Origin: Clostridium massiliamazoniense
GTDB taxonomy: Bacteria; Bacillota; Clostridia; Clostridiales; Clostridiaceae
Assembly (NCBI RefSeq): GCF_001403635.1
Contig: NZ_LN879468.1
Coordinates: 1-64,000, forward strand
Direction: 5' to 3'
DNA length: 64,000 nt
Every line of letters begins with the position of its first letter. Position 1 is the stretch's first letter. This document shows positions 1-64,000 of this stretch, one piece after another. The position numbers and the translations under genes are program-made. The notes under the pieces are model-generated. The model searched no databases and had not been told where the DNA came from. It saw only the letters and a list, made by a program, of their open reading frames with translations.

Positions 1-1
1 A

Positions 2-3000
2 GGAGATAAATATAATTATAAAGAAACAGGATTAATTGGTGATTCTATTGAAAATGAAAGTATACCAACTTTAGAAAATTATCATATTGATTATGTAACA
101 GTTAATGGAGTAAAGACTGATATTAATCAGTTACCTAAATATTATTTAGGTAACAATATGAATATTGTTTATTATATGGCTAGTGATAGTGAATATAAAT
201 TAAATATTGATGTTAAAACTGAAGATGGAAAAGTTTTAAATACTATGCCAGTTACTTCTTATGCTGAAGGTGATAAAATTTCAATAAGTGATAATAATTG
301 GGATAAGAAAGAGTATAAGTTAGATTACATTCTTGTAGATGGAGTTAAAACTCCAGCTGATAAATTACCAACAGTTATGCCAAGTAATAACCTTAACATA
401 ACTTATGTAGTATCACCTATAGCTAAGTCAACAATAACAGTTGAAACTATGGTTAATGGAAAAGTTCTAGGTAAACCAATTATAACAACAAGTTATCAAG
501 GGGAAACTTATAAAGAGGTTGCTCCAGTTTGGGATAATAATGATTATAAACTTAAGGATATAACAGTTAATGGAGTTAAAACTTTAGCAGAAAACCTTCC
601 AAAAGTATTTGGCGATAAAAATACTACAATAATTTATAATTTAGTTCCTAAAATAATGAATGTTGGTGAAAGAGTAATAAATGAAAAAGGTCAAGTTTTA
701 TATGAAAATGAATATAGATTACCTTTTAATGTTTCTGTTACTAACATAGAGGATAAAATACCTTCAAATTATAAATTAAAAGATATAACAGTATCTTTAA
801 ATAATGAAGAAGGAAATGAATTAAGCTTGAGTGCAAATACTAAAACTTATACAAATATTAATGATGTTAAAGTAGTATCTAATGGAGAAATAGTTAGCTA
901 TAACGTAGTTCCTATAGAAGGAGAAATTTCTTATGAAACTCAAGTTGGAAATGAAAAACCTGTAAGTGTAGGAGTAAAGAGTGGACAAGTAGATACTGAA
1001 GTAGGCACATACAATATTAAAGTTCCTAAAGGATATGAAGTTAAATCAATAACTATAAATGGACAAGATGTACACTCATTAGATAAGTTAACTTATAAAA
1101 AGGAAAAACAAGTTGTTGTTTATCATTTAGCTAAAATACCTACAAATTCTATAACTGAAAGTATAATTACTAATACAGGTAAGGTGTTAATGCCTACTAA
1201 AGTAGTTAAAACAGGAGAAGATGGAGAAGTTATTGATATTAAGGGACTTTCAATACCAAAGGGTTATAAGTTAGAAAAGGTAACTATAGGAGGTAAGGAA
1301 GTTAAAGTAGCTGATGATTATGAGGTTAAAATAGGTGATAAGAATACAGCTATAGTATACACAGTAACACCTATAGAAAAGAATACTATATCAGAAGAAA
1401 TGATAAGTACTACTGGAAAAGTAATAGTTCCAAGTAAGATAGTAGCTAAAGGAATAGATGGAGATAAAGTAGAACTAAAGAGACTAAGTATACCAGCTAA
1501 TTATCATTTAGTTAAAGTATTATTAAATAATGAACCTATATCAAGTGAATTAAATAATAAGGTTATTTATGTTTTACCATCTGAGATTTCAAATAAAAAT
1601 GAAAAGATAACTTATGTTGTAGCTGAAAATGAAAGTAAATATAAAGTTGAAGTGGTTTGTGGTAGCAAGATTATTGAAAGTAAAACTACTGAAGGTTATG
1701 TAGGTGAAAAACCAAGCAATTTAGTTCCGAATATTCCTAAAGGATATGTAATAAGTAGCGTAACAGTTAATGGACATAATGTTACAGAAAGTAATATACC
1801 AAAAGAATATGAAGGCAAAAATATTGAGGTTGTATATAACATAACAAAAATTCCTACAGGTGAAATATTAGAAAAGGTAGTAACTAATACAGGAAAAGTT
1901 ATAGTAAAAGAGCATGAAGTAGCTAGTGGTGAAGTTGGAACAGCTGTAAATCTTCAAGTGTATAAACCTGAAGAGGGCTATACTATAAAAGCAGTAATTA
2001 TTAATGGTAAAACATATAGTGCTGAAAATATAGAAAAAGAATTACCTAAGGATATAGAAAATGGTGATGTATCAATAACTTATGTTGTTGAAGCAAATTC
2101 AAAATCAACACAAAGTAAAAATTCACAAGATAAACATAAACAAAAAGCTAGTGAAAATCATAATGGAGAAACTAAGACTACAGCTAATAGTGGTTCAAAA
2201 GTAACTAATGGAACAGAAAATAGTGGAAATAAGCAAGAAGATCATAATGGAAAAACTAATAATACTGGAGATAGTGGTTCAAAAGTAACCCATGGAACAG
2301 GAAATAGTGGAAGTAAGCAAGAAAACCATAATGGAAAAGCCAATAACACTGGAGATAGTGGTTCAAAAGTAACTAATGGAACAGGAAATGGTGGAAGCAA
2401 ACAAGAAAGCCACAATGGAACAACTAAGAACACTAATGAGCCAGATCAAGGAAATACATCACATGTTACTAATAAGCCAGTAGAAAAAGGTGAAGTGATT
2501 ATTAAAGTAGTTAACCAAAATGGAAAAGTAATAGAGGAAGCTACTCATGTAGGTGATGTTGGATTTGAGTTTAATCCTATAAACATACCAAATAAAGATA
2601 AAGTAATTAGTGTTACTTTAAATGGTAAAGAAGTTTCTACAAATACAGTAATAAATAAAATAGAAGCTAATAAAGAAACTAACAATAAAACTACTGTAAT
2701 ATATAATGTTGATGTACCTCAAAATGTTGTTAAAAATCAAAATTCTAAACCAGTTGCTACTGGAAAAGTAATAGTAAAGGTAGTTAATCAGGATGGAAAA
2801 GTTATAGAGAGTGCTATACATGAAGGTGATGTAGGAAGCAAATTTAATGAAATTTCAATACCTAAAAATGATAAAATAGTATCTGTTACAGTTAATGGAG
2901 TTGAAAGTAATAAAGTTCCAAATACTATAGAAGAAAATTCTAATAACAATACAACAACTATAATTTACAATGTTAATGTTCCAACACAACAAGTAACAAA

Positions 3001-4363
3001 TAAAAATTCTGGTGACACTAATAAACCTAGTGATAATAAAGAAAATCATAATAATGGTACAAAAGTAAGTAATGACACAGGAAATAGTGGAAATGAGCAA
3101 GAAAGTCCTAGTGGAAAAAATACCAATACAAATGGACAAGATACTAATAAAAATAAGGATAAAAATGGTAATTTAAAGATAGAAGTAGTAACTGAAAATG
3201 GTAAGGTTATTTACTATAGTGATGTTAATGAAAAAGTTGGAAATGAAATAGAAAAAGTTAACATACCTACTGGATATCACTTAGACAATATATCAGTCAC
3301 TATAAATGGTGAAAGTTCTAATGAGATACCAAGTAAAGTTGTACAAGGAAATACAACAATAATTTATCATGTAAGTAAAGATAATAATGAACAAAAAACA
3401 TCAAAAGTTATAAATGGAACTTTAAAAGTTGAAGTGGTTTCAAATAATGGAAAAGTAATATATGAAAGTACTTCTAATGAACCTATTGGAAGTAAAATAA
3501 ATGAATTAAAAATGCCAAAAGGTTATAAGTTACAAAGTATAACATCAGATGTAAATGGAAATGAATTAAATGGTATGCCTACAAGTATTGTTAAAGGTGA
3601 AACTCTAATAGTTTATCATGTAGAGGCAATTAATAATGAAGTTCCAAAACACAATGTTATAAATAATAATCATAATAGTGGTTCAGAAGTAAATCACAAT
3701 ACAGGAAATAGTGGAAATGAGCAAGAAAACCATAATGGAAAAGCTGATAATACTAAGAATAGTGGATCAGAAGTAAACCACAATGCAGGAAATAGTGGAA
3801 ATGAGCAAGAAAACCATAATGGAAAAGCTGATAATACTAAAGCTAATGGATCAGAAGTAAATCACAACACAGGAAATAGTGGAAGTGGACAAGAAAGCCA
3901 TAATGGAAAAGCTGATAACACTAAAACTAGTGGTTCAAAAGTAAACAATAGTAATGGACAAGGTAATAGCATTGGTAATATTGGATCAATAGGAAATAGT
4001 TCTAATACAAGTGCTGGATTAGGAAATAATAATCAAGGAATATCAAGTGGAAATAACATTGATAATATAGGAAATATTGGTCAAGTGAAAAATAATGAAC
4101 CAATACCTACTAATAGTGAAAATAACAAGGCATTTAATAGTGGTTCTGTTAGTGATGGATTAAATAACAATAATTCATATACTGATAATAATTTACTTAA
4201 TGGTCAAGGTAATCAAGGTAGTGAAAATAGTAGTATATCAGGAACATTACCTAATACAGGATTAAATGTGAAGAATAAAGAAAATGAAGCTAAGGACCTT
4301 GGAGCTTTAGCAGCTTTAATAGGAGCTATGAGTGCATTATTCATATTTAGAAGAAAAAAATAA
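2..4363 (+). CDS. LPXTG cell-wall-anchored repeat protein (5' end outside window)
   Basis: The reading frame is open from base 2, so the true start lies upstream and the first in-window Met (158) is internal. About 1,450 residues are visible. They hold roughly 13 repeats of 65-80 residues of the form 'V-x-N-G-K-V-I ... I-P-K-G-Y-x-L-x-x-V-T-V-N-G ... T-I-I-Y-x-V', resembling MucBP-type surface modules. Two low-complexity Asn/Gly/Ser/His-rich linkers are built of 28-residue tandem units. The C-terminus has a sortase signal: LPNTG, a hydrophobic stretch (LGALAALIGAMSALFIF) and an RRKK tail. Such proteins are exported by Sec and linked to peptidoglycan by sortase; mucin or matrix adhesion is plausible but is inference. 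A hairpin terminator follows. Adhesin class is likely; the ligand is unknown. Confidence 0.9.
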   Translation, partial: GDKYNYKETGLIGDSIENESIPTLENYHIDYVTVNGVKTDINQLPKYYLGNNMNIVYYMASDSEYKLNIDVKTEDGKVLNTMPVTSYAEGDKISISDNNWDKKEYKLDYILVDGVKTPADKLPTVMPSNNLNITYVVSPIAKSTITVETMVNGKVLGKPIITTSYQGETYKEVAPVWDNNDYKLKDITVNGVKTLAENLPKVFGDKNTTIIYNLVPKIMNVGERVINEKGQVLYENEYRLPFNVSVTNIEDKIPSNYKLKDITVSLNNEEGNELSLSANTKTYTNINDVKVVSNGEIVSYNVVPIEGEISYETQVGNEKPVSVGVKSGQVDTEVGTYNIKVPKGYEVKSITINGQDVHSLDKLTYKKEKQVVVYHLAKIPTNSITESIITNTGKVLMPTKVVKTGEDGEVIDIKGLSIPKGYKLEKVTIGGKEVKVADDYEVKIGDKNTAIVYTVTPIEKNTISEEMISTTGKVIVPSKIVAKGIDGDKVELKRLSIPANYHLVKVLLNNEPISSELNNKVIYVLPSEISNKNEKITYVVAENESKYKVEVVCGSKIIESKTTEGYVGEKPSNLVPNIPKGYVISSVTVNGHNVTESNIPKEYEGKNIEVVYNITKIPTGEILEKVVTNTGKVIVKEHEVASGEVGTAVNLQVYKPEEGYTIKAVIINGKTYSAENIEKELPKDIENGDVSITYVVEANSKSTQSKNSQDKHKQKASENHNGETKTTANSGSKVTNGTENSGNKQEDHNGKTNNTGDSGSKVTHGTGNSGSKQENHNGKANNTGDSGSKVTNGTGNGGSKQESHNGTTKNTNEPDQGNTSHVTNKPVEKGEVIIKVVNQNGKVIEEATHVGDVGFEFNPINIPNKDKVISVTLNGKEVSTNTVINKIEANKETNNKTTVIYNVDVPQNVVKNQNSKPVATGKVIVKVVNQDGKVIESAIHEGDVGSKFNEISIPKNDKIVSVTVNGVESNKVPNTIEENSNNNTTTIIYNVNVPTQQVTNKNSGDTNKPSDNKENHNNGTKVSNDTGNSGNEQESPSGKNTNTNGQDTNKNKDKNGNLKIEVVTENGKVIYYSDVNEKVGNEIEKVNIPTGYHLDNISVTINGESSNEIPSKVVQGNTTIIYHVSKDNNEQKTSKVINGTLKVEVVSNNGKVIYESTSNEPIGSKINELKMPKGYKLQSITSDVNGNELNGMPTSIVKGETLIVYHVEAINNEVPKHNVINNNHNSGSEVNHNTGNSGNEQENHNGKADNTKNSGSEVNHNAGNSGNEQENHNGKADNTKANGSEVNHNTGNSGSGQESHNGKADNTKTSGSKVNNSNGQGNSIGNIGSIGNSSNTSAGLGNNNQGISSGNNIDNIGNIGQVKNNEPIPTNSENNKAFNSGSVSDGLNNNNSYTDNNLLNGQGNQGSENSSISGTLPNTGLNVKNKENEAKDLGALAALIGAMSALFIFRRKK
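2146..2442 (+). repeat. 84-bp tandem repeat encoding a 28-residue linker (block 1)
   Basis: The phrase tggttcaaaagtaac recurs in register at 2191, 2275 and 2359, an exact 84-bp period. It encodes SGSKVTNGT...NSGNKQE..HNGK units in the linker of the wall-anchored protein. In-frame tandem repeats like this can expand or contract by slippage. Confidence 0.9.
3663..3950 (+). repeat. 84-bp tandem repeat encoding a 28-residue linker (block 2)
   Basis: Unit starts at 3679, 3763, 3847 and 3931 are spaced exactly 84 bp. The encoded unit contains NSGNEQENHNGKADNTK. It is clearly related to block 1 about 1.5 kb upstream, so the two blocks could recombine and delete the repeats between them. Confidence 0.9.
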
Positions 4364-4404
4364 TATAAACTAAGATTTCAAGAATAATAAAATAAAAGAC
4401 ATCT

Positions 4405-4454
4405 AGAATCTCATGTAAGGTTATGCGAGTTATAACTACATGAGATTCTTTTTT
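4405..4454 (+). terminator. Rho-independent terminator of the LPXTG gene
   Basis: The 13-bp stem agaatctcatgta (4405-4417) pairs perfectly with tacatgagattct (4437-4449) and is followed by a T run. Confidence 0.85.
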
Positions 4455-4457
4455 ATA

Positions 4458-4540
4458 AAGATAACTTAGATAGAGCTTACAGTAAGATAGGAGTATTATA
4501 ATCTCTAGCTATCAGATAAATTAAAATGTTGTCTTCTTTA
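4458..4540 (-). repeat. Degenerate copy of the two-hairpin intergenic repeat (module A)
   Basis: Read on the minus strand, this contains aatttatctgatagctagag followed by attataatactcctatctt, matching the 5' half of the module at 29711, 41711 and 56052. The 3' half has diverged. It lies between the convergent LPXTG gene and the gene ending at 4579. Confidence 0.7.
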
Positions 4541-4578
4541 CTTATGAAAAGTATAAAATTAGTAGCTAGGTAAAGATT

Positions 4579-5511
4579 TTATACATTTAATTTGAAATAT
4601 TCAGGATAAGCTGGTTGTTGAAGATTTAGATAGTAAAAGTTTTTAGAGGTACAAGCTTCTTTAAATTGTGAATTAGTTAATAAGGTTCCATTTGTTGAGA
4701 TAAATCCTTTATATTCTGACCAATTATTTATATTTTTACACATATCCTGTAGCGTTGAAATTAAGAAGCTATAATAAAATTGCCCTCCAGTAAAGTTCTC
4801 TGGTCTAATAGTAACATTAGGACTACTAGTTGGAAAATTTGTATTATATGTTACATTGATTAATAAAGAATTTGCTCCTAATTTTTTCATTAATTCTTCT
4901 TTTTGTGCACTTGTTCCATGAGACACTATTTCTTCTTCATTTTTTGTTAGATTTATATAACCTGTATTAGTAATTTTATTTTTTACTGCATTATAAATCA
5001 TTTCTCTAACTTCACTTACTGGTTTGGCTAATTGGGAAGCCTTGTTACCTAGTGCAAAGTAATAATCTCCAGCAGCAATATTTATTGTGGAAAGATCACT
5101 TGGAAGGGTTGTTGCATTTACTAAATTATTATTATTGTTACTATTACTAATGTTAGTATTATTTAAGGGACTAGTATCAGTGGTGTTATTTGCAGTATTG
5201 TTTTTAGTATTATTAGTTTTTTGTGATAGGTTAGTAAAGCTATGAACCTTACCTATTTGGTTAGTTGATGAATTAGGGGAAGTAGTAGTATTTGTTTCAA
5301 GGTTATTTGCACTTGTATTTGTATCATCAGATAAAATAGAAGTCTTAGTATTACCAGTTGATAAATTAGTATTTTCTGTTGGATTATTAGATATTAATTT
5401 TCCTTGAGAGCTTTGTTGTGAGTTATTTTTTTGAGTAGTTATATAATAGCCACCTCCAACACAACAACCTAAAGCACATAAAATTAAAATTGTGATTCCA
5501 AGTTTTTTCAT
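4579..5511 (-). CDS. Secreted or membrane-anchored Asn/Thr-rich protein
   Basis: Not recognised as a named family. The 310-residue product starts MKK followed by a hydrophobic segment (about residues 4-24) containing ALGCC. This could be a signal anchor or a lipoprotein signal, although the -3 Ala makes the lipobox weak. Residues about 28-140 are a low-complexity Asn/Thr/Ser linker. Residues about 145-310 form a probable folded outer domain starting near AAGDYYFALGNKASQLAKP. The start has a good GGAGG site 9 nt upstream. It is convergent with the wall-anchored gene and separated by a terminator. The architecture (anchor, N-rich linker, C-terminal domain) resembles the protein at 53222-54367, though I see no clear similarity between the end domains. 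Function unknown. Confidence 0.75.
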   Translation of the reverse strand: MKKLGITILILCALGCCVGGGYYITTQKNNSQQSSQGKLISNNPTENTNLSTGNTKTSILSDDTNTSANNLETNTTTSPNSSTNQIGKVHSFTNLSQKTNNTKNNTANNTTDTSPLNNTNISNSNNNNNLVNATTLPSDLSTINIAAGDYYFALGNKASQLAKPVSEVREMIYNAVKNKITNTGYINLTKNEEEIVSHGTSAQKEELMKKLGANSLLINVTYNTNFPTSSPNVTIRPENFTGGQFYYSFLISTLQDMCKNINNWSEYKGFISTNGTLLTNSQFKEACTSKNFYYLNLQQPAYPEYFKLNV

Positions 5512-5769
5512 TAGTGAATTCCTCCATAAATTTTTTATGTTTAGTTAATTAACATTAGTAATTATACAATTTTTCATTTATTTACCAATTACAAAGAAAT
5601 TTAGTTAATCTTAATTAAGTATTACAATATAGAGATTAATTAGATTGATATATAAGAAGAGTTTATTTTTTATAATTACATGAAGTATTATAAGCTAAAT
5701 AATTTTTTGATTAAGGAAAGGAAATAAATTAAAATATATAATAGGATATTGATAGAAATGAGGAGTTTT

Positions 5770-6264
5770 ATGGAGTTTAGAAAGTCAGCTATAAAAGATA
5801 TTGATGAAATTATGAAAATTATTAATGAAGCGAAGTTGTATTTTAAAGAAAATAATATAAATCAATGGCAGGATGGCTATCCTGATAAAGAAGTTATATT
5901 AAGTGACATAAAAAATGAAGAGAGTTTTGTTGTTATTAATGATAATAAAGTTATAGGAACTGTAGTAATTTCCTTTAGAGGAGAAAAAACTTATAATGAA
6001 ATTTATGAAGGAACATGGCTAAGTAATAATGACTATGCCGTTATTCATAGAATTGCTATAAGCAATGATTTTAAGGGCTTTGGAATAGGAACAAGAATTA
6101 TAGAAGAAGCTCAAAAATTAGCTTTTGAAAGAAATCTTAATAGTATAAAAATAGATACTCAGAAGGATAATATATCTATGCAAAAGCTTCTTATAAAAAA
6201 TAATTTTAAATATTGTGGCTTAATTTATTTAGAAGATAAAAGTGAGAGAGTAGCTTTTGATTAA
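5770..6264 (+). CDS. GNAT family N-acetyltransferase
   Basis: The 164-residue product has GNAT features: an N-terminal MEFRKSAIKDIDEIMKI region, a central VVINDNKVIGTVV strand pair, and the acetyl-CoA loop HRIAISNDFKGFGIGTRI (motif A, Gly-rich pyrophosphate loop), then an asparagine-containing motif B near DNISMQKLL. The substrate cannot be told from sequence; this subgroup is often annotated as a ribosomal-protein-like or small-molecule acetyltransferase. I chose ATG 5770 because AGGAG lies 4 nt upstream and the family normally begins at MEFRK. Upstream TTG 5749 would add seven residues without improving the fit. A decayed copy of its 5' end follows at 6300. Confidence 0.85.
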   Translation: MEFRKSAIKDIDEIMKIINEAKLYFKENNINQWQDGYPDKEVILSDIKNEESFVVINDNKVIGTVVISFRGEKTYNEIYEGTWLSNNDYAVIHRIAISNDFKGFGIGTRIIEEAQKLAFERNLNSIKIDTQKDNISMQKLLIKNNFKYCGLIYLEDKSERVAFD

Positions 6265-6299
6265 GTAAGATAAATATATTAAAATATATTAGGGTATTA

Positions 6300-6359
6300 A
6301 TGAAAGAAAGTATTTTCATGGAGTTTAGAAAAGTTGCAAAAATAGGGGTAACTAGTTAA
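6300..6359 (+). pseudogene. Remnant of a duplicated GNAT gene 5' end
   Basis: This 19-codon frame contains MEFRKVAKI, mirroring MEFRKSAIK at the start of the upstream acetyltransferase. The flanking leader (ttaaaatatat ... ggtatt) is also similar. It stops after 19 codons, so it looks like the leftover of a tandem duplication rather than a working gene. Confidence 0.6.
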
Positions 6360-6540
6360 AGAAGTAGAAATACTATAAATTTACGGTATGATTATTAATT
6401 AGATTATAAATATATAATTTAATATTAAAGTTGCTTTTAAAAAATAAAACTGATAAAATGTTAATAGAGTCATAATATTTTGTTAATAATTTATTAATAA
6501 ATTTATTAAAATATCATGTGAATTTTTTATATTAGAATTT

Positions 6541-6628
6541 TTCTTCAGCTTACTTAGGGAAAGTAGGATATATAGTTTAGAACATTAATTATAATATTCT
6601 AAATTATGTAACTTATGTAAGTGAAGAA
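6541..6628 (+). promoter_or_regulatory. Structured 5' leader of the first mgtA-type gene
   Basis: An outer stem pairs ttcttcagcttac (6541-6553) with gtaagtgaagaa (6617-6628), with one bulge. An inner stem pairs tttagaa (6576-6582) with ttctaaa (6597-6603). The structure ends right at the ribosome binding site aaaggag. No M-box consensus is present. A role in controlling ATPase translation is inference. Confidence 0.45.
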
Positions 6629-6646
6629 AGGAGAGTGTAAGATATT

Positions 6647-9301
6647 ATGGCACAAAAGAAAAAAGAATTTAACAGAGAAATTTTTGATAAAGTGGTTAAA
6701 AATTTGCATGATAATAGTGTAAGTAGTAATGCAGAACTTTATAAAAAGTTTGGAAGTTCAAAGGATGGATTATCTGAAGCTCAAGCGCAGAAGAATATTG
6801 AAAAATACGGTAGAAATGAAAGTTCAGAAAAGAAAGACCCACCAATTATTGTTCAATATCTTAAAGCTTTTGCCAATGCATTTGTATTTGTTCTTATTTT
6901 AATAGGTATTGTAACTTATTTAACAAGTGCTTGTTGGCTATTTGTACCACCTAGTCAACAAAGTTGGTCTGGTGTTTGGATAATTATTGTACTTATTTTT
7001 GCAAGTGGTACTATTACTTTTGTTCAAGAATATAAATCTGGAAAAGCTGCTGCTGCACTACATAATATGATTAAAACAACATGTAAAGTAAAAAGAGCAG
7101 GTAAAGATTTTACTCAAATAGATATGAAAGAACTTGCTGTAGGGGATATAGTAAAGTTAACTACTGGAGATGTAATTCCAGCAGATATAAAACTTATAGA
7201 AGTAAAAGATTTATTTGTTAGTCAATCTGCTTTAACTGGTGAATCAGAACCAGTAGAAAAATGTGAAGTTAATAAAAGTGAAAGCACAGAAGTAGGAGAA
7301 TATACAGATCTTTGTTTACTAGGAACTAACGTAGTTAGTGGAGTTGCTACAGGAATTGTAGTTGGAACTGGGAAAAATACATATTTTGGTGCTATGCAAA
7401 GCTCTCTTGAAGAAGCAGAAGAAAAAACTAGTTTCGAAAAAAGTGTTGATAATGTAGCAAAAATGTTATTAGTATTTATGTGTGTAATGGTACCTATAGT
7501 ATTTGTTCTTGATTTCTATCAAACAAGAAGTTTACTTGATTCTTTAATGTTCGCAACATCAACAGCTATTGGATTAACTCCAGTTATGCTTCCAACTATT
7601 GTTTCAGAGAACCTTGCAAAAGGTGCTGTTATGATGGCTAAAAAGAAAACTGTTGTTAAAAAGATTAGTGCAATTCAAAACATAGGATCTATGGAAATTC
7701 TTTGTACTGATAAAACAGGAACATTAACAGATGATAAAATCATTGTTGAACACTATATGAATATAGATGGAAAAGATGATGATAGAGTATTAAAATATGG
7801 TTATTTAAATAGTTCAATGCAAAGTGGACTTCAAAATGTAATTGACCATGCTATTATAGAAAAAGGAAAAGAAAAAGAGTTTAATAAATTAGAAAATCAA
7901 TATACACGTTATGATGATATTGCATTTGACTTTAATAGAAGAAGAATGTCAGTTATCGTTGATGATGAAGAAACAGGTTTAGCTCAAATCATAACTAAAG
8001 GGGCTTTAGAGGAAATGTTAGCTGTCTCTAAATTTGCTGAAGTTAATGGAAGGGTAGTAGAAATAACAAAAGAATTAGAAGATAAAATCAGATATGAAGT
8101 TAAAAAATTAAATGCTCAAGGTATGAGAGTAATTGGTGTTTCTAGAAAAGGAAGTCAACCAAAGGATAAAAAATTTGGCGTAAGTGATGAAAATGAAATG
8201 ACTTTAATTGGATTTATCGGATTCTTAGACCCACCAAAGGAAAGTGCTAAGGCTGCTATTGAAGCTTTAAATTACTATGGTGTAGATGTTAAGGTTTTAA
8301 CTGGAGATAATGAAATAGTTACTAAAAAGGTTTGTGAACAAGTAGGACTTGAAATAACTAATATAGTTTTAGGACCAGAAATAGAAAAATTATCTGATGA
8401 TGAGTTATTTAAACTAGCTATGAGAACTAATGTTTTTGCTAAACTTAATCCACTACAAAAGGCAAGAATAGTTAGAGTTCTTAAAAATGGTGATAAAATA
8501 GTAGGATTTATGGGAGATGGTATTAATGATGCCATAGCCTTAAAAGAATCAGATGTTGGTATTTCAGTAGATACAGCAGTTGATATAGCAAAGGATTCAG
8601 CAGATGTTATACTTTTAGAAAAGGACTTAATGGTTCTTAAAGATGGTATAATTGAAGGAAGAAAAATTTTCGCAAATACTACTAAATACTTAAAAATAAC
8701 TGCAAGTTCAAACTACGGAAATGCTATAAGTGTACTTTTAGCTGGAATATTTATTCCTTTTGTACCTATGTTACCTATAGAATTATTAATACAAAACTTA
8801 GTTTACGATATAACTCAAGTTGTTATACCTTGGGATAATGTAGATGAAGAATTAATTCTAAGACCTAGAAAATGGAATGCTAGAGATATAGGTAAATTTA
8901 TGATAGTATTTGGACCTACAAATTCAATTTTTGATATGTGTACATTCTTAATAATGTGGTTTGGATATCATGCTACTGGTACTACTGCTTATAGTCAACA
9001 ATTATTCCAAACAGGATGGTTTATGGAAGGTTTCATAACACAAGTTTTAGTTCTTTATATGTTAAGAACAGAAAAAGTTCCGTTCATACAAAGCAATCCA
9101 TCATGGCAACTTAATATTTCTATCATATTATCATTAATTGTTGGATTAGCACTTCCTTATACTTTCTTTGGAAGAGCAGTTGGAATGGTATATATAAATC
9201 CACTTTACTTTATATTCTTATTCTTAGTAATTGTATTCTACTTTATTGTGAGTCAATTGGCTAAAATTATATATATGAAGAGATTTGATAAATTACTATA
9301 G
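6647..9301 (+). CDS. mgtA: MgtA-like P-type (P3B) cation ATPase, copy 1
   Basis: The 884-residue product has full P-type ATPase architecture: an N-terminal cytosolic segment, TM1-2, an actuator domain with TGES, TM3-4, the phosphorylation motif CTDKTGTLT (Asp355), the nucleotide-binding domain, the GDGINDAIALKESDVGIS hinge and six C-terminal helices including YDITQVVIPWDNVD, typical of MgtA/MgtB. The family imports Mg2+ at ATP cost in the plasma membrane. Odd point: the TM4 motif reads GLTPVMLP with Val313, where MgtA proteins and copy 2 have Glu (PEML). The start has AGGAG about 13 nt upstream, rather long, preceded by a structured leader. A tiny membrane-protein gene follows after 34 bp. 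Family assignment is firm; ion specificity is less so. Confidence 0.93.
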   Translation: MAQKKKEFNREIFDKVVKNLHDNSVSSNAELYKKFGSSKDGLSEAQAQKNIEKYGRNESSEKKDPPIIVQYLKAFANAFVFVLILIGIVTYLTSACWLFVPPSQQSWSGVWIIIVLIFASGTITFVQEYKSGKAAAALHNMIKTTCKVKRAGKDFTQIDMKELAVGDIVKLTTGDVIPADIKLIEVKDLFVSQSALTGESEPVEKCEVNKSESTEVGEYTDLCLLGTNVVSGVATGIVVGTGKNTYFGAMQSSLEEAEEKTSFEKSVDNVAKMLLVFMCVMVPIVFVLDFYQTRSLLDSLMFATSTAIGLTPVMLPTIVSENLAKGAVMMAKKKTVVKKISAIQNIGSMEILCTDKTGTLTDDKIIVEHYMNIDGKDDDRVLKYGYLNSSMQSGLQNVIDHAIIEKGKEKEFNKLENQYTRYDDIAFDFNRRRMSVIVDDEETGLAQIITKGALEEMLAVSKFAEVNGRVVEITKELEDKIRYEVKKLNAQGMRVIGVSRKGSQPKDKKFGVSDENEMTLIGFIGFLDPPKESAKAAIEALNYYGVDVKVLTGDNEIVTKKVCEQVGLEITNIVLGPEIEKLSDDELFKLAMRTNVFAKLNPLQKARIVRVLKNGDKIVGFMGDGINDAIALKESDVGISVDTAVDIAKDSADVILLEKDLMVLKDGIIEGRKIFANTTKYLKITASSNYGNAISVLLAGIFIPFVPMLPIELLIQNLVYDITQVVIPWDNVDEELILRPRKWNARDIGKFMIVFGPTNSIFDMCTFLIMWFGYHATGTTAYSQQLFQTGWFMEGFITQVLVLYMLRTEKVPFIQSNPSWQLNISIILSLIVGLALPYTFFGRAVGMVYINPLYFIFLFLVIVFYFIVSQLAKIIYMKRFDKLL

Positions 9302-9335
9302 TATAATTAAGGGTTAATAGTTTGGAGGGTATTCA

Positions 9336-9434
9336 ATGAACTTTTTTAGCGACATGCAAATTTTAGGTTATTTTGTAGGAATATGCGCTTATATATTATT
9401 ACCAGCATATATTCTTATAAAAAAGGATTCATAA
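9336..9434 (+). CDS. 32-residue single-helix membrane protein paired with mgtA copy 1
   Basis: Starts ATG with GGAGGG 6 nt upstream. The product is one hydrophobic segment (LGYFVGICAYILLPAYILI) ending KKDS. The equivalent ORF after mgtA copy 2 (12711-12803) ends LPALILIKKDL, against LPAYILIKKDS here, so the C-terminal motif LPAxILIKKD is conserved while the N-terminus is not. Position and size recall KdpF (Kdp ATPase) and MgtS (stabilises E. coli MgtA), but there is no sequence identity to claim homology. It probably encodes an accessory subunit or stabiliser of the ATPase (inference). Confidence 0.75.
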   Translation: MNFFSDMQILGYFVGICAYILLPAYILIKKDS

Positions 9435-9515
9435 TAATTTCAGTGGAAAATAAAAAAAACTAATCTAAAAATATAATATTGATTTAAAAATAAAATCATT
9501 AATATGTGTAGTTGT

Positions 9516-9560
9516 AAATACAGAAAGTTATAAAATAAATTAACTTTCTGTATTTTTTTA
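9516..9560 (+). terminator. Terminator after mgtA copy 1 and its small partner
   Basis: The stem aaatacagaaagtta (9516-9530) pairs with taactttctgtattt (9541-9555), followed by a T run. Confidence 0.85.
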
Positions 9561-9752
9561 TTTGCAGAATATATAATATTAATTTAATGTTAATTTATTA
9601 AATAAAATATTTTTTTATGATTTAGATACTAAAAGTATATATGTGAATATATAATTAACAAAATAATAATAAAATTTAAATAAAATATTAACAAAAAGTA
9701 AATAAATATATAATATAGATTTTCGATTATGACAATAAAAAAAAATATAGCG

Positions 9753-9782
9753 TTGAAAAAAATATTTGCATCATGGTAAAAT
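9753..9782 (+). promoter_or_regulatory. Possible promoter for the second mgtA unit
   Basis: TTGAAA (9753-9758), an 18-bp spacer and TAAAAT (9777-9782). A match to the sigma-A consensus in very AT-rich sequence, so modest support only. The rest of 9561-9900 shows no gene. Confidence 0.35.
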
Positions 9783-9923
9783 ACAAATGCAGTTCTTCAA
9801 GTAAGAAATGCTTATCTAATGAGAAAGATGTTTCATTTAGAAATTTATTTTCATAAAAATTAAAATTTTAAACCAAATATCTTTTTTATTGGATAATAAA
9901 AAGAAAGGAGAGTTTAAAACTTT

Positions 9924-9980
9924 ATGACACAAAAGAAGAAAAAAGAATTAAGTAACAAAACTAGTCTTCCATATGGTTGA
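9924..9980 (+). CDS. 18-residue upstream ORF resembling an mgtA N-terminus
   Basis: Starts MTQKKKKELS and stops after 18 codons. The leader gaaaggagagt...ttATG and the first residues match copy 1 (MAQKKKEFN). It lies 63 bp before mgtA copy 2, which has its own start and ribosome binding site. It may be a scar of the gene duplication or a leader peptide. Which is true cannot be decided from sequence. Confidence 0.45.
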   Translation: MTQKKKKELSNKTSLPYG

Positions 9981-10043
9981 TTTTAATGATGTAATTTAAA
10001 TTTTACTGAATTTTAGAATTATATCATACAAGGAGAATAATAA

Positions 10044-12692
10044 ATGAGGAATAAAAAAGATAATAAATTTGATCAGGAGCATTTTAAGAGTGTTACTTCA
10101 AAAATCCACGAAAATAGTGAAATTTCTAATGAGCAATTATTGAAAAAATTTAATAGTTCACTTGATGGATTAAATGAATCTCAGGTTAAGAAAAATTTGT
10201 CATCTTACGGAAATAACGATACAAAATCTGGGAAAGAGCCGCATATAATTATACAGTTTTGTAAAGCTTTCATAAATCCTTTTGTATTCGTATTAGTAAT
10301 AATCGCTATTATAAGTTATTTAACAGGTGCTTGTTGGCTATTTGTACCGCCTAGTCAACAAAGTTGGTCACAAATTAACATTATACTTTTCTTAATAGTA
10401 GTGGGAGGAGTAATTCAGTTCACTCAAGAGTATAGATCAGGAAAAGCTGCAAGAGCTTTAGAGAATTTTGTAAAAAATACATGTTTGGTAAAAAGAAATA
10501 CTAAAGATTTTGAACAAATAGAAACAAAAGATTTAGTAGTAGGAGATATAGTTAAAATAAGAACAGGTGATATAGTTCCAGCTGATTTGAAAATTTTAGA
10601 ATGTAAAGATCTTCTTGTTAGTCAATCAGCTTTAACTGGAGAATCTGAGCCGGTGGAAAAGTTAACAATTAATAATTCTAATAGTTCTGAAGTTGGAGAT
10701 TATACAAATGTTTGTCTTTTAGGAACTAGTGTTGTAAGTGGTACTGCTACTGCAGTTGTTATTGGAACAGGAAAAAATACATACTTTGGTGCAATGCAAG
10801 CATCATTACAAGATGCAGATCCAGAAACAGATTTTGATAAGAGTGTAAGACAAGTATCTAAAATGCTTTTAAAATTCATGTTTGTAATGGTTCCATTAGT
10901 ACTTGTTATAGACTGGTATCAAACAGGAAGCTTTTTACAATCTTTAATATTTGCTGCATCACTAGCAGTTGGATTAACACCTGAAATGTTACCTGCAATT
11001 ATATCTGAGAACCTTGCTAAAGGTGCTGTTAAAATGGCTAAGAAAAAAACAGTTGTTAAAAAGATCAACTCAATACAAAACTTTGGTTCTATTGAGATAC
11101 TTTGTACAGATAAAACAGGAACATTAACAGATGACCATATTAGAGTTGAAGAGTGCATTGATACAGCTGGTAATACTTCTGATGAAGTTCTTAGATATGC
11201 TTATATTAACAGTTCAAGCCAAAATGGATTACAAAACGTAATTGATTTTGCAATAATGGATTGTGCTAAAGAAAAAAGTATTGATAAAGCAGCAGATAAT
11301 AGCTTTATAAAACTTGATGAGTTAGCATTTGATTTTAATAGACGTAGAATGTCAGTATTAGTTGAAGAAAATAATACACCTACATTAATAACTAAGGGTG
11401 CATTTGAAGAAATGTTAAGTATTTCTAAATATGTAGAAATGAACGGTAAATTATTAGAAATAGATAATAAAATTATTTCTACATTAAGAAAAAAAATAAA
11501 TCAATTAAACTTAGAAGGTATGAGAGTTATTGCTGTTGCTAAAAGACAGATTGATAAAACTTCAGCTAAGTTAGATGATGAGACTGAAATGACATTAATA
11601 GGATTCTTAGGATTCTTAGATCCACCAAAAGAAACAACTAAAGAAGCATTAGAAGCTCTTGAGTACTATGGTGTTAATGTTAAGATTTTAACTGGTGATA
11701 ATGAACTTGTTACTAAGAAAGTTTGTAGTCAAGTAGGATTTGAAATAACAGGAATTTTACTTGGTTCTGAAATTGCAAAAATGACAGATGAACAATTAGC
11801 AAGAGAAGCTCTAAAAGCTAATGTATTTGCTAAATTAAATCCACTACAAAAAGCAAGAATTGTAAGAGTATTAAAAAATGCAGATAAAGTTGTTGCTTTT
11901 ATGGGAGATGGAATAAATGATGCTATAGCATTAAAAGAATCAGATGTTGGAATCTCAGTTGATACTGCTGTTGAAATTGCTAAAGAAAGTGCAGATGTTA
12001 TATTATTAGAAAAAGACCTTATGGTACTTAAAGAAGGTATAGTTGAAGGTAGAAAAGTTTTTGCTAATACTACAAAATATCTAAAAATTACTGCAAGTTC
12101 AAACTACGGTAACTCTATAAGTGTTCTTATGGCAAGTATTTTCTTACCATTTGTACCTATGTTACCTCTTGAATTACTAGTACAAAACTTAGTTTATGAT
12201 ATTACTCAATTATTTATCCCTTGGGATAATGTTGATCCTGAACTTATTGCTAAGCCTAGAAAATGGGATGCTAAAGAGATAAGTAAGATGTTAATAGTAT
12301 TTGGACCTACTAACTCAATATTTGATATAGCTTGTTTTGTTACTATGTGGTTCTTCTTCCATGCTACTGGAACTACTGCACATAGTACAGCTTTATTCCA
12401 AACAGGTTGGTTTATTGAGGGAGTTTCAAACTCTATTTTCGTTCTATACACATTAAGAACAGAAAAAATACCATTCTTACAAAGTAATCCATCATGGATA
12501 TTTAATTTAGCGATAATTGGATCACAATTAATTGGATGGATACTTCCTTATACTTCTGCAGGTCGTGCTATGGGTATGGTTTATATAACACCTTGGTACA
12601 TCCTATATATCTTTATATTAATGATAATATTATGTTTATTAGTACAAGGAGTAAAAAAACTTTATATAAGAAGCTTTGGAGCTCTTCTATAA
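10044..12692 (+). CDS. mgtA: MgtA-like Mg2+-importing P-type ATPase, copy 2
   Basis: The 882-residue product is closely similar to copy 1 over its whole length. It has TGES, CTDKTGTLT (the phosphorylated Asp), GDGINDAIALKESDVGIS and the TM5-6 region YDITQLFIPWDNVD. The TM4 motif is the standard GLTPEMLP with Glu314, the residue equivalent to the TM4 cation-binding Glu of other P-ATPases. This is therefore the canonical copy of the three in this window. The start ATG has AGGAG 8 nt upstream. It is followed after 18 bp by a 30-residue membrane-protein gene and a bidirectional terminator. No M-box is seen upstream. Confidence 0.95.
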   Translation: MRNKKDNKFDQEHFKSVTSKIHENSEISNEQLLKKFNSSLDGLNESQVKKNLSSYGNNDTKSGKEPHIIIQFCKAFINPFVFVLVIIAIISYLTGACWLFVPPSQQSWSQINIILFLIVVGGVIQFTQEYRSGKAARALENFVKNTCLVKRNTKDFEQIETKDLVVGDIVKIRTGDIVPADLKILECKDLLVSQSALTGESEPVEKLTINNSNSSEVGDYTNVCLLGTSVVSGTATAVVIGTGKNTYFGAMQASLQDADPETDFDKSVRQVSKMLLKFMFVMVPLVLVIDWYQTGSFLQSLIFAASLAVGLTPEMLPAIISENLAKGAVKMAKKKTVVKKINSIQNFGSIEILCTDKTGTLTDDHIRVEECIDTAGNTSDEVLRYAYINSSSQNGLQNVIDFAIMDCAKEKSIDKAADNSFIKLDELAFDFNRRRMSVLVEENNTPTLITKGAFEEMLSISKYVEMNGKLLEIDNKIISTLRKKINQLNLEGMRVIAVAKRQIDKTSAKLDDETEMTLIGFLGFLDPPKETTKEALEALEYYGVNVKILTGDNELVTKKVCSQVGFEITGILLGSEIAKMTDEQLAREALKANVFAKLNPLQKARIVRVLKNADKVVAFMGDGINDAIALKESDVGISVDTAVEIAKESADVILLEKDLMVLKEGIVEGRKVFANTTKYLKITASSNYGNSISVLMASIFLPFVPMLPLELLVQNLVYDITQLFIPWDNVDPELIAKPRKWDAKEISKMLIVFGPTNSIFDIACFVTMWFFFHATGTTAHSTALFQTGWFIEGVSNSIFVLYTLRTEKIPFLQSNPSWIFNLAIIGSQLIGWILPYTSAGRAMGMVYITPWYILYIFILMIILCLLVQGVKKLYIRSFGALL

Positions 12693-12710
12693 TAAATGGA
12701 GGTAATCGAG

Positions 12711-12803
12711 ATGGATATTACATTAAAGATACTTGGCTTTATTGCTGGATTTATTGCTTACTTAGGTCTTCCAGCTTTAATATTAATTAAAAAAGATCTT
12801 TAG
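12711..12803 (+). CDS. 30-residue single-helix membrane protein paired with mgtA copy 2
   Basis: ATG preceded by GGAGGT with 7-8 nt spacing. The product is one transmembrane segment (ILGFIAGFIAYLGLPALILI) ending KKDL. It shares the LPAxILIKKD ending with the ORF after mgtA copy 1. It is probably cotranscribed with the ATPase (18 bp gap). A role as a small accessory subunit is inference from position and conservation. Confidence 0.78.
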   Translation: MDITLKILGFIAGFIAYLGLPALILIKKDL

Positions 12804-12820
12804 ATTTAATAATTTTATGA

Positions 12821-12856
12821 AAAAGGGGTAGTACCAATATTGGTACTGCCCCTTTT
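12821..12856. terminator. Bidirectional terminator between mgtA copy 2 and the MerR gene
   Basis: aaaaggggtagtacca (12821-12836) pairs with tggtactgccccttttc, flanked by A and T runs, serving both convergent units. Confidence 0.9.
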
Positions 12857-12859
12857 CTA

Positions 12860-13621
12860 TTATTTCTCTTGAATATCACAGTATATATTAATAGCATCAC
12901 TAAAAAATTTAGTTAGACCTTCTCCATATTTATCTATGTTTTTAGTAAATCTAGAGTCTGAAACATAGGTTATAGCAAGCCCTCTGAATATTTCTAAAGT
13001 ACAATTGTAGAAGTTAGTACTTATATGGTTTCTCCATCTTTCTACTAATTCTTGTACTTCTTGAGAAGCTGGAGACTTATCCATGTTAGAACTTAATTCT
13101 TCATAAATTAAGTTTCCCTCTGACATTATATCTTCCCATTGTTTTTTTGAGTATTTTGAGGTTTTTTCTTCACATTCTTTGTAGGCATTAGAAGAACCAT
13201 ATCTTTTTTTACTTTCTTCTTTATATTTTTCCTCATGTTTTTTTATTTCTTCATAACTTAGTGCCTTAAAATTTTTCTTACTCATTTTTTTATTCTCCTT
13301 TAAATCTTTTAGGGTTTCATCAATAGAACATAATATATTTTCTAATCTTTTTTTCTTTTCCTTTATAAGTTCCTTTTGTTTCAATAAATTCTTTTCTATA
13401 TTAGAGGAATTAGAATCTAAAATATTTTTTATTTCTTTTAAGGAAAAATCTAATTCTTTTAATATGAGTATTTCATAAAGTCTTTTTAAATCTTCGTTAT
13501 TATAAAGTCTATATTTTGCTTCTGTTTTTTGGGAAGGAATTAAAAGTCCTATTTTATCGTAATGATGGAGCATCCGTATTGAAACACCTGTTAATTTAGA
13601 GACTTCACTGATTTTATACAA
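12860..13621 (-). CDS. MerR-family regulator with TipA-like (TipAS) C-terminal domain
   Basis: The N-terminal 70 residues are a MerR winged helix (YKISEVSKLTGVSIRMLHHYD...YRLYNNEDLKRLYEI). A coiled-coil dimer helix follows (about 75-125), then a C-terminal domain of about 120 residues with WEDIMSEGNLIYEEL and WRNHISTNFY, typical of TipAS drug-binding domains. TipA-type proteins activate transcription by DNA distortion and sense peptide or thiopeptide ligands. I chose TTG 13621 (253 residues) because AAGGAG lies 10 nt upstream and the family begins at Y-K-I-x-E. GTG 13630 is an alternative, and the longer frame to 13735 adds residues unlike the family. It faces mgtA copy 2 but is convergent, so its target is not evident. 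Confidence 0.85.
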   Translation of the reverse strand: MYKISEVSKLTGVSIRMLHHYDKIGLLIPSQKTEAKYRLYNNEDLKRLYEILILKELDFSLKEIKNILDSNSSNIEKNLLKQKELIKEKKKRLENILCSIDETLKDLKENKKMSKKNFKALSYEEIKKHEEKYKEESKKRYGSSNAYKECEEKTSKYSKKQWEDIMSEGNLIYEELSSNMDKSPASQEVQELVERWRNHISTNFYNCTLEIFRGLAITYVSDSRFTKNIDKYGEGLTKFFSDAINIYCDIQEK

Positions 13622-13815
13622 AGTTAACACACTCCTTTTTTCTCTAATTTTATAATAATCTATAACATTATGTGAGAGTACAGAGTTTTTAAAAATATAA
13701 TTAAATTTTACAAAGATTATTTTATAAAAAGTCAAAAGTAAGGAAAGTTCATGGAAAGATAGGCGTAATAATGAAGAGATAAGAGGTTATTAAAATTTTA
13801 TGATAAGAGAAAGTA

Positions 13816-13878
13816 AAAGGGAACTTTTTTATTAAAGCCTAAATTGTTGATTTAGTCAGTTTAAAAAAGTTCCCTTTA
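13816..13878 (-). terminator. Terminator of leuS
   Basis: aaagggaactttttt (13816-13830) pairs with aaaaaagttcccttt (13863-13877). It lies just after the leuS stop when read on the minus strand. Confidence 0.8.
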
Positions 13879-13897
13879 AAAATAAGTTTAATTATAA

Positions 13898-16351
13898 TTA
13901 TTTAACAACTATATTAACAAGTCTTCCTTTAATAACAATAACTTTAACTATAGTTTTGCCTTTAGTAAGTTCTTTTACTTTTTCATCTTCTAAAGCAGTA
14001 GCTTTAATTTCTTCATCTGAAAGACCAGAAGAAATAACAATTTTATGTTTAACTTTTCCGTTTATTTGAATAGCTATTTCAACTTCATCTTTAACTAAAG
14101 CTTTTTCATCATATTTTGGCCACTCTTCATTAAATACTGAATAAGTATTCCCTAGTAGTAAGCTCCATTGTTCTTCTGAGAAGTGAGGAGCAAATGGTGC
14201 AAGTAATCTTACATAATCATCTAGTACATCTTTTAAGAACTCTAAATTCATTTGAGCTTCTTTAGTATACTTAGTTAATGCATTTACAAATTCCATCATT
14301 CTAGCTATAGCAGTGTTGAATTGAAGGATTTCAGCATCTTTAGTAACTGATTTTATAGTATTATGTCTCCAGAAGTTTAATTCTTTTTCAGCTTTATCTA
14401 TAGTAGTTTTATTGTTTTCACCTTTAGCAATTGCTTCTCTAGCAGTGTCTAAAGCTCTTTCAATTCTTTCTACGAATTTATGAACTGACTTGATTCCATC
14501 ATCACTCCAAGCTCCACCTTCAACATATCCAAAACCAAACATTAGATACATTCTAAATACGTCAGCACCATATTCTTTGATATAATCATCAGGAGAAATA
14601 GTGTTTCCTTTAGATTTACTCATTTTTAAACCATCTGGTCCAAGTATTAAACCTTGGTGAGTTAATGATTTAAATGGTTCATCAAAGTTTAAGTAGCCCA
14701 TATCTCTTAATGCTTTAGTTATAAATCTAGCATAAAGAAGGTGCATACAAGCATGTTCAGGTCCACCAACATATTTATCAACTGGTAATAATCTATCTAC
14801 TTTTTCTTTATCAAAAGCTTTTTCTGAATTTTTATTATCTGGATATCTTAAGTAGTACCAAGATGAACATACAAAAGTATCTAGAGTATCAGTTTCTCTC
14901 TTAGCTGGCTTTCCACAACATGGACAAGTTGTATTAACAAATTCTTCGCATTTAGCAAGTGGTGATTTACCATCTGGTGTAAATTCAACATTGTATGGTA
15001 ATTGAACTGGTAAATCTTTTTCAGGTACTGGAACTGTACCACAATCATCACAGTATATTACAGGAATAGGTGCTCCCCAGTATCTTTGTCTAGAAACTAA
15101 CCAATCTCTTAATCTGTAGTTAACTTTTTGTGCTCCAAGATTTTTCTCGGCTAATTTTTCAATTATTTTAACTTTAGCTTCAGCAGTAGTTAAACCATTA
15201 AATTCTTCAGAATTAATTAATTTACCATGCTCACCAAATGGAAGAGTAACTTCTTCACCATTCATAGGCTCAATAACTCTATTTATTGGTAGGTTAAATT
15301 TCTCAGCAAAAGCAAAGTCTCTTTCGTCATGAGCAGGAACAGCCATAACTGCACCAGTGCCGTAAGTAGCTAGAACATAGTCACCAATCCAAATTGGAAC
15401 TTCTTTTCCGTTTATAGGATTTATAGCATAAGCTCCAGAGAATACACCAGTTTTTTCTCTTGAAATAGATTGTCTTTCTATATCAGATTGTTTTTTTGCT
15501 TCTTCTTTGTAGTTTTCTACAGCTTCTTTTTGCTCAGCAGTAGTTAATTTATCAACTAATGGATTTTCAGGAGCTAAAACAACATAGCTTACTCCGTATA
15601 AAGTATCAGCTCTTGTTGTGAAAACATTAAAGCTTAAATCAGAATCTTTAACTTTAAAAGTAACTTCAGCACCAGTTGATTTTCCTATCCAGTTTTTTTG
15701 CATAGCAACTGTTTTTTCAGGCCAATCTAACCCATCTAATTTTTCTAATAATTCATCAGCATAGTTAGTGATTTTGAAGAACCATTGAGTTAAGTCCTTT
15801 TTAGTAACTTCAGTTCCACATCTTTCACATGCACCATCAACAACTTGCTCATTAGCAAGAACTGTTTGACATGATGGACACCAGTTAACAGGAGCTTTTT
15901 TTCTATATGCTAGGTTATTTTTATATAATTCTAAGAATAACCATTGAGTCCACTTGTAATAATCTTCTGAACAAGTTATTACTTCATTTTCCCAGTTAAA
16001 CATAGCTCCCATAGCTTTAAGTTGTTTTTCCATATTTGCTATATTTTTAAAAGTTGAATCCTTTGGATGAATTCCTGTTTTTATAGCAAAGTTTTCAGCT
16101 GGTAAACCAAATGCATCAAAGCCCATTGGTTGGAATACATTATAACCTTGCATTCTTTTTAATCTAGCCCATGAATCAACAGGTCCGTAGTTGAACCAAT
16201 GTCCAGCATGAAGTTGGCTTCCTGATGGATAAGAGAACATTTCTAAAACATAAAGTTTTTCCTTATCACTATTTGGGTCAAATTTATAAAGTTCAGTTTC
16301 AGCCCATTTATCTTGCCATTTTTTATCAATGGTAGTATTGTAATTACCCAT
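13898..16351 (-). CDS. leuS: Leucyl-tRNA synthetase
   Basis: The 817-residue class I synthetase charges tRNA-Leu in the cytosol. Visible are the HIGH-type motif HAGHW in the N-terminal Rossmann fold, a zinc-type insertion (CPSCQTV...CERC), the CP1 editing domain with [15 protein letters not shown], a second Cys cluster (CDDC...CPCCGK), the KMSKS loop ([12 protein letters not shown]) and the anticodon-binding and C-terminal domains. Length is normal for bacterial LeuRS. ATG with AGGAGG upstream. A T-box leader (16560-16805) precedes it, so expression should rise when tRNA-Leu is uncharged. Confidence 0.97.
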
Positions 16352-16559
16352 TTTTTAATCCTCCTATATATAAAAAATTATTTTTACAAAATTTAAAATA
16401 TTTTTAATTTAGAGTCTAGTTTTCTCTAAAAACCTTGTATAAGGATTATTTAATAATAGCTTTAAAATCAATAAATTTTTAGAATAACAAATTTGATTAA
16501 GTACTAAGATAGAATCAAAATATCATCTAATTTGATTCTAAGATTTATTTAAGTGTTTA
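16352..16559. other. Leader spacer between the T-box and leuS
   Basis: About 200 bp of AT-rich untranslated leader. It contains an imperfect hairpin agaatcaaaata...taatttgattct near 16510-16543. I see no ORF with a ribosome binding site. Confidence 0.4.
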
Positions 16560-16805
16560 AAACTCAAATTAAAAAAAGCCCCTTCAGCTCTATTTTAAGA
16601 GACGAAGGGGTTCGCGGTACCACTCTTATTAGAAGAAAAAAATTCTTCTCACTTTAATGCCATAAGGTGGCAAGACCTATGTGTTTCTAGCACATAAACT
16701 CCTAGGCAAGTTCCTATTAATGCAACACTATGTTTCACCAACCCATAGCTCTCTAAAGACTACAAACAAATAGTACTACTCCTAATCAACGTTATATATT
16801 AAATT
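16560..16805 (-). promoter_or_regulatory. T-box leader (leucine) controlling leuS
   Basis: On the minus strand the conserved T-box GTGGTACCGCG lies at 16611-16624, followed by a terminator whose stem ccccttcg.../...gaagggg (about 16578-16610) ends in a T run. Upstream is a Stem I-like region (about 16700-16800) with gggttggtgaaacatag. A CUU triplet at 16708-16710 could be the Leu specifier. The mechanism (uncharged tRNA stabilises the antiterminator) is known for the class; the specifier placement is tentative. Confidence 0.92.
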
Positions 16806-17014
16806 TACTTAATTTCAAAGCTTAAATATAAGTCTAAAACTTATATAAAGAATTATATATTAATTACTAGAGAAAAGTCAATGATTTAGGAAAGTGTTAA
16901 TAAATATTGTTATTTAAAGTAATTACAGAAAATATAATTATAAATATCAAGAAAATTGTAATCTAATAAAGTTAAGGAGGAAATAATAATTAGAAGATTT
17001 AAGGGGGAATATTT

Positions 17015-17428
17015 ATGGGCTTATTTTTAGTTTTGTTTGTGGCTATGTCTGTTCGAATTGGATTTATGAATAGTTATATTCATAATAAGAGAAAGTTTAT
17101 TGGAGAAGAGAGTATAAATATTTTTGTTTATACAATAGGAACTTCTTTTTGTATTTCTTCAATTTTAAAAAAATTTAATGGTATAAATGATAATTCTAAA
17201 GTGATGCTTATTTTATTGATTTTTTTCTTATACTTATTTTTCTTATATATGTCTTCTATATCCTTAAAGATGAAAAAAACAAGAGAAAGAAAAGTTGCTT
17301 TTTATAAAGTTATTGAATATGTATTAATAGCTATATTAATAGTATTTTTTCCTTTAATGATTATATATCCTTTAATTGATATAGCAATAGCTCTATTATA
17401 TGATTTTGAGTATAAAAAAACTATTTAA
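17015..17428 (+). CDS. Small integral membrane protein, unknown function
   Basis: The 137-residue product has about four hydrophobic segments (1-20, 32-48, 63-82 and 100-130) with a short basic loop KMKKTRERK between the third and fourth. The ATG has AGGGGG with 7 nt spacing. It is monocistronic, ending at a bidirectional terminator shared with the converging gene at 17482. No family recognised. Confidence 0.7.
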   Translation: MGLFLVLFVAMSVRIGFMNSYIHNKRKFIGEESINIFVYTIGTSFCISSILKKFNGINDNSKVMLILLIFFLYLFFLYMSSISLKMKKTRERKVAFYKVIEYVLIAILIVFFPLMIIYPLIDIAIALLYDFEYKKTI

Positions 17429-17438
17429 TTTATTTATA

Positions 17439-17480
17439 AAAAAACAGTATTAACTATTAAGATTTAATACTGTTTTTATT
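17439..17480. terminator. Bidirectional terminator
   Basis: aaaaacagtatta (17440-17452) pairs with taatactgttttt (17465-17477). It is flanked by A and T runs between two convergent genes. Confidence 0.88.
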
Positions 17481-17481
17481 T

Positions 17482-18045
17482 TTAGATTTTATTAGAATTT
17501 TTGTAATGAGTGACTTTATCATGAAGTTCACTAAGTAACTTATGGCTATCATCAAAGAAATAAGATAGAAAAAATCTTTCAAGATTTCTTTGAGGATTAT
17601 TGCTATCTCGAAATTCAATAAATGAAGTATATTCTGTTTGAGAAATAGATTCTATATCTCTATAATATATTTTTCTTTCTATAAAATATTCATTGTTATA
17701 AACTTCATTTCTACATATCTGAGTGAATAAAAGACCTCTAACAAATAGGTAGTTTTCATTTAATTGTGCTCCTAATGGAATTCCATTAGCTTTAAGAGAC
17801 TCTAACTCATGATGGTATTTTTCTATTTTGTATGAAGGATGTTTAGCAGTTAAATAGAGATTAAAATAAAAAAGAAGGTTATAAGCAACTGTAAATAACA
17901 CCATAACAATGAATAGTTTTATATTTTTATTAAATAAATAATATATAGAAGTTATTATAAATATAGCGTTTACTATGTAAGTAATAAAAGAAGTTTTTTG
18001 GGGATTCATTTTTTTTATTAAATTTTCATTATAAGGATAAAACAT
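17482..18045 (-). CDS. Membrane protein with cytosolic C-terminal domain, unknown function
   Basis: The 187-residue product has two membrane segments (about residues 18-36 and 42-68). A soluble domain follows with alternating strands (YLFVRGLLFTQICRNEVYNNEYFIERKIYYRDIESIS), suggestive of a small PH/bPH2-like beta fold facing the cytosol. The start ATG has GGAGG upstream with about 7 nt spacing. No specific family assigned. Confidence 0.68.
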   Translation of the reverse strand: MFYPYNENLIKKMNPQKTSFITYIVNAIFIITSIYYLFNKNIKLFIVMVLFTVAYNLLFYFNLYLTAKHPSYKIEKYHHELESLKANGIPLGAQLNENYLFVRGLLFTQICRNEVYNNEYFIERKIYYRDIESISQTEYTSFIEFRDSNNPQRNLERFFLSYFFDDSHKLLSELHDKVTHYKNSNKI

Positions 18046-18269
18046 AAAATTTCCTCCAGTTAATTATGTTAATCTTATTTAAGATAAACTTAGATAAGTT
18101 AGTTAATTGAATAAAATATTTAACAATATTTTATGTGATAATCAATCTTCTAATACTTTAAATTTCTAAAACTTATAGAAAAAATTTTTATAGATTTTTT
18201 AAAATTAAAGAAATTATTTTTTTATTAATAAATAATAAAAAATATTTTAAAATCGTGCAAAGATAAATT

Positions 18270-18309
18270 TTGATTAATAATAGGAGTTTAATGTATAATA
18301 TCATTAAAC
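18270..18309 (+). promoter_or_regulatory. cynS promoter with palindromic operator over the -10
   Basis: TTGATT (18270-18275), an 18-bp spacer and TATAAT (18294-18299). The -10 sits in the centre of the perfect inverted repeat GTTTAATG (18286-18293) and CATTAAAC (18302-18309), the placement expected of a repressor site. The regulator is unknown. The rest of 18046-18269 is AT-rich without a gene. Confidence 0.6.
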
Positions 18310-18349
18310 TTAGTAGGAAGTGATATTATAAACAAAGGAGGAAATAAAT

Positions 18350-18817
18350 ATGAGAAATGAAGATTATTTAAACAGATATTCAAATGAAAAAGAATTAAAA
18401 GTAATAGAAGCAGCAAGAAAAGCAAAGGGATTAACTTATGAGGAGTTAGCTAATAAAATAAATGTTAATAAGGTATGGCTTGCTAGTGCATTTAAAGGAC
18501 AACAATGGGTTCCAGAAGAATACATTGAATTATTAGCAAAGGAGTTAGAATTAGATTCAAAAGCTTTTGACGTTCTTAGAGAACATCCTTATAAAGCAGA
18601 TACAGATCCAATATTATATAGATTACATGAGGCTTTAGACACTTATGGTCCTGCAATAAAAGAAATAATACATGAAAAATCAGGAAATGCTATTATGAGT
18701 GCTATTGATTTTGGAATAGATGTTGAAATAGAAAAGGATCCTAAAGGAGATAGAGTGGTAATAACAATGAATGGTAAATTATTACCATATAGTAAACAAG
18801 GAAAATATCCTTGGTAA
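18350..18817 (+). CDS. cynS: Cyanate hydratase (cyanase)
   Basis: Cyanase converts cyanate and bicarbonate to carbamate and CO2, the carbamate decaying to ammonia. The 155-residue product matches the family length (about 156). Residues 10-70 are a helical HTH-like domain (GLTYEELANKINVNKVWLASA). The C-terminal catalytic part has ILYRLHEALDTYGPAIK and IMSAIDF. Arg91, Glu94 and Ser117 align with the E. coli catalytic Arg96, Glu99 and Ser122. AAAGGAGG lies 8 nt before ATG. No carbonic anhydrase (cynT) or cyanate transporter is adjacent, so it stands alone and may serve detoxification or nitrogen scavenging. Confidence 0.95.
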   Translation: MRNEDYLNRYSNEKELKVIEAARKAKGLTYEELANKINVNKVWLASAFKGQQWVPEEYIELLAKELELDSKAFDVLREHPYKADTDPILYRLHEALDTYGPAIKEIIHEKSGNAIMSAIDFGIDVEIEKDPKGDRVVITMNGKLLPYSKQGKYPW

Positions 18818-18839
18818 TATTAGAATAAATGTAGATTAA

Positions 18840-18874
18840 ATTGAGGTGGAGTTTTTACTCCATCTCAATTAATT
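18840..18874 (+). terminator. Hairpin after cynS
   Basis: ttgaggtggagt (18841-18852) pairs with actccatctcaa (18857-18868). The following T tract is poor. The core ggagt...actccatct resembles the 3' hairpin of the dispersed module A, so it may be derived from it. Confidence 0.6.
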
Positions 18875-19072
18875 TATATAGAAGGTAGAAGTATTATGGC
18901 CTTTAGTATAAGATAAAATCAATTTATAAAAAGATTAAAGAATTAAAAAAAGAAGACGATAATATAAAAGGCATAATTATATTTTTATTTTCTCATTTAA
19001 GAGAGTGTGTGCCATAAAAATGAAATAAAACTAAAATATAATAAAAAAGTAGAAAGATTTTATAAAAAAGTA
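18875..19072. other. Intergenic region with no evident gene
   Basis: AT-rich sequence between the cynS hairpin and the rubrerythrin promoter. No start codon with a ribosome binding site opens a convincing frame. Confidence 0.4.
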
Positions 19073-19101
19073 TTGCTAATTAATAATATTTATTATATAA
19101 T
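19073..19101 (+). promoter_or_regulatory. Rubrerythrin promoter
   Basis: TTGCTA (19073-19078), a 17-bp spacer and TATAAT (19096-19101). A long leader follows containing the inverted repeat aaaatctt...aagatttt (about 19121-19157). Confidence 0.6.
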
Positions 19102-19191
19102 AATAAATATAGAGAAGAGATTAAAATCTTGAAACACTAATTGACTATTTTAAGATTTTGATATATTGAATTTTTTAGGAGGTTTTTTGTT

Positions 19192-19734
19192 ATGAAAAAA
19201 TTTGTTTGTACAGTATGTGGATATGTTTACGAAGGAGAAGCTGCACCAGCTAAATGTCCAGTTTGTGGAGTAGGTGCTGATAAATTTATAGAACAAAGCG
19301 GAGATATGGTATACGCTGATGAGCACAGAGTTGGAGTTGCTAAAGATGTAGATCCAAGAATAATTGAAGGATTACAAGCTAACTTCATGGGAGAATGTAC
19401 AGAAGTAGGTATGTACTTAGCAATGTCAAGACAAGCTGATAGAGAAGGATACCCAGAAGTAGCAGAAGCTTATAAAAGAATAGCTTTTGAAGAAGCAGAA
19501 CATGCAGCTAAATTTGCTGAAATGTTAGGAGAAGTTGTAGAAGCTGATACAAAAGCTAACTTACAAGCTAGAGTAAACGCTGAGCACGGAGCTTGCCAAG
19601 GTAAAAAAGACTTAGCTACATTAGCTAAACAATTAAACTTAGATGCAGTACATGACACAGTTCACGAAATGTGTAAAGATGAAGCTAGACACGGAAAAGC
19701 TTTCGCAGGATTATTAAACAGATACTTCCAATAA
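19192..19734 (+). CDS. rbr: Reverse rubrerythrin (N-terminal rubredoxin, C-terminal diiron domain)
   Basis: The 180-residue product begins with a rubredoxin-type FeS4 site (Cys6, Cys9, Cys22, Cys25), followed by a four-helix ferritin-like diiron domain with ligands in GECTE (about 68-71), EEAEH (100-104) and KDEARH (162-167). This order, rubredoxin first, is that of clostridial 'reverse' rubrerythrins, which reduce H2O2 and O2 with NADH-derived electrons in the cytosol of anaerobes. GGAGG 9-10 nt before ATG. Codon choice (many gct, gaa, ttcca) suggests strong expression. It has its own promoter and a strong terminator. Confidence 0.95.
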
Positions 19735-19737
19735 TAT

Positions 19738-19760
19738 AAAAGCCCTTCGGGGCTTTTTTT
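19738..19760 (+). terminator. Rubrerythrin terminator
   Basis: aaaagccc-ttcg-gggctttttt: a UUCG tetraloop hairpin with a T run. Confidence 0.92.
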
Positions 19761-19838
19761 AATTAAATTGTTCATATTTAATAATAAAATACATATAATA
19801 AAACAAAATTTATTTTAACAATAAAATTATTTTAGTTA

Positions 19839-19866
19839 TTGACTTCAATTTTCAAAGAGTTATAAT
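19839..19866 (+). promoter_or_regulatory. Promoter before the small frameshifted ORF
   Basis: TTGACT (19839-19844), a 16-bp spacer and TATAAT (19861-19866), followed 42 bp later by a ribosome binding site and ATG. Confidence 0.55.
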
Positions 19867-19908
19867 TAAATAAAATTTTAAAATATTATTAACAAGGGAG
19901 AATAATTT

Positions 19909-20035
19909 ATGTTAAGCTTATTAAGGAATAAATATATAGCAAAATTTTATAGCTTTTATTTTAGCTGGGGCTTTTATTTTAGCACTGGTTTATTTAAATG
20001 CACAAAAATATATATTAATTCTTAAGAGCCGTTAA
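19909..20035 (+). pseudogene. Small membrane-protein gene with a probable frameshift
   Basis: ATG with AAGGGAG upstream begins MLSLLRNKYIAKF. In that frame the rest is poor and stops at 20025. One frame over, from the aaaatttt run at about 19943-19950, the sequence reads IAFILAGAFILALVYLNAQK and ends KYILILKSR at 20035. Joined, the two give a convincing ~41-residue single-helix protein. Either the gene is broken by one base, or an indel is present in the assembly, or it is expressed by frameshifting. A promoter precedes it. Confidence 0.5.
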
Positions 20036-20078
20036 GCATAGATAAAATTCTTTCATTAGAAAAATTATGTTATATTTA

Positions 20079-20112
20079 TAAGGTAAGGCTCTAAGGTCTT
20101 ATCTTTTTTATT
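20079..20112 (+). terminator. Terminator or attenuator before aroF
   Basis: aaggtaag (20080-20087) pairs with cttatctt (20098-20105), followed by a T run. It may end the small ORF upstream or act as an attenuator in the aroF leader. No T-box consensus is visible. Confidence 0.6.
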
Positions 20113-20151
20113 TTTGGGGTATTAAATTTATAATTAAGGAGGGCTATTAAT

Positions 20152-21165
20152 ATGGTTGTTATTTTAAAACCAAAAACAGAAGAAAAAGAAATTAAAAAAC
20201 TTATAAATAATATAAAGAGTTTAGGAGTAGAAGTACAAGTGGTAAATGGGACAGAATGTAATATATTAGGACTTGTTGGTGATACTAGCAAAGTTGATCC
20301 TTCAAAAATAGAAGCAAATAAAAATGTAGAAAAGGTAATGAATGTTCAAGAGCCTTTTAAAAAGGCTAATAGATTATTCCATCCAGATGACTCTATTTTT
20401 AATATAAATGGTAGAGAAGTTGGAGGAAAGAAGATAACTTTAATTGCTGGACCTTGTTCAGTAGAAACAGAAGCTCAAATAACTTCAATAGCTAGAGAAG
20501 TTAAAGAAGTTGGTGCTGGATTCTTAAGAGGTGGTGCTTTTAAACCAAGAACTTCACCTTATAGTTTCCAAGGATTAGAAGCAGAAGGTTTAGAACTTTT
20601 AAAAATAGCAAGAAAAGAAACTGGACTTCCTATAGTAACAGAAATAATGAGCACAAGCATGATAGACAAGTTTGTGGATGATGTTGATGTTATTCAAGTT
20701 GGAGCTAGAAATATGCAAAACTTTGATTTATTAAAAGAGCTTGGAAAAATTGATAAACCAATTCTTCTTAAAAGAGGTTTATCAGCAACAATAGAAGAAC
20801 TTTTAATGTCAGCAGAGTATATTATGGCTGGAGGAAATGAAAGAGTTATTCTTTGTGAAAGAGGAATAAGAACTTTTGAAAATTACACAAGAAACACATT
20901 GGATTTAAGTGCAATACCAGCAATAAAAAAATTAAGTCATCTTCCTGTAATTGTAGACCCAAGTCATGCAGCAGGAAAGTCATGGATGGTTGATCCACTA
21001 TCAAAGGCAGCTATAGCTGTAGGGGCAGATGGATTAATAATAGAAGTTCATAATGATCCAGCTAATGCTTTATGTGATGGAAATCAATCAATAACGCCAG
21101 AAAGTTATGCTAAGTTAGTAGAAGAACTTAAGGTAATAGCAGCAGCTGTAGGAAAAGAAATATAA
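20152..21165 (+). CDS. aroF: 3-deoxy-7-phosphoheptulonate (DAHP) synthase, AroF type with N-terminal regulatory domain
   Basis: Catalyses the first step of aromatic biosynthesis, PEP plus erythrose-4-phosphate to DAHP. The 337-residue product has an N-terminal ferredoxin-like domain (about 1-70, ending near EPFKKANR) as in type I-beta enzymes, where it mediates feedback control. The barrel has LIAGPCSVE, GAGFLRGGAFKPRTSPYSF, KRGLSATIEE, LCERGIRTFE and VDPSHAAGK, which carry the metal- and PEP-binding residues. ATG with AAGGAGG 8 nt upstream. It leads the aromatic gene cluster but a terminator separates it from the aroB-aroA fusion, so transcription may be partly independent. Confidence 0.96.
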   Translation: MVVILKPKTEEKEIKKLINNIKSLGVEVQVVNGTECNILGLVGDTSKVDPSKIEANKNVEKVMNVQEPFKKANRLFHPDDSIFNINGREVGGKKITLIAGPCSVETEAQITSIAREVKEVGAGFLRGGAFKPRTSPYSFQGLEAEGLELLKIARKETGLPIVTEIMSTSMIDKFVDDVDVIQVGARNMQNFDLLKELGKIDKPILLKRGLSATIEELLMSAEYIMAGGNERVILCERGIRTFENYTRNTLDLSAIPAIKKLSHLPVIVDPSHAAGKSWMVDPLSKAAIAVGADGLIIEVHNDPANALCDGNQSITPESYAKLVEELKVIAAAVGKEI

Positions 21166-21172
21166 TAAACAA

Positions 21173-21214
21173 GAGCTATGCTTTCATTTTGACTAAAAAA
21201 GCATAGCTTTTTTT
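21173..21214 (+). terminator. Terminator after aroF
   Basis: agctatgcttt (21174-21184) pairs with aaagcatagct (21198-21208), followed by a T run. Confidence 0.85.
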
Positions 21215-21273
21215 AGCTAAAGGATTTAAGAATAAAAAGCATTAAATTTTAATTATGAAGTGGAGGTTTTTTA

Positions 21274-23604
21274 GTGAGAAGATTAACTGTTGATTTAAAA
21301 GACTTATTTTATGATATTTTAATAGATTCCGGTTTAAGACATAGATTTGATTTAGAAATTAAGAAAGTTTTTAAGGGAGATAAAATAGCTGTTATAACAG
21401 ATGAAAATTTAAATGCTATATATGGAAAAGAGCTTTTAAAAAATCTTGAAAAAAGTTTTTCAGTTAAATTTATTGTAATTAAGCCAGGCGAAAAAAGTAA
21501 GAGCTTTAATAGCTTAATTCCTATATATAATGAATTATTAGATTTTAAATTAACTAGAAGTGATTTAATCATTGCTTTTGGTGGTGGAGTTGTAGGTGAT
21601 TTAGCAGGCTTTGTAGCATCTACATTTTTAAGAGGTGTTAACTTTATACAAATACCAACTTCTCTATTAGCACAAGTGGATTCTAGTGTTGGTGGAAAAG
21701 TGGCTGTAGATTTAGAGAAAGGTAAAAATCTTGTGGGAAGTTTTTATCATCCAAAGCTAGTTTTAATAGATGTTGAAATTTTAGAAACTTTATCAGAGAA
21801 ATTCTTTAATGATGGTTTAGGTGAAGTAATAAAGTACGGAGCTATAAGAGATAAAGAATTATTTAAGGAATTAGAAAGCTTTAAGGATAAAAATCAGCTA
21901 AAAGAGAATATGGAACATATAATCTATACCTGTTGTAATATAAAAAGAGCCGTTGTTGAAAATGATGAGAAAGACAAGGGCGAAAGAATGATACTTAACC
22001 TTGGGCACACCCTTGGTCATGGTATAGAAAAAATATATAATTATGAAACTTATAGTCATGGAGAAGCTGTAGCTATAGGTATGTATAAAATAACTTTATT
22101 AAGTGAAAAAATGAAAATAACTAAGACAGGTACTGCAAATAGAATAAAGTCATTACTAGAAAAGTATGATTTACCAATAGATGCTGAAATAAAGGATGAA
22201 AATGCTTTAATAGAAGCTATAAAGTTAGATAAGAAAAATATAAATAGCACTTTAAATCTTATCTTAATAAAGGATATAGGTGAAGCAATGATATATAAAG
22301 CTCATAGTAACTTTTTTACTAACAAAGAAAAGGTTACTATTAATCCAAAAAAAATTTCAGGTGAGGTAGTTATTCCACCATCAAAGAGTATGGCTCATAG
22401 AGCTGTTATAGCGGCAGCTTTAAGTAAGGGGATTAGTACTATAGATAATATAGACTTTTCAGATGATATTATAGCAACCATAGAAGCCATGAGAACTTTA
22501 GGGGCTAAAATTGAGATTAAAGAAAAGTCTTTAATTATAGATGGAAGTGATACTTTTACTAAAAAAGGTGGAGTTATTGATTGTAATGAATCAGGTTCTA
22601 CTTTAAGATTCTTAGTACCAATTTCTATTGCAAAGGAAAATGAAATAACTTTTGTGGGAAGAGGAAATCTAGGGAAAAGACCTTTAGATATATATTATTC
22701 AATATTTAATAAACAAAATATTGATTATTCTTATGAGGAAAATATATTAAATTTAAAAATAAATGGTGAGCTTGCAGGTGATGACTTTGAGGTAGCAGGA
22801 AATGTTAGTTCTCAATTTATAACAGGATTACTTTTTGCATTACCTTTATTAAAAGATGATTCCAGAATTATTATAACTACTGAATTGCAATCAAAGGGAT
22901 ATTTAGATTTAACCTTAGATATGCTTAATAAATTTGGCATAGAAATAATCAATAAGGACTATAAAGAGTTTATTATAAAGGGAAATCAAAGCTATAAAGC
23001 TTTTGATTATAGTGTTGAAGGAGATTACTCTCAAGGAGCATTTTTCTTATGTGCTAATGCCTTAGGAAATAAGGTACTTTCAAAGGGGTTAGACTTAGAG
23101 TCTTTACAAGGTGATAAAGAAGTTATAGAAATTTTAGAAAGAATGGGTGGAAAGTTAAATATTGAAGGTAATGCTATTAATATGACTTTTAATGAGTTAA
23201 AGTCAACTGTAATTGATGCTTCACAATGCCCAGATGTAATTCCAGTTTTAACTGTTGTGGCAGCCTTAAGTGAAGGAGAAACTAGGGTAATAAATGGAGA
23301 AAGACTTAGAATAAAGGAATGTGATAGATTAAATGCTATTGCAACTGAGTTGAATAAAATTGGTGCTAATATAGTAGAATTAGAGAATGAATTAATAATA
23401 AATGGAGTTAAGGAATTTACAGGTGGGGAAGTTAGTAGCCATGATGACCATAGAATAGCTATGAGTATGGCCATAGCATCAACTTTTTGTAAGGAAGAGT
23501 TAGTTATAACAAATCCAAAATGTGTTTCAAAATCTTACCCAGGTTTTTGGAATGATTTTAAAGCTTTAGGAGGTGATTTTGATGAGTGGAACATGGGGAA
23601 ATAA
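21274..23604 (+). CDS. aroB-aroA: Fused 3-dehydroquinate synthase / EPSP synthase (AroB-AroA)
   Basis: One uninterrupted 776-codon frame encodes two full enzymes. Residues 1-350 are Aro[16 protein letters not shown] (NAD site), [28 protein letters not shown] (zinc His) and [10 protein letters not shown]. Residues about 352-776 are Aro[35 protein letters not shown] and [16 protein letters not shown]. AroB makes dehydroquinate (step 2), AroA makes EPSP (step 6). The two meet with virtually no linker (about residues 343-352, [10 protein letters not shown]). The start is GTG with GGAGG 7 nt upstream. The 3' end overlaps aroC by 23 bp. AroB then AroA is also the order at the start of the fungal AROM protein. 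The fusion seems real because no stop interrupts it, but a sequencing indel at the T6 run near 22311 must be excluded. Confidence 0.93.
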
Positions 23605-24658
23605 AATAGAACTTTCTATTTTTGGTGAATCTCATGGAAAAGCCATTGGAATAGTTATAAACGGTATAAAGCCAGGCTTTGAAATTGATATGGATAAAAT
23701 AGAAAAGGAAATGGAGAGAAGAGCACCAGGAAGAAATAAAATGTCTACTCAAAGAAAAGAGGGCGATAAGCCTAAAATATTAAGTGGGATATTTGAAGGA
23801 AAAACAACAGGTGCACCTATTTCTATGATTATAGAAAATTCAGATACAAGATCAAAGGATTATTCAAAGTTAAAAGATTTAATGAGACCGGGTCATGCAG
23901 ATTATGCAGGAAATAGAAGATATGGTGGATTTAATGATTATAGAGGTGGAGGACATTTTTCAGGAAGAATAACAGCACCTCTTGTATTTGCTGGAGCTTT
24001 AGCTAAACAGCTTTTAGAGGAAAAGGGAATAAAAATAGGAGCTCATATTAGTTCTGTTGGTAAGGTAAAAGATGATAGTTTCAATAGAATAAATATATCT
24101 GAAAGTTTATTAGAGCACCTATTAAAAAAAGAGTTACCTCTTATAAAAGATGAAAAAATAGAAGAGGTAAAAAAGGAAATAGAAAAGGTAAGATTAAAAG
24201 GAAATTCAATTGGTGGAACTATTGAATGTGCAATAATAGGGGTTAAAGCAGGGATTGGATCACCATTCTTTGATTCACTAGAAAGTAAAATAGCAAGTTT
24301 AGCATTTTCAGTTCCAGCAGTAAAGGGAATAGAATTTGGTTTAGGCTTTGAAATTTCAGAAATGACAGGAGCAGAAGCCAATGATGAATATTATGTTGAG
24401 AATGGTGAAATAAAAGCTTATTCAAACAATAATGGTGGTATAACAGGTGGTATAAGTAATGGAATGCCAATAACATATAAGGTAGCTATAAAGCCAACAC
24501 CATCAATAAGCATAGAACAAAGAACAGTTAATATAAGTACTATGGAGAATGAGAAACTTGTAATAGAAGGAAGACATGATCCTTGTATAGTACAAAGAGC
24601 AGTAGTAGTAATTGAAGCAATTGCAGCAATTGCAATACTTGAAGCAATTGAAAGTTGA
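23582..24658 (+). CDS. aroC: Chorismate synthase
   Basis: Converts EPSP to chorismate with reduced FMN as cofactor, the last step of the common aromatic pathway. The 358-residue product begins [19 protein letters not shown], the classical N-terminal signature. It continues with [42 protein letters not shown] and the C-terminal [12 protein letters not shown] chose ATG 23582 because AGGAGGTG lies 7 nt upstream and the protein family begins at M-S. It starts inside the aroB-aroA frame (23-bp overlap), implying translational coupling. pheA follows 13 bp later. Confidence 0.96.
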
Positions 24659-24671
24659 ATGGAGTGATTTT

Positions 24672-25793
24672 ATGAATAAAGATTTATCTTGGTGTAGAGC
24701 TAGGATTGATGAAATAGATGAAAAGTTAATGGCTCTTTTTGAAGAACGTATGACTATAGTTTTAGATGTAGCTAGATATAAGAAAGAAAATAATCTTCCT
24801 ATTTTTAATAAGGTTAGAGAAGATGAAGTTATTGAAAAGAATTTAAATAGAATTAACAATGAAGCTTTAAAGGTTCATGCTGAAAATATGCTTCACAGTC
24901 TTATGGATATAAGTAAAGATTATCAATGTGAAAATATTGGTGTTAGGGAAGTTCCTTTAAGTAAAGGAAGAGAAATTAAAATAGGTTACCAAGGAGTTCC
25001 GGGTTCTTTTAGTGATGAAGCCTTAATAAAGTATTTCGGTAAAGATTACAGTGGAAAAGCTTTTGAAGAGTTTGAAGATGTTTTTACAGCACTAAAATTT
25101 GATTCCATTGATTATGGAGTATTACCTATAGAAAATTCAACTACGGGTTCTATAACTAAAAACTATGACTTATTAAAAAAATATGGATTCCATATAGTAG
25201 GAGAAGTTCTAGTTAAAATTGAACATAATCTATTAGGAGTAAAAGGTAGTGAAATTAAAGATATTGAAGAGATATATTCTCATTCACAAGCTTTTGAGCA
25301 AAGTAGTGAGTATTTAAATTCCCTAGGAAATAAAGTTCAATTAATACCTCATCATAATACTGCAACAAGTGCTAAATATATAAGTGAACTTTCTGATAAA
25401 AGAAAGGCTGCTATAGGAAGCTTAAGAGCTGCTGAAATTTATGGATTAGATGTATTAAAGGAGCAGATTAACAATGCTTTAGAAAACTATACTAGATTTA
25501 TTATAGTGGGTAGAGATTTTGAAACTAATGAATTATGCAATAAAATAACTATATCATTTACCTTAGATAATAAGGCAGGAAATCTTTATAATAAGCTTAA
25601 AGTATTTTCTGATAATAATATTAACTTACGTAAGATAGAGTCAAGACCAATGGGAAATGGACATTTTGATTATTACTTCTATATAGATTTAGATGGAAAT
25701 ATATCAGATAGTGCTGTGAAAAATTCTTTAGATTTATTTGAAAAAGATAGTAAGGATTATAAACTTTTAGGGGCATATAGAAGAGAGGAATAG
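24672..25793 (+). CDS. pheA: Bifunctional chorismate mutase / prephenate dehydratase (P-protein)
   Basis: Makes phenylpyruvate from chorismate. The 373-residue product has an N-terminal AroQ chorismate mutase (about 1-90, RARIDEIDEKLMALFEERM), then prephenate dehydratase (about 105-285, GYQGVPGSFSDEA, PIENSTTGSI, HNTATSAKY) and a C-terminal ACT domain (ITISFTLDNKAGNLYNKL, ESRPMG) for Phe feedback. ATG 24672 fits the family and has GGAGTG 8 nt upstream; the frame is open further upstream inside aroC. aroE begins 2 bp after the stop, so the two are coupled. Confidence 0.95.
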   Translation: MNKDLSWCRARIDEIDEKLMALFEERMTIVLDVARYKKENNLPIFNKVREDEVIEKNLNRINNEALKVHAENMLHSLMDISKDYQCENIGVREVPLSKGREIKIGYQGVPGSFSDEALIKYFGKDYSGKAFEEFEDVFTALKFDSIDYGVLPIENSTTGSITKNYDLLKKYGFHIVGEVLVKIEHNLLGVKGSEIKDIEEIYSHSQAFEQSSEYLNSLGNKVQLIPHHNTATSAKYISELSDKRKAAIGSLRAAEIYGLDVLKEQINNALENYTRFIIVGRDFETNELCNKITISFTLDNKAGNLYNKLKVFSDNNINLRKIESRPMGNGHFDYYFYIDLDGNISDSAVKNSLDLFEKDSKDYKLLGAYRREE

Positions 25794-25795
25794 TT

Positions 25796-26614
25796 ATGGA
25801 GTTATATGGATTATTGGGAGAAAAATTAGGTCATAGTCTTTCTCCAGAAATACATGAACCAATATTTGAGAAGTTAAATATTAAAGGAAAGTATAATTTA
25901 TTTTCTATTAAAAGAGAAGATTTTTCTAAGGTAATATGTAGTCTTAAAGTTTTAGGCATAAAAGGAGTTAATGTAACTATTCCTTATAAAGAAGAAATAA
26001 TGAAGCAATTGGATGTTATTTCAGAAGAGGCTAAAAAAATAGGTGCGGTAAACACTGTTCATATAGAAAATGGGAAAGCTATAGGTTACAATACAGATTA
26101 CTATGGATTTTATAAAATGCTAATTAGAGATAATATTGAAATAAAGGATAATGAATTTTATGTTTTAGGAGCAGGTGGTGCATCTAAAGCAATTATACAT
26201 TGTTTACTTGATAATGGGGCTACAAAGGTTGTTTTAGTTTCTAGGGATAAGGAGAAAACTAAGGAAAAGTTTAAGGGTGTAAATATAGAAATTATAAATT
26301 ATGAGGAATTAAAAAGTGTAAGTAATAAGTACGCTATAGTTAATACTACACCTTGTGGAATGTATCCAAATATAGATAGTTGTGCTGCTGATGAAAAAAT
26401 AATTGAGAACTTTAAAGTAGCCTGCGATATAGTTTATAATCCAGAGGAAACTAAATTTTTAAAGATTGCAAAAGAAAAAGGATTAAAAACTGTAGGTGGT
26501 TTATTTATGTTAGTAGGTCAAGGGGTTAAGGCTGAAGAAATTTGGAATAATAAAAAAATAGACACTTCTTTAGAGGAAGAAATTTTTAATAAATTAAGAG
26601 TAAAGTTTAATTAA
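25796..26614 (+). CDS. aroE: Shikimate dehydrogenase (NADP+)
   Basis: Reduces 3-dehydroshikimate to shikimate. The 272-residue product has the N-terminal substrate part GLLGEKLGHSLSPEIHE, then NVTIPYKEEIM with the catalytic Lys, IGAVNTV, the Rossmann motif VLGAGGASKAII, and the end GLFMLVGQGVKAEEIW. ATG with AGAGGA 5 nt upstream, 2 bp after pheA. Length is normal. Confidence 0.96.
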   Translation: MELYGLLGEKLGHSLSPEIHEPIFEKLNIKGKYNLFSIKREDFSKVICSLKVLGIKGVNVTIPYKEEIMKQLDVISEEAKKIGAVNTVHIENGKAIGYNTDYYGFYKMLIRDNIEIKDNEFYVLGAGGASKAIIHCLLDNGATKVVLVSRDKEKTKEKFKGVNIEIINYEELKSVSNKYAIVNTTPCGMYPNIDSCAADEKIIENFKVACDIVYNPEETKFLKIAKEKGLKTVGGLFMLVGQGVKAEEIWNNKKIDTSLEEEIFNKLRVKFN

Positions 26615-26666
26615 ATTAGGAAGATAATATAAATAGTACACAAAATATAAATAGGTGGTATTGATA

Positions 26667-27167
26667 ATGAAAAAAGGAATTGTTTTAATTGGAATGCCTG
26701 GATGTGGAAAATCAACAATAGGTAGAGAAATTGCAAAGAAAATGGATTTTAAATTTGTTGATATGGATAGTTTTATAGAAGCTTGCTCTCAAAAAACTAT
26801 AGAACAATTATTTCAAAAGGGTGAAGATATTTTTAGACAATGGGAAAGTAAAAGTTGTGAGGTTTTAAGAAAACTTGATAAAGCTGTAATTGCAACTGGA
26901 GGGGGAGCTGTAAAAACAAAAGGAAATATTGAGTATTTTAAAGATTTTACAGTTATCTTTATAAATAGACCATTAGAGTTAATATTTGAGGATATAGATA
27001 CAGAAGCAAGACCTCTTTTAAAAGATGGAAAAGAAAAACTTATAACCTTGTATAGAGAAAGAATTGATTTGTATAAAAAATATGGACAGATAGAAATTAT
27101 AAATGATGGAACTATAGATGAAGTTGTAGAGGAAATAATAAAGGCTGTAGATTTATCTTATATTTAG
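26667..27167 (+). CDS. aroK: Shikimate kinase
   Basis: Phosphorylates shikimate with ATP. The 166-residue product carries the P-loop GMPGCGKST (residues 9-17), the DMDSFIE Mg2+/shikimate Asp, ATGGGAV (Walker B-like glycine motif) and the lid region with RPLL. ATG 26667 is chosen because AGGTGG lies 7-8 nt upstream and family members begin shortly before the P-loop. GTG 26655 is an in-frame alternative. A decayed module A repeat follows. Confidence 0.95.
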   Translation: MKKGIVLIGMPGCGKSTIGREIAKKMDFKFVDMDSFIEACSQKTIEQLFQKGEDIFRQWESKSCEVLRKLDKAVIATGGGAVKTKGNIEYFKDFTVIFINRPLELIFEDIDTEARPLLKDGKEKLITLYRERIDLYKKYGQIEIINDGTIDEVVEEIIKAVDLSYI

Positions 27168-27189
27168 AAGCTGTATAAGTAGCATTAAG

Positions 27190-27258
27190 CTTTTAGATAA
27201 GAATTCAGGTGAAATTAAAATTTTATCTGAATTAAGTTTATATTTATAGTTTTTAAAA
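27190..27258 (+). repeat. Degenerate 3' half of module A repeat
   Basis: gcttttagataagaattcag and atctgaattaagtttatatt match the 3' hairpin and tail of the copies at 29711 and 56052 with substitutions. It lies between aroK and aroQ inside the aromatic cluster. Confidence 0.65.
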
Positions 27259-27296
27259 TAGCTGTATTATACTAAATTTAGAGAGAAGGTTTTATT

Positions 27297-27728
27297 ATGA
27301 AAATAAAATTAATAAATGGACCTAATTTGAATTTTTTGGGTATAAGAGAAAAAGGAATATATGGGACTAAAAGCTTTGAAGAGGTAGAAAAGTACGTTAT
27401 AGAAGAAGGAAAAAAGTTAGGTCATGAAATAATATCTTTTCAAAGTAATATAGAAGGTGAATTAATCAATGCAATACAGGATGCTTATTTAAACAACTAT
27501 GATGGGATAATCATAAATCCAGGGGCATATACTCACTATAGTATTGCATTATATGATGCATTAAAAAGTGTAAATATGAAATGTGTAGAAGTTCATTTAA
27601 GTAATGTTCATAAAAGAGAAGAATTTAGACATAAGTCAGTGACAGCAGCAGCATGTATTGGACAAATAACAGGGTTTGGGGAGTATGGATATATAATGGC
27701 TATAAATGCACTTGAAAATAGCCAGTAA
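27297..27728 (+). CDS. aroQ: Type II 3-dehydroquinate dehydratase
   Basis: Dehydrates 3-dehydroquinate to 3-dehydroshikimate. The 143-residue product has the type II signatures INGPNLNFLGIRE with the catalytic Tyr slightly downstream (GIYG), QSNIEGELINAIQ, IINPGAYTHYSIALYDAL with the catalytic His, and EVHLSNVHKREEFRHKS. ATG with GAGAAGG upstream. Length is typical (about 145). It normally assembles as a dodecamer. Confidence 0.96.
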   Translation: MKIKLINGPNLNFLGIREKGIYGTKSFEEVEKYVIEEGKKLGHEIISFQSNIEGELINAIQDAYLNNYDGIIINPGAYTHYSIALYDALKSVNMKCVEVHLSNVHKREEFRHKSVTAAACIGQITGFGEYGYIMAINALENSQ

Positions 27729-27778
27729 TAAAAAAGTGTTTTATTAATTAAGGTTAATTAAAAAAGGGGGGATTTCAT

Positions 27779-28627
27779 ATGGTCATAACTATTATTGGTT
27801 TAGGAGTTATAGGTGGTTCTTATGGACTTGCCTTAAAGGGAAAAATATATGGTGCAGAGATAAATGGTATTGATATTTCTGAGGAAACTTTAAAAAAGGC
27901 AAATGAAATGGGAATTGTAAGAAGGTCTGCTATTTATGGAAGTGAGGAATCTTATAATATTATTTCTGAAAGTGATTTGCTTATTGTTTGCTTGTATCCA
28001 AAGAAGATTAAAGAGTTTATTCAATGTTATAAAAAATCTTTTAAAGACGGACTTTTAATAACTGATACAACTGGAATAAAGGGCAATTTCATTAATAATA
28101 TTTTAAGTGAACTTCCAAAGGGCGTAGATTTTGTATTTACACATCCTATGGCTGGAAGAGAAAAGAAAGGCATAGAATATGCTTCTAGAAAAGTATTTAT
28201 AGGGGCTAACTTTATAATTACACCTATTATTATAAATAAAGAAGAAAACATAGAAAAGATTAAAGAAATTGCTAAAACTATGGGGTTTGGTAAAATTTCA
28301 ATGGTAAATCCCTATGAGCATGATAAAATAATAAGTTTTACTAGTCAATTACCACATGCCATAGCTGTTTCCTTAATAAATAGCGATAATTATAATATGG
28401 AAACAGGAGTTTTTATAGGGGATAGTTATAGAGATTTAACTAGAATAGCTAATATAAATGAAGAGTTATGGAGTGAGTTGTTTATAGATAATAAAGAAAA
28501 CTTAATTATGGCTATTGAAAATTTTCAAGATGAATTAAATAAAGTTAAAGCAGCTATTAAGAATGAAAATGTAGATGAACTTAAAGAATTTTTTGTGAAA
28601 TCTACTGAAAGAAGAGAAAAACTTTAA
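27779..28627 (+). CDS. tyrA: Prephenate dehydrogenase
   Basis: Oxidatively decarboxylates prephenate to 4-hydroxyphenylpyruvate for Tyr. The 282-residue product begins with a Rossmann NAD site (IIGLGVIGGSYGLALKG). It then has DTTGIKG, FTHPMAGREKKGIEYA with the catalytic His, and FTSQLPHAIAVSL. No ACT domain is present at this length. ATG with AGGGGGG 8 nt upstream. It closes the aromatic cluster; a terminator follows. No aromatic aminotransferase is in the cluster. Confidence 0.94.
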   Translation: MVITIIGLGVIGGSYGLALKGKIYGAEINGIDISEETLKKANEMGIVRRSAIYGSEESYNIISESDLLIVCLYPKKIKEFIQCYKKSFKDGLLITDTTGIKGNFINNILSELPKGVDFVFTHPMAGREKKGIEYASRKVFIGANFIITPIIINKEENIEKIKEIAKTMGFGKISMVNPYEHDKIISFTSQLPHAIAVSLINSDNYNMETGVFIGDSYRDLTRIANINEELWSELFIDNKENLIMAIENFQDELNKVKAAIKNENVDELKEFFVKSTERREKL

Positions 28628-28659
28628 AGTAGAAAATTTAAAATAATCAGAAACTAATG

Positions 28660-28698
28660 AAGGGAATGTATCAAAAGTTATGGATATGTTCCTTTTTT
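28660..28698 (+). terminator. Terminator after tyrA
   Basis: agggaatgtatc (28661-28672) pairs with gatatgttcctt, followed by a T run; one stem mismatch. Confidence 0.75.
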
Positions 28699-28775
28699 AA
28701 ATATATTATAAAAAATAAAATTCTTTATTGAGTCATATATTAATAGAAATGAATTAATTATAGGGGGATAAAATT

Positions 28776-29628
28776 ATGGGGATAAAGGTGGTAACAGATA
28801 GTACAAGTTATATACCAAAGAAATATATAGAAAAATATGATATAAGGGTAGTTTCTTTAAATGTAATAATGAATGGGATTAGTGAAAGAGAAGTTGAGAT
28901 AAATGATGAGGTATTTTATGAAAAGATGGAATTATCATCAGAAATACCTACTTCATCTCAGCCATCAACAGAGGAATTTTATAATGCTTTTGAGGAAATT
29001 GTTAAGGGGGGGGCATAGTGTATTAGGAATATTTTTGTCATCAAAAATGAGTGGAACTTATTCTACTGCTTTTTTGATTAAGGATATGATTTTAGAAAAT
29101 TATCCTAATGCAGAAATTGAAATAATAGATTCTATGAATACAACTATGGCAATGGGATTTTCAGTAGTAGATGCTGCAAGAAAAGCTATGGAAACTAGTA
29201 AGACTTTAGGAGAAATAAAAGCTGAAGCAAAAGAAATTATAGAAAAGTCAGATATATTATTTTCACCAGGTGGTTTAAAACATTTAAAAAAAGGTGGAAG
29301 AATAGGAGCTGCATCAGCATTAATTGGAGGAATACTTCAAATAATCCCTATATTACATGTTAAATATGGTGAAGTGGAAGTATTAGATAAAGTAAGAACT
29401 AAAAAGAAAGCTATTAATCAAATGATAAAAATAATAGGTGATAGAATGAGGAATAAAGGTATTACTGAAGCTGTTGTTTATCATATTTTAAATAAGAGTG
29501 AAGCTATAGACTTAAAGAAACGATTAAAATTAGAATTAAAAATAGATGCAAAAATAATGGATATTGGACCAATAGTAGGTTTACATGTTGGACCAGGAAG
29601 TATAGGAATAGCCTACTATACAAAATAA
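28776..29628 (+). pseudogene. DegV-family fatty-acid-binding protein, frameshifted at a G8 tract
   Basis: The N-terminal part (28776-29018) reads MGIKVVTDSTSYIPKKYIEK... to EEIVKGG and then stops. The continuation HSVLGIFLSSKMSGTYSTA... to IGIAYYTK is in another frame ending 29628. Both are adjoining parts of one DegV protein of about 283 residues: the SSKMSGTYSTA and FSPGGLKHLKKGGRIG motifs are typical. The break is at 8 consecutive G (about 28996-29013 region, gttaagggggggg); 7 would restore the frame. DegV (FakB) proteins bind fatty acids and deliver them to FakA kinase. The gene may be phase-variable, inactivated, or affected by a sequencing error. Confidence 0.85.
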
Positions 29629-29652
29629 TGAAATCTTTTTATAAAAAAAGAG

Positions 29653-29700
29653 GATGTATCACAGCATTTTGTACCTATATAGCTATCTTGGCAAATGAAA
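29653..29700 (+). repeat. Right end of palindromic repeat (module B fragment)
   Basis: cacagcattttgtacctata followed by tagctatcttggcaaatg matches the right end of the 193-bp palindromes at 34995-35187 and 40151-40343. It directly precedes a complete module A. Confidence 0.75.
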
Positions 29701-29710
29701 AAATACATTT

Positions 29711-29858
29711 ATCTGATAGCTAGAGGCTGTAATACTCCTATCTTCTATAAGTAGGAGATAAACAGCCTCACGCTTCTAGATAACGACCACTATGCATTCA
29801 GATGGAGTCAAAACTCCATCTGAATTAAGTCTACGTTTATAAAAGTAATATAAATTAG
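29711..29858 (+). repeat. Module A structured intergenic repeat, near-intact copy
   Basis: Contains atctgatagctaga, the perfect stem GAGGCTGT (29723-29730) with ACAGCCTC (29762-29769) enclosing a second stem ctccta/taggag, then tctagataac. A second perfect hairpin TTCAGATGGAGT (29797-29808) with ACTCCATCTGAA (29813-29824) follows, then the tail gtctacgtttataaaagtaa. The same order of elements occurs at 41711 and 56052. No ORF is encoded. It looks like a structured RNA or miniature mobile repeat. Confidence 0.85.
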
Positions 29859-29890
29859 GGTGCTGATTTGATACAGCACCTTTGTTTTTT
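29859..29890 (+). terminator. Hairpin terminator between module A and module B copies
   Basis: ggtgctg (29859-29865) pairs with cagcacc (29874-29880), followed by a T run. Confidence 0.75.
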
Positions 29891-29892
29891 AA

Positions 29893-30030
29893 CTAGGTAT
29901 ATAGGCTCATTATTTGTGACCACGTACCTAGGTAAAGGAGCTTTAATATTTTTTCTATAACAGTTTGCTAAAGTTTTTAAACTCATTTTATTTTCTGAGT
30001 AAGTTCTGCTACAGTTTTTGTTAAATTATA
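29893..30030 (+). repeat. Module B palindrome, decayed copy
   Basis: ctaggtatataggctcatta through tttgtgaccacgtaccta and the internal ctttaatattttttct follow the left arm of the copies at 34995 and 40151. The right arm is heavily diverged. Confidence 0.65.
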
Positions 30031-30067
30031 AGCTGGCTTATAAGTAAAAAAGTAATGCCAGACTTTT

Positions 30068-30550
30068 TTATAAAAATATTTTATAAAGTAAACCCAAGGT
30101 TAAGAGAGTTCCCAATAATATAATTGCTGAAGGCTTTAGCTTTTCAATAATACTATGGTTTTCTTTTTTATAATTTATTTTAAAGTCATAGTTTAGATTT
30201 TTTAAACTAGAATTCAAAATATCTTTACTAACTTTTATTAGGAACTTTTTATTTTCCTTTGAAACAATCTCCAATTTCCTTGATTTTTCATAATAATTGA
30301 AATGTTTAATTGAAGAATAAGGTATGCTTAATTCATCAGTACTATTATTTCCGTTGTTAAGGCTACCTAAAATTAAATGATTTTTAGTAAAAGCCATTAA
30401 ACAATCAAAGCTTTGATTAGTTTGAAATAAATTATTTAAATCATTGGAATAGGTTGCTACTGGAGAACCTATTAAATAACTTATGATACCAGTTCCTCTA
30501 TTAAGAATCGACGGAACTTCATTTGGAGTTTCGTATATGGGCTCAGACAT
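30068..30550 (-). CDS. Tail-anchored protein of unknown function
   Basis: The 160-residue product has a predicted soluble N-terminal part with a beta-rich centre (FDCLMAFTKNHLILGSL ... IPYSSIKHFNYYEKSRKLEIV), resembling a PH/GRAM-like fold, and a single C-terminal membrane helix (about 140-158, SAIILLGTLLTLGLLYKIFL). AGGAAG lies about 10 nt before ATG. It is convergent with degV across the repeat cluster. The fold suggestion is tentative; the gene at 58073 has a similar strand pattern. Function unknown. Confidence 0.65.
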   Translation of the reverse strand: MSEPIYETPNEVPSILNRGTGIISYLIGSPVATYSNDLNNLFQTNQSFDCLMAFTKNHLILGSLNNGNNSTDELSIPYSSIKHFNYYEKSRKLEIVSKENKKFLIKVSKDILNSSLKNLNYDFKINYKKENHSIIEKLKPSAIILLGTLLTLGLLYKIFL

Positions 30551-30631
30551 TAAATTTACACTTCCTTTTCTTTTATATTATTAATGATTATTATAAACAT
30601 TATATGTGAGGAAAGCAATAAAGTTTAAAAC

Positions 30632-31189
30632 TTAAAGTCCTTTTTTCTTTCCTTCTATACCTCTTTCCTTTAATATTTCATATATAGTTTTTGATGTAGT
30701 ATCTTCCATTGTATAACCTAGAATATTTAAAATTTCTTGAAGTTCTTTTTCTGATGTTGTTTCTATTTCTATATAAGGGAAAGGACAAAAACTAGGATCA
30801 TTTATATCTATTTCTATTAAGGAATTTTTATACTTATAACTTTCTCTATATTTTTTTATACTTTCTTGAAGCTCTAACCCTAAAGAAGTAAAGATTTTAC
30901 TTCCCATTTCACCATTTTCTATTAGGGTTTCGTTTTCTTCCATAACCTTAAATTTTTCTTGAGATAGCATTTTCTTTGTTGTCATGAAATGAACAATTTT
31001 ATTGTTTATTAAATCTTCTACAGTTCTTATTCTTGCATAACCTTTTTCACTTAGTAATCTTCTGTCTGGAAAGTCATATATATTATTTATTTGATTTTCT
31101 TTTTTTACATTTTCAGCTTTTATTTCAGTCATTTTATTTCTTATTTCATCTATGTTTATATCCATTATTCTAGTTTCAAATTCTTTCAT
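30632..31189 (-). CDS. CYTH-domain protein (triphosphate-processing family)
   Basis: The 185-residue product opens with MKEFETRI, a variant of the ExExK signature of CYTH domains (E-F-E-T-R). It has RRLLSEKGYARIRTVED, TTKK, SLIEIDINDP and PYIEIETTSEKEL, the alternating charged strands of the tunnel fold. Family members hydrolyse or cyclise nucleotide or thiamine triphosphate, or inorganic tripolyphosphate, with Mg2+. Arg in place of the signature Lys is worth noting. GGAGG 8 nt before ATG. The exact substrate is unknown. It is monocistronic between an unknown tail-anchored gene and the divergent deacetylase-like gene at 31343. Confidence 0.85.
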   Translation of the reverse strand: MKEFETRIMDINIDEIRNKMTEIKAENVKKENQINNIYDFPDRRLLSEKGYARIRTVEDLINNKIVHFMTTKKMLSQEKFKVMEENETLIENGEMGSKIFTSLGLELQESIKKYRESYKYKNSLIEIDINDPSFCPFPYIEIETTSEKELQEILNILGYTMEDTTSKTIYEILKERGIEGKKKGL

Positions 31190-31342
31190 TGTAAGACCTC
31201 CAAAAGATAATTTATTAATTTAGATTCTTTAATTATAACAACATTATATATTTAGGTAAAAGAAAAAGTGTTTTAAAAACTTAAATTTTGGGAATTATAA
31301 ATTGAGATAGAATTAAGATTTTATGGGAAGAGGGTATTTTAT

Positions 31343-32650
31343 ATGAAAAAATTTATGTTTTTGATTATAGGTTCTTTAATAGCAATTATTTTTTTTGGAC
31401 TTTTAATAAATAATACTAAAATAATGCAATCATGGGGAGAAAAGAGTAGTTTTGAATCAATGAATATGCAAGGAGATAATATAAAACTAAATATAAATGG
31501 TAAAGAACTTAAATTAAATAGCAAAATATTTTTAAATGAAAATAGATATTACATACCATTAGATGAAATAGTTAAGGTTAATAGTGGAACTGTTAAAAGA
31601 GGTAAAAATTCTATTGTTATAAATTTATTTAATAAGGAAATTGTTATAGATAAAAATAATTGGACCATAAATAATGAAAACATTAAGTTAAAGAAAAAAA
31701 TAATTAATTATAAAAATGATATATATATATCTTTATTTGATTTTGCTAATATATTTGATTTAGAAAGTAGATGGAGTTTTGATAATAAAACAATAAAACT
31801 TTATAAAGTTGAAAAGGATAATAGTATTGAGAAATACTCTGGAAATGGAAAGCAAGAAGGAGCTATAAGATTTGAGGATGTATCTATTGAAGGTAATGGA
31901 ACTTTAAAAGAATCACAGTATTTAGAAACTTTAAGGTTTATAGGAAAGAACTTGTACGAAAGAGATATGTCTTACTTTATAGCTTGGATACCTAGATATA
32001 TTAATAAGGAGAAAAATGTAGATGCAGATCCATCAAAGGAAAATTCATTTCCTTTAGCAGAATTAGTTTATACATTAGATTATCTAAGTAGTAAGAATGC
32101 TTATATAGGTCTTCATGGATATACCCATCAAAGAGGTGATGAGGTTTCAGGAGAGGGCGAAGAATTTGGAAAGAATTATCCATCGCTTGAAGAATTAAAT
32201 TCAAGAGTAAAAAAAGCTTTAGCAATAGCAGATTATTTAGATATAGATATTTCATTTTTTGAAGCACCTCATTATTTAATAACTGTTAAGCAAAATGAAG
32301 AACTTGAAAAGAATTTTAAGTATATATTTAATAATTACAACTGTGAAGTTCATCTTGATAATCAAAGAAATATAATTAAGTCTCCTACAGGAAATAATAG
32401 CTATTACATTCCAACCCCCCTTTATTATGTGGAAGATAGTACAGGAGATAATATGATAAAGAAAATTAAGAGATTTCCAAGCAGTGATTTTGCTGGATTA
32501 TTTTATCATCCTTTTATAGAAGTTGATTATATTGATTTTACGGAGGATGAAAATGGAGTTCCCAAAGTAAGTTATAAGGAAAAATCAATTTTGATGAAAA
32601 TAATAGATGCTTTAGAAGAGAAAAATATTAAATTAATGAGATTAAGTTGA
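31343..32650 (+). CDS. Exported DUF2334 polysaccharide-deacetylase-like protein, copy 1
   Basis: The 435-residue product has an N-terminal signal anchor (4-24, FMFLIIGSLIAIIFFGLLI). Residues about 48-155 form a copper-amine-oxidase-N-like domain (INGKELKLNSKIFLNENRYYIPLDEIVKVNSG) repeated in halves. The C-terminal DUF2334 deacetylase-like domain (about 165-435) has IRFEDVS, YIGLHGYTHQRGDE, FFEAPHYLIT and GLFYHPFIE. His and Asp/Glu residues at these motifs recall the NodB metal site, with Glu in place of the usual first Asp. It probably acts on cell-surface polysaccharide outside the membrane. AGAGGG before ATG. A paralogue follows. Confidence 0.82.
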   Translation: MKKFMFLIIGSLIAIIFFGLLINNTKIMQSWGEKSSFESMNMQGDNIKLNINGKELKLNSKIFLNENRYYIPLDEIVKVNSGTVKRGKNSIVINLFNKEIVIDKNNWTINNENIKLKKKIINYKNDIYISLFDFANIFDLESRWSFDNKTIKLYKVEKDNSIEKYSGNGKQEGAIRFEDVSIEGNGTLKESQYLETLRFIGKNLYERDMSYFIAWIPRYINKEKNVDADPSKENSFPLAELVYTLDYLSSKNAYIGLHGYTHQRGDEVSGEGEEFGKNYPSLEELNSRVKKALAIADYLDIDISFFEAPHYLITVKQNEELEKNFKYIFNNYNCEVHLDNQRNIIKSPTGNNSYYIPTPLYYVEDSTGDNMIKKIKRFPSSDFAGLFYHPFIEVDYIDFTEDENGVPKVSYKEKSILMKIIDALEEKNIKLMRLS

Positions 32651-32785
32651 ACTTTTTAGGTATAAGTAGATTAAGAATTTTAAAAAGTAGAGAAAGCTTA
32701 TAAATTTGTTTATGAGAGGTTTACATATGTAAAAATATAAAATACAATAGAGTATATTGAAAGAGTTAATAAAAAATTCATAAAT

Positions 32786-32834
32786 TTCACTAACTATTAA
32801 TTAAAAACTATCAATAGTTAGTGAACTTGTTTTT
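32786..32834 (+). terminator. Terminator between the two DUF2334 genes
   Basis: ttcactaactatt (32786-32798) pairs perfectly with aatagttagtgaa (32813-32825), then a T run. Confidence 0.85.
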
Positions 32835-32850
32835 TGCTTTAAGATAATCA

Positions 32851-34137
32851 ATGGAATTTACTAGAGAAGAGGTTAAGGATTTGTTTTGGTTTAATAAAAA
32901 ATTGATTTTAGAAGACATAGGTACTATAAACCCTAAGGAAGATAATATACTTATTAATTTTGAAGGAAATACTTTGAAATTAAAAAATAAGATATATATC
33001 TGTAGAAATAGATATTATATACCTTTTAGTGAGATAATATCAGTAAATGGAGGAGTTATAAAAGAAAAGGGAAGCAATATTAAACTTAACTTTCAAGATG
33101 AAGAGTTTAATTTAAATACTAGCGATAATACTTGGATAAATAAAAAGTTTAAGAGAGAGGTAAATAAATTAAAAAAACCCTTATTAAAAGATGGGGAAAC
33201 TATATATATTTCATTAGTTGATTTTGGAAATATTTTAAATTTAAAAAGTAGATGGAATAGTGAAAATAAGTGTATAAAATTATACAAAGATATAGACCAT
33301 AAGGAAGTAGTTCCTTATGTAAGAAATAGTAAACAAAAAGGACTTTTAAGATTAGAGGATGTTGCTATTGGAGGTAGTGGAACAAAATATGATTCTAACT
33401 ATTTAGAATGCACTAGATATATGGGAGCCTTTTTAGGTAAAAGAGGTGTTCCTTATCATGTAGCTTGGATACCTAGATATATAGATAGTAAAAAAAATAT
33501 AGATGGTGATCCATCAAAGAAAAATTCATTCCCTTTAGCGGAGTTAATTTATACTTTAGATTACTTATCCTTTAGAAGAGGGATAATAGGATTACATGGT
33601 TATACTCATCAAAGAGGTGATGAAGAATCAGGTATAGGTAATGAATTTGGGGCAGACTATCCAAGTATTGATGAGTTAAAAGAGAGAATAGAAAAAGCAC
33701 TAGACATAGCTAAATATTTAGATGTAAAGATAGAATTTTTTGAAGCGCCTCATTATGTAATTACTTTTGAACAAAATAAGGTTTTACAAAATTATTTTAA
33801 ATATATAATAAATAATTATAAAAGTGAAGAGCATTTAAGTAATCAAATTGATATAGTTAAAGCTAATGATTATAAGGAAGCTTATTATATTCCAACACCT
33901 TTATATTATGTTGATGATAGAACAGGAGATAATATGGTAAGGGTTATAGAAAATATGGACAACTTTATATTTGCAGGATTATTTTATCATCCAATAGTAG
34001 AGCATACATTAGTTGAATTTAAGGAAAGAGAAGACGGATATCCAGTAATGGAATACAAGTTTGAATCAACTTTGAAAAAGGTAATTAAAGCCTTAGAGGG
34101 AAGAGGCGTAAATATGATAGAAGTTAGTGAAATCTAA
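32851..34137 (+). CDS. DUF2334 deacetylase-like protein, copy 2, lacking a signal peptide
   Basis: The 428-residue product is paralogous to copy 1 along the copper-amine-oxidase-N-like and DUF2334 domains: LRLEDVAIGG, IIGLHGYTHQRGDE, FFEAPHYVIT, GLFYHPIVE. Unlike copy 1 it has no N-terminal hydrophobic segment. It starts only about 17 bp after a terminator with no recognisable ribosome binding site before ATG 32851; TTG 32881, with gaggttaagga upstream, is an alternative. So export and expression are both in doubt and the 5' end may have been lost. The catalytic-domain motifs are intact. Confidence 0.72.
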   Translation: MEFTREEVKDLFWFNKKLILEDIGTINPKEDNILINFEGNTLKLKNKIYICRNRYYIPFSEIISVNGGVIKEKGSNIKLNFQDEEFNLNTSDNTWINKKFKREVNKLKKPLLKDGETIYISLVDFGNILNLKSRWNSENKCIKLYKDIDHKEVVPYVRNSKQKGLLRLEDVAIGGSGTKYDSNYLECTRYMGAFLGKRGVPYHVAWIPRYIDSKKNIDGDPSKKNSFPLAELIYTLDYLSFRRGIIGLHGYTHQRGDEESGIGNEFGADYPSIDELKERIEKALDIAKYLDVKIEFFEAPHYVITFEQNKVLQNYFKYIINNYKSEEHLSNQIDIVKANDYKEAYYIPTPLYYVDDRTGDNMVRVIENMDNFIFAGLFYHPIVEHTLVEFKEREDGYPVMEYKFESTLKKVIKALEGRGVNMIEVSEI

Positions 34138-34288
34138 TAATAATGAGTTTTGAGAAATGAATTTTAAAGCAATAGTTTTAATAATTGGTTAAATATAGTT
34201 TTTTCTTTTCTTAATAAAGTGGTATAATTATAGTAATTCCCACTGAAAAAGTAGGGATTAATATAAAAGCAACTTTGGAGGTATATTC

Positions 34289-34942
34289 ATGGATAAAAAG
34301 GAAATTTTAAAAGCATTAAATTTCAGACATGCAACAAAAGAATTTGATGAAAGTAAAAAAATATCAGATGAAGATTTTGATATAATATTAGAAACTGCTA
34401 GATTATCACCTAGTTCAATGGGAATTGAACCATGGAAGTTCATGGTTATACAAAATAAAGAAATAAGAGAAGAGTTAGCTAAAGTTTCTTGGGGTGGAAA
34501 AAAACAAATACCAAGTGCAAGTCACTTTATCTTAGCATTTAGTAGAACAGCTCAAGACTTAAAATATGATTCAGAATATATAGATAATCTTTTAAGAGAA
34601 ACTAAGAAGTTTCCAGAAGAAGTAACTCAAATGATGAAAGACATAATGAAATCAATAGAAGAAACTCGTCTTCCAAATGATGATTTAATGTTACATTATT
34701 CAAGAGAGCAAACTTTTATAGCATTAGGAAATATGATGACGGTAGCTTCATTATTAGAAATAGACACATGTGCTATAGGTGGATTTGATTATGATGCTGT
34801 CACTAAAATCTTAAAAGAAAGAAATTTAATAGATACTGATAGATATAACTTAACATGTATGTTAGCATTGGGTTATAGAAAAGTAGAACCAGCTCCAAAA
34901 ACAAGAAGAGAAATGAACGAAGTAGTAGAGTGGGTTAAGTAA
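34289..34942 (+). CDS. Nitroreductase family protein, copy 1
   Basis: The 217-residue FMN-dependent NAD(P)H oxidoreductase has the FMN-binding RHATKEFDESKKI, ARLSPSSMGIEPWKFMVI, SWGGKKQIPSASHFIL, ALGNMMTVASLLEIDTCAIGGFD and the C-terminal ALGYR. It is similar in length and sequence to the protein at 52153. Family members reduce nitroaromatics, quinones or act as flavin reductases; the natural substrate is unknown. ATG with GGAGG 7-8 nt upstream. Its own terminator and a module B repeat follow. Confidence 0.92.
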   Translation: MDKKEILKALNFRHATKEFDESKKISDEDFDIILETARLSPSSMGIEPWKFMVIQNKEIREELAKVSWGGKKQIPSASHFILAFSRTAQDLKYDSEYIDNLLRETKKFPEEVTQMMKDIMKSIEETRLPNDDLMLHYSREQTFIALGNMMTVASLLEIDTCAIGGFDYDAVTKILKERNLIDTDRYNLTCMLALGYRKVEPAPKTRREMNEVVEWVK

Positions 34943-34950
34943 TAATAAAT

Positions 34951-34990
34951 GTGGATACATCAATGACTTTGATGTATCCACTATGCCTTT
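34951..34990 (+). terminator. Terminator after nitroreductase copy 1
   Basis: gtggatacatca (34951-34962) pairs with tgatgtatccac (34970-34981), followed by tatgccttttag. The same hairpin-plus-gcctttt arrangement precedes the module B copy at 40151. Confidence 0.75.
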
Positions 34991-34994
34991 TAGC

Positions 34995-35187
34995 TAGCTA
35001 TATAAGTTCACCATTTGTGACCGCTCACCTACGTAAAGAAGCTCTAACATTTCTTCTACAATAGTTGCTAAAATTTTCAAACTCCTTTCAGTCAAATAGT
35101 GAAAATTTTTTACACAACTATTGCTCAGAAATGAAGAGCTTCTAATTACTAGTTCAATGGTCACAGCATTCTGTACCTATATAGCTA
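34995..35187. repeat. Module B: 193-bp palindromic repeat, copy 1
   Basis: Begins tagctatataagttcaccat and ends gtacctatatagcta, terminal inverted repeats of about 30 bp. Internal arms also pair: agaagctct with agagcttct, caatagttgc with acaactattg, and aaaattttcaa with gtgaaaatttt. The whole unit can fold into one long hairpin. The length equals that of the copy at 40151 (193 bp). No ORF. Confidence 0.88.
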
Positions 35188-35298
35188 TCTCGGCAGATGT
35201 TAATACCTAATATTGTGATAAACCAAGACTTAATTTAAGTAGAGTCTTGACTTTATTTGAATTTTAGTTAAAGTTTATAAAACATTATATATAAATTT
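35188..35298. repeat. Conserved right flank of module B plus decayed module A tail
   Basis: tctcggcagatg follows the palindrome exactly as at 40344 and 57901. The rest (taatttaagtagagtcttga ... tttgaattttagttaaagtt) is a weak match to the 3' hairpin and tail of module A. Confidence 0.55.
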
Positions 35299-35324
35299 AG
35301 GGATTGCATTAACGCAATCCCTAA
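35298..35324 (-). terminator. Terminator of mgtA copy 3
   Basis: tagggattgc (35298-35307) pairs with gcaatcccta (35314-35323), immediately after the stop codon on the minus strand and followed there by AT-rich sequence. Confidence 0.8.
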
Positions 35325-35328
35325 ATCT

Positions 35329-37974
35329 TTATAACCAATTTTTATATCTCTTGATGTACCACATTTTTACGAATTGTGTTAGTGTGCAGTATGCAACTAT
35401 TACAAAGGCAATGTATGCAAAGTATATTAGTGGTACAGGAACCATTCCAACAATTGAACCTATTGCTGTGTAAGGAAGTATCCAGCCTATTGCTAAAGAT
35501 AGTATTATACCAACGTTCATTTGCCATGAAGCATTGCTTTGGAAGAATGGTACTTTTTCTGTTCTTAACATATAAACTACTAAAACTTGAGTAGCTAGTC
35601 CTTCTATAAACCAAGCAGTTTGGAACATTGGAACTTTTGCAGCTGTTGTGCATCCAAATACGAACCACATTAATAGGAAAGTTGTTTGGTCAAAGATAGA
35701 ACTTGTTGGTCCAACTATAACTGTAAACTTAACTATATCAGCGCCATCCCATTTTCTTGGAACTTTTAAGTATTCTTCGTCAACTTTATCCCATGGTATA
35801 ACTATTTGAGTTATATCGTAAATTAAAGTTTGAAGTAGTATTTCAAGTGGTAGCATAGGTAAGAAAGGTAAGAATATACTAGCTACCATTACACTTATAG
35901 TATTTCCGAAGTTTGAGCTTACTGTCATTTTTAAGTATTTAGTTATATTAGCGAAAATTTTTCTTCCTTCTATAACTCCTTCTTCAAGAACCATTAAATC
36001 TTTTTCAAGTAGAATTATATCAGCAGCTTCTTTAGCTATATCAACAGCAGTATCAACTGATATACCAACATCTGATTCTTTTAGTGCAATAGCATCGTTG
36101 ATACCATCTCCCATGAAACCAACAGTTTTTCCGTTTTCTTTTAAAACTCTAACAATTCTAGCTTTTTGCATTGGATTTAATTTTGCAAAAACATTAGTGT
36201 TTTTTGATAAATTAAATAGTTCTTTATCTGATAGATTATCTATATCACTTCCAAGTACTATATTATTAACGTTTAATCCAACTTCAGCACATACTTTTTT
36301 AGTTACTATTTCATTATCTCCAGTTAGAATCTTAACATCAACACCGTAGTTATTTAAAGCTTTTATAGCTGCTTTAGCACTTTCTTTTGGTGGATCTAGG
36401 AATGCTATGAATCCTATTAAAGTCATTTCACTTTCATCTTTAACACCAAAGTCTGTTGATAAAGACATATTATCCTTTTTAGCAACACCGATAACTCTCA
36501 TGCCTTCAGCATTTAATTTTTTACTTGTGCTTAAAACTTTTTCACGACGTTCTTTTGTTAATTCATAAGTGTGACCATTTAATTCAACGTACTTAGAAAT
36601 TGAAAGCATTTCTTCTAAAGCACCTTTAGTTATTATTCTTCCTTGATCTTCTTCTTTTCCCTTTAATACAACAGACATTCTTCTTCTATTAAAATCAAAA
36701 GGAATTTCATCTACTTTATCAAAAACTGCATCTAAGTTTTTAAAGCCTTGTGCTTCACCAAATTCTATAATTGCTAAATCCATTAAGTTTTTTAATCCAG
36801 TTTGGAATGAACTATTTAAATATCCATACATTAAAACTCTATGGTCTTCTTCACCATTTAAGTTTAAGTGTTTTTCTACAATTATTTTATCTTCTGTTAA
36901 AGTTCCAGTTTTATCAGTACATAAAACATCCATAGCACCAAAGTTTTGAATAGATTTAAGTTTCTTTACAACTGTCTTTTTCTTTGACATTTTTACAGCA
37001 CCTTTAGCTAGGTTAGCTGAAACAATAGTTGGTAGCATAACAGGAGTTAGACCAACAGCAACTGATACGGCAAATAAAAGAGCTTGTAGGAAACTTCCTT
37101 TATCAATCCAGTTTATTATGAATACTATAGGAACCATAACTAGCATGAATTTTAATAATAGTTTAGATACTTTCTCAACACTTTTATCAAAGCTAGTTTT
37201 TCCATCTACTGTATTTAAATTCTTTTGCATTGCTCCAAAATAAGTAGTTTCACCAGTACCAATAACTACACCTAAGGCACTACCACTAATTACATTAGTT
37301 CCAAGCAGACAAATATTACTTAAATCACCAATGTTGTTTTTAGAATCAGTATTATAGCTGAACTTTTCAATTGCTTCAGATTCTCCAGTTAGTGCAGATT
37401 GACTAATGAATAAATCTTTACATTCTAATATTCTTAAATCAGCAGGAATCATATCACCAGCTGCTAGTTTAACTATATCTCCAACAACTAGATTTTTCAT
37501 ATTTATTTCTTCAAAATCTTTTCCATCTCTTTTTACAGAGCAGGTAGTAGTGACCAAATTTTTAAGTTCTTCAGCAGCAAGTCCAGATTTAAATTCTTGA
37601 GCGAAAGAGATTATACCACTTACTAGAATTAGAATTACAATTATGATAATTTGTGACCAACTAGCTTGGCCAGGTGGAACTAAAACTACGTCTGTAAAGT
37701 AACTTATAATAGCTATTAGTACCAATACTAAATTAAAGTAGTTCATAAAGGATTTTATAAATTGCATTAATACAGAATCTTTTTTACTTTCATTAACTGC
37801 ATTAAGTCCATATTTCTCAATTCTCTTTTCAACCTCAGTGGAACTTAAACCATTTGTAGTACTACTGAATTTACGTAGTAAATCTTCCTTTGGAAGATTG
37901 CTATTTTTTATTAATTCATTACTAATTTTTTTATAATTTTCTTCATTGAATTTTCTTTGATTTTTATTTTTCAT
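35329..37974 (-). CDS. mgtA: MgtA-like P-type ATPase, copy 3, under an M-box
   Basis: The 881-residue product is homologous to the two copies at 6647 and 10044. It has TGES, CTDKTGTLTED, GDGINDAIALKESDVGISV and YDITQIVIPWDKVDEE. Its TM4 motif is GLTPVMLP (Val312), as in copy 1, not the PEML of copy 2 and of known MgtA. ATG with GGAGGT 8 nt upstream. An M-box Mg2+ riboswitch lies in the 5' leader, so transcription should be on when Mg2+ is low, which links this variant to magnesium. Unlike the other two copies, no small membrane-protein gene follows; a terminator comes within 5 bp of the stop. Confidence 0.94.
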   Translation of the reverse strand: MKNKNQRKFNEENYKKISNELIKNSNLPKEDLLRKFSSTTNGLSSTEVEKRIEKYGLNAVNESKKDSVLMQFIKSFMNYFNLVLVLIAIISYFTDVVLVPPGQASWSQIIIIVILILVSGIISFAQEFKSGLAAEELKNLVTTTCSVKRDGKDFEEINMKNLVVGDIVKLAAGDMIPADLRILECKDLFISQSALTGESEAIEKFSYNTDSKNNIGDLSNICLLGTNVISGSALGVVIGTGETTYFGAMQKNLNTVDGKTSFDKSVEKVSKLLLKFMLVMVPIVFIINWIDKGSFLQALLFAVSVAVGLTPVMLPTIVSANLAKGAVKMSKKKTVVKKLKSIQNFGAMDVLCTDKTGTLTEDKIIVEKHLNLNGEEDHRVLMYGYLNSSFQTGLKNLMDLAIIEFGEAQGFKNLDAVFDKVDEIPFDFNRRRMSVVLKGKEEDQGRIITKGALEEMLSISKYVELNGHTYELTKERREKVLSTSKKLNAEGMRVIGVAKKDNMSLSTDFGVKDESEMTLIGFIAFLDPPKESAKAAIKALNNYGVDVKILTGDNEIVTKKVCAEVGLNVNNIVLGSDIDNLSDKELFNLSKNTNVFAKLNPMQKARIVRVLKENGKTVGFMGDGINDAIALKESDVGISVDTAVDIAKEAADIILLEKDLMVLEEGVIEGRKIFANITKYLKMTVSSNFGNTISVMVASIFLPFLPMLPLEILLQTLIYDITQIVIPWDKVDEEYLKVPRKWDGADIVKFTVIVGPTSSIFDQTTFLLMWFVFGCTTAAKVPMFQTAWFIEGLATQVLVVYMLRTEKVPFFQSNASWQMNVGIILSLAIGWILPYTAIGSIVGMVPVPLIYFAYIAFVIVAYCTLTQFVKMWYIKRYKNWL

Positions 37975-38065
37975 TACATCATACCTCCAAAACTTTTTTA
38001 GGGTATGAATAGTAGTAATTATACTTACAAAAATTTTGCTTTAAATTTAGATTAAAGTTACATCT

Positions 38066-38179
38066 TTAGTGATAATCAATACAAGCTGAGAAGCTTGTAC
38101 TAACAGTAGTATTAAATTTAAAAGAACATTTGGGCAAGTAGTCATCACTACTATTCATCGGTTTCCCATCACTTTCCAA
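38066..38179 (-). CDS. Candidate 37-codon leader ORF between the M-box and mgtA copy 3
   Basis: TTG start (38179) preceded by a perfect GGAGGT with 7 nt spacing, the best ribosome binding site in the leader. The frame encodes a polar 37-residue peptide starting MESDGKPMNSSDD and ending SACIDYH. Its stop is about 90 nt before the ATPase start. It could be a regulatory leader peptide of the MgtL kind, acting by a different sequence, or a chance frame. It has no hydrophobic segment. Confidence 0.5.
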   Translation of the reverse strand: MESDGKPMNSSDDYLPKCSFKFNTTVSTSFSACIDYH

Positions 38180-38212
38180 ACTTCTCACCTCCGTTAAAAT
38201 AAATATAAAAAA

Positions 38213-38435
38213 GCCCTTTCATTGTGTAAGTAGCAAACTTAAACAATGAAAGGGCGTATAATCAGAATTATACAATCCATCGTTCAAGCTTTGACTCTAC
38301 AAGGCGGTGAAATTGCATTAAATTAAGCCTTCTTTGTTCGGCAAAATCTGTTGACCTGTTAAAAGTGTTTCCACCTTTTCACGGCAGCAATCCATATCCT
38401 TGAGGTAGCCTCACCTACCGAGGGGATTCTTAAAT
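38213..38435 (-). promoter_or_regulatory. M-box (ykoK) magnesium riboswitch upstream of mgtA copy 3
   Basis: On the minus strand the leader reads ggtaggtgaggctacc near 38404-38422, then gattgctgccgtgaaaaggt, aacaggtcaacagattttgcc and cttaatttaatgcaatttca, the conserved M-box elements in order. The expression platform is a long terminator, gccctttcattg (38213-38224) pairing with caatgaaagggc (38245-38256), followed by a T run. Mg2+ binding is known to favour termination in this class. Confidence 0.96.
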
Positions 38436-38460
38436 TTTTCTTGGTTTTTATTCCTTAATA

Positions 38461-38489
38461 ACTATAAAACAAAAAAATGAACAAGTCAA
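38461..38489 (-). promoter_or_regulatory. Promoter for the M-box/mgtA transcript
   Basis: Minus-strand TTGACT (38489-38484), a 17-bp spacer and TATAGT (38466-38461), placed about 25 bp upstream of the M-box start. Confidence 0.75.
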
Positions 38490-38640
38490 TAACAAGTTAT
38501 TAATAAATTGTTAAATAAGTTGAAGTATCGTAAATAGATAATAAAGTGAAATTTGTAGAGCAAGTTTACTTTATTGTTTTTGATTTTAAGTTTTGTTACA
38601 ATAAAAGCTGAGTTTATTAAAAATTTGGAGGGTATTTTAG

Positions 38641-39684
38641 ATGATGGAGTATGTTAATGATATTAATATTATAGAAGCTGTTATACATATATTAGATAAT
38701 AATTCAGACGAGCCTATTTTAAATGAATATAAATTAGATTTAAGTGATGATATTTATAAGTTTTTGTTTAAGCATATAGAGAGAGCTTTTAAAGATGAAG
38801 AACTTAAATATGCTGTTTTTAATCCAGATAGACATGTTGTTAAGGAAGTTTCCCAAGAATTCTTAACAGGGATAAATACTGATATTGTTGAGGTTTCTAA
38901 GGAGTTTGCTAGACAAATGTTTTACATTATGAGAGCGAATAGAAATATTCCAAGTTGTGACTTAATAACAGTTTACATTTCAACTGATCATGGTCCTATG
39001 ATTGGAATTTTAAAGATGGATTATGTTAAAAACTTTACTCATAAAGTTGATTTTGTTGATGATAAAATAGGTATAGGAATTGTTGAACAAGCATCAGGAC
39101 TTCCAGCATCAAGTCAAAAAGTACAAAAGTGTGCTTTCATTAAACCTATTAGAGAAAATCAAGCTGTTGACTTAATGGTTATTGATAAACAGAAGAAGGG
39201 GAAAGATGGTGAAGATTATGGAGCTAACTACTTTATAAATCACTATTTAGGATGTACTGTTATTCAAAATGAAAGAGATATGACAAAAAGTTTTATGAAG
39301 GCGGCTGAAACTTTTACAAGAAATAATATTATAGAAGATGCTGCTAAGGCTGTAGAAGTTAGGGATGCCATAAAAACTAGAATGAAAGTTGAAGATACTG
39401 TCAATGTTAATGAAATAGCTAGAGAAATTTTTAAAGATGAGCCTGATATGCAAGCAAATTTCAATTCTTTCATGGAATCTCAAGGTGTTGAACGAGATGT
39501 AGAAATAGATAAAGAGTGGATTGAAAAGAAATTTAAAAAAGTTAGATTAAATATAGATAAAGAAATAGACCTATATTTAAGTAGCGAAGCTTACCATGAT
39601 AGTGATAAATTTGAAATAGTTAGAAATGGTGATGGTTCAGTAAATATATTAATAAAGAAAGTTAAAAACTTCATAGAAAAGTAA
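38641..39684 (+). CDS. Nucleoid-associated protein (NdpA/YejK family)
   Basis: The 347-residue product matches the 37-kDa nucleoid-associated protein family (PF04245 type): an N-terminal alpha/beta region, the central LITVYISTDHGPMIGILKMDYVKNF, CAFIKPI, and the YFINHYLGC segment. A helical C-terminal part follows (about 215-345). E. coli YejK associates with DNA and topoisomerases. In Firmicutes its role is little known. ATGATG start with GGAGGG 7-10 nt upstream; either ATG could be used. It is transcribed divergently from the M-box unit. Confidence 0.85.
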   Translation: MMEYVNDINIIEAVIHILDNNSDEPILNEYKLDLSDDIYKFLFKHIERAFKDEELKYAVFNPDRHVVKEVSQEFLTGINTDIVEVSKEFARQMFYIMRANRNIPSCDLITVYISTDHGPMIGILKMDYVKNFTHKVDFVDDKIGIGIVEQASGLPASSQKVQKCAFIKPIRENQAVDLMVIDKQKKGKDGEDYGANYFINHYLGCTVIQNERDMTKSFMKAAETFTRNNIIEDAAKAVEVRDAIKTRMKVEDTVNVNEIAREIFKDEPDMQANFNSFMESQGVERDVEIDKEWIEKKFKKVRLNIDKEIDLYLSSEAYHDSDKFEIVRNGDGSVNILIKKVKNFIEK

Positions 39685-39937
39685 AAAAGTTTATGCTAGT
39701 CACATAGCTGTCATAGTAATTATATAGAATTAACTGGAAGAATGGTGGCTATGAAATTAGTCATTGATTGCAGAAATACTGATAAAACCTACTTTAATTA
39801 TATAATTAAATTCTATTAATACAACAGCTTAATTTGTTAATGGTTATTTTTTATTAGAAAAGGGGTTAACATATATTTTAGATGAGCTTATTTAATAGTA
39901 TAAGATATAAATTATATTGGTAAAAGGAGTAGGTTAA

Positions 39938-40099
39938 ATGCATACAAAAGAATATAAAATAGTAAGTATAACCAGCAAGATGACAGAGTTACTTTTGTTA
40001 AATGATGTTAATATAGAAAGATTATATAACCTTTTAGAAAGTGAAGATGAAAATACAAAAATGCTTATAGATGTTTTATTCTTTACTTTGAATACTTAA
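39938..40099 (+). CDS. 53-residue hypothetical protein
   Basis: ATG with AAGGAGTAGG 6-8 nt upstream. The product starts MHTKEYKIVSITSKM and is predicted helical, acidic and leucine-rich (TELLLLNDVNIERLYNLLES), without a membrane segment. A terminator hairpin follows 7 bp after the stop, which supports a genuine gene. Family not recognised. The preceding stretch 39685-39937 shows no gene. Confidence 0.6.
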   Translation: MHTKEYKIVSITSKMTELLLLNDVNIERLYNLLESEDENTKMLIDVLFFTLNT

Positions 40100-40106
40100 G
40101 AAACTT

Positions 40107-40148
40107 AGAGGATGTATCAAATTACAGATACATCCTCTATGCCTTTTA
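40107..40148 (+). terminator. Terminator preceding module B copy 2
   Basis: agaggatgtatc (40107-40118) pairs perfectly with gatacatcctct (40127-40138), then atgccttttat. The same hairpin sequence occurs at 57931-57960 in the opposite orientation. Confidence 0.8.
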
Positions 40149-40150
40149 TC

Positions 40151-40343
40151 TAGCTATATAGGTTCACCATTTGTGACCACTCACCTACGTAAAGAAGCTC
40201 TAATATTTTTTCTGCAATAGTTGCTAAAATTTCCAAACTCACTTTATTCAAACAATGGAAATTTTTTCACGCAACTATTGTTCAAAAATAAAGAGCTTCT
40301 AGTACTAGTTCAATGGTCACAGCATTTTGTACCTATATAGCTA
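40151..40343. repeat. Module B: 193-bp palindromic repeat, copy 2
   Basis: Left end tagctatataggttcaccat, right end tttgtacctatatagcta. Internal complementary arms include agaagctct/agagcttct, caatagttgc/gcaactattg and aaatttcca/tggaaattt, so the element is a near-complete long hairpin. Highly similar to the copy at 34995-35187 and of equal length. Confidence 0.9.
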
Positions 40344-40390
40344 TCTCGGCAGATGAAGAAATATATTTATAAAAGTAATATAAATTAAGG
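40344..40390. repeat. Module B right flank with the shared tail
   Basis: tctcggcagatg, then tttataaaagtaatataaat, which is the same tail that ends the module A copy at 29836-29856. Here no module A lies between, showing that the modules combine differently at each locus. Confidence 0.75.
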
Positions 40391-40459
40391 AATTAAAAGT
40401 TTATTCAGAAGCTCTATTTTACTTGCATTAAAGCTTGCTTTAAGGAAGGATATGAAGTT

Positions 40460-41629
40460 ATGGAAAAGTTAAAAACAAAGAATTTAATACCAATTTTAAT
40501 AGCATTACCTAGCTTTGGATTAGGATTAACTTGGAATATGAAAAGTACAATATTACCCTTACTTGTTAAAACAGTTACAACATCGAATTTTAAATTAGGA
40601 TTATTGGCAGCAGCAGGACCAGTAGCAGGAATAATTTTTCCTTATTTATCAGGAGTAATAAGTGATAGAACAAATTTAAAAATGGGCAAAAGAAAACCTT
40701 GGATGTTATTAGGTGGTATAGTAGGTTCTATATTTTTAATTACACTTGGTTTGTCAAAGAACTATATCACTATGTTTATTGCTGCTTTTGGAGTATATGC
40801 TTCTTTTAACTTTTTTCAAGGTTCTTACTATGCATGGATACCAGAAGCTGTTGAAGAAAATGAAATAGGAAAAGTTAATGGTCTTGGAAAATTATTTTAT
40901 TCTTTAGGAGGAATGCTTTTCTTCTTATTAGGTGTTTCTTTATTTCATAAAAATAAAGAATTCCCATTTATATTAATATTATTATCAGTATTAATTCCTA
41001 TAGTTATAAGTACAACTTTAGTTAAAGAAGATGATAGTAATTTTAGAAAGCCATCAAAACTTAGTTTTGACTTCTTGAAAAATATTTCAGCTATGAGGGT
41101 ATTTTTAGGTGCATTTTTCTTTTATATAGCTTATGGATTAATAACTCCTTTCTGGATTCCTTACTATGAAAAAGCTCTTAAGTTCACAAGCAATGAAATA
41201 AGTTTAGCTTTAATAGGATTTACTTTTACAGGATTAATATTATCAATAGTTGTGGGACTTTGGTGTGATAAATGGAACAAGCAATATATTTTTCTTATTG
41301 CAACTTTAATTTATATAATAGCATTTATTATTGGATGGGACGTAAAAGGACTGGTTATGTTATGGGTTTTTGCTCTTTTATCAGGAGTAGCTTTTGTAAT
41401 ATTTCAAGTTGTTTTTTATTCATTAATACCAGTAGTAGCACCAAAAGAGAAGTTAGGTGAATACATGGGAATAAATAATATATTTTTATGTATACCACAA
41501 ATAATAAGTAGCTTATTAGGAGGATATTTATTAACTATAAATAAGGGAATATTCATCTTTCCTATATCAATAATATCTCTTATTATAGGAGCCATAATTA
41601 TAGGATATAAAAGATTAAAAACTAATTAG
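40460..41629 (+). CDS. Major facilitator superfamily transporter
   Basis: The 389-residue product has 12 hydrophobic segments and the MFS loop 2-3 motif in the form SGVISDRTNLKMGKRKPWM, close to the D-R-x(5)-G-R-R-x-P pattern of glycoside-pentoside-hexuronide and sucrose-type carriers. The second half has VVGLWCDKWNKQ as the matching loop 8-9 motif. A sugar or glycoside substrate is plausible but unproven. ATG with AAGGA upstream. The gene is flanked on both sides by intergenic repeats (modules B and A) and stands alone. Confidence 0.85.
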   Translation: MEKLKTKNLIPILIALPSFGLGLTWNMKSTILPLLVKTVTTSNFKLGLLAAAGPVAGIIFPYLSGVISDRTNLKMGKRKPWMLLGGIVGSIFLITLGLSKNYITMFIAAFGVYASFNFFQGSYYAWIPEAVEENEIGKVNGLGKLFYSLGGMLFFLLGVSLFHKNKEFPFILILLSVLIPIVISTTLVKEDDSNFRKPSKLSFDFLKNISAMRVFLGAFFFYIAYGLITPFWIPYYEKALKFTSNEISLALIGFTFTGLILSIVVGLWCDKWNKQYIFLIATLIYIIAFIIGWDVKGLVMLWVFALLSGVAFVIFQVVFYSLIPVVAPKEKLGEYMGINNIFLCIPQIISSLLGGYLLTINKGIFIFPISIISLIIGAIIIGYKRLKTN

Positions 41630-41710
41630 TAACTCTCTATTAATTTAGATTAAAGAACTCATTTATAAAACCGATAATTTTATAGGTATTGAAGAAGTAA
41701 GTCTATGTTA

Positions 41711-41840
41711 ATCTGATAGCTAGATGCTGTAATATTCCTAGCTTTAACGAGCAAGAAATAAACAGCTTCACGCTCCTAGATAACTGCGACTAAGTATTCA
41801 GATGGAGTAAAACTTCAGCTGAAATAAGTCTACGTTAATT
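41711..41840 (+). repeat. Module A structured intergenic repeat, divergent copy
   Basis: atctgatagctagatgctgt, acagcttcacgctcctagat and tattcagatggagtaaaact are followed by gtctacg. Both stems persist with one mismatch each (gatgctgt/acagcttc; ttcagatggagt/acttcagctgaa), so pairing is largely kept despite substitutions. It lies between the MFS gene and the GGDEF-EAL gene. Confidence 0.8.
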
Positions 41841-41867
41841 AAACAGAATACTTGGGTAGGGGGATTT

Positions 41868-44186
41868 ATGAGTTTATTAAAAAAAATTGTTATTATGTTT
41901 TTTAGTATAACCATCATTTCTTCTATAGCTTTTTTATCAGTAGGAAAAGAAATAATAGATGAAGTGAGCATGGGAGAACTTGAACGGGGACCAGGGAGAA
42001 CAAATTCGGTTATATCAAGAATAAATGGAGAAGTAACAAAATTATCGGGAAAGGCTGTAGAATTTTCTAATTATTATGATATTAAAAATAATTTACAATC
42101 AAATTATAAAGAAGTTTCCGTAAATAAAATAATAGATATAGGAAAAACTGCTGAATTTTCATCAGTATCAAGTATTTTTTTATTAGAAGATGGGTTTAGT
42201 GAATTGAATAAGATATTTGATAAGGATAATATTAGCAAGGAAGAGTTAGATGTTATAAAATTGACTGTAACAGATTTAATAAAGAATTCTATTGAAGAAG
42301 GAAAAGGACTGGTTTCAGGAGTAATAAGTGGAAAAAGTCATCCTTATATAATAGGAGGAAAGAAGATAGAATCTGAAAATGATAAATATATTATAATGAT
42401 TGAAAGAATGGATGAAGATTTTATAGAAAAGTTAGCTAAAGAAACAGGTAGAATTGTTGATATTATTCATAGTAGTAAAATCTCTGAAGATATTTCAAAA
42501 ATGGAAGTGTCTAATTTAGGACAAAGAGAATACTTTTGTAATAGGCAGGAAGAAAAAACAGATATATATACTGAATTAGATGCTATAGATAATTCAGAAA
42601 ATAAGTATTACATAAATTTAACTGATGATAGAAATGTTAGGAACAATGCAGAAAAAAATATATATTTATTAGTTGCAACAATGATAGTTATAACTATTTT
42701 ATCTAATTTAGTACTATATTTAATTTTAAAGAAAAGTGTAATTAATAGAATATTGAAGATAAAAAACACTATAAATAGCGTTAGAGAAAATACTAAGTTT
42801 AATATGGAATTAATAGAAGATAATAAAGATGATGAAATTGGCGAACTTAATAATGATTTAAATTCAATGTTTAAAAGATTAAAAAGTTATTCTGAAAATC
42901 TTGAATTTATAAGTAGACAAGATACTTTAACAAAATTAAAAAATAGATATAGTATTAATGAGTATATTTTAAGCTTAACAACTAAGAAAGAAGACTTTGC
43001 TATATTTTTTATTGATTTGGATAATTTTAAAGTGATAAATGATACTTTAGGTCATCATATTGGAGATAAACTATTAGTAAAAGTTTCTGAGGTACTTTAT
43101 TCTATAGTTGAAGAGGAAAAGAATTTAACTGTTGGTAGAATAGGTGGAGATGAATTTATCATAGTAAGGAATGGAAAAAATGATTTAGACGAAATCAAAA
43201 GAGTTGCATCTAAAGTAATTAAAAAAATAAATAAGTGTTATGAATTTAATTCATATATGTATGAAATAAAGGCTAGTATGGGAATAAGTTTTTATTCAGA
43301 ACATTCTACAAAAGGCAGTGAGATACTACAGTATTCAGATATTGCTATGTACTGTAGTAAAAGAGATGGTGGCAATAGATATACTATTTTTGAAGAGCAA
43401 ATGTTAGAACCTTTAAGGATAGAGAAGCGGTTAAAAAAGGCAATTGAAAAGAAGGAATTTAAAATGTATTTACAGCCTATATATAATGTAAAAAAGGATG
43501 CTATACAAGGTTATGAAGCTCTTGTAAGATGGTATGATGGAGATCAAGTTATTGCTCCATATAAGTTTATTCCATTAGCAAAAAGAACTGGAGATATTGT
43601 AGGTATAGATAATTTTATTTTTAAAGAAGCTTTAAGAATGGTTAGAGAATTAATAGACTGTGGCAAAGAAGAATTTTATATATCCTTAAATGCATCAAAA
43701 TTATTTTTGAAGCAAGAGAATCTTATTGAATTTATAAAGGATGAACTTGAAAAGCATAATGTAGAAAGTAAATATATAAAAATGGAAGTAGCTGAAGATG
43801 AAATAATTGATGATTTTGAATATACCATAGCTTTATTAGATAAACTTAGAGATATTGGTATAGAAATATATCTTGATGATTTTGGGGTGGGATATTCTTC
43901 CTTTAGTCATATAAAGAAGTTGCCTATAGATGTTATAAAGCTTGATAGAAGTTTAATAATAGATATAGAAAGTAATATTAAATCTCAAGAAATAGTAAAA
44001 ACCTTGATAAATATGGCTCATAACATGAATGTGGGAATTATTTGTGAAGGAATAGAAGAAAATAAACAGGTAAATATTTTAAGGAATTTTAATTGTGATA
44101 ATATTCAAGGGTATTATTTTGGAAAGCCAGTTCCAAAGGTACATTATATTGATGAGATGAAAAAAGAAAATATGAAAGTAAAATAA
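41868..44186 (+). CDS. Membrane-bound GGDEF-EAL cyclic-di-GMP protein
   Basis: The 772-residue product has TM1 at about 5-24, an extracytoplasmic sensor domain (about 25-265, CHASE4-like in size), TM2 at about 266-288, and a HAMP-like linker. A GGDEF domain follows with intact GRIGGDEF (426-430), then an EAL domain with YEALVRW (EAL 550-552), DDFGVGYSS and EGIEE. Both catalytic signatures look intact, so synthesis and breakdown of c-di-GMP are both possible; net activity cannot be told. It probably senses an external cue. ATG with GGGGG 6 nt upstream; terminator downstream. Confidence 0.93.
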   Translation: MSLLKKIVIMFFSITIISSIAFLSVGKEIIDEVSMGELERGPGRTNSVISRINGEVTKLSGKAVEFSNYYDIKNNLQSNYKEVSVNKIIDIGKTAEFSSVSSIFLLEDGFSELNKIFDKDNISKEELDVIKLTVTDLIKNSIEEGKGLVSGVISGKSHPYIIGGKKIESENDKYIIMIERMDEDFIEKLAKETGRIVDIIHSSKISEDISKMEVSNLGQREYFCNRQEEKTDIYTELDAIDNSENKYYINLTDDRNVRNNAEKNIYLLVATMIVITILSNLVLYLILKKSVINRILKIKNTINSVRENTKFNMELIEDNKDDEIGELNNDLNSMFKRLKSYSENLEFISRQDTLTKLKNRYSINEYILSLTTKKEDFAIFFIDLDNFKVINDTLGHHIGDKLLVKVSEVLYSIVEEEKNLTVGRIGGDEFIIVRNGKNDLDEIKRVASKVIKKINKCYEFNSYMYEIKASMGISFYSEHSTKGSEILQYSDIAMYCSKRDGGNRYTIFEEQMLEPLRIEKRLKKAIEKKEFKMYLQPIYNVKKDAIQGYEALVRWYDGDQVIAPYKFIPLAKRTGDIVGIDNFIFKEALRMVRELIDCGKEEFYISLNASKLFLKQENLIEFIKDELEKHNVESKYIKMEVAEDEIIDDFEYTIALLDKLRDIGIEIYLDDFGVGYSSFSHIKKLPIDVIKLDRSLIIDIESNIKSQEIVKTLINMAHNMNVGIICEGIEENKQVNILRNFNCDNIQGYYFGKPVPKVHYIDEMKKENMKVK

Positions 44187-44194
44187 AGTAAGTA

Positions 44195-44235
44195 AGAAAA
44201 GCAGTGTAGATAAAACTATACTGCTTTTCTTTATG
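44195..44235 (+). terminator. Terminator after the GGDEF-EAL gene
   Basis: agaaaagcagt (44195-44205) pairs with actgcttttct (44220-44230), with a T-rich end. Confidence 0.85.
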
Positions 44236-44320
44236 TGTAGGATGTGTGGGACTAAATGATATTATAATTATAGACAGATTTACTTACTTTTAAACATAGA
44301 ATATTAAATAATATTTAATT

Positions 44321-44695
44321 TTAAAGTAATTGTTTAGCTGATGTAACAGTTATTTCTAATACTCTATTTAAAAATGAAAATTTTTCTTTCATCATATCAA
44401 ATTCAGAACCAGACTCAATAAATTTTGCAGTTCCTTCAATTAAGAAACCAGTTCCTTGGTAATTATTAAAGCCTAAAACTTCTTTACTTCCTAAAGTTAC
44501 TTTTACTCTATTATTTTCATTTACGTCTTTTTCTGTACTATGAAGTCCAGCAGCTGGAATTAATATTCTTTTATTATCTTTTACAACTAAGTATGAGTTC
44601 CAAGTATTAGTTACATGAGGTTCATTTATTCCCCATGATGTTATTGACACAACACCTTCATGTTCTAATACTTCATAAAATTTTTCTGTAAGCAT
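44321..44695 (-). CDS. Pyridoxamine 5'-phosphate oxidase-like FMN-binding protein
   Basis: The 124-residue product has the split-barrel pattern of small PNPOx-like flavoproteins: GVVSITSWGINEPHVTNTWNSYLVV, RILIPAAGLHSTEKDVNENNRVKVTLGS and GFLIEGTAKFIESGSEFDMMK. The HSTEKDVNENNRV segment corresponds to the FMN-phosphate region. These proteins bind FMN or heme-like cofactors and often have redox or stress roles; the true pdxH function is unlikely at this length. AAGGAAT upstream of ATG. It is divergent from the Rrf2 regulator with shared upstream sequence, suggesting control by it. Confidence 0.85.
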   Translation of the reverse strand: MLTEKFYEVLEHEGVVSITSWGINEPHVTNTWNSYLVVKDNKRILIPAAGLHSTEKDVNENNRVKVTLGSKEVLGFNNYQGTGFLIEGTAKFIESGSEFDMMKEKFSFLNRVLEITVTSAKQLL

Positions 44696-44764
44696 TTAAA
44701 TTCCTTCTTTCGTGTAAATAATATTATAGATAATTATAATCGTGGATAATTCTTATCTGTAATT

Positions 44765-44793
44765 AGAATACGACTTTTTTTGTTTTTTGTCAA
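44765..44793 (-). promoter_or_regulatory. Promoter of the PNPOx-like gene with adjacent repeat
   Basis: Minus-strand TTGACA (44793-44788), a 17-bp spacer and TATTCT (44770-44765). Just downstream is the imperfect repeat gataagaattatccacgatt / ataattatc, a possible site for the divergent Rrf2 regulator (inference). The rest of 44800-45026 shows only a weak module A-like remnant near 44886-44930. Confidence 0.6.
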
Positions 44794-45026
44794 TAGAATA
44801 TATTTCACTTCATGAACAGTGGTTGTAATATTACAATTTACTATAAGATGGAGGGAGATAGACTTTAGTTTATAGTACTTTTTTAATTCAAATGAAGCTT
44901 TAATTATATCTCAATTAAGACTAAGTTTTAGAGAAGGGATATATTTAATAATCAATGATTACCTTGAATGATAATAAATAATAGGATAGTATTAATAATA
45001 GACTATATAACAAAGGAGTATGAAAA

Positions 45027-45536
45027 ATGAAATTTTCAGTGGGAGTAGAATATGCAATACATTGTTTATTATATATGGTAAAATTACAGGAAGATAAACC
45101 TGTGGGAATCAGAGATTTAGCAACATTTCAAGGTATTTCTGAAACTTATTTATCAAAAGTATATGCAAAATTAAGTAAGTCAGGAATTGTAAAATCTGTT
45201 CCTGGTGTAAAGGGGGGCTATGCACTAGCTCGCAGTGCAGAAGAAATAACTTTCTGGGATATTATTGAAGCTGTGGAAGGAAAAGAATCATTTTTTCAAT
45301 GTGCAGAAATTAGACAAAATAATATATTAGTAGATAAAAATAATCTGCCAGATGAATATACAAAGTGTCCTTGTCTCATAAAAGTTGTAATGTTAGAAGC
45401 TGAAGATGAAATGAGAAAGTATTTAAGAACTAAAACTTTGGCATGGTTATATGACGAAGTATATAATAAGAAATTTTCGAAAGATGTGGAAGAAGCAACA
45501 ATTGGATGGTTTAGTAATAAAAGAGACTCTATATAG
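45027..45536 (+). CDS. Rrf2-family transcriptional regulator
   Basis: The 169-residue product begins MKFSVGVEYAIHCLLYM with the Rrf2 winged helix (VGIRDLATFQGISETYLSKVYAKLSKSGIVKSVPGVKGGYALAR). It has Cys92, Cys114 and Cys116 in the region where IscR/NsrR-type members hold an Fe-S cluster, though the spacing differs. It may thus sense redox or NO, or cluster status. AAAGGAG 10 nt before ATG. Divergent from the PNPOx-like flavoprotein, the likely target. A bidirectional terminator separates it from DUF956. Confidence 0.9.
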   Translation: MKFSVGVEYAIHCLLYMVKLQEDKPVGIRDLATFQGISETYLSKVYAKLSKSGIVKSVPGVKGGYALARSAEEITFWDIIEAVEGKESFFQCAEIRQNNILVDKNNLPDEYTKCPCLIKVVMLEAEDEMRKYLRTKTLAWLYDEVYNKKFSKDVEEATIGWFSNKRDSI

Positions 45537-45564
45537 ATTCGTGTAAAAACAATTTTATATAAAT

Positions 45565-45609
45565 AAAAAGAGTAAGTATTACATAAGTTGTAGTACTTAC
45601 TCTTTTTAT
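45565..45609. terminator. Bidirectional terminator between rrf2 and the PTS operon
   Basis: aaaaagagtaagtat (45565-45579) pairs with agtacttactcttttt (45592-45607); one internal asymmetry. Serves both convergent units. Confidence 0.85.
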
Positions 45610-45614
45610 TTATA

Positions 45615-45989
45615 TTAATTATTCTTAAATATAGGTTTTACTGTTCGTTTGACAACATCAAAAAAGCTTAGCGACTTAACCATACGATTTGAATCAACAT
45701 ATTTTCTAATGGTACGAAGTACTTTTTTGGTTTCTTTAGAAGAAAAAGAATAGGTACCATTTTTTTTGGTTTTAATTGCATATCGTGGTATCCATTTTCC
45801 TTTTAATATTACTGAGATAATAATATAATCAATTTCTTCCCAAGGAATTTGAATAAATTTTCGATAATCATTAGAATTATAAAATTCAAATCCTTTATCA
45901 CCAATCATTATTTTACCATAATCTGAAAGACCTGCAAAAGATGTTGCATCAACTACTAAATCAACTTTTGTATTAAGTGATTGAATCAT
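45615..45989 (-). CDS. DUF956 protein of the mannose-type PTS operon (ManO-like)
   Basis: The 124-residue product matches DUF956, a family found almost only next to mannose/fructose/sorbose PTS genes. Visible are NTKVDLVVDATSFAGL, GKIMIGDKGFEFYN, DYRKFIQIPWEEIDYI and SFSSKETKKVLRTIRKYV. Its fold looks PH-like and its function is unknown; regulation of the transporter has been suggested for related operons. AGAGG 8 nt before ATG. It is the last gene of the operon manX-manY-manZ-DUF956. Five of six arginine codons sampled are CGN, unlike the AGA-dominated flanks. Confidence 0.88.
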   Translation of the reverse strand: MIQSLNTKVDLVVDATSFAGLSDYGKIMIGDKGFEFYNSNDYRKFIQIPWEEIDYIIISVILKGKWIPRYAIKTKKNGTYSFSSKETKKVLRTIRKYVDSNRMVKSLSFFDVVKRTVKPIFKNN

Positions 45990-46180
45990 ACATTCTACCT
46001 CTTTTCTGCTAAATATATACCTTTATTTATATATTTCTAAAAAACTCAAGAAGCATTAGTAAAAAAATGATAAATATAATTGATATACTCATTAAATTTA
46101 ATCTTAAATTTTTTTATTTTCCTCTTAAAATTTCAAATTAAATATCTATTATTTTACGTAGTGATATAATAAATAGAATA

Positions 46181-47092
46181 TTACATTAAACCTATTAAAT
46201 GGAATATTATACCGATAATAAATAAAGAAAGAATGATAATAATAGGAGATATTTTTTTCTTAAGTAGCCACATACAAAGTAATGTTAATAATAATCCTGT
46301 AAGGCCTGGAATCAATGAATCCAAGTTATTTTGTAAAGTTGTAACTTTATCAGGAGTTAATGATAATCCAGCTGCTTGTTGTAATAAAGCTTCCTTAATA
46401 CCATTTGCTCCAGCAGGAAGACTACTCCAATCAATATAAGCACCTTTACTTAATTGAACAGATGAGATTACTGGTGTAAAGTTAATAGATATCCATCGAT
46501 TAACTAATGATCCTAAGATAAACATACCGAGTATAGATGCTCCTTTTGTAACATCTTGTAATAAACTACCTGATAAATCTTCTGTAATACGAGAACCTGC
46601 CTTATAGCCAAATTCTTGTGTATACCAAGTAAATATCATACGAATAATATTCCAACCTAAGAAAAATATGATTGGTCCTAATATATTACCACTCATAGCA
46701 AGTGAAGCACCTAATGCTCCTAATATAGGTCTAACAGTAAACCAGAAAACAGGATCTCCAATACCAGCTAAAGGTCCCATCATACCAACTTTAACTCCCT
46801 GAATAGTTACATCATCTACAGGCGTTCCATTTGCACGATCTTCTTCTAATGCTAATGTTACTCCAATAATAGGTGATGCTACATATGGATGAGTATTAAA
46901 AAATTCTAAGTGACGTGTTAATGCAGCTGCCCTTTCTTCTTTAGTCTTATATAATTTTTTTATTGCAGGTATTAAAGAGAAGGCCCAACCACCATTTTGC
47001 ATTCTTTCATAATTCCAAGATCCTTGAATAAAAAATGAACGCCACCAAATAGAAAAACGATCTTTTTTTGTTAATTTTATATTATTTCCCAT
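46181..47092 (-). CDS. manZ: PTS mannose/fructose/sorbose family IID component
   Basis: The 303-residue membrane protein partners IIC to form the sugar channel. It has the IID features WWRSFFIQGSWNYERMQNGGWAFSLIPAIKKLY, LEFFNTHPYVASPIIGVTLALEE and GVKVGMMGPLAGIGDPVFWFTVRPI. About four C-terminal membrane segments follow. I chose ATG 47092 because GGGAG lies about 11 nt upstream and the family begins shortly before KKDR; TTG 47125 overlaps the IIC stop. Most arginine codons are CGT/CGA. Confidence 0.93.
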   Translation of the reverse strand: MGNNIKLTKKDRFSIWWRSFFIQGSWNYERMQNGGWAFSLIPAIKKLYKTKEERAAALTRHLEFFNTHPYVASPIIGVTLALEEDRANGTPVDDVTIQGVKVGMMGPLAGIGDPVFWFTVRPILGALGASLAMSGNILGPIIFFLGWNIIRMIFTWYTQEFGYKAGSRITEDLSGSLLQDVTKGASILGMFILGSLVNRWISINFTPVISSVQLSKGAYIDWSSLPAGANGIKEALLQQAAGLSLTPDKVTTLQNNLDSLIPGLTGLLLTLLCMWLLKKKISPIIIILSLFIIGIIFHLIGLM

Positions 47093-47111
47093 TTTAGTTT
47101 TATCTCCCTTC

Positions 47112-47915
47112 TTAATATCTATCAATAATATCGCCTATTGGATCTCCCATATTTGATCCATCATTACCTGAACCACCTTTTTTACTAAGTGTTAAGTAAA
47201 TGAGAGCTAAAGCTACACCAATTGCACCTAATCCCATAAGTGTAATTTGTGAAATAGTTGCTAATACAAAGCCAATTGCAAAGAATGGCCATACTTCTTT
47301 TGTTGCCATCATATTAATTACCATTGCATAACCAACAGCAACAACCATTCCACCACCTATTGCTAAACCATCTGTTAACCAAGCTGGCATTGAAGTAAGT
47401 AATGTACGAATAGGTCCAGCACCTATTATTAATATTAATGCAGCTGGAAGTGCTATACGTATACCTTGCATACAAATAGCGATAATATGCCACATTTCAA
47501 CTTTTCTTATATTTCCTTCTTTAGCGGCAGCATCCATAAAATGCACAAATGCTGTAGCAATTGTACGACAAATAATTGTTAGTAATAATCCTGCAACTGC
47601 TAGTGGAATTGCTATAGCAATGGCTGAAGAAATTCCACTTTGTCCTTCGCCACTAAGAACTAGGATAATTGCAGCTGCAATGGATGCTAATGCTACGTCA
47701 GGTGCTACAGCAGCACCTATATTTGCCCAACCTAAGGCAATCATTTGAAGACTACCTCCTAAGATTAAACATGGTACTAAATTTCCTGTAACTAATCCAA
47801 TTAAAGTACAAGCAACTAAAGGTTGATGAAATTGGAATTCATCTAAAATTCCTCCCATTCCAGCTAAAAATGCAACAAAGATAACTAATATTATTTGAAA
47901 TATATTTAAATCCAC
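47112..47915 (-). CDS. manY: PTS mannose/fructose/sorbose family IIC component
   Basis: The 267-residue membrane protein has about seven hydrophobic segments and the IIC signatures LAGMGGILDEFQFHQPLVACTLIGLVTGN, GGSLQMIALGWANIGAAVAPDVALAS and FAIGFVLA. It forms the permease with IID. Start is GTG with GGGGG about 9-10 nt upstream. The stop is about 20 bp before the chosen IID start. It lies 38 bp after manX, within one operon. Confidence 0.94.
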   Translation of the reverse strand: MDLNIFQIILVIFVAFLAGMGGILDEFQFHQPLVACTLIGLVTGNLVPCLILGGSLQMIALGWANIGAAVAPDVALASIAAAIILVLSGEGQSGISSAIAIAIPLAVAGLLLTIICRTIATAFVHFMDAAAKEGNIRKVEMWHIIAICMQGIRIALPAALILIIGAGPIRTLLTSMPAWLTDGLAIGGGMVVAVGYAMVINMMATKEVWPFFAIGFVLATISQITLMGLGAIGVALALIYLTLSKKGGSGNDGSNMGDPIGDIIDRY

Positions 47916-47952
47916 TATTTTTAATCCCCCTTTTTTATTAAAATAATATAAA

Positions 47953-48930
47953 TTATTTTAATTTGTTTAATTCTTCTTGTGCCTTTTTTAGAATTTCATT
48001 CATATTTCCTTTTGAATCATTTGGAACCTTACGGACATCAAAATTTAATCCAATATCTTTAAGTTTATTAAAGGCATCAACATCCCTTTGACTGAAAGCA
48101 AGGACTTTATTTGGTTGAACCTTACCTGGAGAATGAGCCATAGAGCCAACATTAACTGTCTTTATAGGTACTCCCCCTTCTACTGCTCTAAGTAAATCTT
48201 CTGGGTTTTCAAAAAGAAGTAATGCACGTTGTCCACCAAAATGTTTATCATCTTTTGCAAGCTTAATCATTTGACTAACTGGGACAGTATGAGCTTTAAC
48301 TCCTGGAGGAGCTGCTTGTTGAATTAATTTTTTACGAAGTTCATCTTTAGCTACATCATCTGATACAATAATAATTCTTGTTGGTTTCATAGCTTTTGTC
48401 CAAGCGGTTGCTACTTGTCCATGAAGTAAACGTGAATCAATACGAGTTAAAACATATTCAAAAGATCCAGGCGCACCTATATTAGATTGTTGAGTAGGAT
48501 TTACAGAACAGTTATTAGAATTTATTGCTTCTAAAGATGTTGGCTTAACTTTAATTCCTTCTCTAGATGTTTTTATAATACTAGCTGCAATTTCTTGTGC
48601 TGATTCCATTGATAAACGTGAAGCATAAGCTTCAATGACCATTGGTAAATTCATACCAGTTATAACGGCCCAGTTATCTTTGTGTTCTTCGATTAAATTA
48701 TCTACTTGATTAAATGGTGTTCCTCCCCAAAGATCAACTAAGAATAAAACCTCATCTTGGTTGTCAAAGGATGCAATTGCTTTTTTCATTTTTACTTTAA
48801 TATCATCAGGCCCTTCACTAGGCATCAATGTAACAGCTTGTACATTTTTTTGTTCTCCAAAAATCATTGCAGCTGATTGTAAAATACCTTTAGCAAAATC
48901 TCCGTGACTTGCAAGAATAATTCCTACCAT
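47953..48930 (-). CDS. manX: PTS mannose-family IIAB component
   Basis: The 325-residue cytosolic phosphocarrier has a IIA domain (1-135) with phosphorylated His9 in IILASHGDF and LVDLWGGTPFNQ. An alanine/asparagine linker follows (about 136-155), then a IIB domain (about 157-325) with the phosphorylated His170 in RIDSRLLHGQVATAW. Phosphate passes from HPr to IIA to IIB to sugar. Two adjacent ATGs (48933, 48930); the second has better spacing to AGGAGG. It is first in the operon. A weak cre-like site lies about 260 bp upstream. Confidence 0.95.
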   Translation of the reverse strand: MVGIILASHGDFAKGILQSAAMIFGEQKNVQAVTLMPSEGPDDIKVKMKKAIASFDNQDEVLFLVDLWGGTPFNQVDNLIEEHKDNWAVITGMNLPMVIEAYASRLSMESAQEIAASIIKTSREGIKVKPTSLEAINSNNCSVNPTQQSNIGAPGSFEYVLTRIDSRLLHGQVATAWTKAMKPTRIIIVSDDVAKDELRKKLIQQAAPPGVKAHTVPVSQMIKLAKDDKHFGGQRALLLFENPEDLLRAVEGGVPIKTVNVGSMAHSPGKVQPNKVLAFSQRDVDAFNKLKDIGLNFDVRKVPNDSKGNMNEILKKAQEELNKLK

Positions 48931-48933
48931 CAT

Positions 48934-49782
48934 ATACCTCCTATTTTTATTTGTAATATAAAATTTATAAATAAGTTCTAAAAAATATAATTAAGATTAA
49001 TAATTATATTTTTGATATTAAAAATATTCTAAGCTTAATTAACTAAAATTTTTGAATATTATCTTATAACTTTGTAATAGAAGTTTTTAAAAAAATTAAT
49101 TAATTATTTTAAATAATATATGTCAAAAGTTAGCTAAATTAAATAATAATCTATTTATATTTTGTTATGTTTATATCTTGATTATTTTTATACAGTTAAC
49201 GGTTACAAAAAATCATTTTTTTATTTAGATTTATTATTTAAATAATTTGACATTACGTAAAACTATTGTTAAAAAATAATCTTATAATACAAAAACTTAT
49301 TAATATATTTATTATTTTAAGATTTTACATATCTACATAAAAATTTAATGCTTAGAATTTATTTTTAATAATCTATTTTTTATAATACATAAATTACCAA
49401 TAAAATACAAATTTATAATTTTATTAAAACGTCAAAAAATAATATTGATAATATTAAATTGTTAAAAAATATACCTAATTAATATTAAATTATTAAATTA
49501 TTAGAGAAAATAATAAAATTATAATAAAATATTTTTATTGAAAATTATTACAAATTTTAAAAAATAGTAATGATAAGAATATCTAAATAATAAAATAGTA
49601 TTATTAAGTTATATACAGCGCTCTAATTAAAGTTAAGTTTTATTGACTATATTTATATAAAATAGCATACGTAGTTAATATGTCGATAAATAATAATAAA
49701 TTAAGGGAAAAAAACATTAAATTTATGAGAGTGGAAAAGTTAGAAAATTAAATTTTATATAGTGTTTTTTAAGAGCAAAAAA
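48934..49782. other. Long AT-rich intergenic region upstream of manX
   Basis: About 850 bp with very low GC and no convincing coding frame on either strand. On the minus strand tgtaaccgttaact (49206-49193) is a partial match (12 of 14) to the CcpA cre consensus and may give catabolite control of the PTS operon. I found no -24/-12 sigma-54 promoter. No known RNA family recognised. Confidence 0.45.
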
Positions 49783-49828
49783 AGAAGCTTATCAGATTGA
49801 TTATTTAATCAATCTGATATAGCTTCTC
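49783..49828 (-). terminator. Terminator of the coiled-coil gene pair
   Basis: gaagcttatcagattgatt (49783-49801) pairs with aatcaatctgatatagcttc (49807-49826), with a one-base bulge; T run on the minus strand. Confidence 0.88.
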
Positions 49829-49830
49829 TT

Positions 49831-50121
49831 TTATTGATTTTTTTCTTGTTCTAATTGAGTATTTAAATTATTCACGTTAGAAGTTTTAGCAGTTATATGA
49901 GAATTTATTTTATTTAATTCAGATTGTTTAGCCTCTAGGTCTTGTAATGATTTTTCATATTCATACTTAGTGCTATTGTATTGGGATTCAGTAACACCAG
50001 GTGATAGAGATTCACCAAATAGATTTCCGAAACCAAGCATAAATAGAATAATAAAAGTATTTATTATATATTTTTTTATTTTTTTCTTAGAATTATTATT
50101 TTTTTGTAAGTTTAAACCCAT
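49831..50121 (-). CDS. Small exported coiled-coil protein
   Basis: The 96-residue product has a basic N-terminus (NNNSKKKIKKY), one hydrophobic segment (about 19-38) and an extracytoplasmic helical part with heptad-like Leu/Ile spacing (YEYEKSLQDLEAKQSELNKI). ATG with AGGGGGG 5 nt upstream, only 9 bp after the upstream gene's stop, so cotranscribed. Its coiled coil resembles that of its upstream neighbour (both have S-x-Y-N and K-x-L-x-x-L-E-x-K patterns), as if it were a shortened sister lacking the C-terminal domain. No family recognised. Confidence 0.65.
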   Translation of the reverse strand: MGLNLQKNNNSKKKIKKYIINTFIILFMLGFGNLFGESLSPGVTESQYNSTKYEYEKSLQDLEAKQSELNKINSHITAKTSNVNNLNTQLEQEKNQ

Positions 50122-50130
50122 TATATCCCC

Positions 50131-50757
50131 CTATTTATAGCAAGTTTGACAAGCTGTTAATCCAGCATTTTTAGCTTGTTCTAAAGTAACTTGGACTGAT
50201 GTTTTAGAATTTCCACATTTGCTTTTATTATGATATTTTTTCCCAGTAGCTGTTTTCCAAACCATTTGTCCTATAGGACTACTTTGAGCACTAGAAGAAT
50301 TTTCATTTGATTTATTACCTGTTGAATTAGTATTAGAGTTATTATTGCTGTTTGTATTAGATTCTTTATTTTTTTCTATAGTAATGTTATCTAATTCAGC
50401 CTTAGTAATTCTATCTTGTTCAGCTTTCTTTTCATTTTCTATTCGTTCATTTTCTAGCCTTTCAGCTTCTAGCTTAGCTAATTTTTCTTTTTCTTCTCTA
50501 GCATTAATAAGAGAAGTAATTTCTGTTGATATTTTATTTTCCTCAATTTCTAAATTAGCTAAAGATTGTTTTTTTGAATTTAATTCTTGTTCAATGCTTT
50601 CAATTTTAGAAGTGGTTTGTTTTTTGTGAGACAATAAGGTATTATAGTCTGCACTAGAAATTGTTCCGTTAAATCCAATAATAGCACCAGTTATTATTGA
50701 TATTGCAGAACCAAGTAGTAGTTTTTTGTGTTTTTGTAATCTTTTTTTTAGATTCAA
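50131..50757 (-). CDS. Exported coiled-coil protein with C-terminal Cys/His motif domain
   Basis: The 208-residue product has a signal anchor (about 12-30, KKLLLGSAISIITGAIIGF), a long coiled coil (about 35-125, many E/K/L), and an Asn/Ser linker (about 130-160). The C-terminal module is VWKTATGKKYHNKSKCGNSK then TLEQAKNAGLTACQTCYK. This YHxxxxC...LEEAxxxGxxxCxxC pattern recurs at the end of many secreted proteins and nucleases of Gram-positives and phages and probably binds a metal (established pattern, unknown role). Start ATG follows AAGGGGGAATT. It leads a two-gene operon. Confidence 0.75.
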   Translation of the reverse strand: MNLKKRLQKHKKLLLGSAISIITGAIIGFNGTISSADYNTLLSHKKQTTSKIESIEQELNSKKQSLANLEIEENKISTEITSLINAREEKEKLAKLEAERLENERIENEKKAEQDRITKAELDNITIEKNKESNTNSNNNSNTNSTGNKSNENSSSAQSSPIGQMVWKTATGKKYHNKSKCGNSKTSVQVTLEQAKNAGLTACQTCYK

Positions 50758-50909
50758 GAAAATTCCCCCTTAAATATAAAAATACTACAATATTTTATCT
50801 TATTTAATACATTTAATGGATTAATTTACATATATTTAATTAATAATTTAAAAAAAAGATATAAACAAACTATATGTTATTAGAAAAATTTAAGTTTTAA
50901 TAAAAAAAT

Positions 50910-50947
50910 AAAGCTATACATTTGAATTTTATCAATGTATAGCTTTA
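50910..50947 (-). terminator. Terminator downstream of the broken membrane-protein gene
   Basis: aaagctatacatt (50910-50922) pairs with aatgtatagcttt (50934-50946). On the minus strand it follows the pseudogene stop at 50956 and has a T run. Confidence 0.75.
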
Positions 50948-50955
50948 GTAATTAT

Positions 50956-51290
50956 TTATGTAATTAATAAATTGTTATTGTTAGAATTTAAAGAATAAAG
51001 TTTTATATAGATACAAATTAATCTAACAACAATCATTGCTATTGTAAAATATATAAAAGAAGTAGAAATCACATTAGGATTTATGTGATGTTTAATAATA
51101 AATTGGATACTTGCTGTAGGATTCCATTTAGTTATATATTGAGCTAAAAATATTTTAAATCCAACATTTATAATCCATAAAAATAAATATGGGAGCGTAC
51201 ATTTAACCTAATAGCAAACTTTCTTTCTTTAAGTTGAAATATAGCTAGTAATAAAAGAGCTACGATTAAAATCCAACTCTGTAAATTCAT
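50956..51290 (-). pseudogene. Frameshifted small membrane-protein gene
   Basis: On the minus strand ATG 51290, with GGAAG 8 nt upstream, opens a hydrophobic frame (MNLQSWILIVALLLLAIFQL) that stops near 51170. The next frame continues without a break from about 51205, giving LPYLFLWIINVGFKIFLAQY and a third membrane segment (STSFIYFTIAMIVVRLICIY) to a stop at 50956. The two join into one roughly 110-residue, three-helix protein if one indel near 51205 is corrected. A terminator follows. Family unknown. Confidence 0.55.
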
Positions 51291-51485
51291 AATAAAAGCT
51301 TCCATTCATTATTATGAATTAATTATATTTTATATTTAAAAGAAAGTAGTCTATATTAAGTAATACAAGAAGTAATGAAATCCTATTACCATATACATGA
51401 TTAAAGTCATATATATAAGATAATGATATTATTTGTTTATCAGAGATAGGATTAAGAAAAGGGATATTGAAAGAGATTTTGACAC
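51291..51485. other. Intergenic region with no evident gene
   Basis: AT-rich sequence upstream of the broken membrane-protein gene and downstream of the HxlR gene. No well-supported frame or hairpin seen. Confidence 0.35.
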
Positions 51486-51842
51486 TTATTCAGTTAATTT
51501 TTCTTTGGTTTCTTTATATATATTTCCCCACTCAAACATTTTTTCTATTACTGGACTTAATTTATTACCAAGTTCTGTTAATTCATATTCTACTCTTGGT
51601 GGTACTTCAGGATAAATTGTTCTTTTAACTATTAAGTCTTTTTCGAGCTCTCTTAATTGTAAAGTTAACATTCTATGAGTAATTTTAGGCATGAGTTTTT
51701 GAAGTTCACTAAACCTCATTTTCCCATTTAGAAGCTTATATATTATGACTCCTTTCCATTTTCCTCCTATTATTTTTAAAGCTAGTTCCACTGAACATTC
51801 AGTATTTTCTTTTAAAACTTTTTGATAATATGTATCATTCAT
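51486..51842 (-). CDS. HxlR-family transcriptional regulator
   Basis: The 118-residue winged-helix protein is typical in size: CSVELALKIIGGKWKGVIIYKLLNGKMRFSELQKLMPKITHRMLTLQLRELEKDLIVKRTIYPEVPPRVEYELTELG is the hallmark core. Cys16 lies where YodB/HypR-type members carry their redox-sensing cysteine near the N-terminus. It is transcribed divergently from a nitroreductase gene, the classical arrangement for HxlR regulators controlling quinone or electrophile detoxification. GGAGG lies 12 nt before ATG, slightly long. Confidence 0.92.
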   Translation of the reverse strand: MNDTYYQKVLKENTECSVELALKIIGGKWKGVIIYKLLNGKMRFSELQKLMPKITHRMLTLQLRELEKDLIVKRTIYPEVPPRVEYELTELGNKLSPVIEKMFEWGNIYKETKEKLTE

Positions 51843-52048
51843 TTTATGTTTAATCCTCCTTTAATAGTTTAAATTTTAATTTATTTTTATTTTCAGTTCT
51901 AAAGATAAATATTTTATATAATATGTAATTACATAAGCTATAATATTAAATTCTCTTGTTTTATACTAAGTATAAAAAATATACCTTATATAAATTTTAT
52001 CATAATATATAAAAAATGTGCAGTATTTTCTTTTTCTTTCTGAGAATA

Positions 52049-52094
52049 TATAATTAGCTTAAGTTAATAATAATTATTAGCTTAAGCTAATTAT
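52049..52094. promoter_or_regulatory. Probable HxlR operator (nested palindromes)
   Basis: Two copies of TAGCTTAAG (52054-52062 and 52079-52087) lie 25 bp apart in the divergent intergenic region. The second is part of the palindrome TTAGCTTAAGCTAA, and together they form the long inverted repeat taattagcttaag...cttaagctaatta. The position between regulator and nitroreductase fits an operator; binding is inferred. 51843-52048 otherwise holds only AT-rich promoter sequence. Confidence 0.6.
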
Positions 52095-52152
52095 TTCTTT
52101 AGTAAAATAAAATTTTAAATAATAGGAAAAACACATTTAAAGGAGAAACTAT

Positions 52153-52830
52153 ATGGATAAAAATTCAATTAAAGAACAAGTTTTAAATGCATTTAACTTC
52201 AGACATGCTTGTAAAGAATTTGATGCAACTAAAAAAATATCAGATGACGATTTTAACTTTATTTTAGAAACTGGAAGACTTTCACCAAGTTCATTAGGTC
52301 TTGAACCTTGGAAATTTTTAATAGTTCAAAATGAGGATTTAAGAAAACAATTAAAAGAAGTGTCTTGGGGAGCTCAAGGACAACTTCCAACTGCTAGTCA
52401 TTATGTAATTTTCTTAACAAGAAATAAAAATGAGCTTAGTTATAATTCTCAATATGTTAGAGATATGTTTGAAAATGTTCACCATATGCCTAAAGAAGTT
52501 GCAAATGCTATAATTGAAAAAATGGAAGATTTCCAAAAAAATGATGCTAAAGTATTGGATAGCGAAAGAGGAATAGAAGATTGGTCTTCTAAACAATGTT
52601 ACATAGCAATGGGTAACATGATGACTTCTGCAGCTATGATAGGTATAGATTCATGTCCAATAGAAGGATATCACAGAGATTCAGTTGAAAAAATATTAGC
52701 TGATGCTAATCTTTTAGATAAAAGTAAATTTACAGTTGCTTGTATGACTGCTTTTGGATACAGAAAGAATGAACCAAAAAGAGCAAAAACAAGACAATCT
52801 ATGGAAGAGATAGTTACTTTCGTTAAATAA
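52153..52830 (+). CDS. Nitroreductase family protein, copy 2
   Basis: The 225-residue FMN-dependent oxidoreductase is paralogous to the one at 34289: RHACKEFDATKKISDDDF, TGRLSPSSLGLEPWKFLIV, SWGAQGQLPTASHYVI, AMGNMMTSAAMIGIDSCPIEGYH and TAFGYRKNEPKRAKTR. It likely reduces nitro compounds or quinones with NAD(P)H. AAAGGAG 7 nt before ATG. Probably repressed by the divergent HxlR protein and induced by electrophiles (inference). Confidence 0.93.
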   Translation: MDKNSIKEQVLNAFNFRHACKEFDATKKISDDDFNFILETGRLSPSSLGLEPWKFLIVQNEDLRKQLKEVSWGAQGQLPTASHYVIFLTRNKNELSYNSQYVRDMFENVHHMPKEVANAIIEKMEDFQKNDAKVLDSERGIEDWSSKQCYIAMGNMMTSAAMIGIDSCPIEGYHRDSVEKILADANLLDKSKFTVACMTAFGYRKNEPKRAKTRQSMEEIVTFVK

Positions 52831-52846
52831 TAAATAATTATAATAG

Positions 52847-52890
52847 AGCTATATCAAGAGAGTTAAGTCGGCTTTGATATAGCTTTTTTA
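52847..52890 (+). terminator. Terminator after nitroreductase copy 2
   Basis: agctatatcaa (52847-52857) pairs with ttgatatagct (52874-52884), with a T run. Confidence 0.88.
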
Positions 52891-52930
52891 TTTTATATAA
52901 ATACATAAAAATTTATTTGAACTTTTATCT

Positions 52931-53048
52931 TTATATTTCTTTTTTATAATAAGTTTTTTTATAGTTATCTAACATAAGTATTACTTCTCCTACTGTATAA
53001 GAACTATTACTTAAAGATATATTTATATCAAAATCAGTTAATTTAATT
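52931..53048 (-). pseudogene. Possible 3' remnant of a gene
   Basis: On the minus strand an open stretch reads IKLTDFDINISLSNSS then YTVGEVILMLDNYKKTYYKK to a stop, with protein-like composition and no start codon upstream. It may be the tail of a deleted gene. Evidence is composition only. The rest of 52891-53221 holds nothing else I can name apart from the leader of the next gene. Confidence 0.3.
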
Positions 53049-53221
53049 AGTTAGAATATAATTTAATATTAAAAAGTATCTTAGAAATAAAAAGTATTAC
53101 TAAAAATTATTTTAGTAGTATTTTTTTATCTATTAAGAGTAATTATTGTAACTTTATATAAATGTGGATGTAATAAAGAAATAGTAATATTAAATGTGAA
53201 TAAAATGTAAAGGAGATTATT

Positions 53222-54367
53222 ATGAAGAAGGTATTAATTGGAATAATAATAGTTATTATTGTATTTATAGGGCTTTTTAGTCTTAAAATTATTTTTAATA
53301 AGAACTCAGCTATAGTAAATAAAAATTCAATTGTTTTAAAAACAGTGACAACTCAAAAAAATAATATAGAGAATAATGGTAATAACAATAATAGTAATAA
53401 TGGCGGAATAGTTCAAGAAAAAAACAAAGGAACTACAGTGTTAAACTCTGTAAAAGTAAATTCTAATATAGCAAATACTAATTCAGTTAAAAATAAAAAT
53501 TCTAACAAGCCAAATATTATAAGTGCTAAGCAAAAACCAAATCCTTATGGATATACTTATGCAACTGCTAGTGATCTAAAGAATATAAGTGGTATTTATA
53601 ATTTTGATAATTTTGCTAAAGGAAGAGAAATTAATGCACTTAAAGACTTAAGTGGAATAACTTTAAATTCAAAGGGCGTAGTTTTAAATAATGATATTAC
53701 TGGAAACAATATATATTCAAGTTCAGAAAGAATAAAAATATATAAAGTTACATCAAGTGAATTTTACATAATATTTGGAGCAACACCAACATCACTTGGA
53801 TTACAAGGGAATGATTTTAATGTCTATGCTATTGGAGATGTATTTATTTATCAATTGCCAAATAAAAATATAGTATTTTCTTTTGAAAGTGGGGCAGGAA
53901 ATGCGATTAACACTACTAATAGCTTACCAACATCAAATGTTAGTAAATGGTATGGAATTTATACAGTAAATAATAAAATTGGACAGGTTAATGGAGTTAA
54001 TAATTATGGTGAAAAAGCTATAAATTTAACAGGTGAAAAGGTAATAATTGGAAGTAATGAATTTAAATATAAAAATATAACAATTAAAAATCCACAATAT
54101 TATATTGTAAAAGTAACTTCTAATGATTTATTAGGAACATCCTATTCGGGAGTAGATTTAACTGGAGAAGATGCAGATTTTCTTGCTGTTTTGGGACCAG
54201 GAGAAAAAATGTCTAATTTCTTATACAATAATCTTCCATCATATACAGGATGTTTGTCTGGAGCTTGGGCTGCTGGTATATCAATGCCAATAATCTTAGG
54301 ACCTAATGGAAATGTTCAAGTTATGAATAATAATGAAGAAATATATTCAACTCTTAAAAATAGATAA
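53222..54367 (+). CDS. Membrane-anchored protein with Asn-rich linker, unknown function
   Basis: The 381-residue product has an N-terminal hydrophobic anchor (4-25, VLIGIIIVIIVFIGLFSLKIIF), an Asn/Lys/Ser-rich linker (about 30-105) and a C-terminal extracellular domain (about 110-381) starting NPYGYTYATASDLKNISGIY. That domain is rich in beta-type segments (IKIYKVTSSEFYIIFGATP, KITIKNPQYYIVKVTS in part). A Gly-rich end CLSGAWAAGISMPIILGPNG is notable. AAAGGAG 7 nt before ATG. Same overall layout as the protein ending at 4579. No family recognised; cell-surface location is inferred. Confidence 0.72.
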   Translation: MKKVLIGIIIVIIVFIGLFSLKIIFNKNSAIVNKNSIVLKTVTTQKNNIENNGNNNNSNNGGIVQEKNKGTTVLNSVKVNSNIANTNSVKNKNSNKPNIISAKQKPNPYGYTYATASDLKNISGIYNFDNFAKGREINALKDLSGITLNSKGVVLNNDITGNNIYSSSERIKIYKVTSSEFYIIFGATPTSLGLQGNDFNVYAIGDVFIYQLPNKNIVFSFESGAGNAINTTNSLPTSNVSKWYGIYTVNNKIGQVNGVNNYGEKAINLTGEKVIIGSNEFKYKNITIKNPQYYIVKVTSNDLLGTSYSGVDLTGEDADFLAVLGPGEKMSNFLYNNLPSYTGCLSGAWAAGISMPIILGPNGNVQVMNNNEEIYSTLKNR

Positions 54368-54474
54368 GTAAAGGGAAGATCAAGGAATATATAGAAAAAG
54401 TATAACAATAAAATAAATTTAAATGTATCAAAAGTGATAAAATGGTAATATAATATAACAAATAGTAAAATCTT

Positions 54475-54752
54475 TGATTGAAAGAAGTAGCTATAAGTAG
54501 GTTAGTACAGCGAGCTGTTGTTTGGTGGAATGCACAGTGTAACTCTTATGGTGAAATGGGTTCATGAGATGCGAGGGTGAAACTTTAAGGGAGTAGCCTA
54601 AGCCCTGTCCTCAGGTTATAGGGGTAGAATATCGAGCTAAGGCTCCGTATTTGAGAGAATAAGAACAACTATAGATACATATCTATAGAGGTTGAATTTG
54701 GGTGGCACCACGACACTATCGTCCCAAGGTAGGGATATAGTGTTTTTTTTAT
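54475..54752 (+). promoter_or_regulatory. T-box leader (probably tryptophan) controlling trpB
   Basis: A Stem I-like region begins about 54485 (aagtagctataagtaggtta). The T-box element GGGTGGCACCACG lies at 54700-54712, a variant of GGGUGGUACCGCG. It is followed by a terminator acactat...tccc / ggga...atagtgt (54713-54743) with eight T. A TGG triplet at 54557-54559 could be the Trp specifier (tentative). The class responds to uncharged tRNA, so trpB should be induced on Trp starvation. Confidence 0.88.
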
Positions 54753-54842
54753 GCAAATATTCTTTTTACTTTGCTACCAATGAGCTTATTCTTCCAAAGA
54801 TTTTAACTAAATTTGTTTTATTAAAAATGGAGGATGATTTAT

Positions 54843-56009
54843 ATGAAAGGTTATTATGGAAGTTTTGGTGGACAATATGTACCAGAGGAAATTAAAAATG
54901 CATTAAAGGAAGTAGAAGAGGCATTTTATAAGTACAAGGATGATGAAGAGTTTAAAAATGAATATATGTATTATTTAAATAATTATGTTGGTAGACCATC
55001 ACCTCTATATTATGCAAAAAGATTAACTGAGTATTTAGGAGGAGGTAAGGTTTATTTAAAGAGAGAAGATTTAAACCATACTGGTGCTCATAAAATAAAT
55101 AATGTTATAGGACAAATGCTTATAGCAAAAAGATTAGGTAAAAAGAAAGTTATAGCAGAAACAGGAGCAGGACAACATGGTGTAGCAACAGCAACAGTGG
55201 CAGCACTTATGGGAATGGAATGTGAAGTTTATATGGGAGAAATTGATGTAAAGAGACAAGAGCTTAATGTTTTTAAGATGGAGCTTTTAGGGGCTAAGGT
55301 TATTCCAGTTACGGAGGGAACAAGAACTTTAAAGGAAGCTGTAGATGCAGCTTTAAAAGCATATGTAGATGAAGCTAAAGATGCTTTTTATGTATTAGGT
55401 TCAGCAGTAGGTCCACATCCTTATCCTACAATGGTAAAGGAATTTCAAAAAATAATAAGTGAAGAAGCAAAGGAACAAATATTAAAAGCTGAAGGGAAAT
55501 TGCCAAAAGCAATAATAGCTTGTGTTGGTGGTGGAAGTAACGCCATAGGAGCTTTTGCAACTTTTATAGAAAATAAGGATGTTGAGCTTATAGGAGTAGA
55601 AGCAGCTGGAGAGGGATTAGAAACAGAAAGACATGCTGCAACAATAACTAAGGGAGTTGAAACTATAGTCCATGGTATGGATACACTTTGTCTTGTTGAT
55701 GAAAAGGGGGAAGTGAAAGAAGCTTATTCTATATCAGCAGGTCTCGATTATCCAGGAGTTGGACCAGAACATTCATTTTTAAGTAAAATAGGAAGAGCTC
55801 ATTATTATTCAATAACAGACAAAGAAGCAGTGGAAGGGTTCAAATTATTAACAAAATTAGAGGGAATAATTCCAGCTATAGAAAGTTCACATGCTGTGGC
55901 TTATGCTACTAAGTATGTGCCAAAAACTAATAAGGATGACATTATAATAATAAATATTTCTGGAAGAGGAGATAAGGATGTAGATCAAATAAGGGCATAT
56001 TGCAATTAA
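54843..56009 (+). CDS. trpB: Tryptophan synthase beta chain (orphan trpB)
   Basis: Condenses indole with serine to make tryptophan. The 388-residue PLP enzyme has [15 protein letters not shown] (PLP Lys84), [17 protein letters not shown], the phosphate loop GGGSNAIG, and [14 protein letters not shown]. Length fits the classical TrpB1 type. No trpA or other trp gene is nearby, so it probably works by indole salvage. ATG 54843 has GGAGG 9 nt upstream and the family starts at K-G-Y-Y-G-x-F-G-G. It is monocistronic behind a T-box; a module A repeat and terminator follow. Confidence 0.95.
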
Positions 56010-56051
56010 CTTTAGCTTAAGCAGATGATGTAAAAATAAAGTGATTAATTT

Positions 56052-56193
56052 ATCTGATAGCTAGAGGCTGTAATACTCCTATCTTTTATAAGCAGGAGAT
56101 AAACAGCCTCACGCTTCTAGATAACTTCGACTAAGATTCGGATAGAGTTAAAACTCCATCTGAATTAAGTCTACGTTTATATAATAATATAAA
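56052..56193 (+). repeat. Module A structured intergenic repeat, near-intact copy
   Basis: Contains atctgatagctagaggctgt, ctcctatc...aggag, acagcctcacgcttctagat and gattcggatagagtt / actccatctgaat, then gtctacgtttatataataat. The first stem GAGGCTGT/ACAGCCTC is perfect. In the second, most changes from the 29711 copy keep pairing or give G-U. Lies directly after trpB. Confidence 0.85.
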
Positions 56194-56256
56194 TAAACAA
56201 CTTCTTCTTGGGGCGAATTTATGTTTAATAAATTGCAAGAGGGAGTTGTTTTATTG
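56194..56256 (+). terminator. Terminator after trpB and its repeat
   Basis: aaacaacttcttctt (56195-56209) pairs with aagagggagttgttt (56237-56251) with G-U pairs, enclosing a second small stem; followed by T-rich sequence. Confidence 0.65.
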
Positions 56257-56382
56257 TGGTTTTATAGAATTTACTTAGAGAAGGATATAATTCTATTTTG
56301 TGTGGAAATATTTATAAAAATATGAAGTAACATTTTGGTTAAATAGGTGAAAAAAATGAAATGCTAAAATTGAGGTGATTTT

Positions 56383-57828
56383 ATGAAATCAGTATGGAGC
56401 GAAAGCTGTGAATTAAAAAAGAGAGAATCTTTAGATAAGGATATAAAAACTGATGTTTTAGTCATTGGAGCTGGAGTGGCAGGACTAGTAACAGCATATC
56501 TGTTAAAAGAACAGGGAACAGACGTAGTTTTAATTGATAAAGGTGAAGTAGCTGGTGGAAATACTAAAAATACTACAGCAAAAGTAACATCTCAACATGA
56601 TTTAATTTATCATAAATTAATATCAGAGTTTGGGGAAGAAAAAGCTGGGCAGTATGCCAAAGCAAACGAACTAGCTATAAAAAAATATAAGGAGCTTATT
56701 GAAAAAAATAAAATAGATTGTGACTTTGAAGAAAAGGAAGCCTATGTTTATTCTGTAGATAAGGTTGATATACTTAAAGAGGAAGTAGAAGCAGCTAATA
56801 AACTTGGAATTAATGCAGAGTTTGTAGAAAATCTTAATCTTCCTTTTAATGTTAAGGGAGCTGTTAAATTTAATAATCAAGGGCAAGTTAATCCACTTAA
56901 ACTTTTAAAGAGTATTTCAGATGATTTAACCATATATGAAAATACTAGAGCTTTAGAAGTTAAAGAAAACTTAGTAGTTACTGATAAGGGTGATATAACT
57001 GTAAATCATATAGTAGTGGCAACACATTATCCAATTATAAAAACTGAAGGTGGATATCATTTCTTGCAAATGCATCAAGAAAGGTCCTATGTTTTAGCTT
57101 TGGAAGGTGCAGGGGATATTGATGGAATGTACATAGATGCTAATAAAAAAGGATATTCCTTTAGAACTTATAAAAATTTGCTATTATTAGGTGGAATAAG
57201 GCAAAGAACTGGAGAAAATAAAGAAGGTGGAAGTTATGATGCTTTAAGAAAAGTTGCAAAGGACTTATTTCCAGAAGCAAGAGAAAAGTATCATTGGTCT
57301 GCTCAAGATTGTATGACTGTGGATGGGATACCTTACATAGGAAAGGCTTCAGATGAAATGTCTAATGTATATGCTATAACAGGATTTAATAAGTGGGGAA
57401 TGACAAGTGCTATGGTGGCAGCTATGATAATATCAGATATGATATTAGGAAAGGAAAATGAGTTTTCAGAAATATTTTCTCCAAAGAGATTTGATTTTAC
57501 GGCATCAGTAAAGAATATGACAAAAGATATGAGTAAATTAGCTAAAAATCTTATTATGAAAAAAATATCTATTCCAAGTGGGGACATAGAACATATTAAA
57601 AATGGAGATGCTGAAATTATTGAATATGATGGAGAAAAGGTTGGAGTTTATAAAGATGCTGATGGTAAAGCCTTTATTGTATCAGCAATTTGTACACATA
57701 TGGGATGTGAACTTCAATGGAATAAGGATGAATTAACATGGGATTGTCCATGTCATGGGTCAAGATATGATTATGAAGGAAAAGTATTAGACAGCCCTAC
57801 AACAAAAGATATTTCAGAAGAAAAATAA
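56383..57828 (+). CDS. FAD-dependent oxidoreductase with C-terminal Rieske [2Fe-2S] domain
   Basis: The 481-residue protein has a DAO-type FAD fold: the dinucleotide site VLVIGAGVAGLVTAYLLKEQG (about 25-45), GGNTKNTTAKVTSQHD, and a C-terminal FAD element (ITGFNKWGMTSAMVAAMI, about 350). A Rieske domain (about 395-481) follows with cluster ligands C437-x-H439 and C455-P-C-H458. Substrate unknown; such proteins move electrons from an amine or other reduced substrate to a cluster. It appears complete, though the Rieske end is short after SPTTKD. ATG with GAGGTG 7 nt upstream. Module B sequence and a terminator follow. Confidence 0.92.
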   Translation: MKSVWSESCELKKRESLDKDIKTDVLVIGAGVAGLVTAYLLKEQGTDVVLIDKGEVAGGNTKNTTAKVTSQHDLIYHKLISEFGEEKAGQYAKANELAIKKYKELIEKNKIDCDFEEKEAYVYSVDKVDILKEEVEAANKLGINAEFVENLNLPFNVKGAVKFNNQGQVNPLKLLKSISDDLTIYENTRALEVKENLVVTDKGDITVNHIVVATHYPIIKTEGGYHFLQMHQERSYVLALEGAGDIDGMYIDANKKGYSFRTYKNLLLLGGIRQRTGENKEGGSYDALRKVAKDLFPEAREKYHWSAQDCMTVDGIPYIGKASDEMSNVYAITGFNKWGMTSAMVAAMIISDMILGKENEFSEIFSPKRFDFTASVKNMTKDMSKLAKNLIMKKISIPSGDIEHIKNGDAEIIEYDGEKVGVYKDADGKAFIVSAICTHMGCELQWNKDELTWDCPCHGSRYDYEGKVLDSPTTKDISEEK

Positions 57829-57875
57829 TAAAGGTATGATGCATGGAAAAGGGATTGTATCAAATCAGTATTTTA

Positions 57876-57926
57876 ATTTATATTACTTTTAAATTTTTTA
57901 TCTGCCGAGATAGCTATATAAAAGGC
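57876..57926 (-). repeat. Minimal module B site lacking the palindrome interior
   Basis: Read on the minus strand: ctgccttttatatagctatc then tctcggcagat and the tail aaaagtaatataaatta. Both outer flanks of the 40151 copy (gcctttta and tctcggcagat) are present, but only one copy of tatatagcta remains between them, as if the 193-bp palindrome were absent or excised. Confidence 0.75.
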
Positions 57927-57928
57927 AG

Positions 57929-57968
57929 AGAGGGTGTATCTATAATTTGATACATCCTCTTTTTTCAT
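57929..57968. terminator. Terminator after the FAD/Rieske gene, part of the repeat family
   Basis: agagggtgtatc (57929-57940) pairs with gatacatcctct (57949-57960) with one G-U, then a T run. The same hairpin sequence precedes the module B copy at 40151. Confidence 0.85.
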
Positions 57969-58072
57969 TAAATTAAAAATTTTATTCATATTAACTTTTA
58001 ATTCTATAAGTTTATATTTTTTAGTTATATGTTTTTTATAATAAATTAAAATTTAATTGGTAAAGGGCTTTA

Positions 58073-58375
58073 CTAAGACATTTTAAAGAAAGTAAGCAAA
58101 CTTTCTATATTTGGATTGCCAATGATATATTGGGCTCCTGTTTTTGTTTTTAGGTTTAAAGCTTTAGAGGATAAATATTCCTTAGTATAGGATTTTACTG
58201 TGAATACATCATAAAGTTTTATAGAAGATAAATCTTTTATTAAAAATTGAAATCTTAATGATTCCCATAGAAATTCTTTTGGTATAAAGGTTATTAATCC
58301 ATCTTTTATAGAAAGAGAAACTTCGCAGGAGTTATGTCCAATGTATCTTTTTACTTTTATATTATCAGTTAACAA
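58073..58375 (-). CDS. Small cytosolic protein, possibly PH/GRAM-like
   Basis: The 100-residue product is soluble with alternating hydrophobic strands (CEVSLSIKDGLITFIPKEF, FQFLIKDLSSIKLYDVFTV, ALNLKTKTGAQYIIG) and a final helix (NIESLLTFFKM), a pattern compatible with a PH-like barrel. The start is TTG with GGGAGG 8 nt upstream. Monocistronic. No family recognised; the protein ending at 30068 has a similar strand arrangement. Confidence 0.62.
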   Translation of the reverse strand: MLTDNIKVKRYIGHNSCEVSLSIKDGLITFIPKEFLWESLRFQFLIKDLSSIKLYDVFTVKSYTKEYLSSKALNLKTKTGAQYIIGNPNIESLLTFFKMS

Positions 58376-58479
58376 ATTTATATCCTCCCTTATTTATTAC
58401 CATTATATGTAAATTATATCACTTAACATAATAATTTCAATATATAATATATTAAATTTATAAATTTTTTTGATAAGTT

Positions 58480-58550
58480 ATAGAATGTTTAATTTCTTGC
58501 TTATAGAAAATATAAGAATTACAGTCTCTACCTATGAGATAAATTTTATT
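58480..58550 (-). repeat. Module A, decayed 5' half
   Basis: On the minus strand aatttatctcataggtagag, actgtaattcttatattttc and tataagcaagaaattaaaca follow the 5' hairpin region of the copies at 29711 and 56052, with point changes that weaken the stem. Confidence 0.7.
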
Positions 58551-58654
58551 TTTTATTATTTTACTTTTCATGAATTTGTAGTATGGGTTGATAATAAATA
58601 CATAGCATATATTCTACTGTTGGGAGGATACTATTAATGTATTAAATTTATAAA

Positions 58655-58722
58655 CTAAAATCTAATTAAGATAGAATTTTGATTCTAGCTGAATTTTAGT
58701 GGTAGTTATCTAGAGATGTGTG
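58655..58722 (-). repeat. Module A, decayed 3' half
   Basis: On the minus strand tctagataactaccactaaa, attcagctagaatcaaaatt and ctatcttaattag match the 3' hairpin of module A. The order relative to the 5' half at 58480 is inverted, so these are two separate fragments. 58551-58654 and 58723-58815 hold no other gene. Confidence 0.7.
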
Positions 58723-58815
58723 TTTGTTTGACTTCAGATTATAGAGACTTTAGCATTGGAGACACTAGTCACTAGAGAAAATTTAATATATATTTTAAGG
58801 AAAGGTGTGAGCAGA

Positions 58816-58944
58816 ATGAACATACAAAACAAAGAAACTAAATCAAACAGAGGTAACAAAGGTGACAACGATAACATGGTTAAAAGAGCTATGAATAAAG
58901 TTGGAGAAAAAATGGATGATGTAAAAGAGAGCATGAGAAAATAA
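58816..58944 (+). CDS. 42-residue charged small protein
   Basis: ATG 58816 with AAAGGTG about 8 nt upstream. The product starts MNIQNKETKSNRGNKGDND and ends in an amphipathic basic helix MVKRAMNKVGEKMDDVKESM. A bidirectional terminator follows within 10 bp, supporting it as a gene. The frame is open upstream to 58756, but that extension has no ribosome binding site. Composition recalls small CsbD-like stress proteins but there is no clear match. Function unknown. Confidence 0.6.
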   Translation: MNIQNKETKSNRGNKGDNDNMVKRAMNKVGEKMDDVKESMRK

Positions 58945-58952
58945 TTTTAAAT

Positions 58953-58985
58953 GAAAAAAAAGGACTGCTTGATGCAGTCCTTTAA
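58953..58985. terminator. Bidirectional terminator between the small protein gene and fba
   Basis: aaaggactgc (58959-58968) pairs with gcagtccttt (58974-58983), with an A run before and T-rich sequence after. Confidence 0.9.
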
Positions 58986-58987
58986 TA

Positions 58988-59920
58988 TTAGTTCATTCCG
59001 TTTTCTGAACCTAAGATTGTATCGATTTTGCTTTCAACTAATTTTTGGATTTCTGTTCTAGCAGCTCCTAAGTAGTTTCTTGGATCGAATACTTCTGGTT
59101 TTTCTCCGAAAGTCTTTCTTATAGCAGCAGTCATAGCTAATCTTATATCTGTATCCATGTTTATTTTACAAACAGCCATTGATGATGCTTTTCTTAACAT
59201 TTCAACTGGGATACCTTTAGCGTTAGCTATATTTCCACCAAATTCGTTACAAGTAGCAACAGTTTGAGGATCAACAGCTGAAGCGCCGTGAAGAACTATT
59301 GGGAATCCTGGTAATTTTCTTTGAATTTCTTCTAATATATCGAATTTTAATTCTGGTTTAGCATCTGGTGGGAACTTAACTGCTCCGTGAGATGTTCCGA
59401 TAGCGATAGCTAATGAATCAACACCAGTTCTGTTAACAAAGTCAACAGCTTGCTCTGGATCAGTATAGATGTGAGAATCAGCAACAACGTCATCTTCAAC
59501 TCCAGCTAATACTCCAAGTTCAGCTTCAACAACAACTCCTCTAGCGTGAGCGTAGTCAACAACTTCTTTAGTTAATCTTACGTTTTCTTCGTATTCATAG
59601 TGTGAACCATCAAACATAACTGAAGTAAATCCAGCATCTATAACTTCTTTAACAGCTTCTATGTTTGGACCGTGGTCTAAGTGTAAAGCAATATCTAATC
59701 CTGTTTCTTCTATAGCAGCATCAACCATTGCTTTTAAGTATTTAGCTCCAGCATATTTTAAAGCTCCTGTTGAACATTGTAATATAACTGGTGAGTTTTT
59801 AGCTTTTGCGCCATTAACTATACCTTGAATTATTTCCATATCATTTATATTGAAAGCTCCTATAGCGTATCCGCCTTCATAAGCTTTCTTAAACATTTCC
59901 TTTGTAGTTACTAATGCCAT
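58988..59920 (-). CDS. fba: Fructose-1,6-bisphosphate aldolase, class II
   Basis: Glycolytic/gluconeogenic zinc aldolase interconverting fructose-1,6-bisphosphate with DHAP and glyceraldehyde-3-phosphate. The 310-residue product has YAIGAFNINDMEII, the zinc site LHLDHGPN, FTSVMFDGSHYEYEENV, EAELGVLAGVEDD, AIAIGTSHGAVKF and PIVLHGASAVD. ATG 59920 is chosen because AAAGGTGG lies 8 nt upstream and the family begins MALV. The frame extends four codons more without a better site. Preferred codons suggest high expression. A CggR-like operator lies just upstream. Confidence 0.97.
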   Translation of the reverse strand: MALVTTKEMFKKAYEGGYAIGAFNINDMEIIQGIVNGAKAKNSPVILQCSTGALKYAGAKYLKAMVDAAIEETGLDIALHLDHGPNIEAVKEVIDAGFTSVMFDGSHYEYEENVRLTKEVVDYAHARGVVVEAELGVLAGVEDDVVADSHIYTDPEQAVDFVNRTGVDSLAIAIGTSHGAVKFPPDAKPELKFDILEEIQRKLPGFPIVLHGASAVDPQTVATCNEFGGNIANAKGIPVEMLRKASSMAVCKINMDTDIRLAMTAAIRKTFGEKPEVFDPRNYLGAARTEIQKLVESKIDTILGSENGMN

Positions 59921-59958
59921 CGTGAATACCACCTTTCAAAATTGAAAAACTTACTATG

Positions 59959-59992
59959 TGGGACCTAATAGTACCCAGTGGGACTGTTTCCC
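59959..59992 (-). promoter_or_regulatory. CggR-like operator in the fba leader
   Basis: Plus-strand reading: GGGAC (59960-59964), N6, GTACC (59971-59975), N4 (cagt), GGGAC (59980-59984), N5, CCC. The B. subtilis CggR operator has the form GGGAC-N6-TGTCC-N4-CGGGAC-N6-TGTCC, so this is a partial but well-spaced match. A minus-strand TATAAT (60007-60002) lies just upstream, so a bound repressor would block transcription. Confidence 0.55.
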
Positions 59993-60108
59993 TTATAACT
60001 TTATTATAAACTAAATTCATTATAATTTCCATAGTAAAAATATAATTTTAATTAATAATATGTATTTTTTGCTTATAAATAATTTTATTATGCATAAATG
60101 AACAGGAT

Positions 60109-60522
60109 TTAAAAAATATTTCTCAAATTAATATCTTCTTCTTTAATTATAGTATTAGTATAACTTTTAATAAAGGATATTGTAGATAAACTTTCTCTTA
60201 AATCACTATTAATGGTGTATTGTTTTAATCTTGCAAGTTCACTTATTATAATATCTAACCTTTCATGATTTAAATATAAAGACAACATATTATAGTTATT
60301 ATAAATGTAGTTTTCTAAATCTACTGATTTAGAATTTAATTCTTTCCATATAGGATTATCTATGTTATTTTCTTCTTTTAAAGAAATTTTATTTAGCATT
60401 GTTTCAATTTCAGAGCATTTAGAAATTATATTATTTCCAACATTAAGAAGATAGTAGTGAGAGTAAATTGCAAAAGAAAAAATAAAAATAAAAATAAAAA
60501 GTGAAATTATTGTTTTTTTCAT
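60109..60522 (-). CDS. DUF4363 family protein
   Basis: The 137-residue product has an N-terminal membrane anchor (about 5-24, IISLFIFIFIFSFAIYSHYY) and an extracytoplasmic helical part (IISKCSEIETMLNKISLKE, WKELNSKSVDLENYIYN). This matches DUF4363 proteins, which are regularly encoded next to DUF421 (YetF) proteins in clostridia and bacilli, as here. It begins 6 bp after the DUF421 stop with GGAG upstream, so the two are cotranscribed. Function unknown. Confidence 0.8.
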   Translation of the reverse strand: MKKTIISLFIFIFIFSFAIYSHYYLLNVGNNIISKCSEIETMLNKISLKEENNIDNPIWKELNSKSVDLENYIYNNYNMLSLYLNHERLDIIISELARLKQYTINSDLRESLSTISFIKSYTNTIIKEEDINLRNIF

Positions 60523-60528
60523 TTAAAT

Positions 60529-61215
60529 TTAATCTCCATTTTTCGTTGATTTGTCTTGGATATATAATTCATTTTTAGAGGTTAAGAGAACTAAATATAA
60601 GTTATTAATGGCTGAAATATCTTTTTTCTTCAATTCTGACATTAACCAATGAACATCTTTTTTTAATGATTTTAAAGAATCCTTTTGAATTTCACTATCA
60701 AATACAAGAATATAGGGAAGATTTTTTTTCTCGCATTTAATATCTAAATCTTTTTTTTGAACTAGAGCAAATTCTTCTTTGGTAAATACAGAAATATCTC
60801 CATTATTCTCTAAGATAGCATATTCTATTTCATTTAAATCTAAGATTCCTTTTTCTCTGACTTCCTCTAAAATATCATATATATTTAATTTTTGTCTTTT
60901 CATAACTTCAGGAACTATTTTTCCGTTTCTTATTATTACATCTGGCTTTCCATCCATTAATCTTCTAACAAAAGAACTTCTAAGCTCTAGCTCGGTTAAT
61001 ACTATCTTTGTAATAAGAAGAGTTGCCATAGGTAAAATAGCTAATAATAGTGGAAACCTCATGTCTTGCATAGAAAGAGAAGCTAAATCTGAAATCATAA
61101 AAGTCATAACAAGTTCATGGGGTTGTAATTCTCCAATTTGTCTTTTCCCCATAAGTCTTATTATTAAAACAGAAAAAAAGTATAAAATTATAGTTCTTAT
61201 TATAAGAATTAACAT
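60529..61215 (-). CDS. DUF421 / YetF-family membrane protein
   Basis: The 228-residue product has three N-terminal membrane helices with VLIIRLMGKRQIGELQPHELVMTFMISDLAS, the family's signature. A cytosolic alpha/beta domain follows (about 80-225) with KPDVIIRNGKIVPEVMKRQKLNIYDILEEVREKGILDLNEIEYAILENNGDISVF. YetF-like proteins occur widely in Firmicutes, often sporulation-linked, with unknown activity. AAAGGA 9 nt before ATG. Two-gene operon with DUF4363; divergent from the kinase gene at 61387. Confidence 0.92.
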   Translation of the reverse strand: MLILIIRTIILYFFSVLIIRLMGKRQIGELQPHELVMTFMISDLASLSMQDMRFPLLLAILPMATLLITKIVLTELELRSSFVRRLMDGKPDVIIRNGKIVPEVMKRQKLNIYDILEEVREKGILDLNEIEYAILENNGDISVFTKEEFALVQKKDLDIKCEKKNLPYILVFDSEIQKDSLKSLKKDVHWLMSELKKKDISAINNLYLVLLTSKNELYIQDKSTKNGD

Positions 61216-61386
61216 ACTAAAACATCCTTTAAATATGAGTTAAAATAAGGTTTAATTTAAAGAAATAAATCTTATGCTTATATAATGTGAAAAAATAAGA
61301 ATTTTTATTATCTTTTTTAAATAAATTCTATATACTATATAAGAAGGTTAAAGCTTAAGCATATTTATCTAAAAGAAGGTGAGATT

Positions 61387-63030
61387 TTGAAAAAACTACA
61401 AGGAAAGAATAATAATTCAAAAGGATCAATTAGATTTGGATATCTACTTGATGAAAATTATGTAAATGATGAAATTCCTATAGTTTTAGCAAGGCAGGGA
61501 GAGGGATATTATGAGCTTAATTCATATATAAAGGAAGAAGGAGACTTTGACTTTATAAGAATAGATAATAGGGAGGCAATGCCAACATATATAAGGACTT
61601 TGCAATTTGTTTTTATAAAGGCAGTTTTAGATATTTTTAAAGATGCAAAAGTAATTATAGAACATTCTATTGGATTTGGAATTTATGGAAGTATAATTAA
61701 AGAAAAGCTATTAACAGAAGATGATATAAAAATAATAAAAGGAAGAATGGAAGAGATAGTAAAAGCTAATTATAGAATTGAAAAACATAAGGTATCTAGA
61801 TTAGAAGGTATAGAAATTTTTAGATCTTATGGCATGGAAGATAAGGTTAGGCTTCTAGAGGGATTTAGAAGTGAAAATATAAGTTTATATAAAATAGATG
61901 ATAGATATGATTACTTCTATGGAACTATGGCTTATAGCACAGGGGTATTAAAATATTTTGATGTTTCCTATTATAATGATGGTTTTTTACTTTCATATCC
62001 TGATTATAAAAATCCAACTAAAATAGCTGATTTTCTTCCTAGTCCAAAACTTTTTAATATATTTAAAGAAGCTCAAAGGTGGTTAAGTATATTAGAAGTT
62101 TCTGATGTTGGAGCTTTAAATAAAAAGATATTGAATGGAGAAGCTGAAGATTTTATAAGAATTTCAGAAGCTTTGCATGAGAAAAAGATAGCACAAATTG
62201 CAGATATGATAAATGAGAGAAAAGATGTTAAAGTAATTCTTGTGGCAGGACCTTCATCTTCAGGAAAAACTACTTTTACAAAAAGATTAGCAGTGCAACT
62301 TAGGGTTAATGGTCTTATGCCTATTATGATATCCTTAGATGATTATTTTATAGATAGAGATAAAACACCACTAGGTGAGGATGGAAATCCAGATTATGAA
62401 TCTTTAACAGCTTTAGATATAAATTTATTTAATGAAAATATTAAGGCAATTTTACGGGGAGAAGAAGCTCATATTCCAACCTATAATTTTAAAACAGGAA
62501 TGAGGGAATGGGGGAATAATAAATTAAAACTACCTAAAAATGGAGTGCTTATAATAGAAGGAATACACGGTCTAAATGATGAATTAACAAGAGAAATTGA
62601 AGAAAAATCTAAGTTTAAAATATATATATCTGCCTTAACTCAGCTTAATTTAGATAATCATAATAGAATATTAACAACAGATGTAAGAAAAATAAGAAGG
62701 ATAGTAAGGGACTATTTATCAAGAGGTTATGGCTGTGAGCAAACATTAAAAATGTGGCCAGCAATTAAAAAAGGAGAGAAGAGAAATATTTTCGTATTTC
62801 AAGAAAACGCAGACGTGATGTTTAACTCTAATTTAGTATATGAACTATGTGTATTAAAAAATTTAGCAATGAAAGAGTTAGAAAAAATAGAGGAGAGTAG
62901 TGAAGTTTATCATGAAGCAAAGAGATTAAAGGCTTTCTTAAATTTCTTTGAGGATATAGATTTTTGTAAAGTTCCAGAGAATTCTATATTAAGAGAGTTT
63001 ATTGGAGGAAGTTGTTTCTATCAATATTAA
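61387..63030 (+). CDS. Uridine-kinase-like nucleoside kinase with threonyl-tRNA-synthetase-like N-terminus
   Basis: The 547-residue protein has an N-terminal half related to the TGS/second additional domain of ThrRS (EHSIGFGIYGSI, about 95-110; KGRMEEIVKANYRIE). The C-terminal P-loop kinase domain has VILVAGPSSSGKTTFTKRL (GPSSSGKT 288-295), MISLDDYFIDRDKTP, IPTYNFKTGMREW and IIEGIHGLND, as in uridine kinases. It probably phosphorylates a nucleoside; the N-terminal role is unknown. This fused form is common in clostridia. The start is TTG with AAGGTGAG 5-6 nt upstream. Confidence 0.9.
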   Translation: MKKLQGKNNNSKGSIRFGYLLDENYVNDEIPIVLARQGEGYYELNSYIKEEGDFDFIRIDNREAMPTYIRTLQFVFIKAVLDIFKDAKVIIEHSIGFGIYGSIIKEKLLTEDDIKIIKGRMEEIVKANYRIEKHKVSRLEGIEIFRSYGMEDKVRLLEGFRSENISLYKIDDRYDYFYGTMAYSTGVLKYFDVSYYNDGFLLSYPDYKNPTKIADFLPSPKLFNIFKEAQRWLSILEVSDVGALNKKILNGEAEDFIRISEALHEKKIAQIADMINERKDVKVILVAGPSSSGKTTFTKRLAVQLRVNGLMPIMISLDDYFIDRDKTPLGEDGNPDYESLTALDINLFNENIKAILRGEEAHIPTYNFKTGMREWGNNKLKLPKNGVLIIEGIHGLNDELTREIEEKSKFKIYISALTQLNLDNHNRILTTDVRKIRRIVRDYLSRGYGCEQTLKMWPAIKKGEKRNIFVFQENADVMFNSNLVYELCVLKNLAMKELEKIEESSEVYHEAKRLKAFLNFFEDIDFCKVPENSILREFIGGSCFYQY

Positions 63031-63102
63031 CATTTAGTATTTGCTGAAGAACTTTAAGAAAAAATTAAATTATAATTTAAATTAGAAAGTATTAAGAAAT
63101 TA

Positions 63103-63147
63103 ATAGGCTTTGCAATTTTTTTATAATTGCAAGGTCTATATTTTTAT
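63103..63147 (+). terminator. Terminator after the kinase gene
   Basis: ataggctttgcaatt (63103-63117) pairs with aattgcaaggtctat (63125-63139), with one G-U and one mismatch; T-rich downstream. Confidence 0.75.
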
Positions 63148-63303
63148 CCATAATTAGAAGTTCTATATTTAATTTTATAAATAATTTATGTCATGTATAT
63201 TTGACATTTTGACTTGTAAATTTATAATTAAGGTAATTTATTGAATAAATAGGAAATAAGAAGTGACTTTAAAATAGAGAAATATTATTGAGAGGCAAAT
63301 CAA

Positions 63304-63498
63304 ATGAAGAATATAAAAATGAAAGTAGCTAGAGTTGAGAAAGATTTATCTCAAGAGGAGCTTGCAAACATTGTTAATGTGGCTAGGCAAACTATTAGTA
63401 TGATTGAATCAGGAAAGTACAATCCAACTATTAAACTTTGTATAGCCATTTGCAAAACCTTAGATAAAACTTTAGATGAATTATTTTGGGAGGAATAA
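63304..63498 (+). CDS. Small Xre-family HTH regulator
   Basis: The 64-residue protein is essentially one Cro/C1-type helix-turn-helix: KMKVARVEKDLSQEELANIVNVARQTISMIESGKYNPTIKLCIAICKTLDKTLDELF. This compact type usually precedes a membrane-protein gene, as here, and is thought to repress its own operon. GAGAGG about 8 nt before ATG. Only 2 bp separate it from the next start. Confidence 0.93.
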   Translation: MKNIKMKVARVEKDLSQEELANIVNVARQTISMIESGKYNPTIKLCIAICKTLDKTLDELFWEE

Positions 63499-63500
63499 GT

Positions 63501-64000
63501 ATGATATTTAGATTATTTAAAAATAATTATAAAAATGCAGATGAAAGAATACTTAAGGAAACTGATAAGATATTATTTTATTGTTATTTAATTATGGAAG
63601 TTCTCTCTCTTATATCAATTCCTCTAATATTTATGGGGAATTTTAAATTATGGGATTTTTGGGGTGTATTTTTAACTTTGATAATTTGTAATAGTTTTAT
63701 CTTAATAAAAATAAGAAATAATAAGTTGAAACTTTCTGATGCACTTAGAGGAAAAGATGAGTTTTTATTAGAATTTAGAAATAGGATTTTTAGAGAAAGT
63801 TATTACATAGCTATGGCTATAATAATGTCTGTAGATTTTTTTATAGTTTTTTATACTAATGTTAAAGGGATTTATAATATTAATTCAGTAAGTGGATTAA
63901 TAGAATTTAGTAAGCTTACTCTAATAAGTTTCATAATAGTAATGATTCCAGCATTTTGTTTTTGTGTGCTGGCAATTAAAAGAGGATTATTTTTAACTAA
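63501..64000 (+). CDS. Membrane protein partner of the Xre regulator (3' end outside window)
   Basis: ATG 63501 with GGGAGG 7 nt upstream, inside the end of the regulator gene. The frame is open to the window end (166 codons). Four hydrophobic segments are visible, in two pairs: LIMEVLSLISIPLIFMGNF, FWGVFLTLIICNSFILI, YIAMAIIMSVDFFIVFY and LTLISFIIVMIPAFCFCVLA. The cytosolic loop between the pairs has RGKDEFLLEFRNRIFRES. It is the typical DUF3796-like partner of small Xre regulators, although the family is not certain. Probably an operon with the regulator. Confidence 0.8.
   Translation, partial: MIFRLFKNNYKNADERILKETDKILFYCYLIMEVLSLISIPLIFMGNFKLWDFWGVFLTLIICNSFILIKIRNNKLKLSDALRGKDEFLLEFRNRIFRESYYIAMAIIMSVDFFIVFYTNVKGIYNINSVSGLIEFSKLTLISFIIVMIPAFCFCVLAIKRGLFLT

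Follow-up and report, generated by a model that had tools for sequence, protein, structure and literature searches.

The window analysed here, a single stretch of 64,000 nucleotides, is AT-rich, and the gaps between its genes carry three short, hairpin-forming repeat families: A, of about 123 bp with two hairpins; B, a 193-bp palindrome; and C, a dispersed unit of about 110 bp with terminator-like hairpins at its ends. All three are most likely small, gene-less pieces of mobile DNA, and we consider it probable that they constitute three families of non-autonomous miniature mobile elements nested in intergenic DNA. Short non-autonomous repeats are known as such; here, it is the nested layout that makes the target sites readable. 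A preliminary description of the window had proposed one composite element, with pieces at nine intergenic loci. Parts of A, B or C are indeed present at all nine, and the view of these pieces as structured, intergenic, non-autonomous mobile-like repeats, some with terminator-like hairpins, is supported, but the combinations are better explained by the nesting of separately bounded units: the single composite element was given up because A and B are each absent from some C units, and because A also occurs outside C.

Copies and nesting of the three repeats

We built an nhmmer profile from three copies of A and searched the window with it. Apart from its three sources (29708-29841, 56049-56181 and 41708-41840), the profile recovered five further matches of 16-26 bits, at 58.7 kb (58768-58650, minus strand, E 2.6e-7), 58.5 kb, 4.5 kb (4519-4484, minus strand, E 1.8e-5), 18.8 kb (18869-18825, minus strand, E 3.7e-5) and 27.2 kb (27170-27246, E 3.4e-4); the top score in 50 dinucleotide-shuffled windows was 5.9 bits. 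Since a coding repeat at 336-360, a false match, also reached 15.0 bits (E 7.7e-4) with this profile, scores near 15 bits are unsafe by themselves. A covariance model built from six copies added 35282-35219 (minus strand, E 5.5e-4), where the nhmmer profile gives 11.3 bits and an E of 0.011; its E values for the two half copies, at 4.5 and 58.5 kb, are only 2.0 and 1.7. Nine copies of A were thus accepted in 64 kb, four complete and five shortened (Table 1), two of which were missing from the preliminary list: the one at 18.8 kb and the one at 35.2 kb, which lies next to B in inverted orientation. Rejected candidates were 49765-49833 (covariance model E 0.0077), which looks like an ordinary terminator hairpin, and matches at 16.5 and 44.8 kb, which are not significant (nhmmer E 1.9 and 0.65) and stand outside all counts.

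Table 1 Positions of the A, B and C repeats in the 64,000-nucleotide window
Feature	Position	Strand	Description
A04	4455..4521	-	left part of A and degenerate right end at TTTAT (right edge by eye)
A18	18825..18917	-	shortened first hairpin; TTTAT both sides; behind cyanase gene and antisense to it
A27	27152..27247	+	shortened first hairpin; between aroK and aroQ
A29	29708..29840	+	complete; TTTAT both sides; inserted in C tail
A35	35218..35282	-	first hairpin lost; probably inserted inverted in C tail
A41	41708..41839	+	complete; TTAAT both sides
A56	56049..56180	+	complete; TTTAT both sides; behind trpB; probably in degenerate C tail
A58a	58489..58542	-	left half of A; nhmmer E 1.6e-5
A58b	58650..58780	-	complete, diverged; 83/120 identical to A29
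B right-end fragment	29659..29687	+	inside C29; E 3e-5
B left half	29897..29991	+	second, more diverged B just outside C29; E 1e-16
B35	34997..35189	+	193-bp palindrome, full
B40	40153..40345	+	193-bp palindrome, full
C29	29650..29883	+	most of B deleted; A in tail; end hairpin 29857-29882 with T-run
C35	34950..35325	+	end hairpin 34951-34981, B, inverted A, tail, end hairpin about 35295-35325
C40	40106..40387	+	end hairpin 40106-40139, B, tail without A
C57	57850..57962	-	without B and A; paralogous empty unit; hairpin 57927-57962

The C copy at 35.0 kb takes up the greater part of the space separating two convergent genes; its tail and second hairpin are only probable, and the end hairpin at 35.0 kb reaches an E of only 0.045. 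No second end hairpin was seen in the copy at 40.1 kb. Weaker traces of C flank the A copy at 56.0 kb (9 and 21 of 2000 shuffles score as high), and the tail matches at this locus and at 35 kb are weak, being equalled in score by 3 to 31 of 2000 shuffles. B sits in the middle TGCC...GGCA loop of C, and the inverted repeats at its ends, ATA(G/A)GT(T/A)C, which it shares with MITEs, form part of the full-length palindrome; at 40.1 kb it is flanked by TATCTAGCTAT and TATATAGCTAT, a candidate target duplication whose repeat is near-palindromic in its own right. A lies in the tail of C, clearly and in direct orientation at 29.7 kb, and probably at 56.05 kb and, inverted, at 35.2 kb. The C units at 40.1 and 57.9 kb lack it, and it stands outside any recognised C at 4.5, 18.8, 27.2, 41.7 and 58.5-58.8 kb. 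A right-end-like remnant of another A, at about 41690-41712, abuts the 41.7-kb copy on its left.

This nesting yields paralogous pairs of filled and empty sites. For A, the 29.7-kb locus contains A and one additional TTTAT relative to that at 40.35 kb, the flanks of the two matching; for B, the unit at 57.9 kb, which lacks it, can be set against those at 40.1 and 35.0 kb. From these paralogous sites we infer that A, B and C are probably mobile, although the picture would be identical if slippage between TTTAT or TAGCTAT repeats had removed A or B. The nested copies are ready-made empty and filled sites for asking whether TTTAT is duplicated or element-borne.

As B or a remnant of it occupies an identical position in the C units at 29.65, 35.0 and 40.1 kb, C and B may have spread together, as one long repeat moved or copied as a unit, the 57.9-kb copy then being a derivative that lost B through slippage between the TAGCTAT repeats flanking the palindrome. 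This alternative, to which we would give a real if minority chance, agrees with the sequence to the left of B, which is CTAGC in both full copies and ATAGC in the unit without B, and with the fact that long palindromes are deletion-prone; it is countered by the 35.0- and 40.1-kb units, whose end hairpins and tails have diverged further than B itself, and by the diverged half B that lies outside the 29.65-kb unit.

Ends and pairing of module A

Of the eight A copies that have both ends, six are bounded by TTTAT left and right, the remaining two showing TTAAT/TTAAT and TTTCT/TTTAT; over all nine copies the left flank is TTTAT in seven, TTAAT in one and TTTCT in one. A TTTAT on each side is compatible both with a 5-bp target duplication and with a right cleavage site carried by the element itself. 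Judged by eye, the ends TTTAT-CTGATAG and AAGTCTACG-TTTAT are not inverted copies of each other, and A thus has no terminal inverted repeats; one of its two hairpins lies near each end. The copies at 29.7 and 56.05 kb have the lowest folding energy per base among 325 noncoding TTTAT-TTTAT spans. The fold z is -8.3 for the 29.7-kb copy, -7.2 for the 56.05-kb copy and -3.4 for the one at 41.7 kb. Changes on both sides occur at 10 of 43 pairs of A, compared with a shuffled mean of 4.2, and none of 500 shuffles reaches 10; the structure tested was taken from one of the six copies, and for one of the five pairing measures, that of further pair types, 53 of 500 shuffles attain the observed value. 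Paired changes that keep base pairing are seen in the stems of A, B and C alike: in B both sides have changed at 4 of 72 pairs, three of the four being paired in both copies, and the first hairpin of C, compared between the 35.0- and 40.1-kb copies, has three stem positions at which both sides have changed. Stem covariation, the absence of which the preliminary description had named as evidence against its proposal, was thus found.

Could A be a PATE, an IS200/IS605 'ends-only' element, in the strict sense, formed from the joined left and right ends of a Y1-HUH transposon and placed 3' of TTTAT by a TnpA from elsewhere in the genome, with the right TTTAT as its own cleavage site instead of a target duplication? 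The T-rich pentanucleotide target, the missing terminal inverted repeat, the hairpins near both ends and a right-end/left-end junction at 41.7 kb speak for this. In the portions of the cited papers available to us, IS200/IS605 elements are described as having neither inverted repeats nor target duplications and as inserting 3' of a tetra- or pentanucleotide (PMC7290912), group A IStrons as inserting after TTGAT, ATTAT or TTTAT (PMC4227781), and PATEs as short, without inverted repeats, with near-terminal palindromes and as targets of other small repeats (PMC3119063); as far as these portions go, A shares with ends-only elements the lack of a terminal inverted repeat, the near-terminal palindromes and the fixed pentanucleotide at the left edge. 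A is unlike PATEs in having TTTAT on both sides and also within its first hairpin, and in lacking guide sequences recognisable by eye: no clear match that would pair with the cleavage sites was seen 5' of the hairpins, and TTTATCT finds its best complement in the 3' foot of hairpin 1. Nor is a parent element known for A, none having been seen among the 44 of 50 window proteins scanned. Given further that both flanks at 41.7 kb changed together to TTAAT, and that A has no strand preference (four copies on the plus and five on the minus strand), we regard strict PATE identity as a serious possibility that falls short of being probable.

Our best reading is that A works like the TTTAT-linked bcr1-type repeats and/or PATEs, as a putative member moved in trans. 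A trans-acting enzyme would cut A out and put it in as folded single-stranded DNA, taking TTTAT as the target, in the manner of bcr1-type repeats and of ends-only elements of the IS200/IS605 kind, and B and C may be moved by transposases that recognise the inverted ends of each. For the nesting itself there is a parallel in Haloquadratum, where small repeats, SMR-A, are described in part of one study as inserted within the palindromes of PATEs, giving rise to conglomerates (PMC3119063). The likeness, one of layout, is that one kind of small repeat is nested in another; here, unlike there, the palindrome element B itself sits in C, as does A.

Placement relative to genes and transcript ends

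That the repeats lie mostly behind genes, as first described, holds for A, with six of nine copies in sense behind the nearest gene in our gene list, one antisense behind a gene and two in a divergent upstream gap. All nine are noncoding except for 16 bases, the 27.2-kb copy running over the last 16 bases of aroK; the random-placement product for the noncoding copies is 4.5e-8, independence being assumed. No frame of at least 80 aa was found within the repeats, in keeping with the claim that they encode no protein; short frames of 30-56 aa overlap them at both of two loci checked. The statement that no transposase is nearby likewise stands for the proteins scanned: none was recognised among 44 of the 50 in the window, nine of the 44 having no family match and six being unscanned. 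In all four C copies an edge lies 6-21 nt behind a stop codon, and C hairpins account for six of the ten terminator-like matches in 26-45 kb, both strands counted, and for one of 11 in 45-64 kb. A itself was rejected as a terminator, its stems being absent from the terminator-like matches listed for 26-64 kb.

Judging from these positions, C would set terminator-like hairpins close behind stop codons and thereby fix the 3' ends of neighbouring transcripts, and A would become a folded 3'-UTR segment; selection would retain copies between genes only, where they would decay by deletions in their hairpins. A mobile unit that places terminator-like hairpins at such distances past stop codons would offer a direct path for transcript-end evolution.

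One could also speculate that A is a functional 3'-UTR RNA family, spread by recombination and not by transposition, whose pairing is kept as the RNA stabilises or processes mRNA. The changes on both sides of its stems, the predominance of sense copies behind genes and the retention of the second hairpin at 18.8 and 27.2 kb despite a shortened first would all fit, as would the B. cereus bcr repeats, of which, in the portion of the study available, 84 of 165 and 62 of 155 are part of an mRNA, bcr3 correlating with a longer half-life (PMC3446304). We nevertheless hold this to be quite improbable, as three copies are antisense or upstream, the stems are not listed as terminator-like, insertion is at one fixed pentanucleotide, and the first hairpin is partly or wholly lost in A18, A27 and A35 and cut in A04 and A58a. 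It is this loss in the shortened copies that weakens, in its pure form, the structured RNA family offered earlier as an alternative. Chance similarity among AT-rich terminators, for which the base composition of the window and the single 15-bit coding match could be cited, is a negligible prospect, and is refuted for the main copies by the low ceiling of the shuffled windows and by the E of 1e-16 for a piece of B outside the profile.

Searches beyond the window and known repeats

A known Rfam family was rejected: the repeats in the window have no match either under the gathering scores or with E values of up to 0.1, and weak matches over 29600-30100 at E up to 5, the best to mir-873 (22.7 bits, E 0.015, gathering score 95) and another to the 'trpB ncRNA motif' (24.6 bits, E 0.34, gathering score 59), were taken as chance hairpins. 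One exact A pattern found no locus in genome contigs, where a pattern for PheA matched 90 stretches, none coding for a relative. In viral contigs, six DNA patterns, among them one B end pattern without an exact match, and two proteins gave no locus. Neither A nor C+B had a blastn match among plasmids and phages, protein searches of plasmids found no close relative, and one plasmid record, 808,774 bases long, contained no hit to the A model with E values of up to 1 admitted. It counts against a mobile family that, given the viral, phage and plasmid searches and the one exact genome-contig pattern, copies are seen in this 64-kb window only, but such blanks say little and carry little weight, the share of close clostridial records in these collections being uncertain.

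By description, A resembles bcr1 to bcr3, being short, intergenic, present in many copies and associated with repetitions of TTTAT. bcr1 is about 155 bp long, and work by Okstad from 2004 is said to place TTTAT at each of its ends; A is shorter, with 122-123 bp between the flanks. The available portions of two papers link the mobility of bcr repeats to repetitions of TTTAT (PMC6542083), describe them as MITE-like and often located in UTRs or within operons (PMC3446304), and, by the title of the bcr1 paper in their reference lists, place bcr1 in the Bacillus cereus group (PMC6542083, PMC3446304), whereas the host of A is probably clostridial, judging by the genes in the window. If A joins the TTTAT-linked repeats of that group, a poorly understood class would reach another bacterial lineage. 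An unlikely, more far-reaching version is that A represents a TTTAT-specific mobile class of two-hairpin elements, of a bcr1-like design common to bacilli and clostridia and with an undescribed mechanism, without inverted ends and with the target pentanucleotide on both sides and within the first hairpin, and that C is a mobile terminator cassette that has repeatedly replaced the transcript ends of genes and acted as a landing pad for A and B. Clostridial stem-loop families to which A, B and C can be likened, again by description, are Clop-1 of C. perfringens and Clot-1 of C. tetani, for which the portion of the study available gives 93 and 74 nt, 44 and 19 copies, a conserved stem-loop and, in its tables, the label 'type I', taken to mean intergenic (PMC2267715).

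Three nested repeat families

The noncoding space of the window, 19.7% of its length by our own list of 50 genes, is occupied by three repeat families: a two-hairpin repeat of about 123 bp (A), a 193-bp palindrome (B) and a unit of about 110 bp with terminator-like end hairpins (C). The account that fits them best is of miniature mobile elements of a known kind, forming three nested families and leaving a clean internal record of their insertion sites. The preliminary description, a careful reading of repeats that are real, had joined them into one composite family. Within C, A lies in direct orientation in the tail at 29.7 kb and probably inverted in the tail at 35.2 kb; copies facing opposite ways speak for insertions made separately rather than for a single composite. 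The large difference between the tails at 29.7 and 40.35 kb is A plus one TTTAT, and the loop difference between the C copy at 57.9 kb and those at 35.0 and 40.1 kb is B. A probably also lies within a C tail at 56.05 kb, where its flanks align to C with scores that 9 and 21 of 2000 shuffles reach. C and B may have spread together, which would fit the identical position of B within C in three loci.

The cleanest of the four C copies in the window (57.9 kb, minus strand) contains neither A nor B. The order in C is a hairpin, then TGCC-loop-GGCA, then an AT-rich tail. In the copies at 57.9 and 29.7 kb the terminal stretch is an inverted repeat of TGTATCAAAT from the first hairpin; a second end hairpin was looked for in the 40.1 kb copy and none was seen. 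The hairpins are terminator-like, some of them in both directions. Both the 35.0 kb and the 40.1 kb copy have a first hairpin of 13 pairs; the two hairpins differ at three stem positions, each time on both sides, and their alignment tops 2000 of 2000 shuffles. With the C profile the 35.0 kb hairpin reaches an E of only 0.045, and the resemblance of this copy's tail and second hairpin to the others is weak, between 3 and 31 of 2000 shuffles scoring equally high. All four copies have an edge 6-21 nt behind a stop codon, which at 57.9 kb is the tail edge. Two convergent genes border the 35.0 kb copy, which takes up most of the space between them, and the gene before the 40.1 kb copy, directly adjoining, is a 53-aa frame (39938-40099, +) with a ribosome-binding-site-like AAAGGAG.

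B, with ends ATA(G/A)GT(T/A)C and a fold z of -11 to -13, is present in two full copies, which together with short flanks show 23 differing columns, gaps included, of 217 aligned. Of the 72 pairs compared seven are changed, four of them on both sides; in three of these four, pairing holds in both copies. The remnants of B at 29.7-30.0 kb are a scrap from a right end and a left half that has diverged.

Copies, edges and folding of module A

Using a profile built from three copies, with 50 shuffled windows as control (top score 5.9 bits), we accepted nine copies of A, of which four are complete (at 29.7, 41.7, 56.05 and 58.7 kb) and the rest shortened (at 4.5, 18.8, 27.2, 35.2 and 58.5 kb). Five accepted copies outside the profile scored 16-26 bits, and the 35.2 kb copy, with a profile score of only 11.3 bits, had a covariance-model E of 5.5e-4; at 4.5 and 58.5 kb, where half of A is present, the profile E is about 2e-5 and the covariance model gives no support (E 2.0 and 1.7). 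Compared with the copy at 29.7 kb, the three others that are complete show 69-93% identity (112/121, 101/121, 83/120), and every complete copy has a long hairpin 1 followed by a hairpin 2 of at most 13 pairs. Candidates at 16.5 and 44.8 kb fell below significance and were excluded. Positions 336-360 (15.0 bits with the profile) mimic hairpin 2 and were set aside as a chance match in coding DNA, within a very large gene that in another part (2101-4008) carries 84-bp coding repeats in tandem. A strong hairpin at 49765-49833, like the second of A (covariance-model E 0.0077) and ending at TTTTAT, is probably an ordinary terminator.

TTTAT, found at 1.2% of noncoding positions, flanks both sides in six of the eight A copies having both ends; the 41.7 kb copy has TTAAT on both sides, and that at 58.7 kb has TTTCT and TTTAT. 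The two ends are not inverted copies of one another. Immediately before the left end at 41.7 kb stands a right-end-like piece of another A, an arrangement that resembles a right-end/left-end junction or a tandem. Among 325 noncoding TTTAT-to-TTTAT spans (60-170 bp between), the A copies at 29.7 and 56.05 kb have the lowest energy per base. All nine copies are intergenic except for 16 bases (27152-27167), where a left end covers the final codons and stop of aroK within the aro gene cluster. The random-placement product for this location is 4.5e-8, if the copies are independent, and purging of harmful insertions accounts for it too.

Pairing over six copies supports, without proving, that the structure of A is kept: 88.8% of 223 cells are paired where shuffles give 84.1%, and two-sided changes occur at 10 of 43 pairs where shuffles give 4.2. 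The copies are related and the structure was that of a single copy as folded, which is why this counts as support and not proof. Further pair types are unexceptional (53 of 500 shuffles reach the count).

Movement and known relatives

Hairpin 1 is partly or wholly gone at 18.8, 27.2 and 35.2 kb, which agrees better with source copies needing the structure in order to move than with each resident copy having a role. A would move in trans, as folded single-stranded DNA. No transposase was found among the 44 of 50 window genes scanned with NCBIfam or Pfam (one gene as part); nine of the 44 had no family (starts 4579, 17015, 17482, 30068, 49831, 50131, 53222, 58073 and 63486).

In passages of earlier papers (PMC7290912, PMC3119063, PMC4227781), IS200/IS605 elements and the "ends-only" PATEs are described as lacking inverted ends and as having palindromes near the termini and a T-rich pentanucleotide, and A is like them in all three. 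Such elements also lack a target duplication, whereas the TTTAT flanking A on both sides could be either a 5-bp duplication or a right cleavage site belonging to the element; inspection by eye for guide sequences that pair with the cleavage sites gave no clear match. In its described features A likewise resembles bcr1-bcr3 of the Bacillus cereus group, for which passages of two papers (PMC6542083, PMC3446304) give TTTAT, intergenic location and MITE-like character. A text search of mainly open-access literature, which cannot find a sequence, listed no recognisable account of these repeats in clostridia.

The window and its other features

An Rfam scan of the window (E up to 0.1) gave nothing beyond the three leaders tabulated here, and 29600-30100 alone (E up to 5) gave only weak matches, far under gathering scores. 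One, the "trpB ncRNA motif" at 29795-29895 (24.6 bits, gathering score 59), was taken as chance; it spans hairpin 2 of A and a C end hairpin, and another A does sit behind trpB, at 56.05 kb.

Structured leaders in the window
Feature	Positions	Setting	Source
T-box leader	16595-16798	in front of leuS	Rfam scan
M-box	38268-38429	third of three related long genes (35329-37974) lies behind it	Rfam scan
T-box leader	54465-54729	in front of lone trpB	Rfam scan

The window has a G+C content of 27-28% and appears to be clostridial; its genes include an aro operon, leuS, a lone trpB, a mannose-type PTS and cyanase. AroB and AroA (3-dehydroquinate synthase and EPSP synthase) stand end to end in one 776-aa frame (21274-23604, +). 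Long mutually related genes form a trio of repeats (6647-9301, 10044-12692 and 35329-37974), the first and third being MgtA-type magnesium ATPases. Two further related genes are adjacent (31343-32650 and 32851-34137), the product of the former combining DUF2334 with a copper amine oxidase N-terminal domain.
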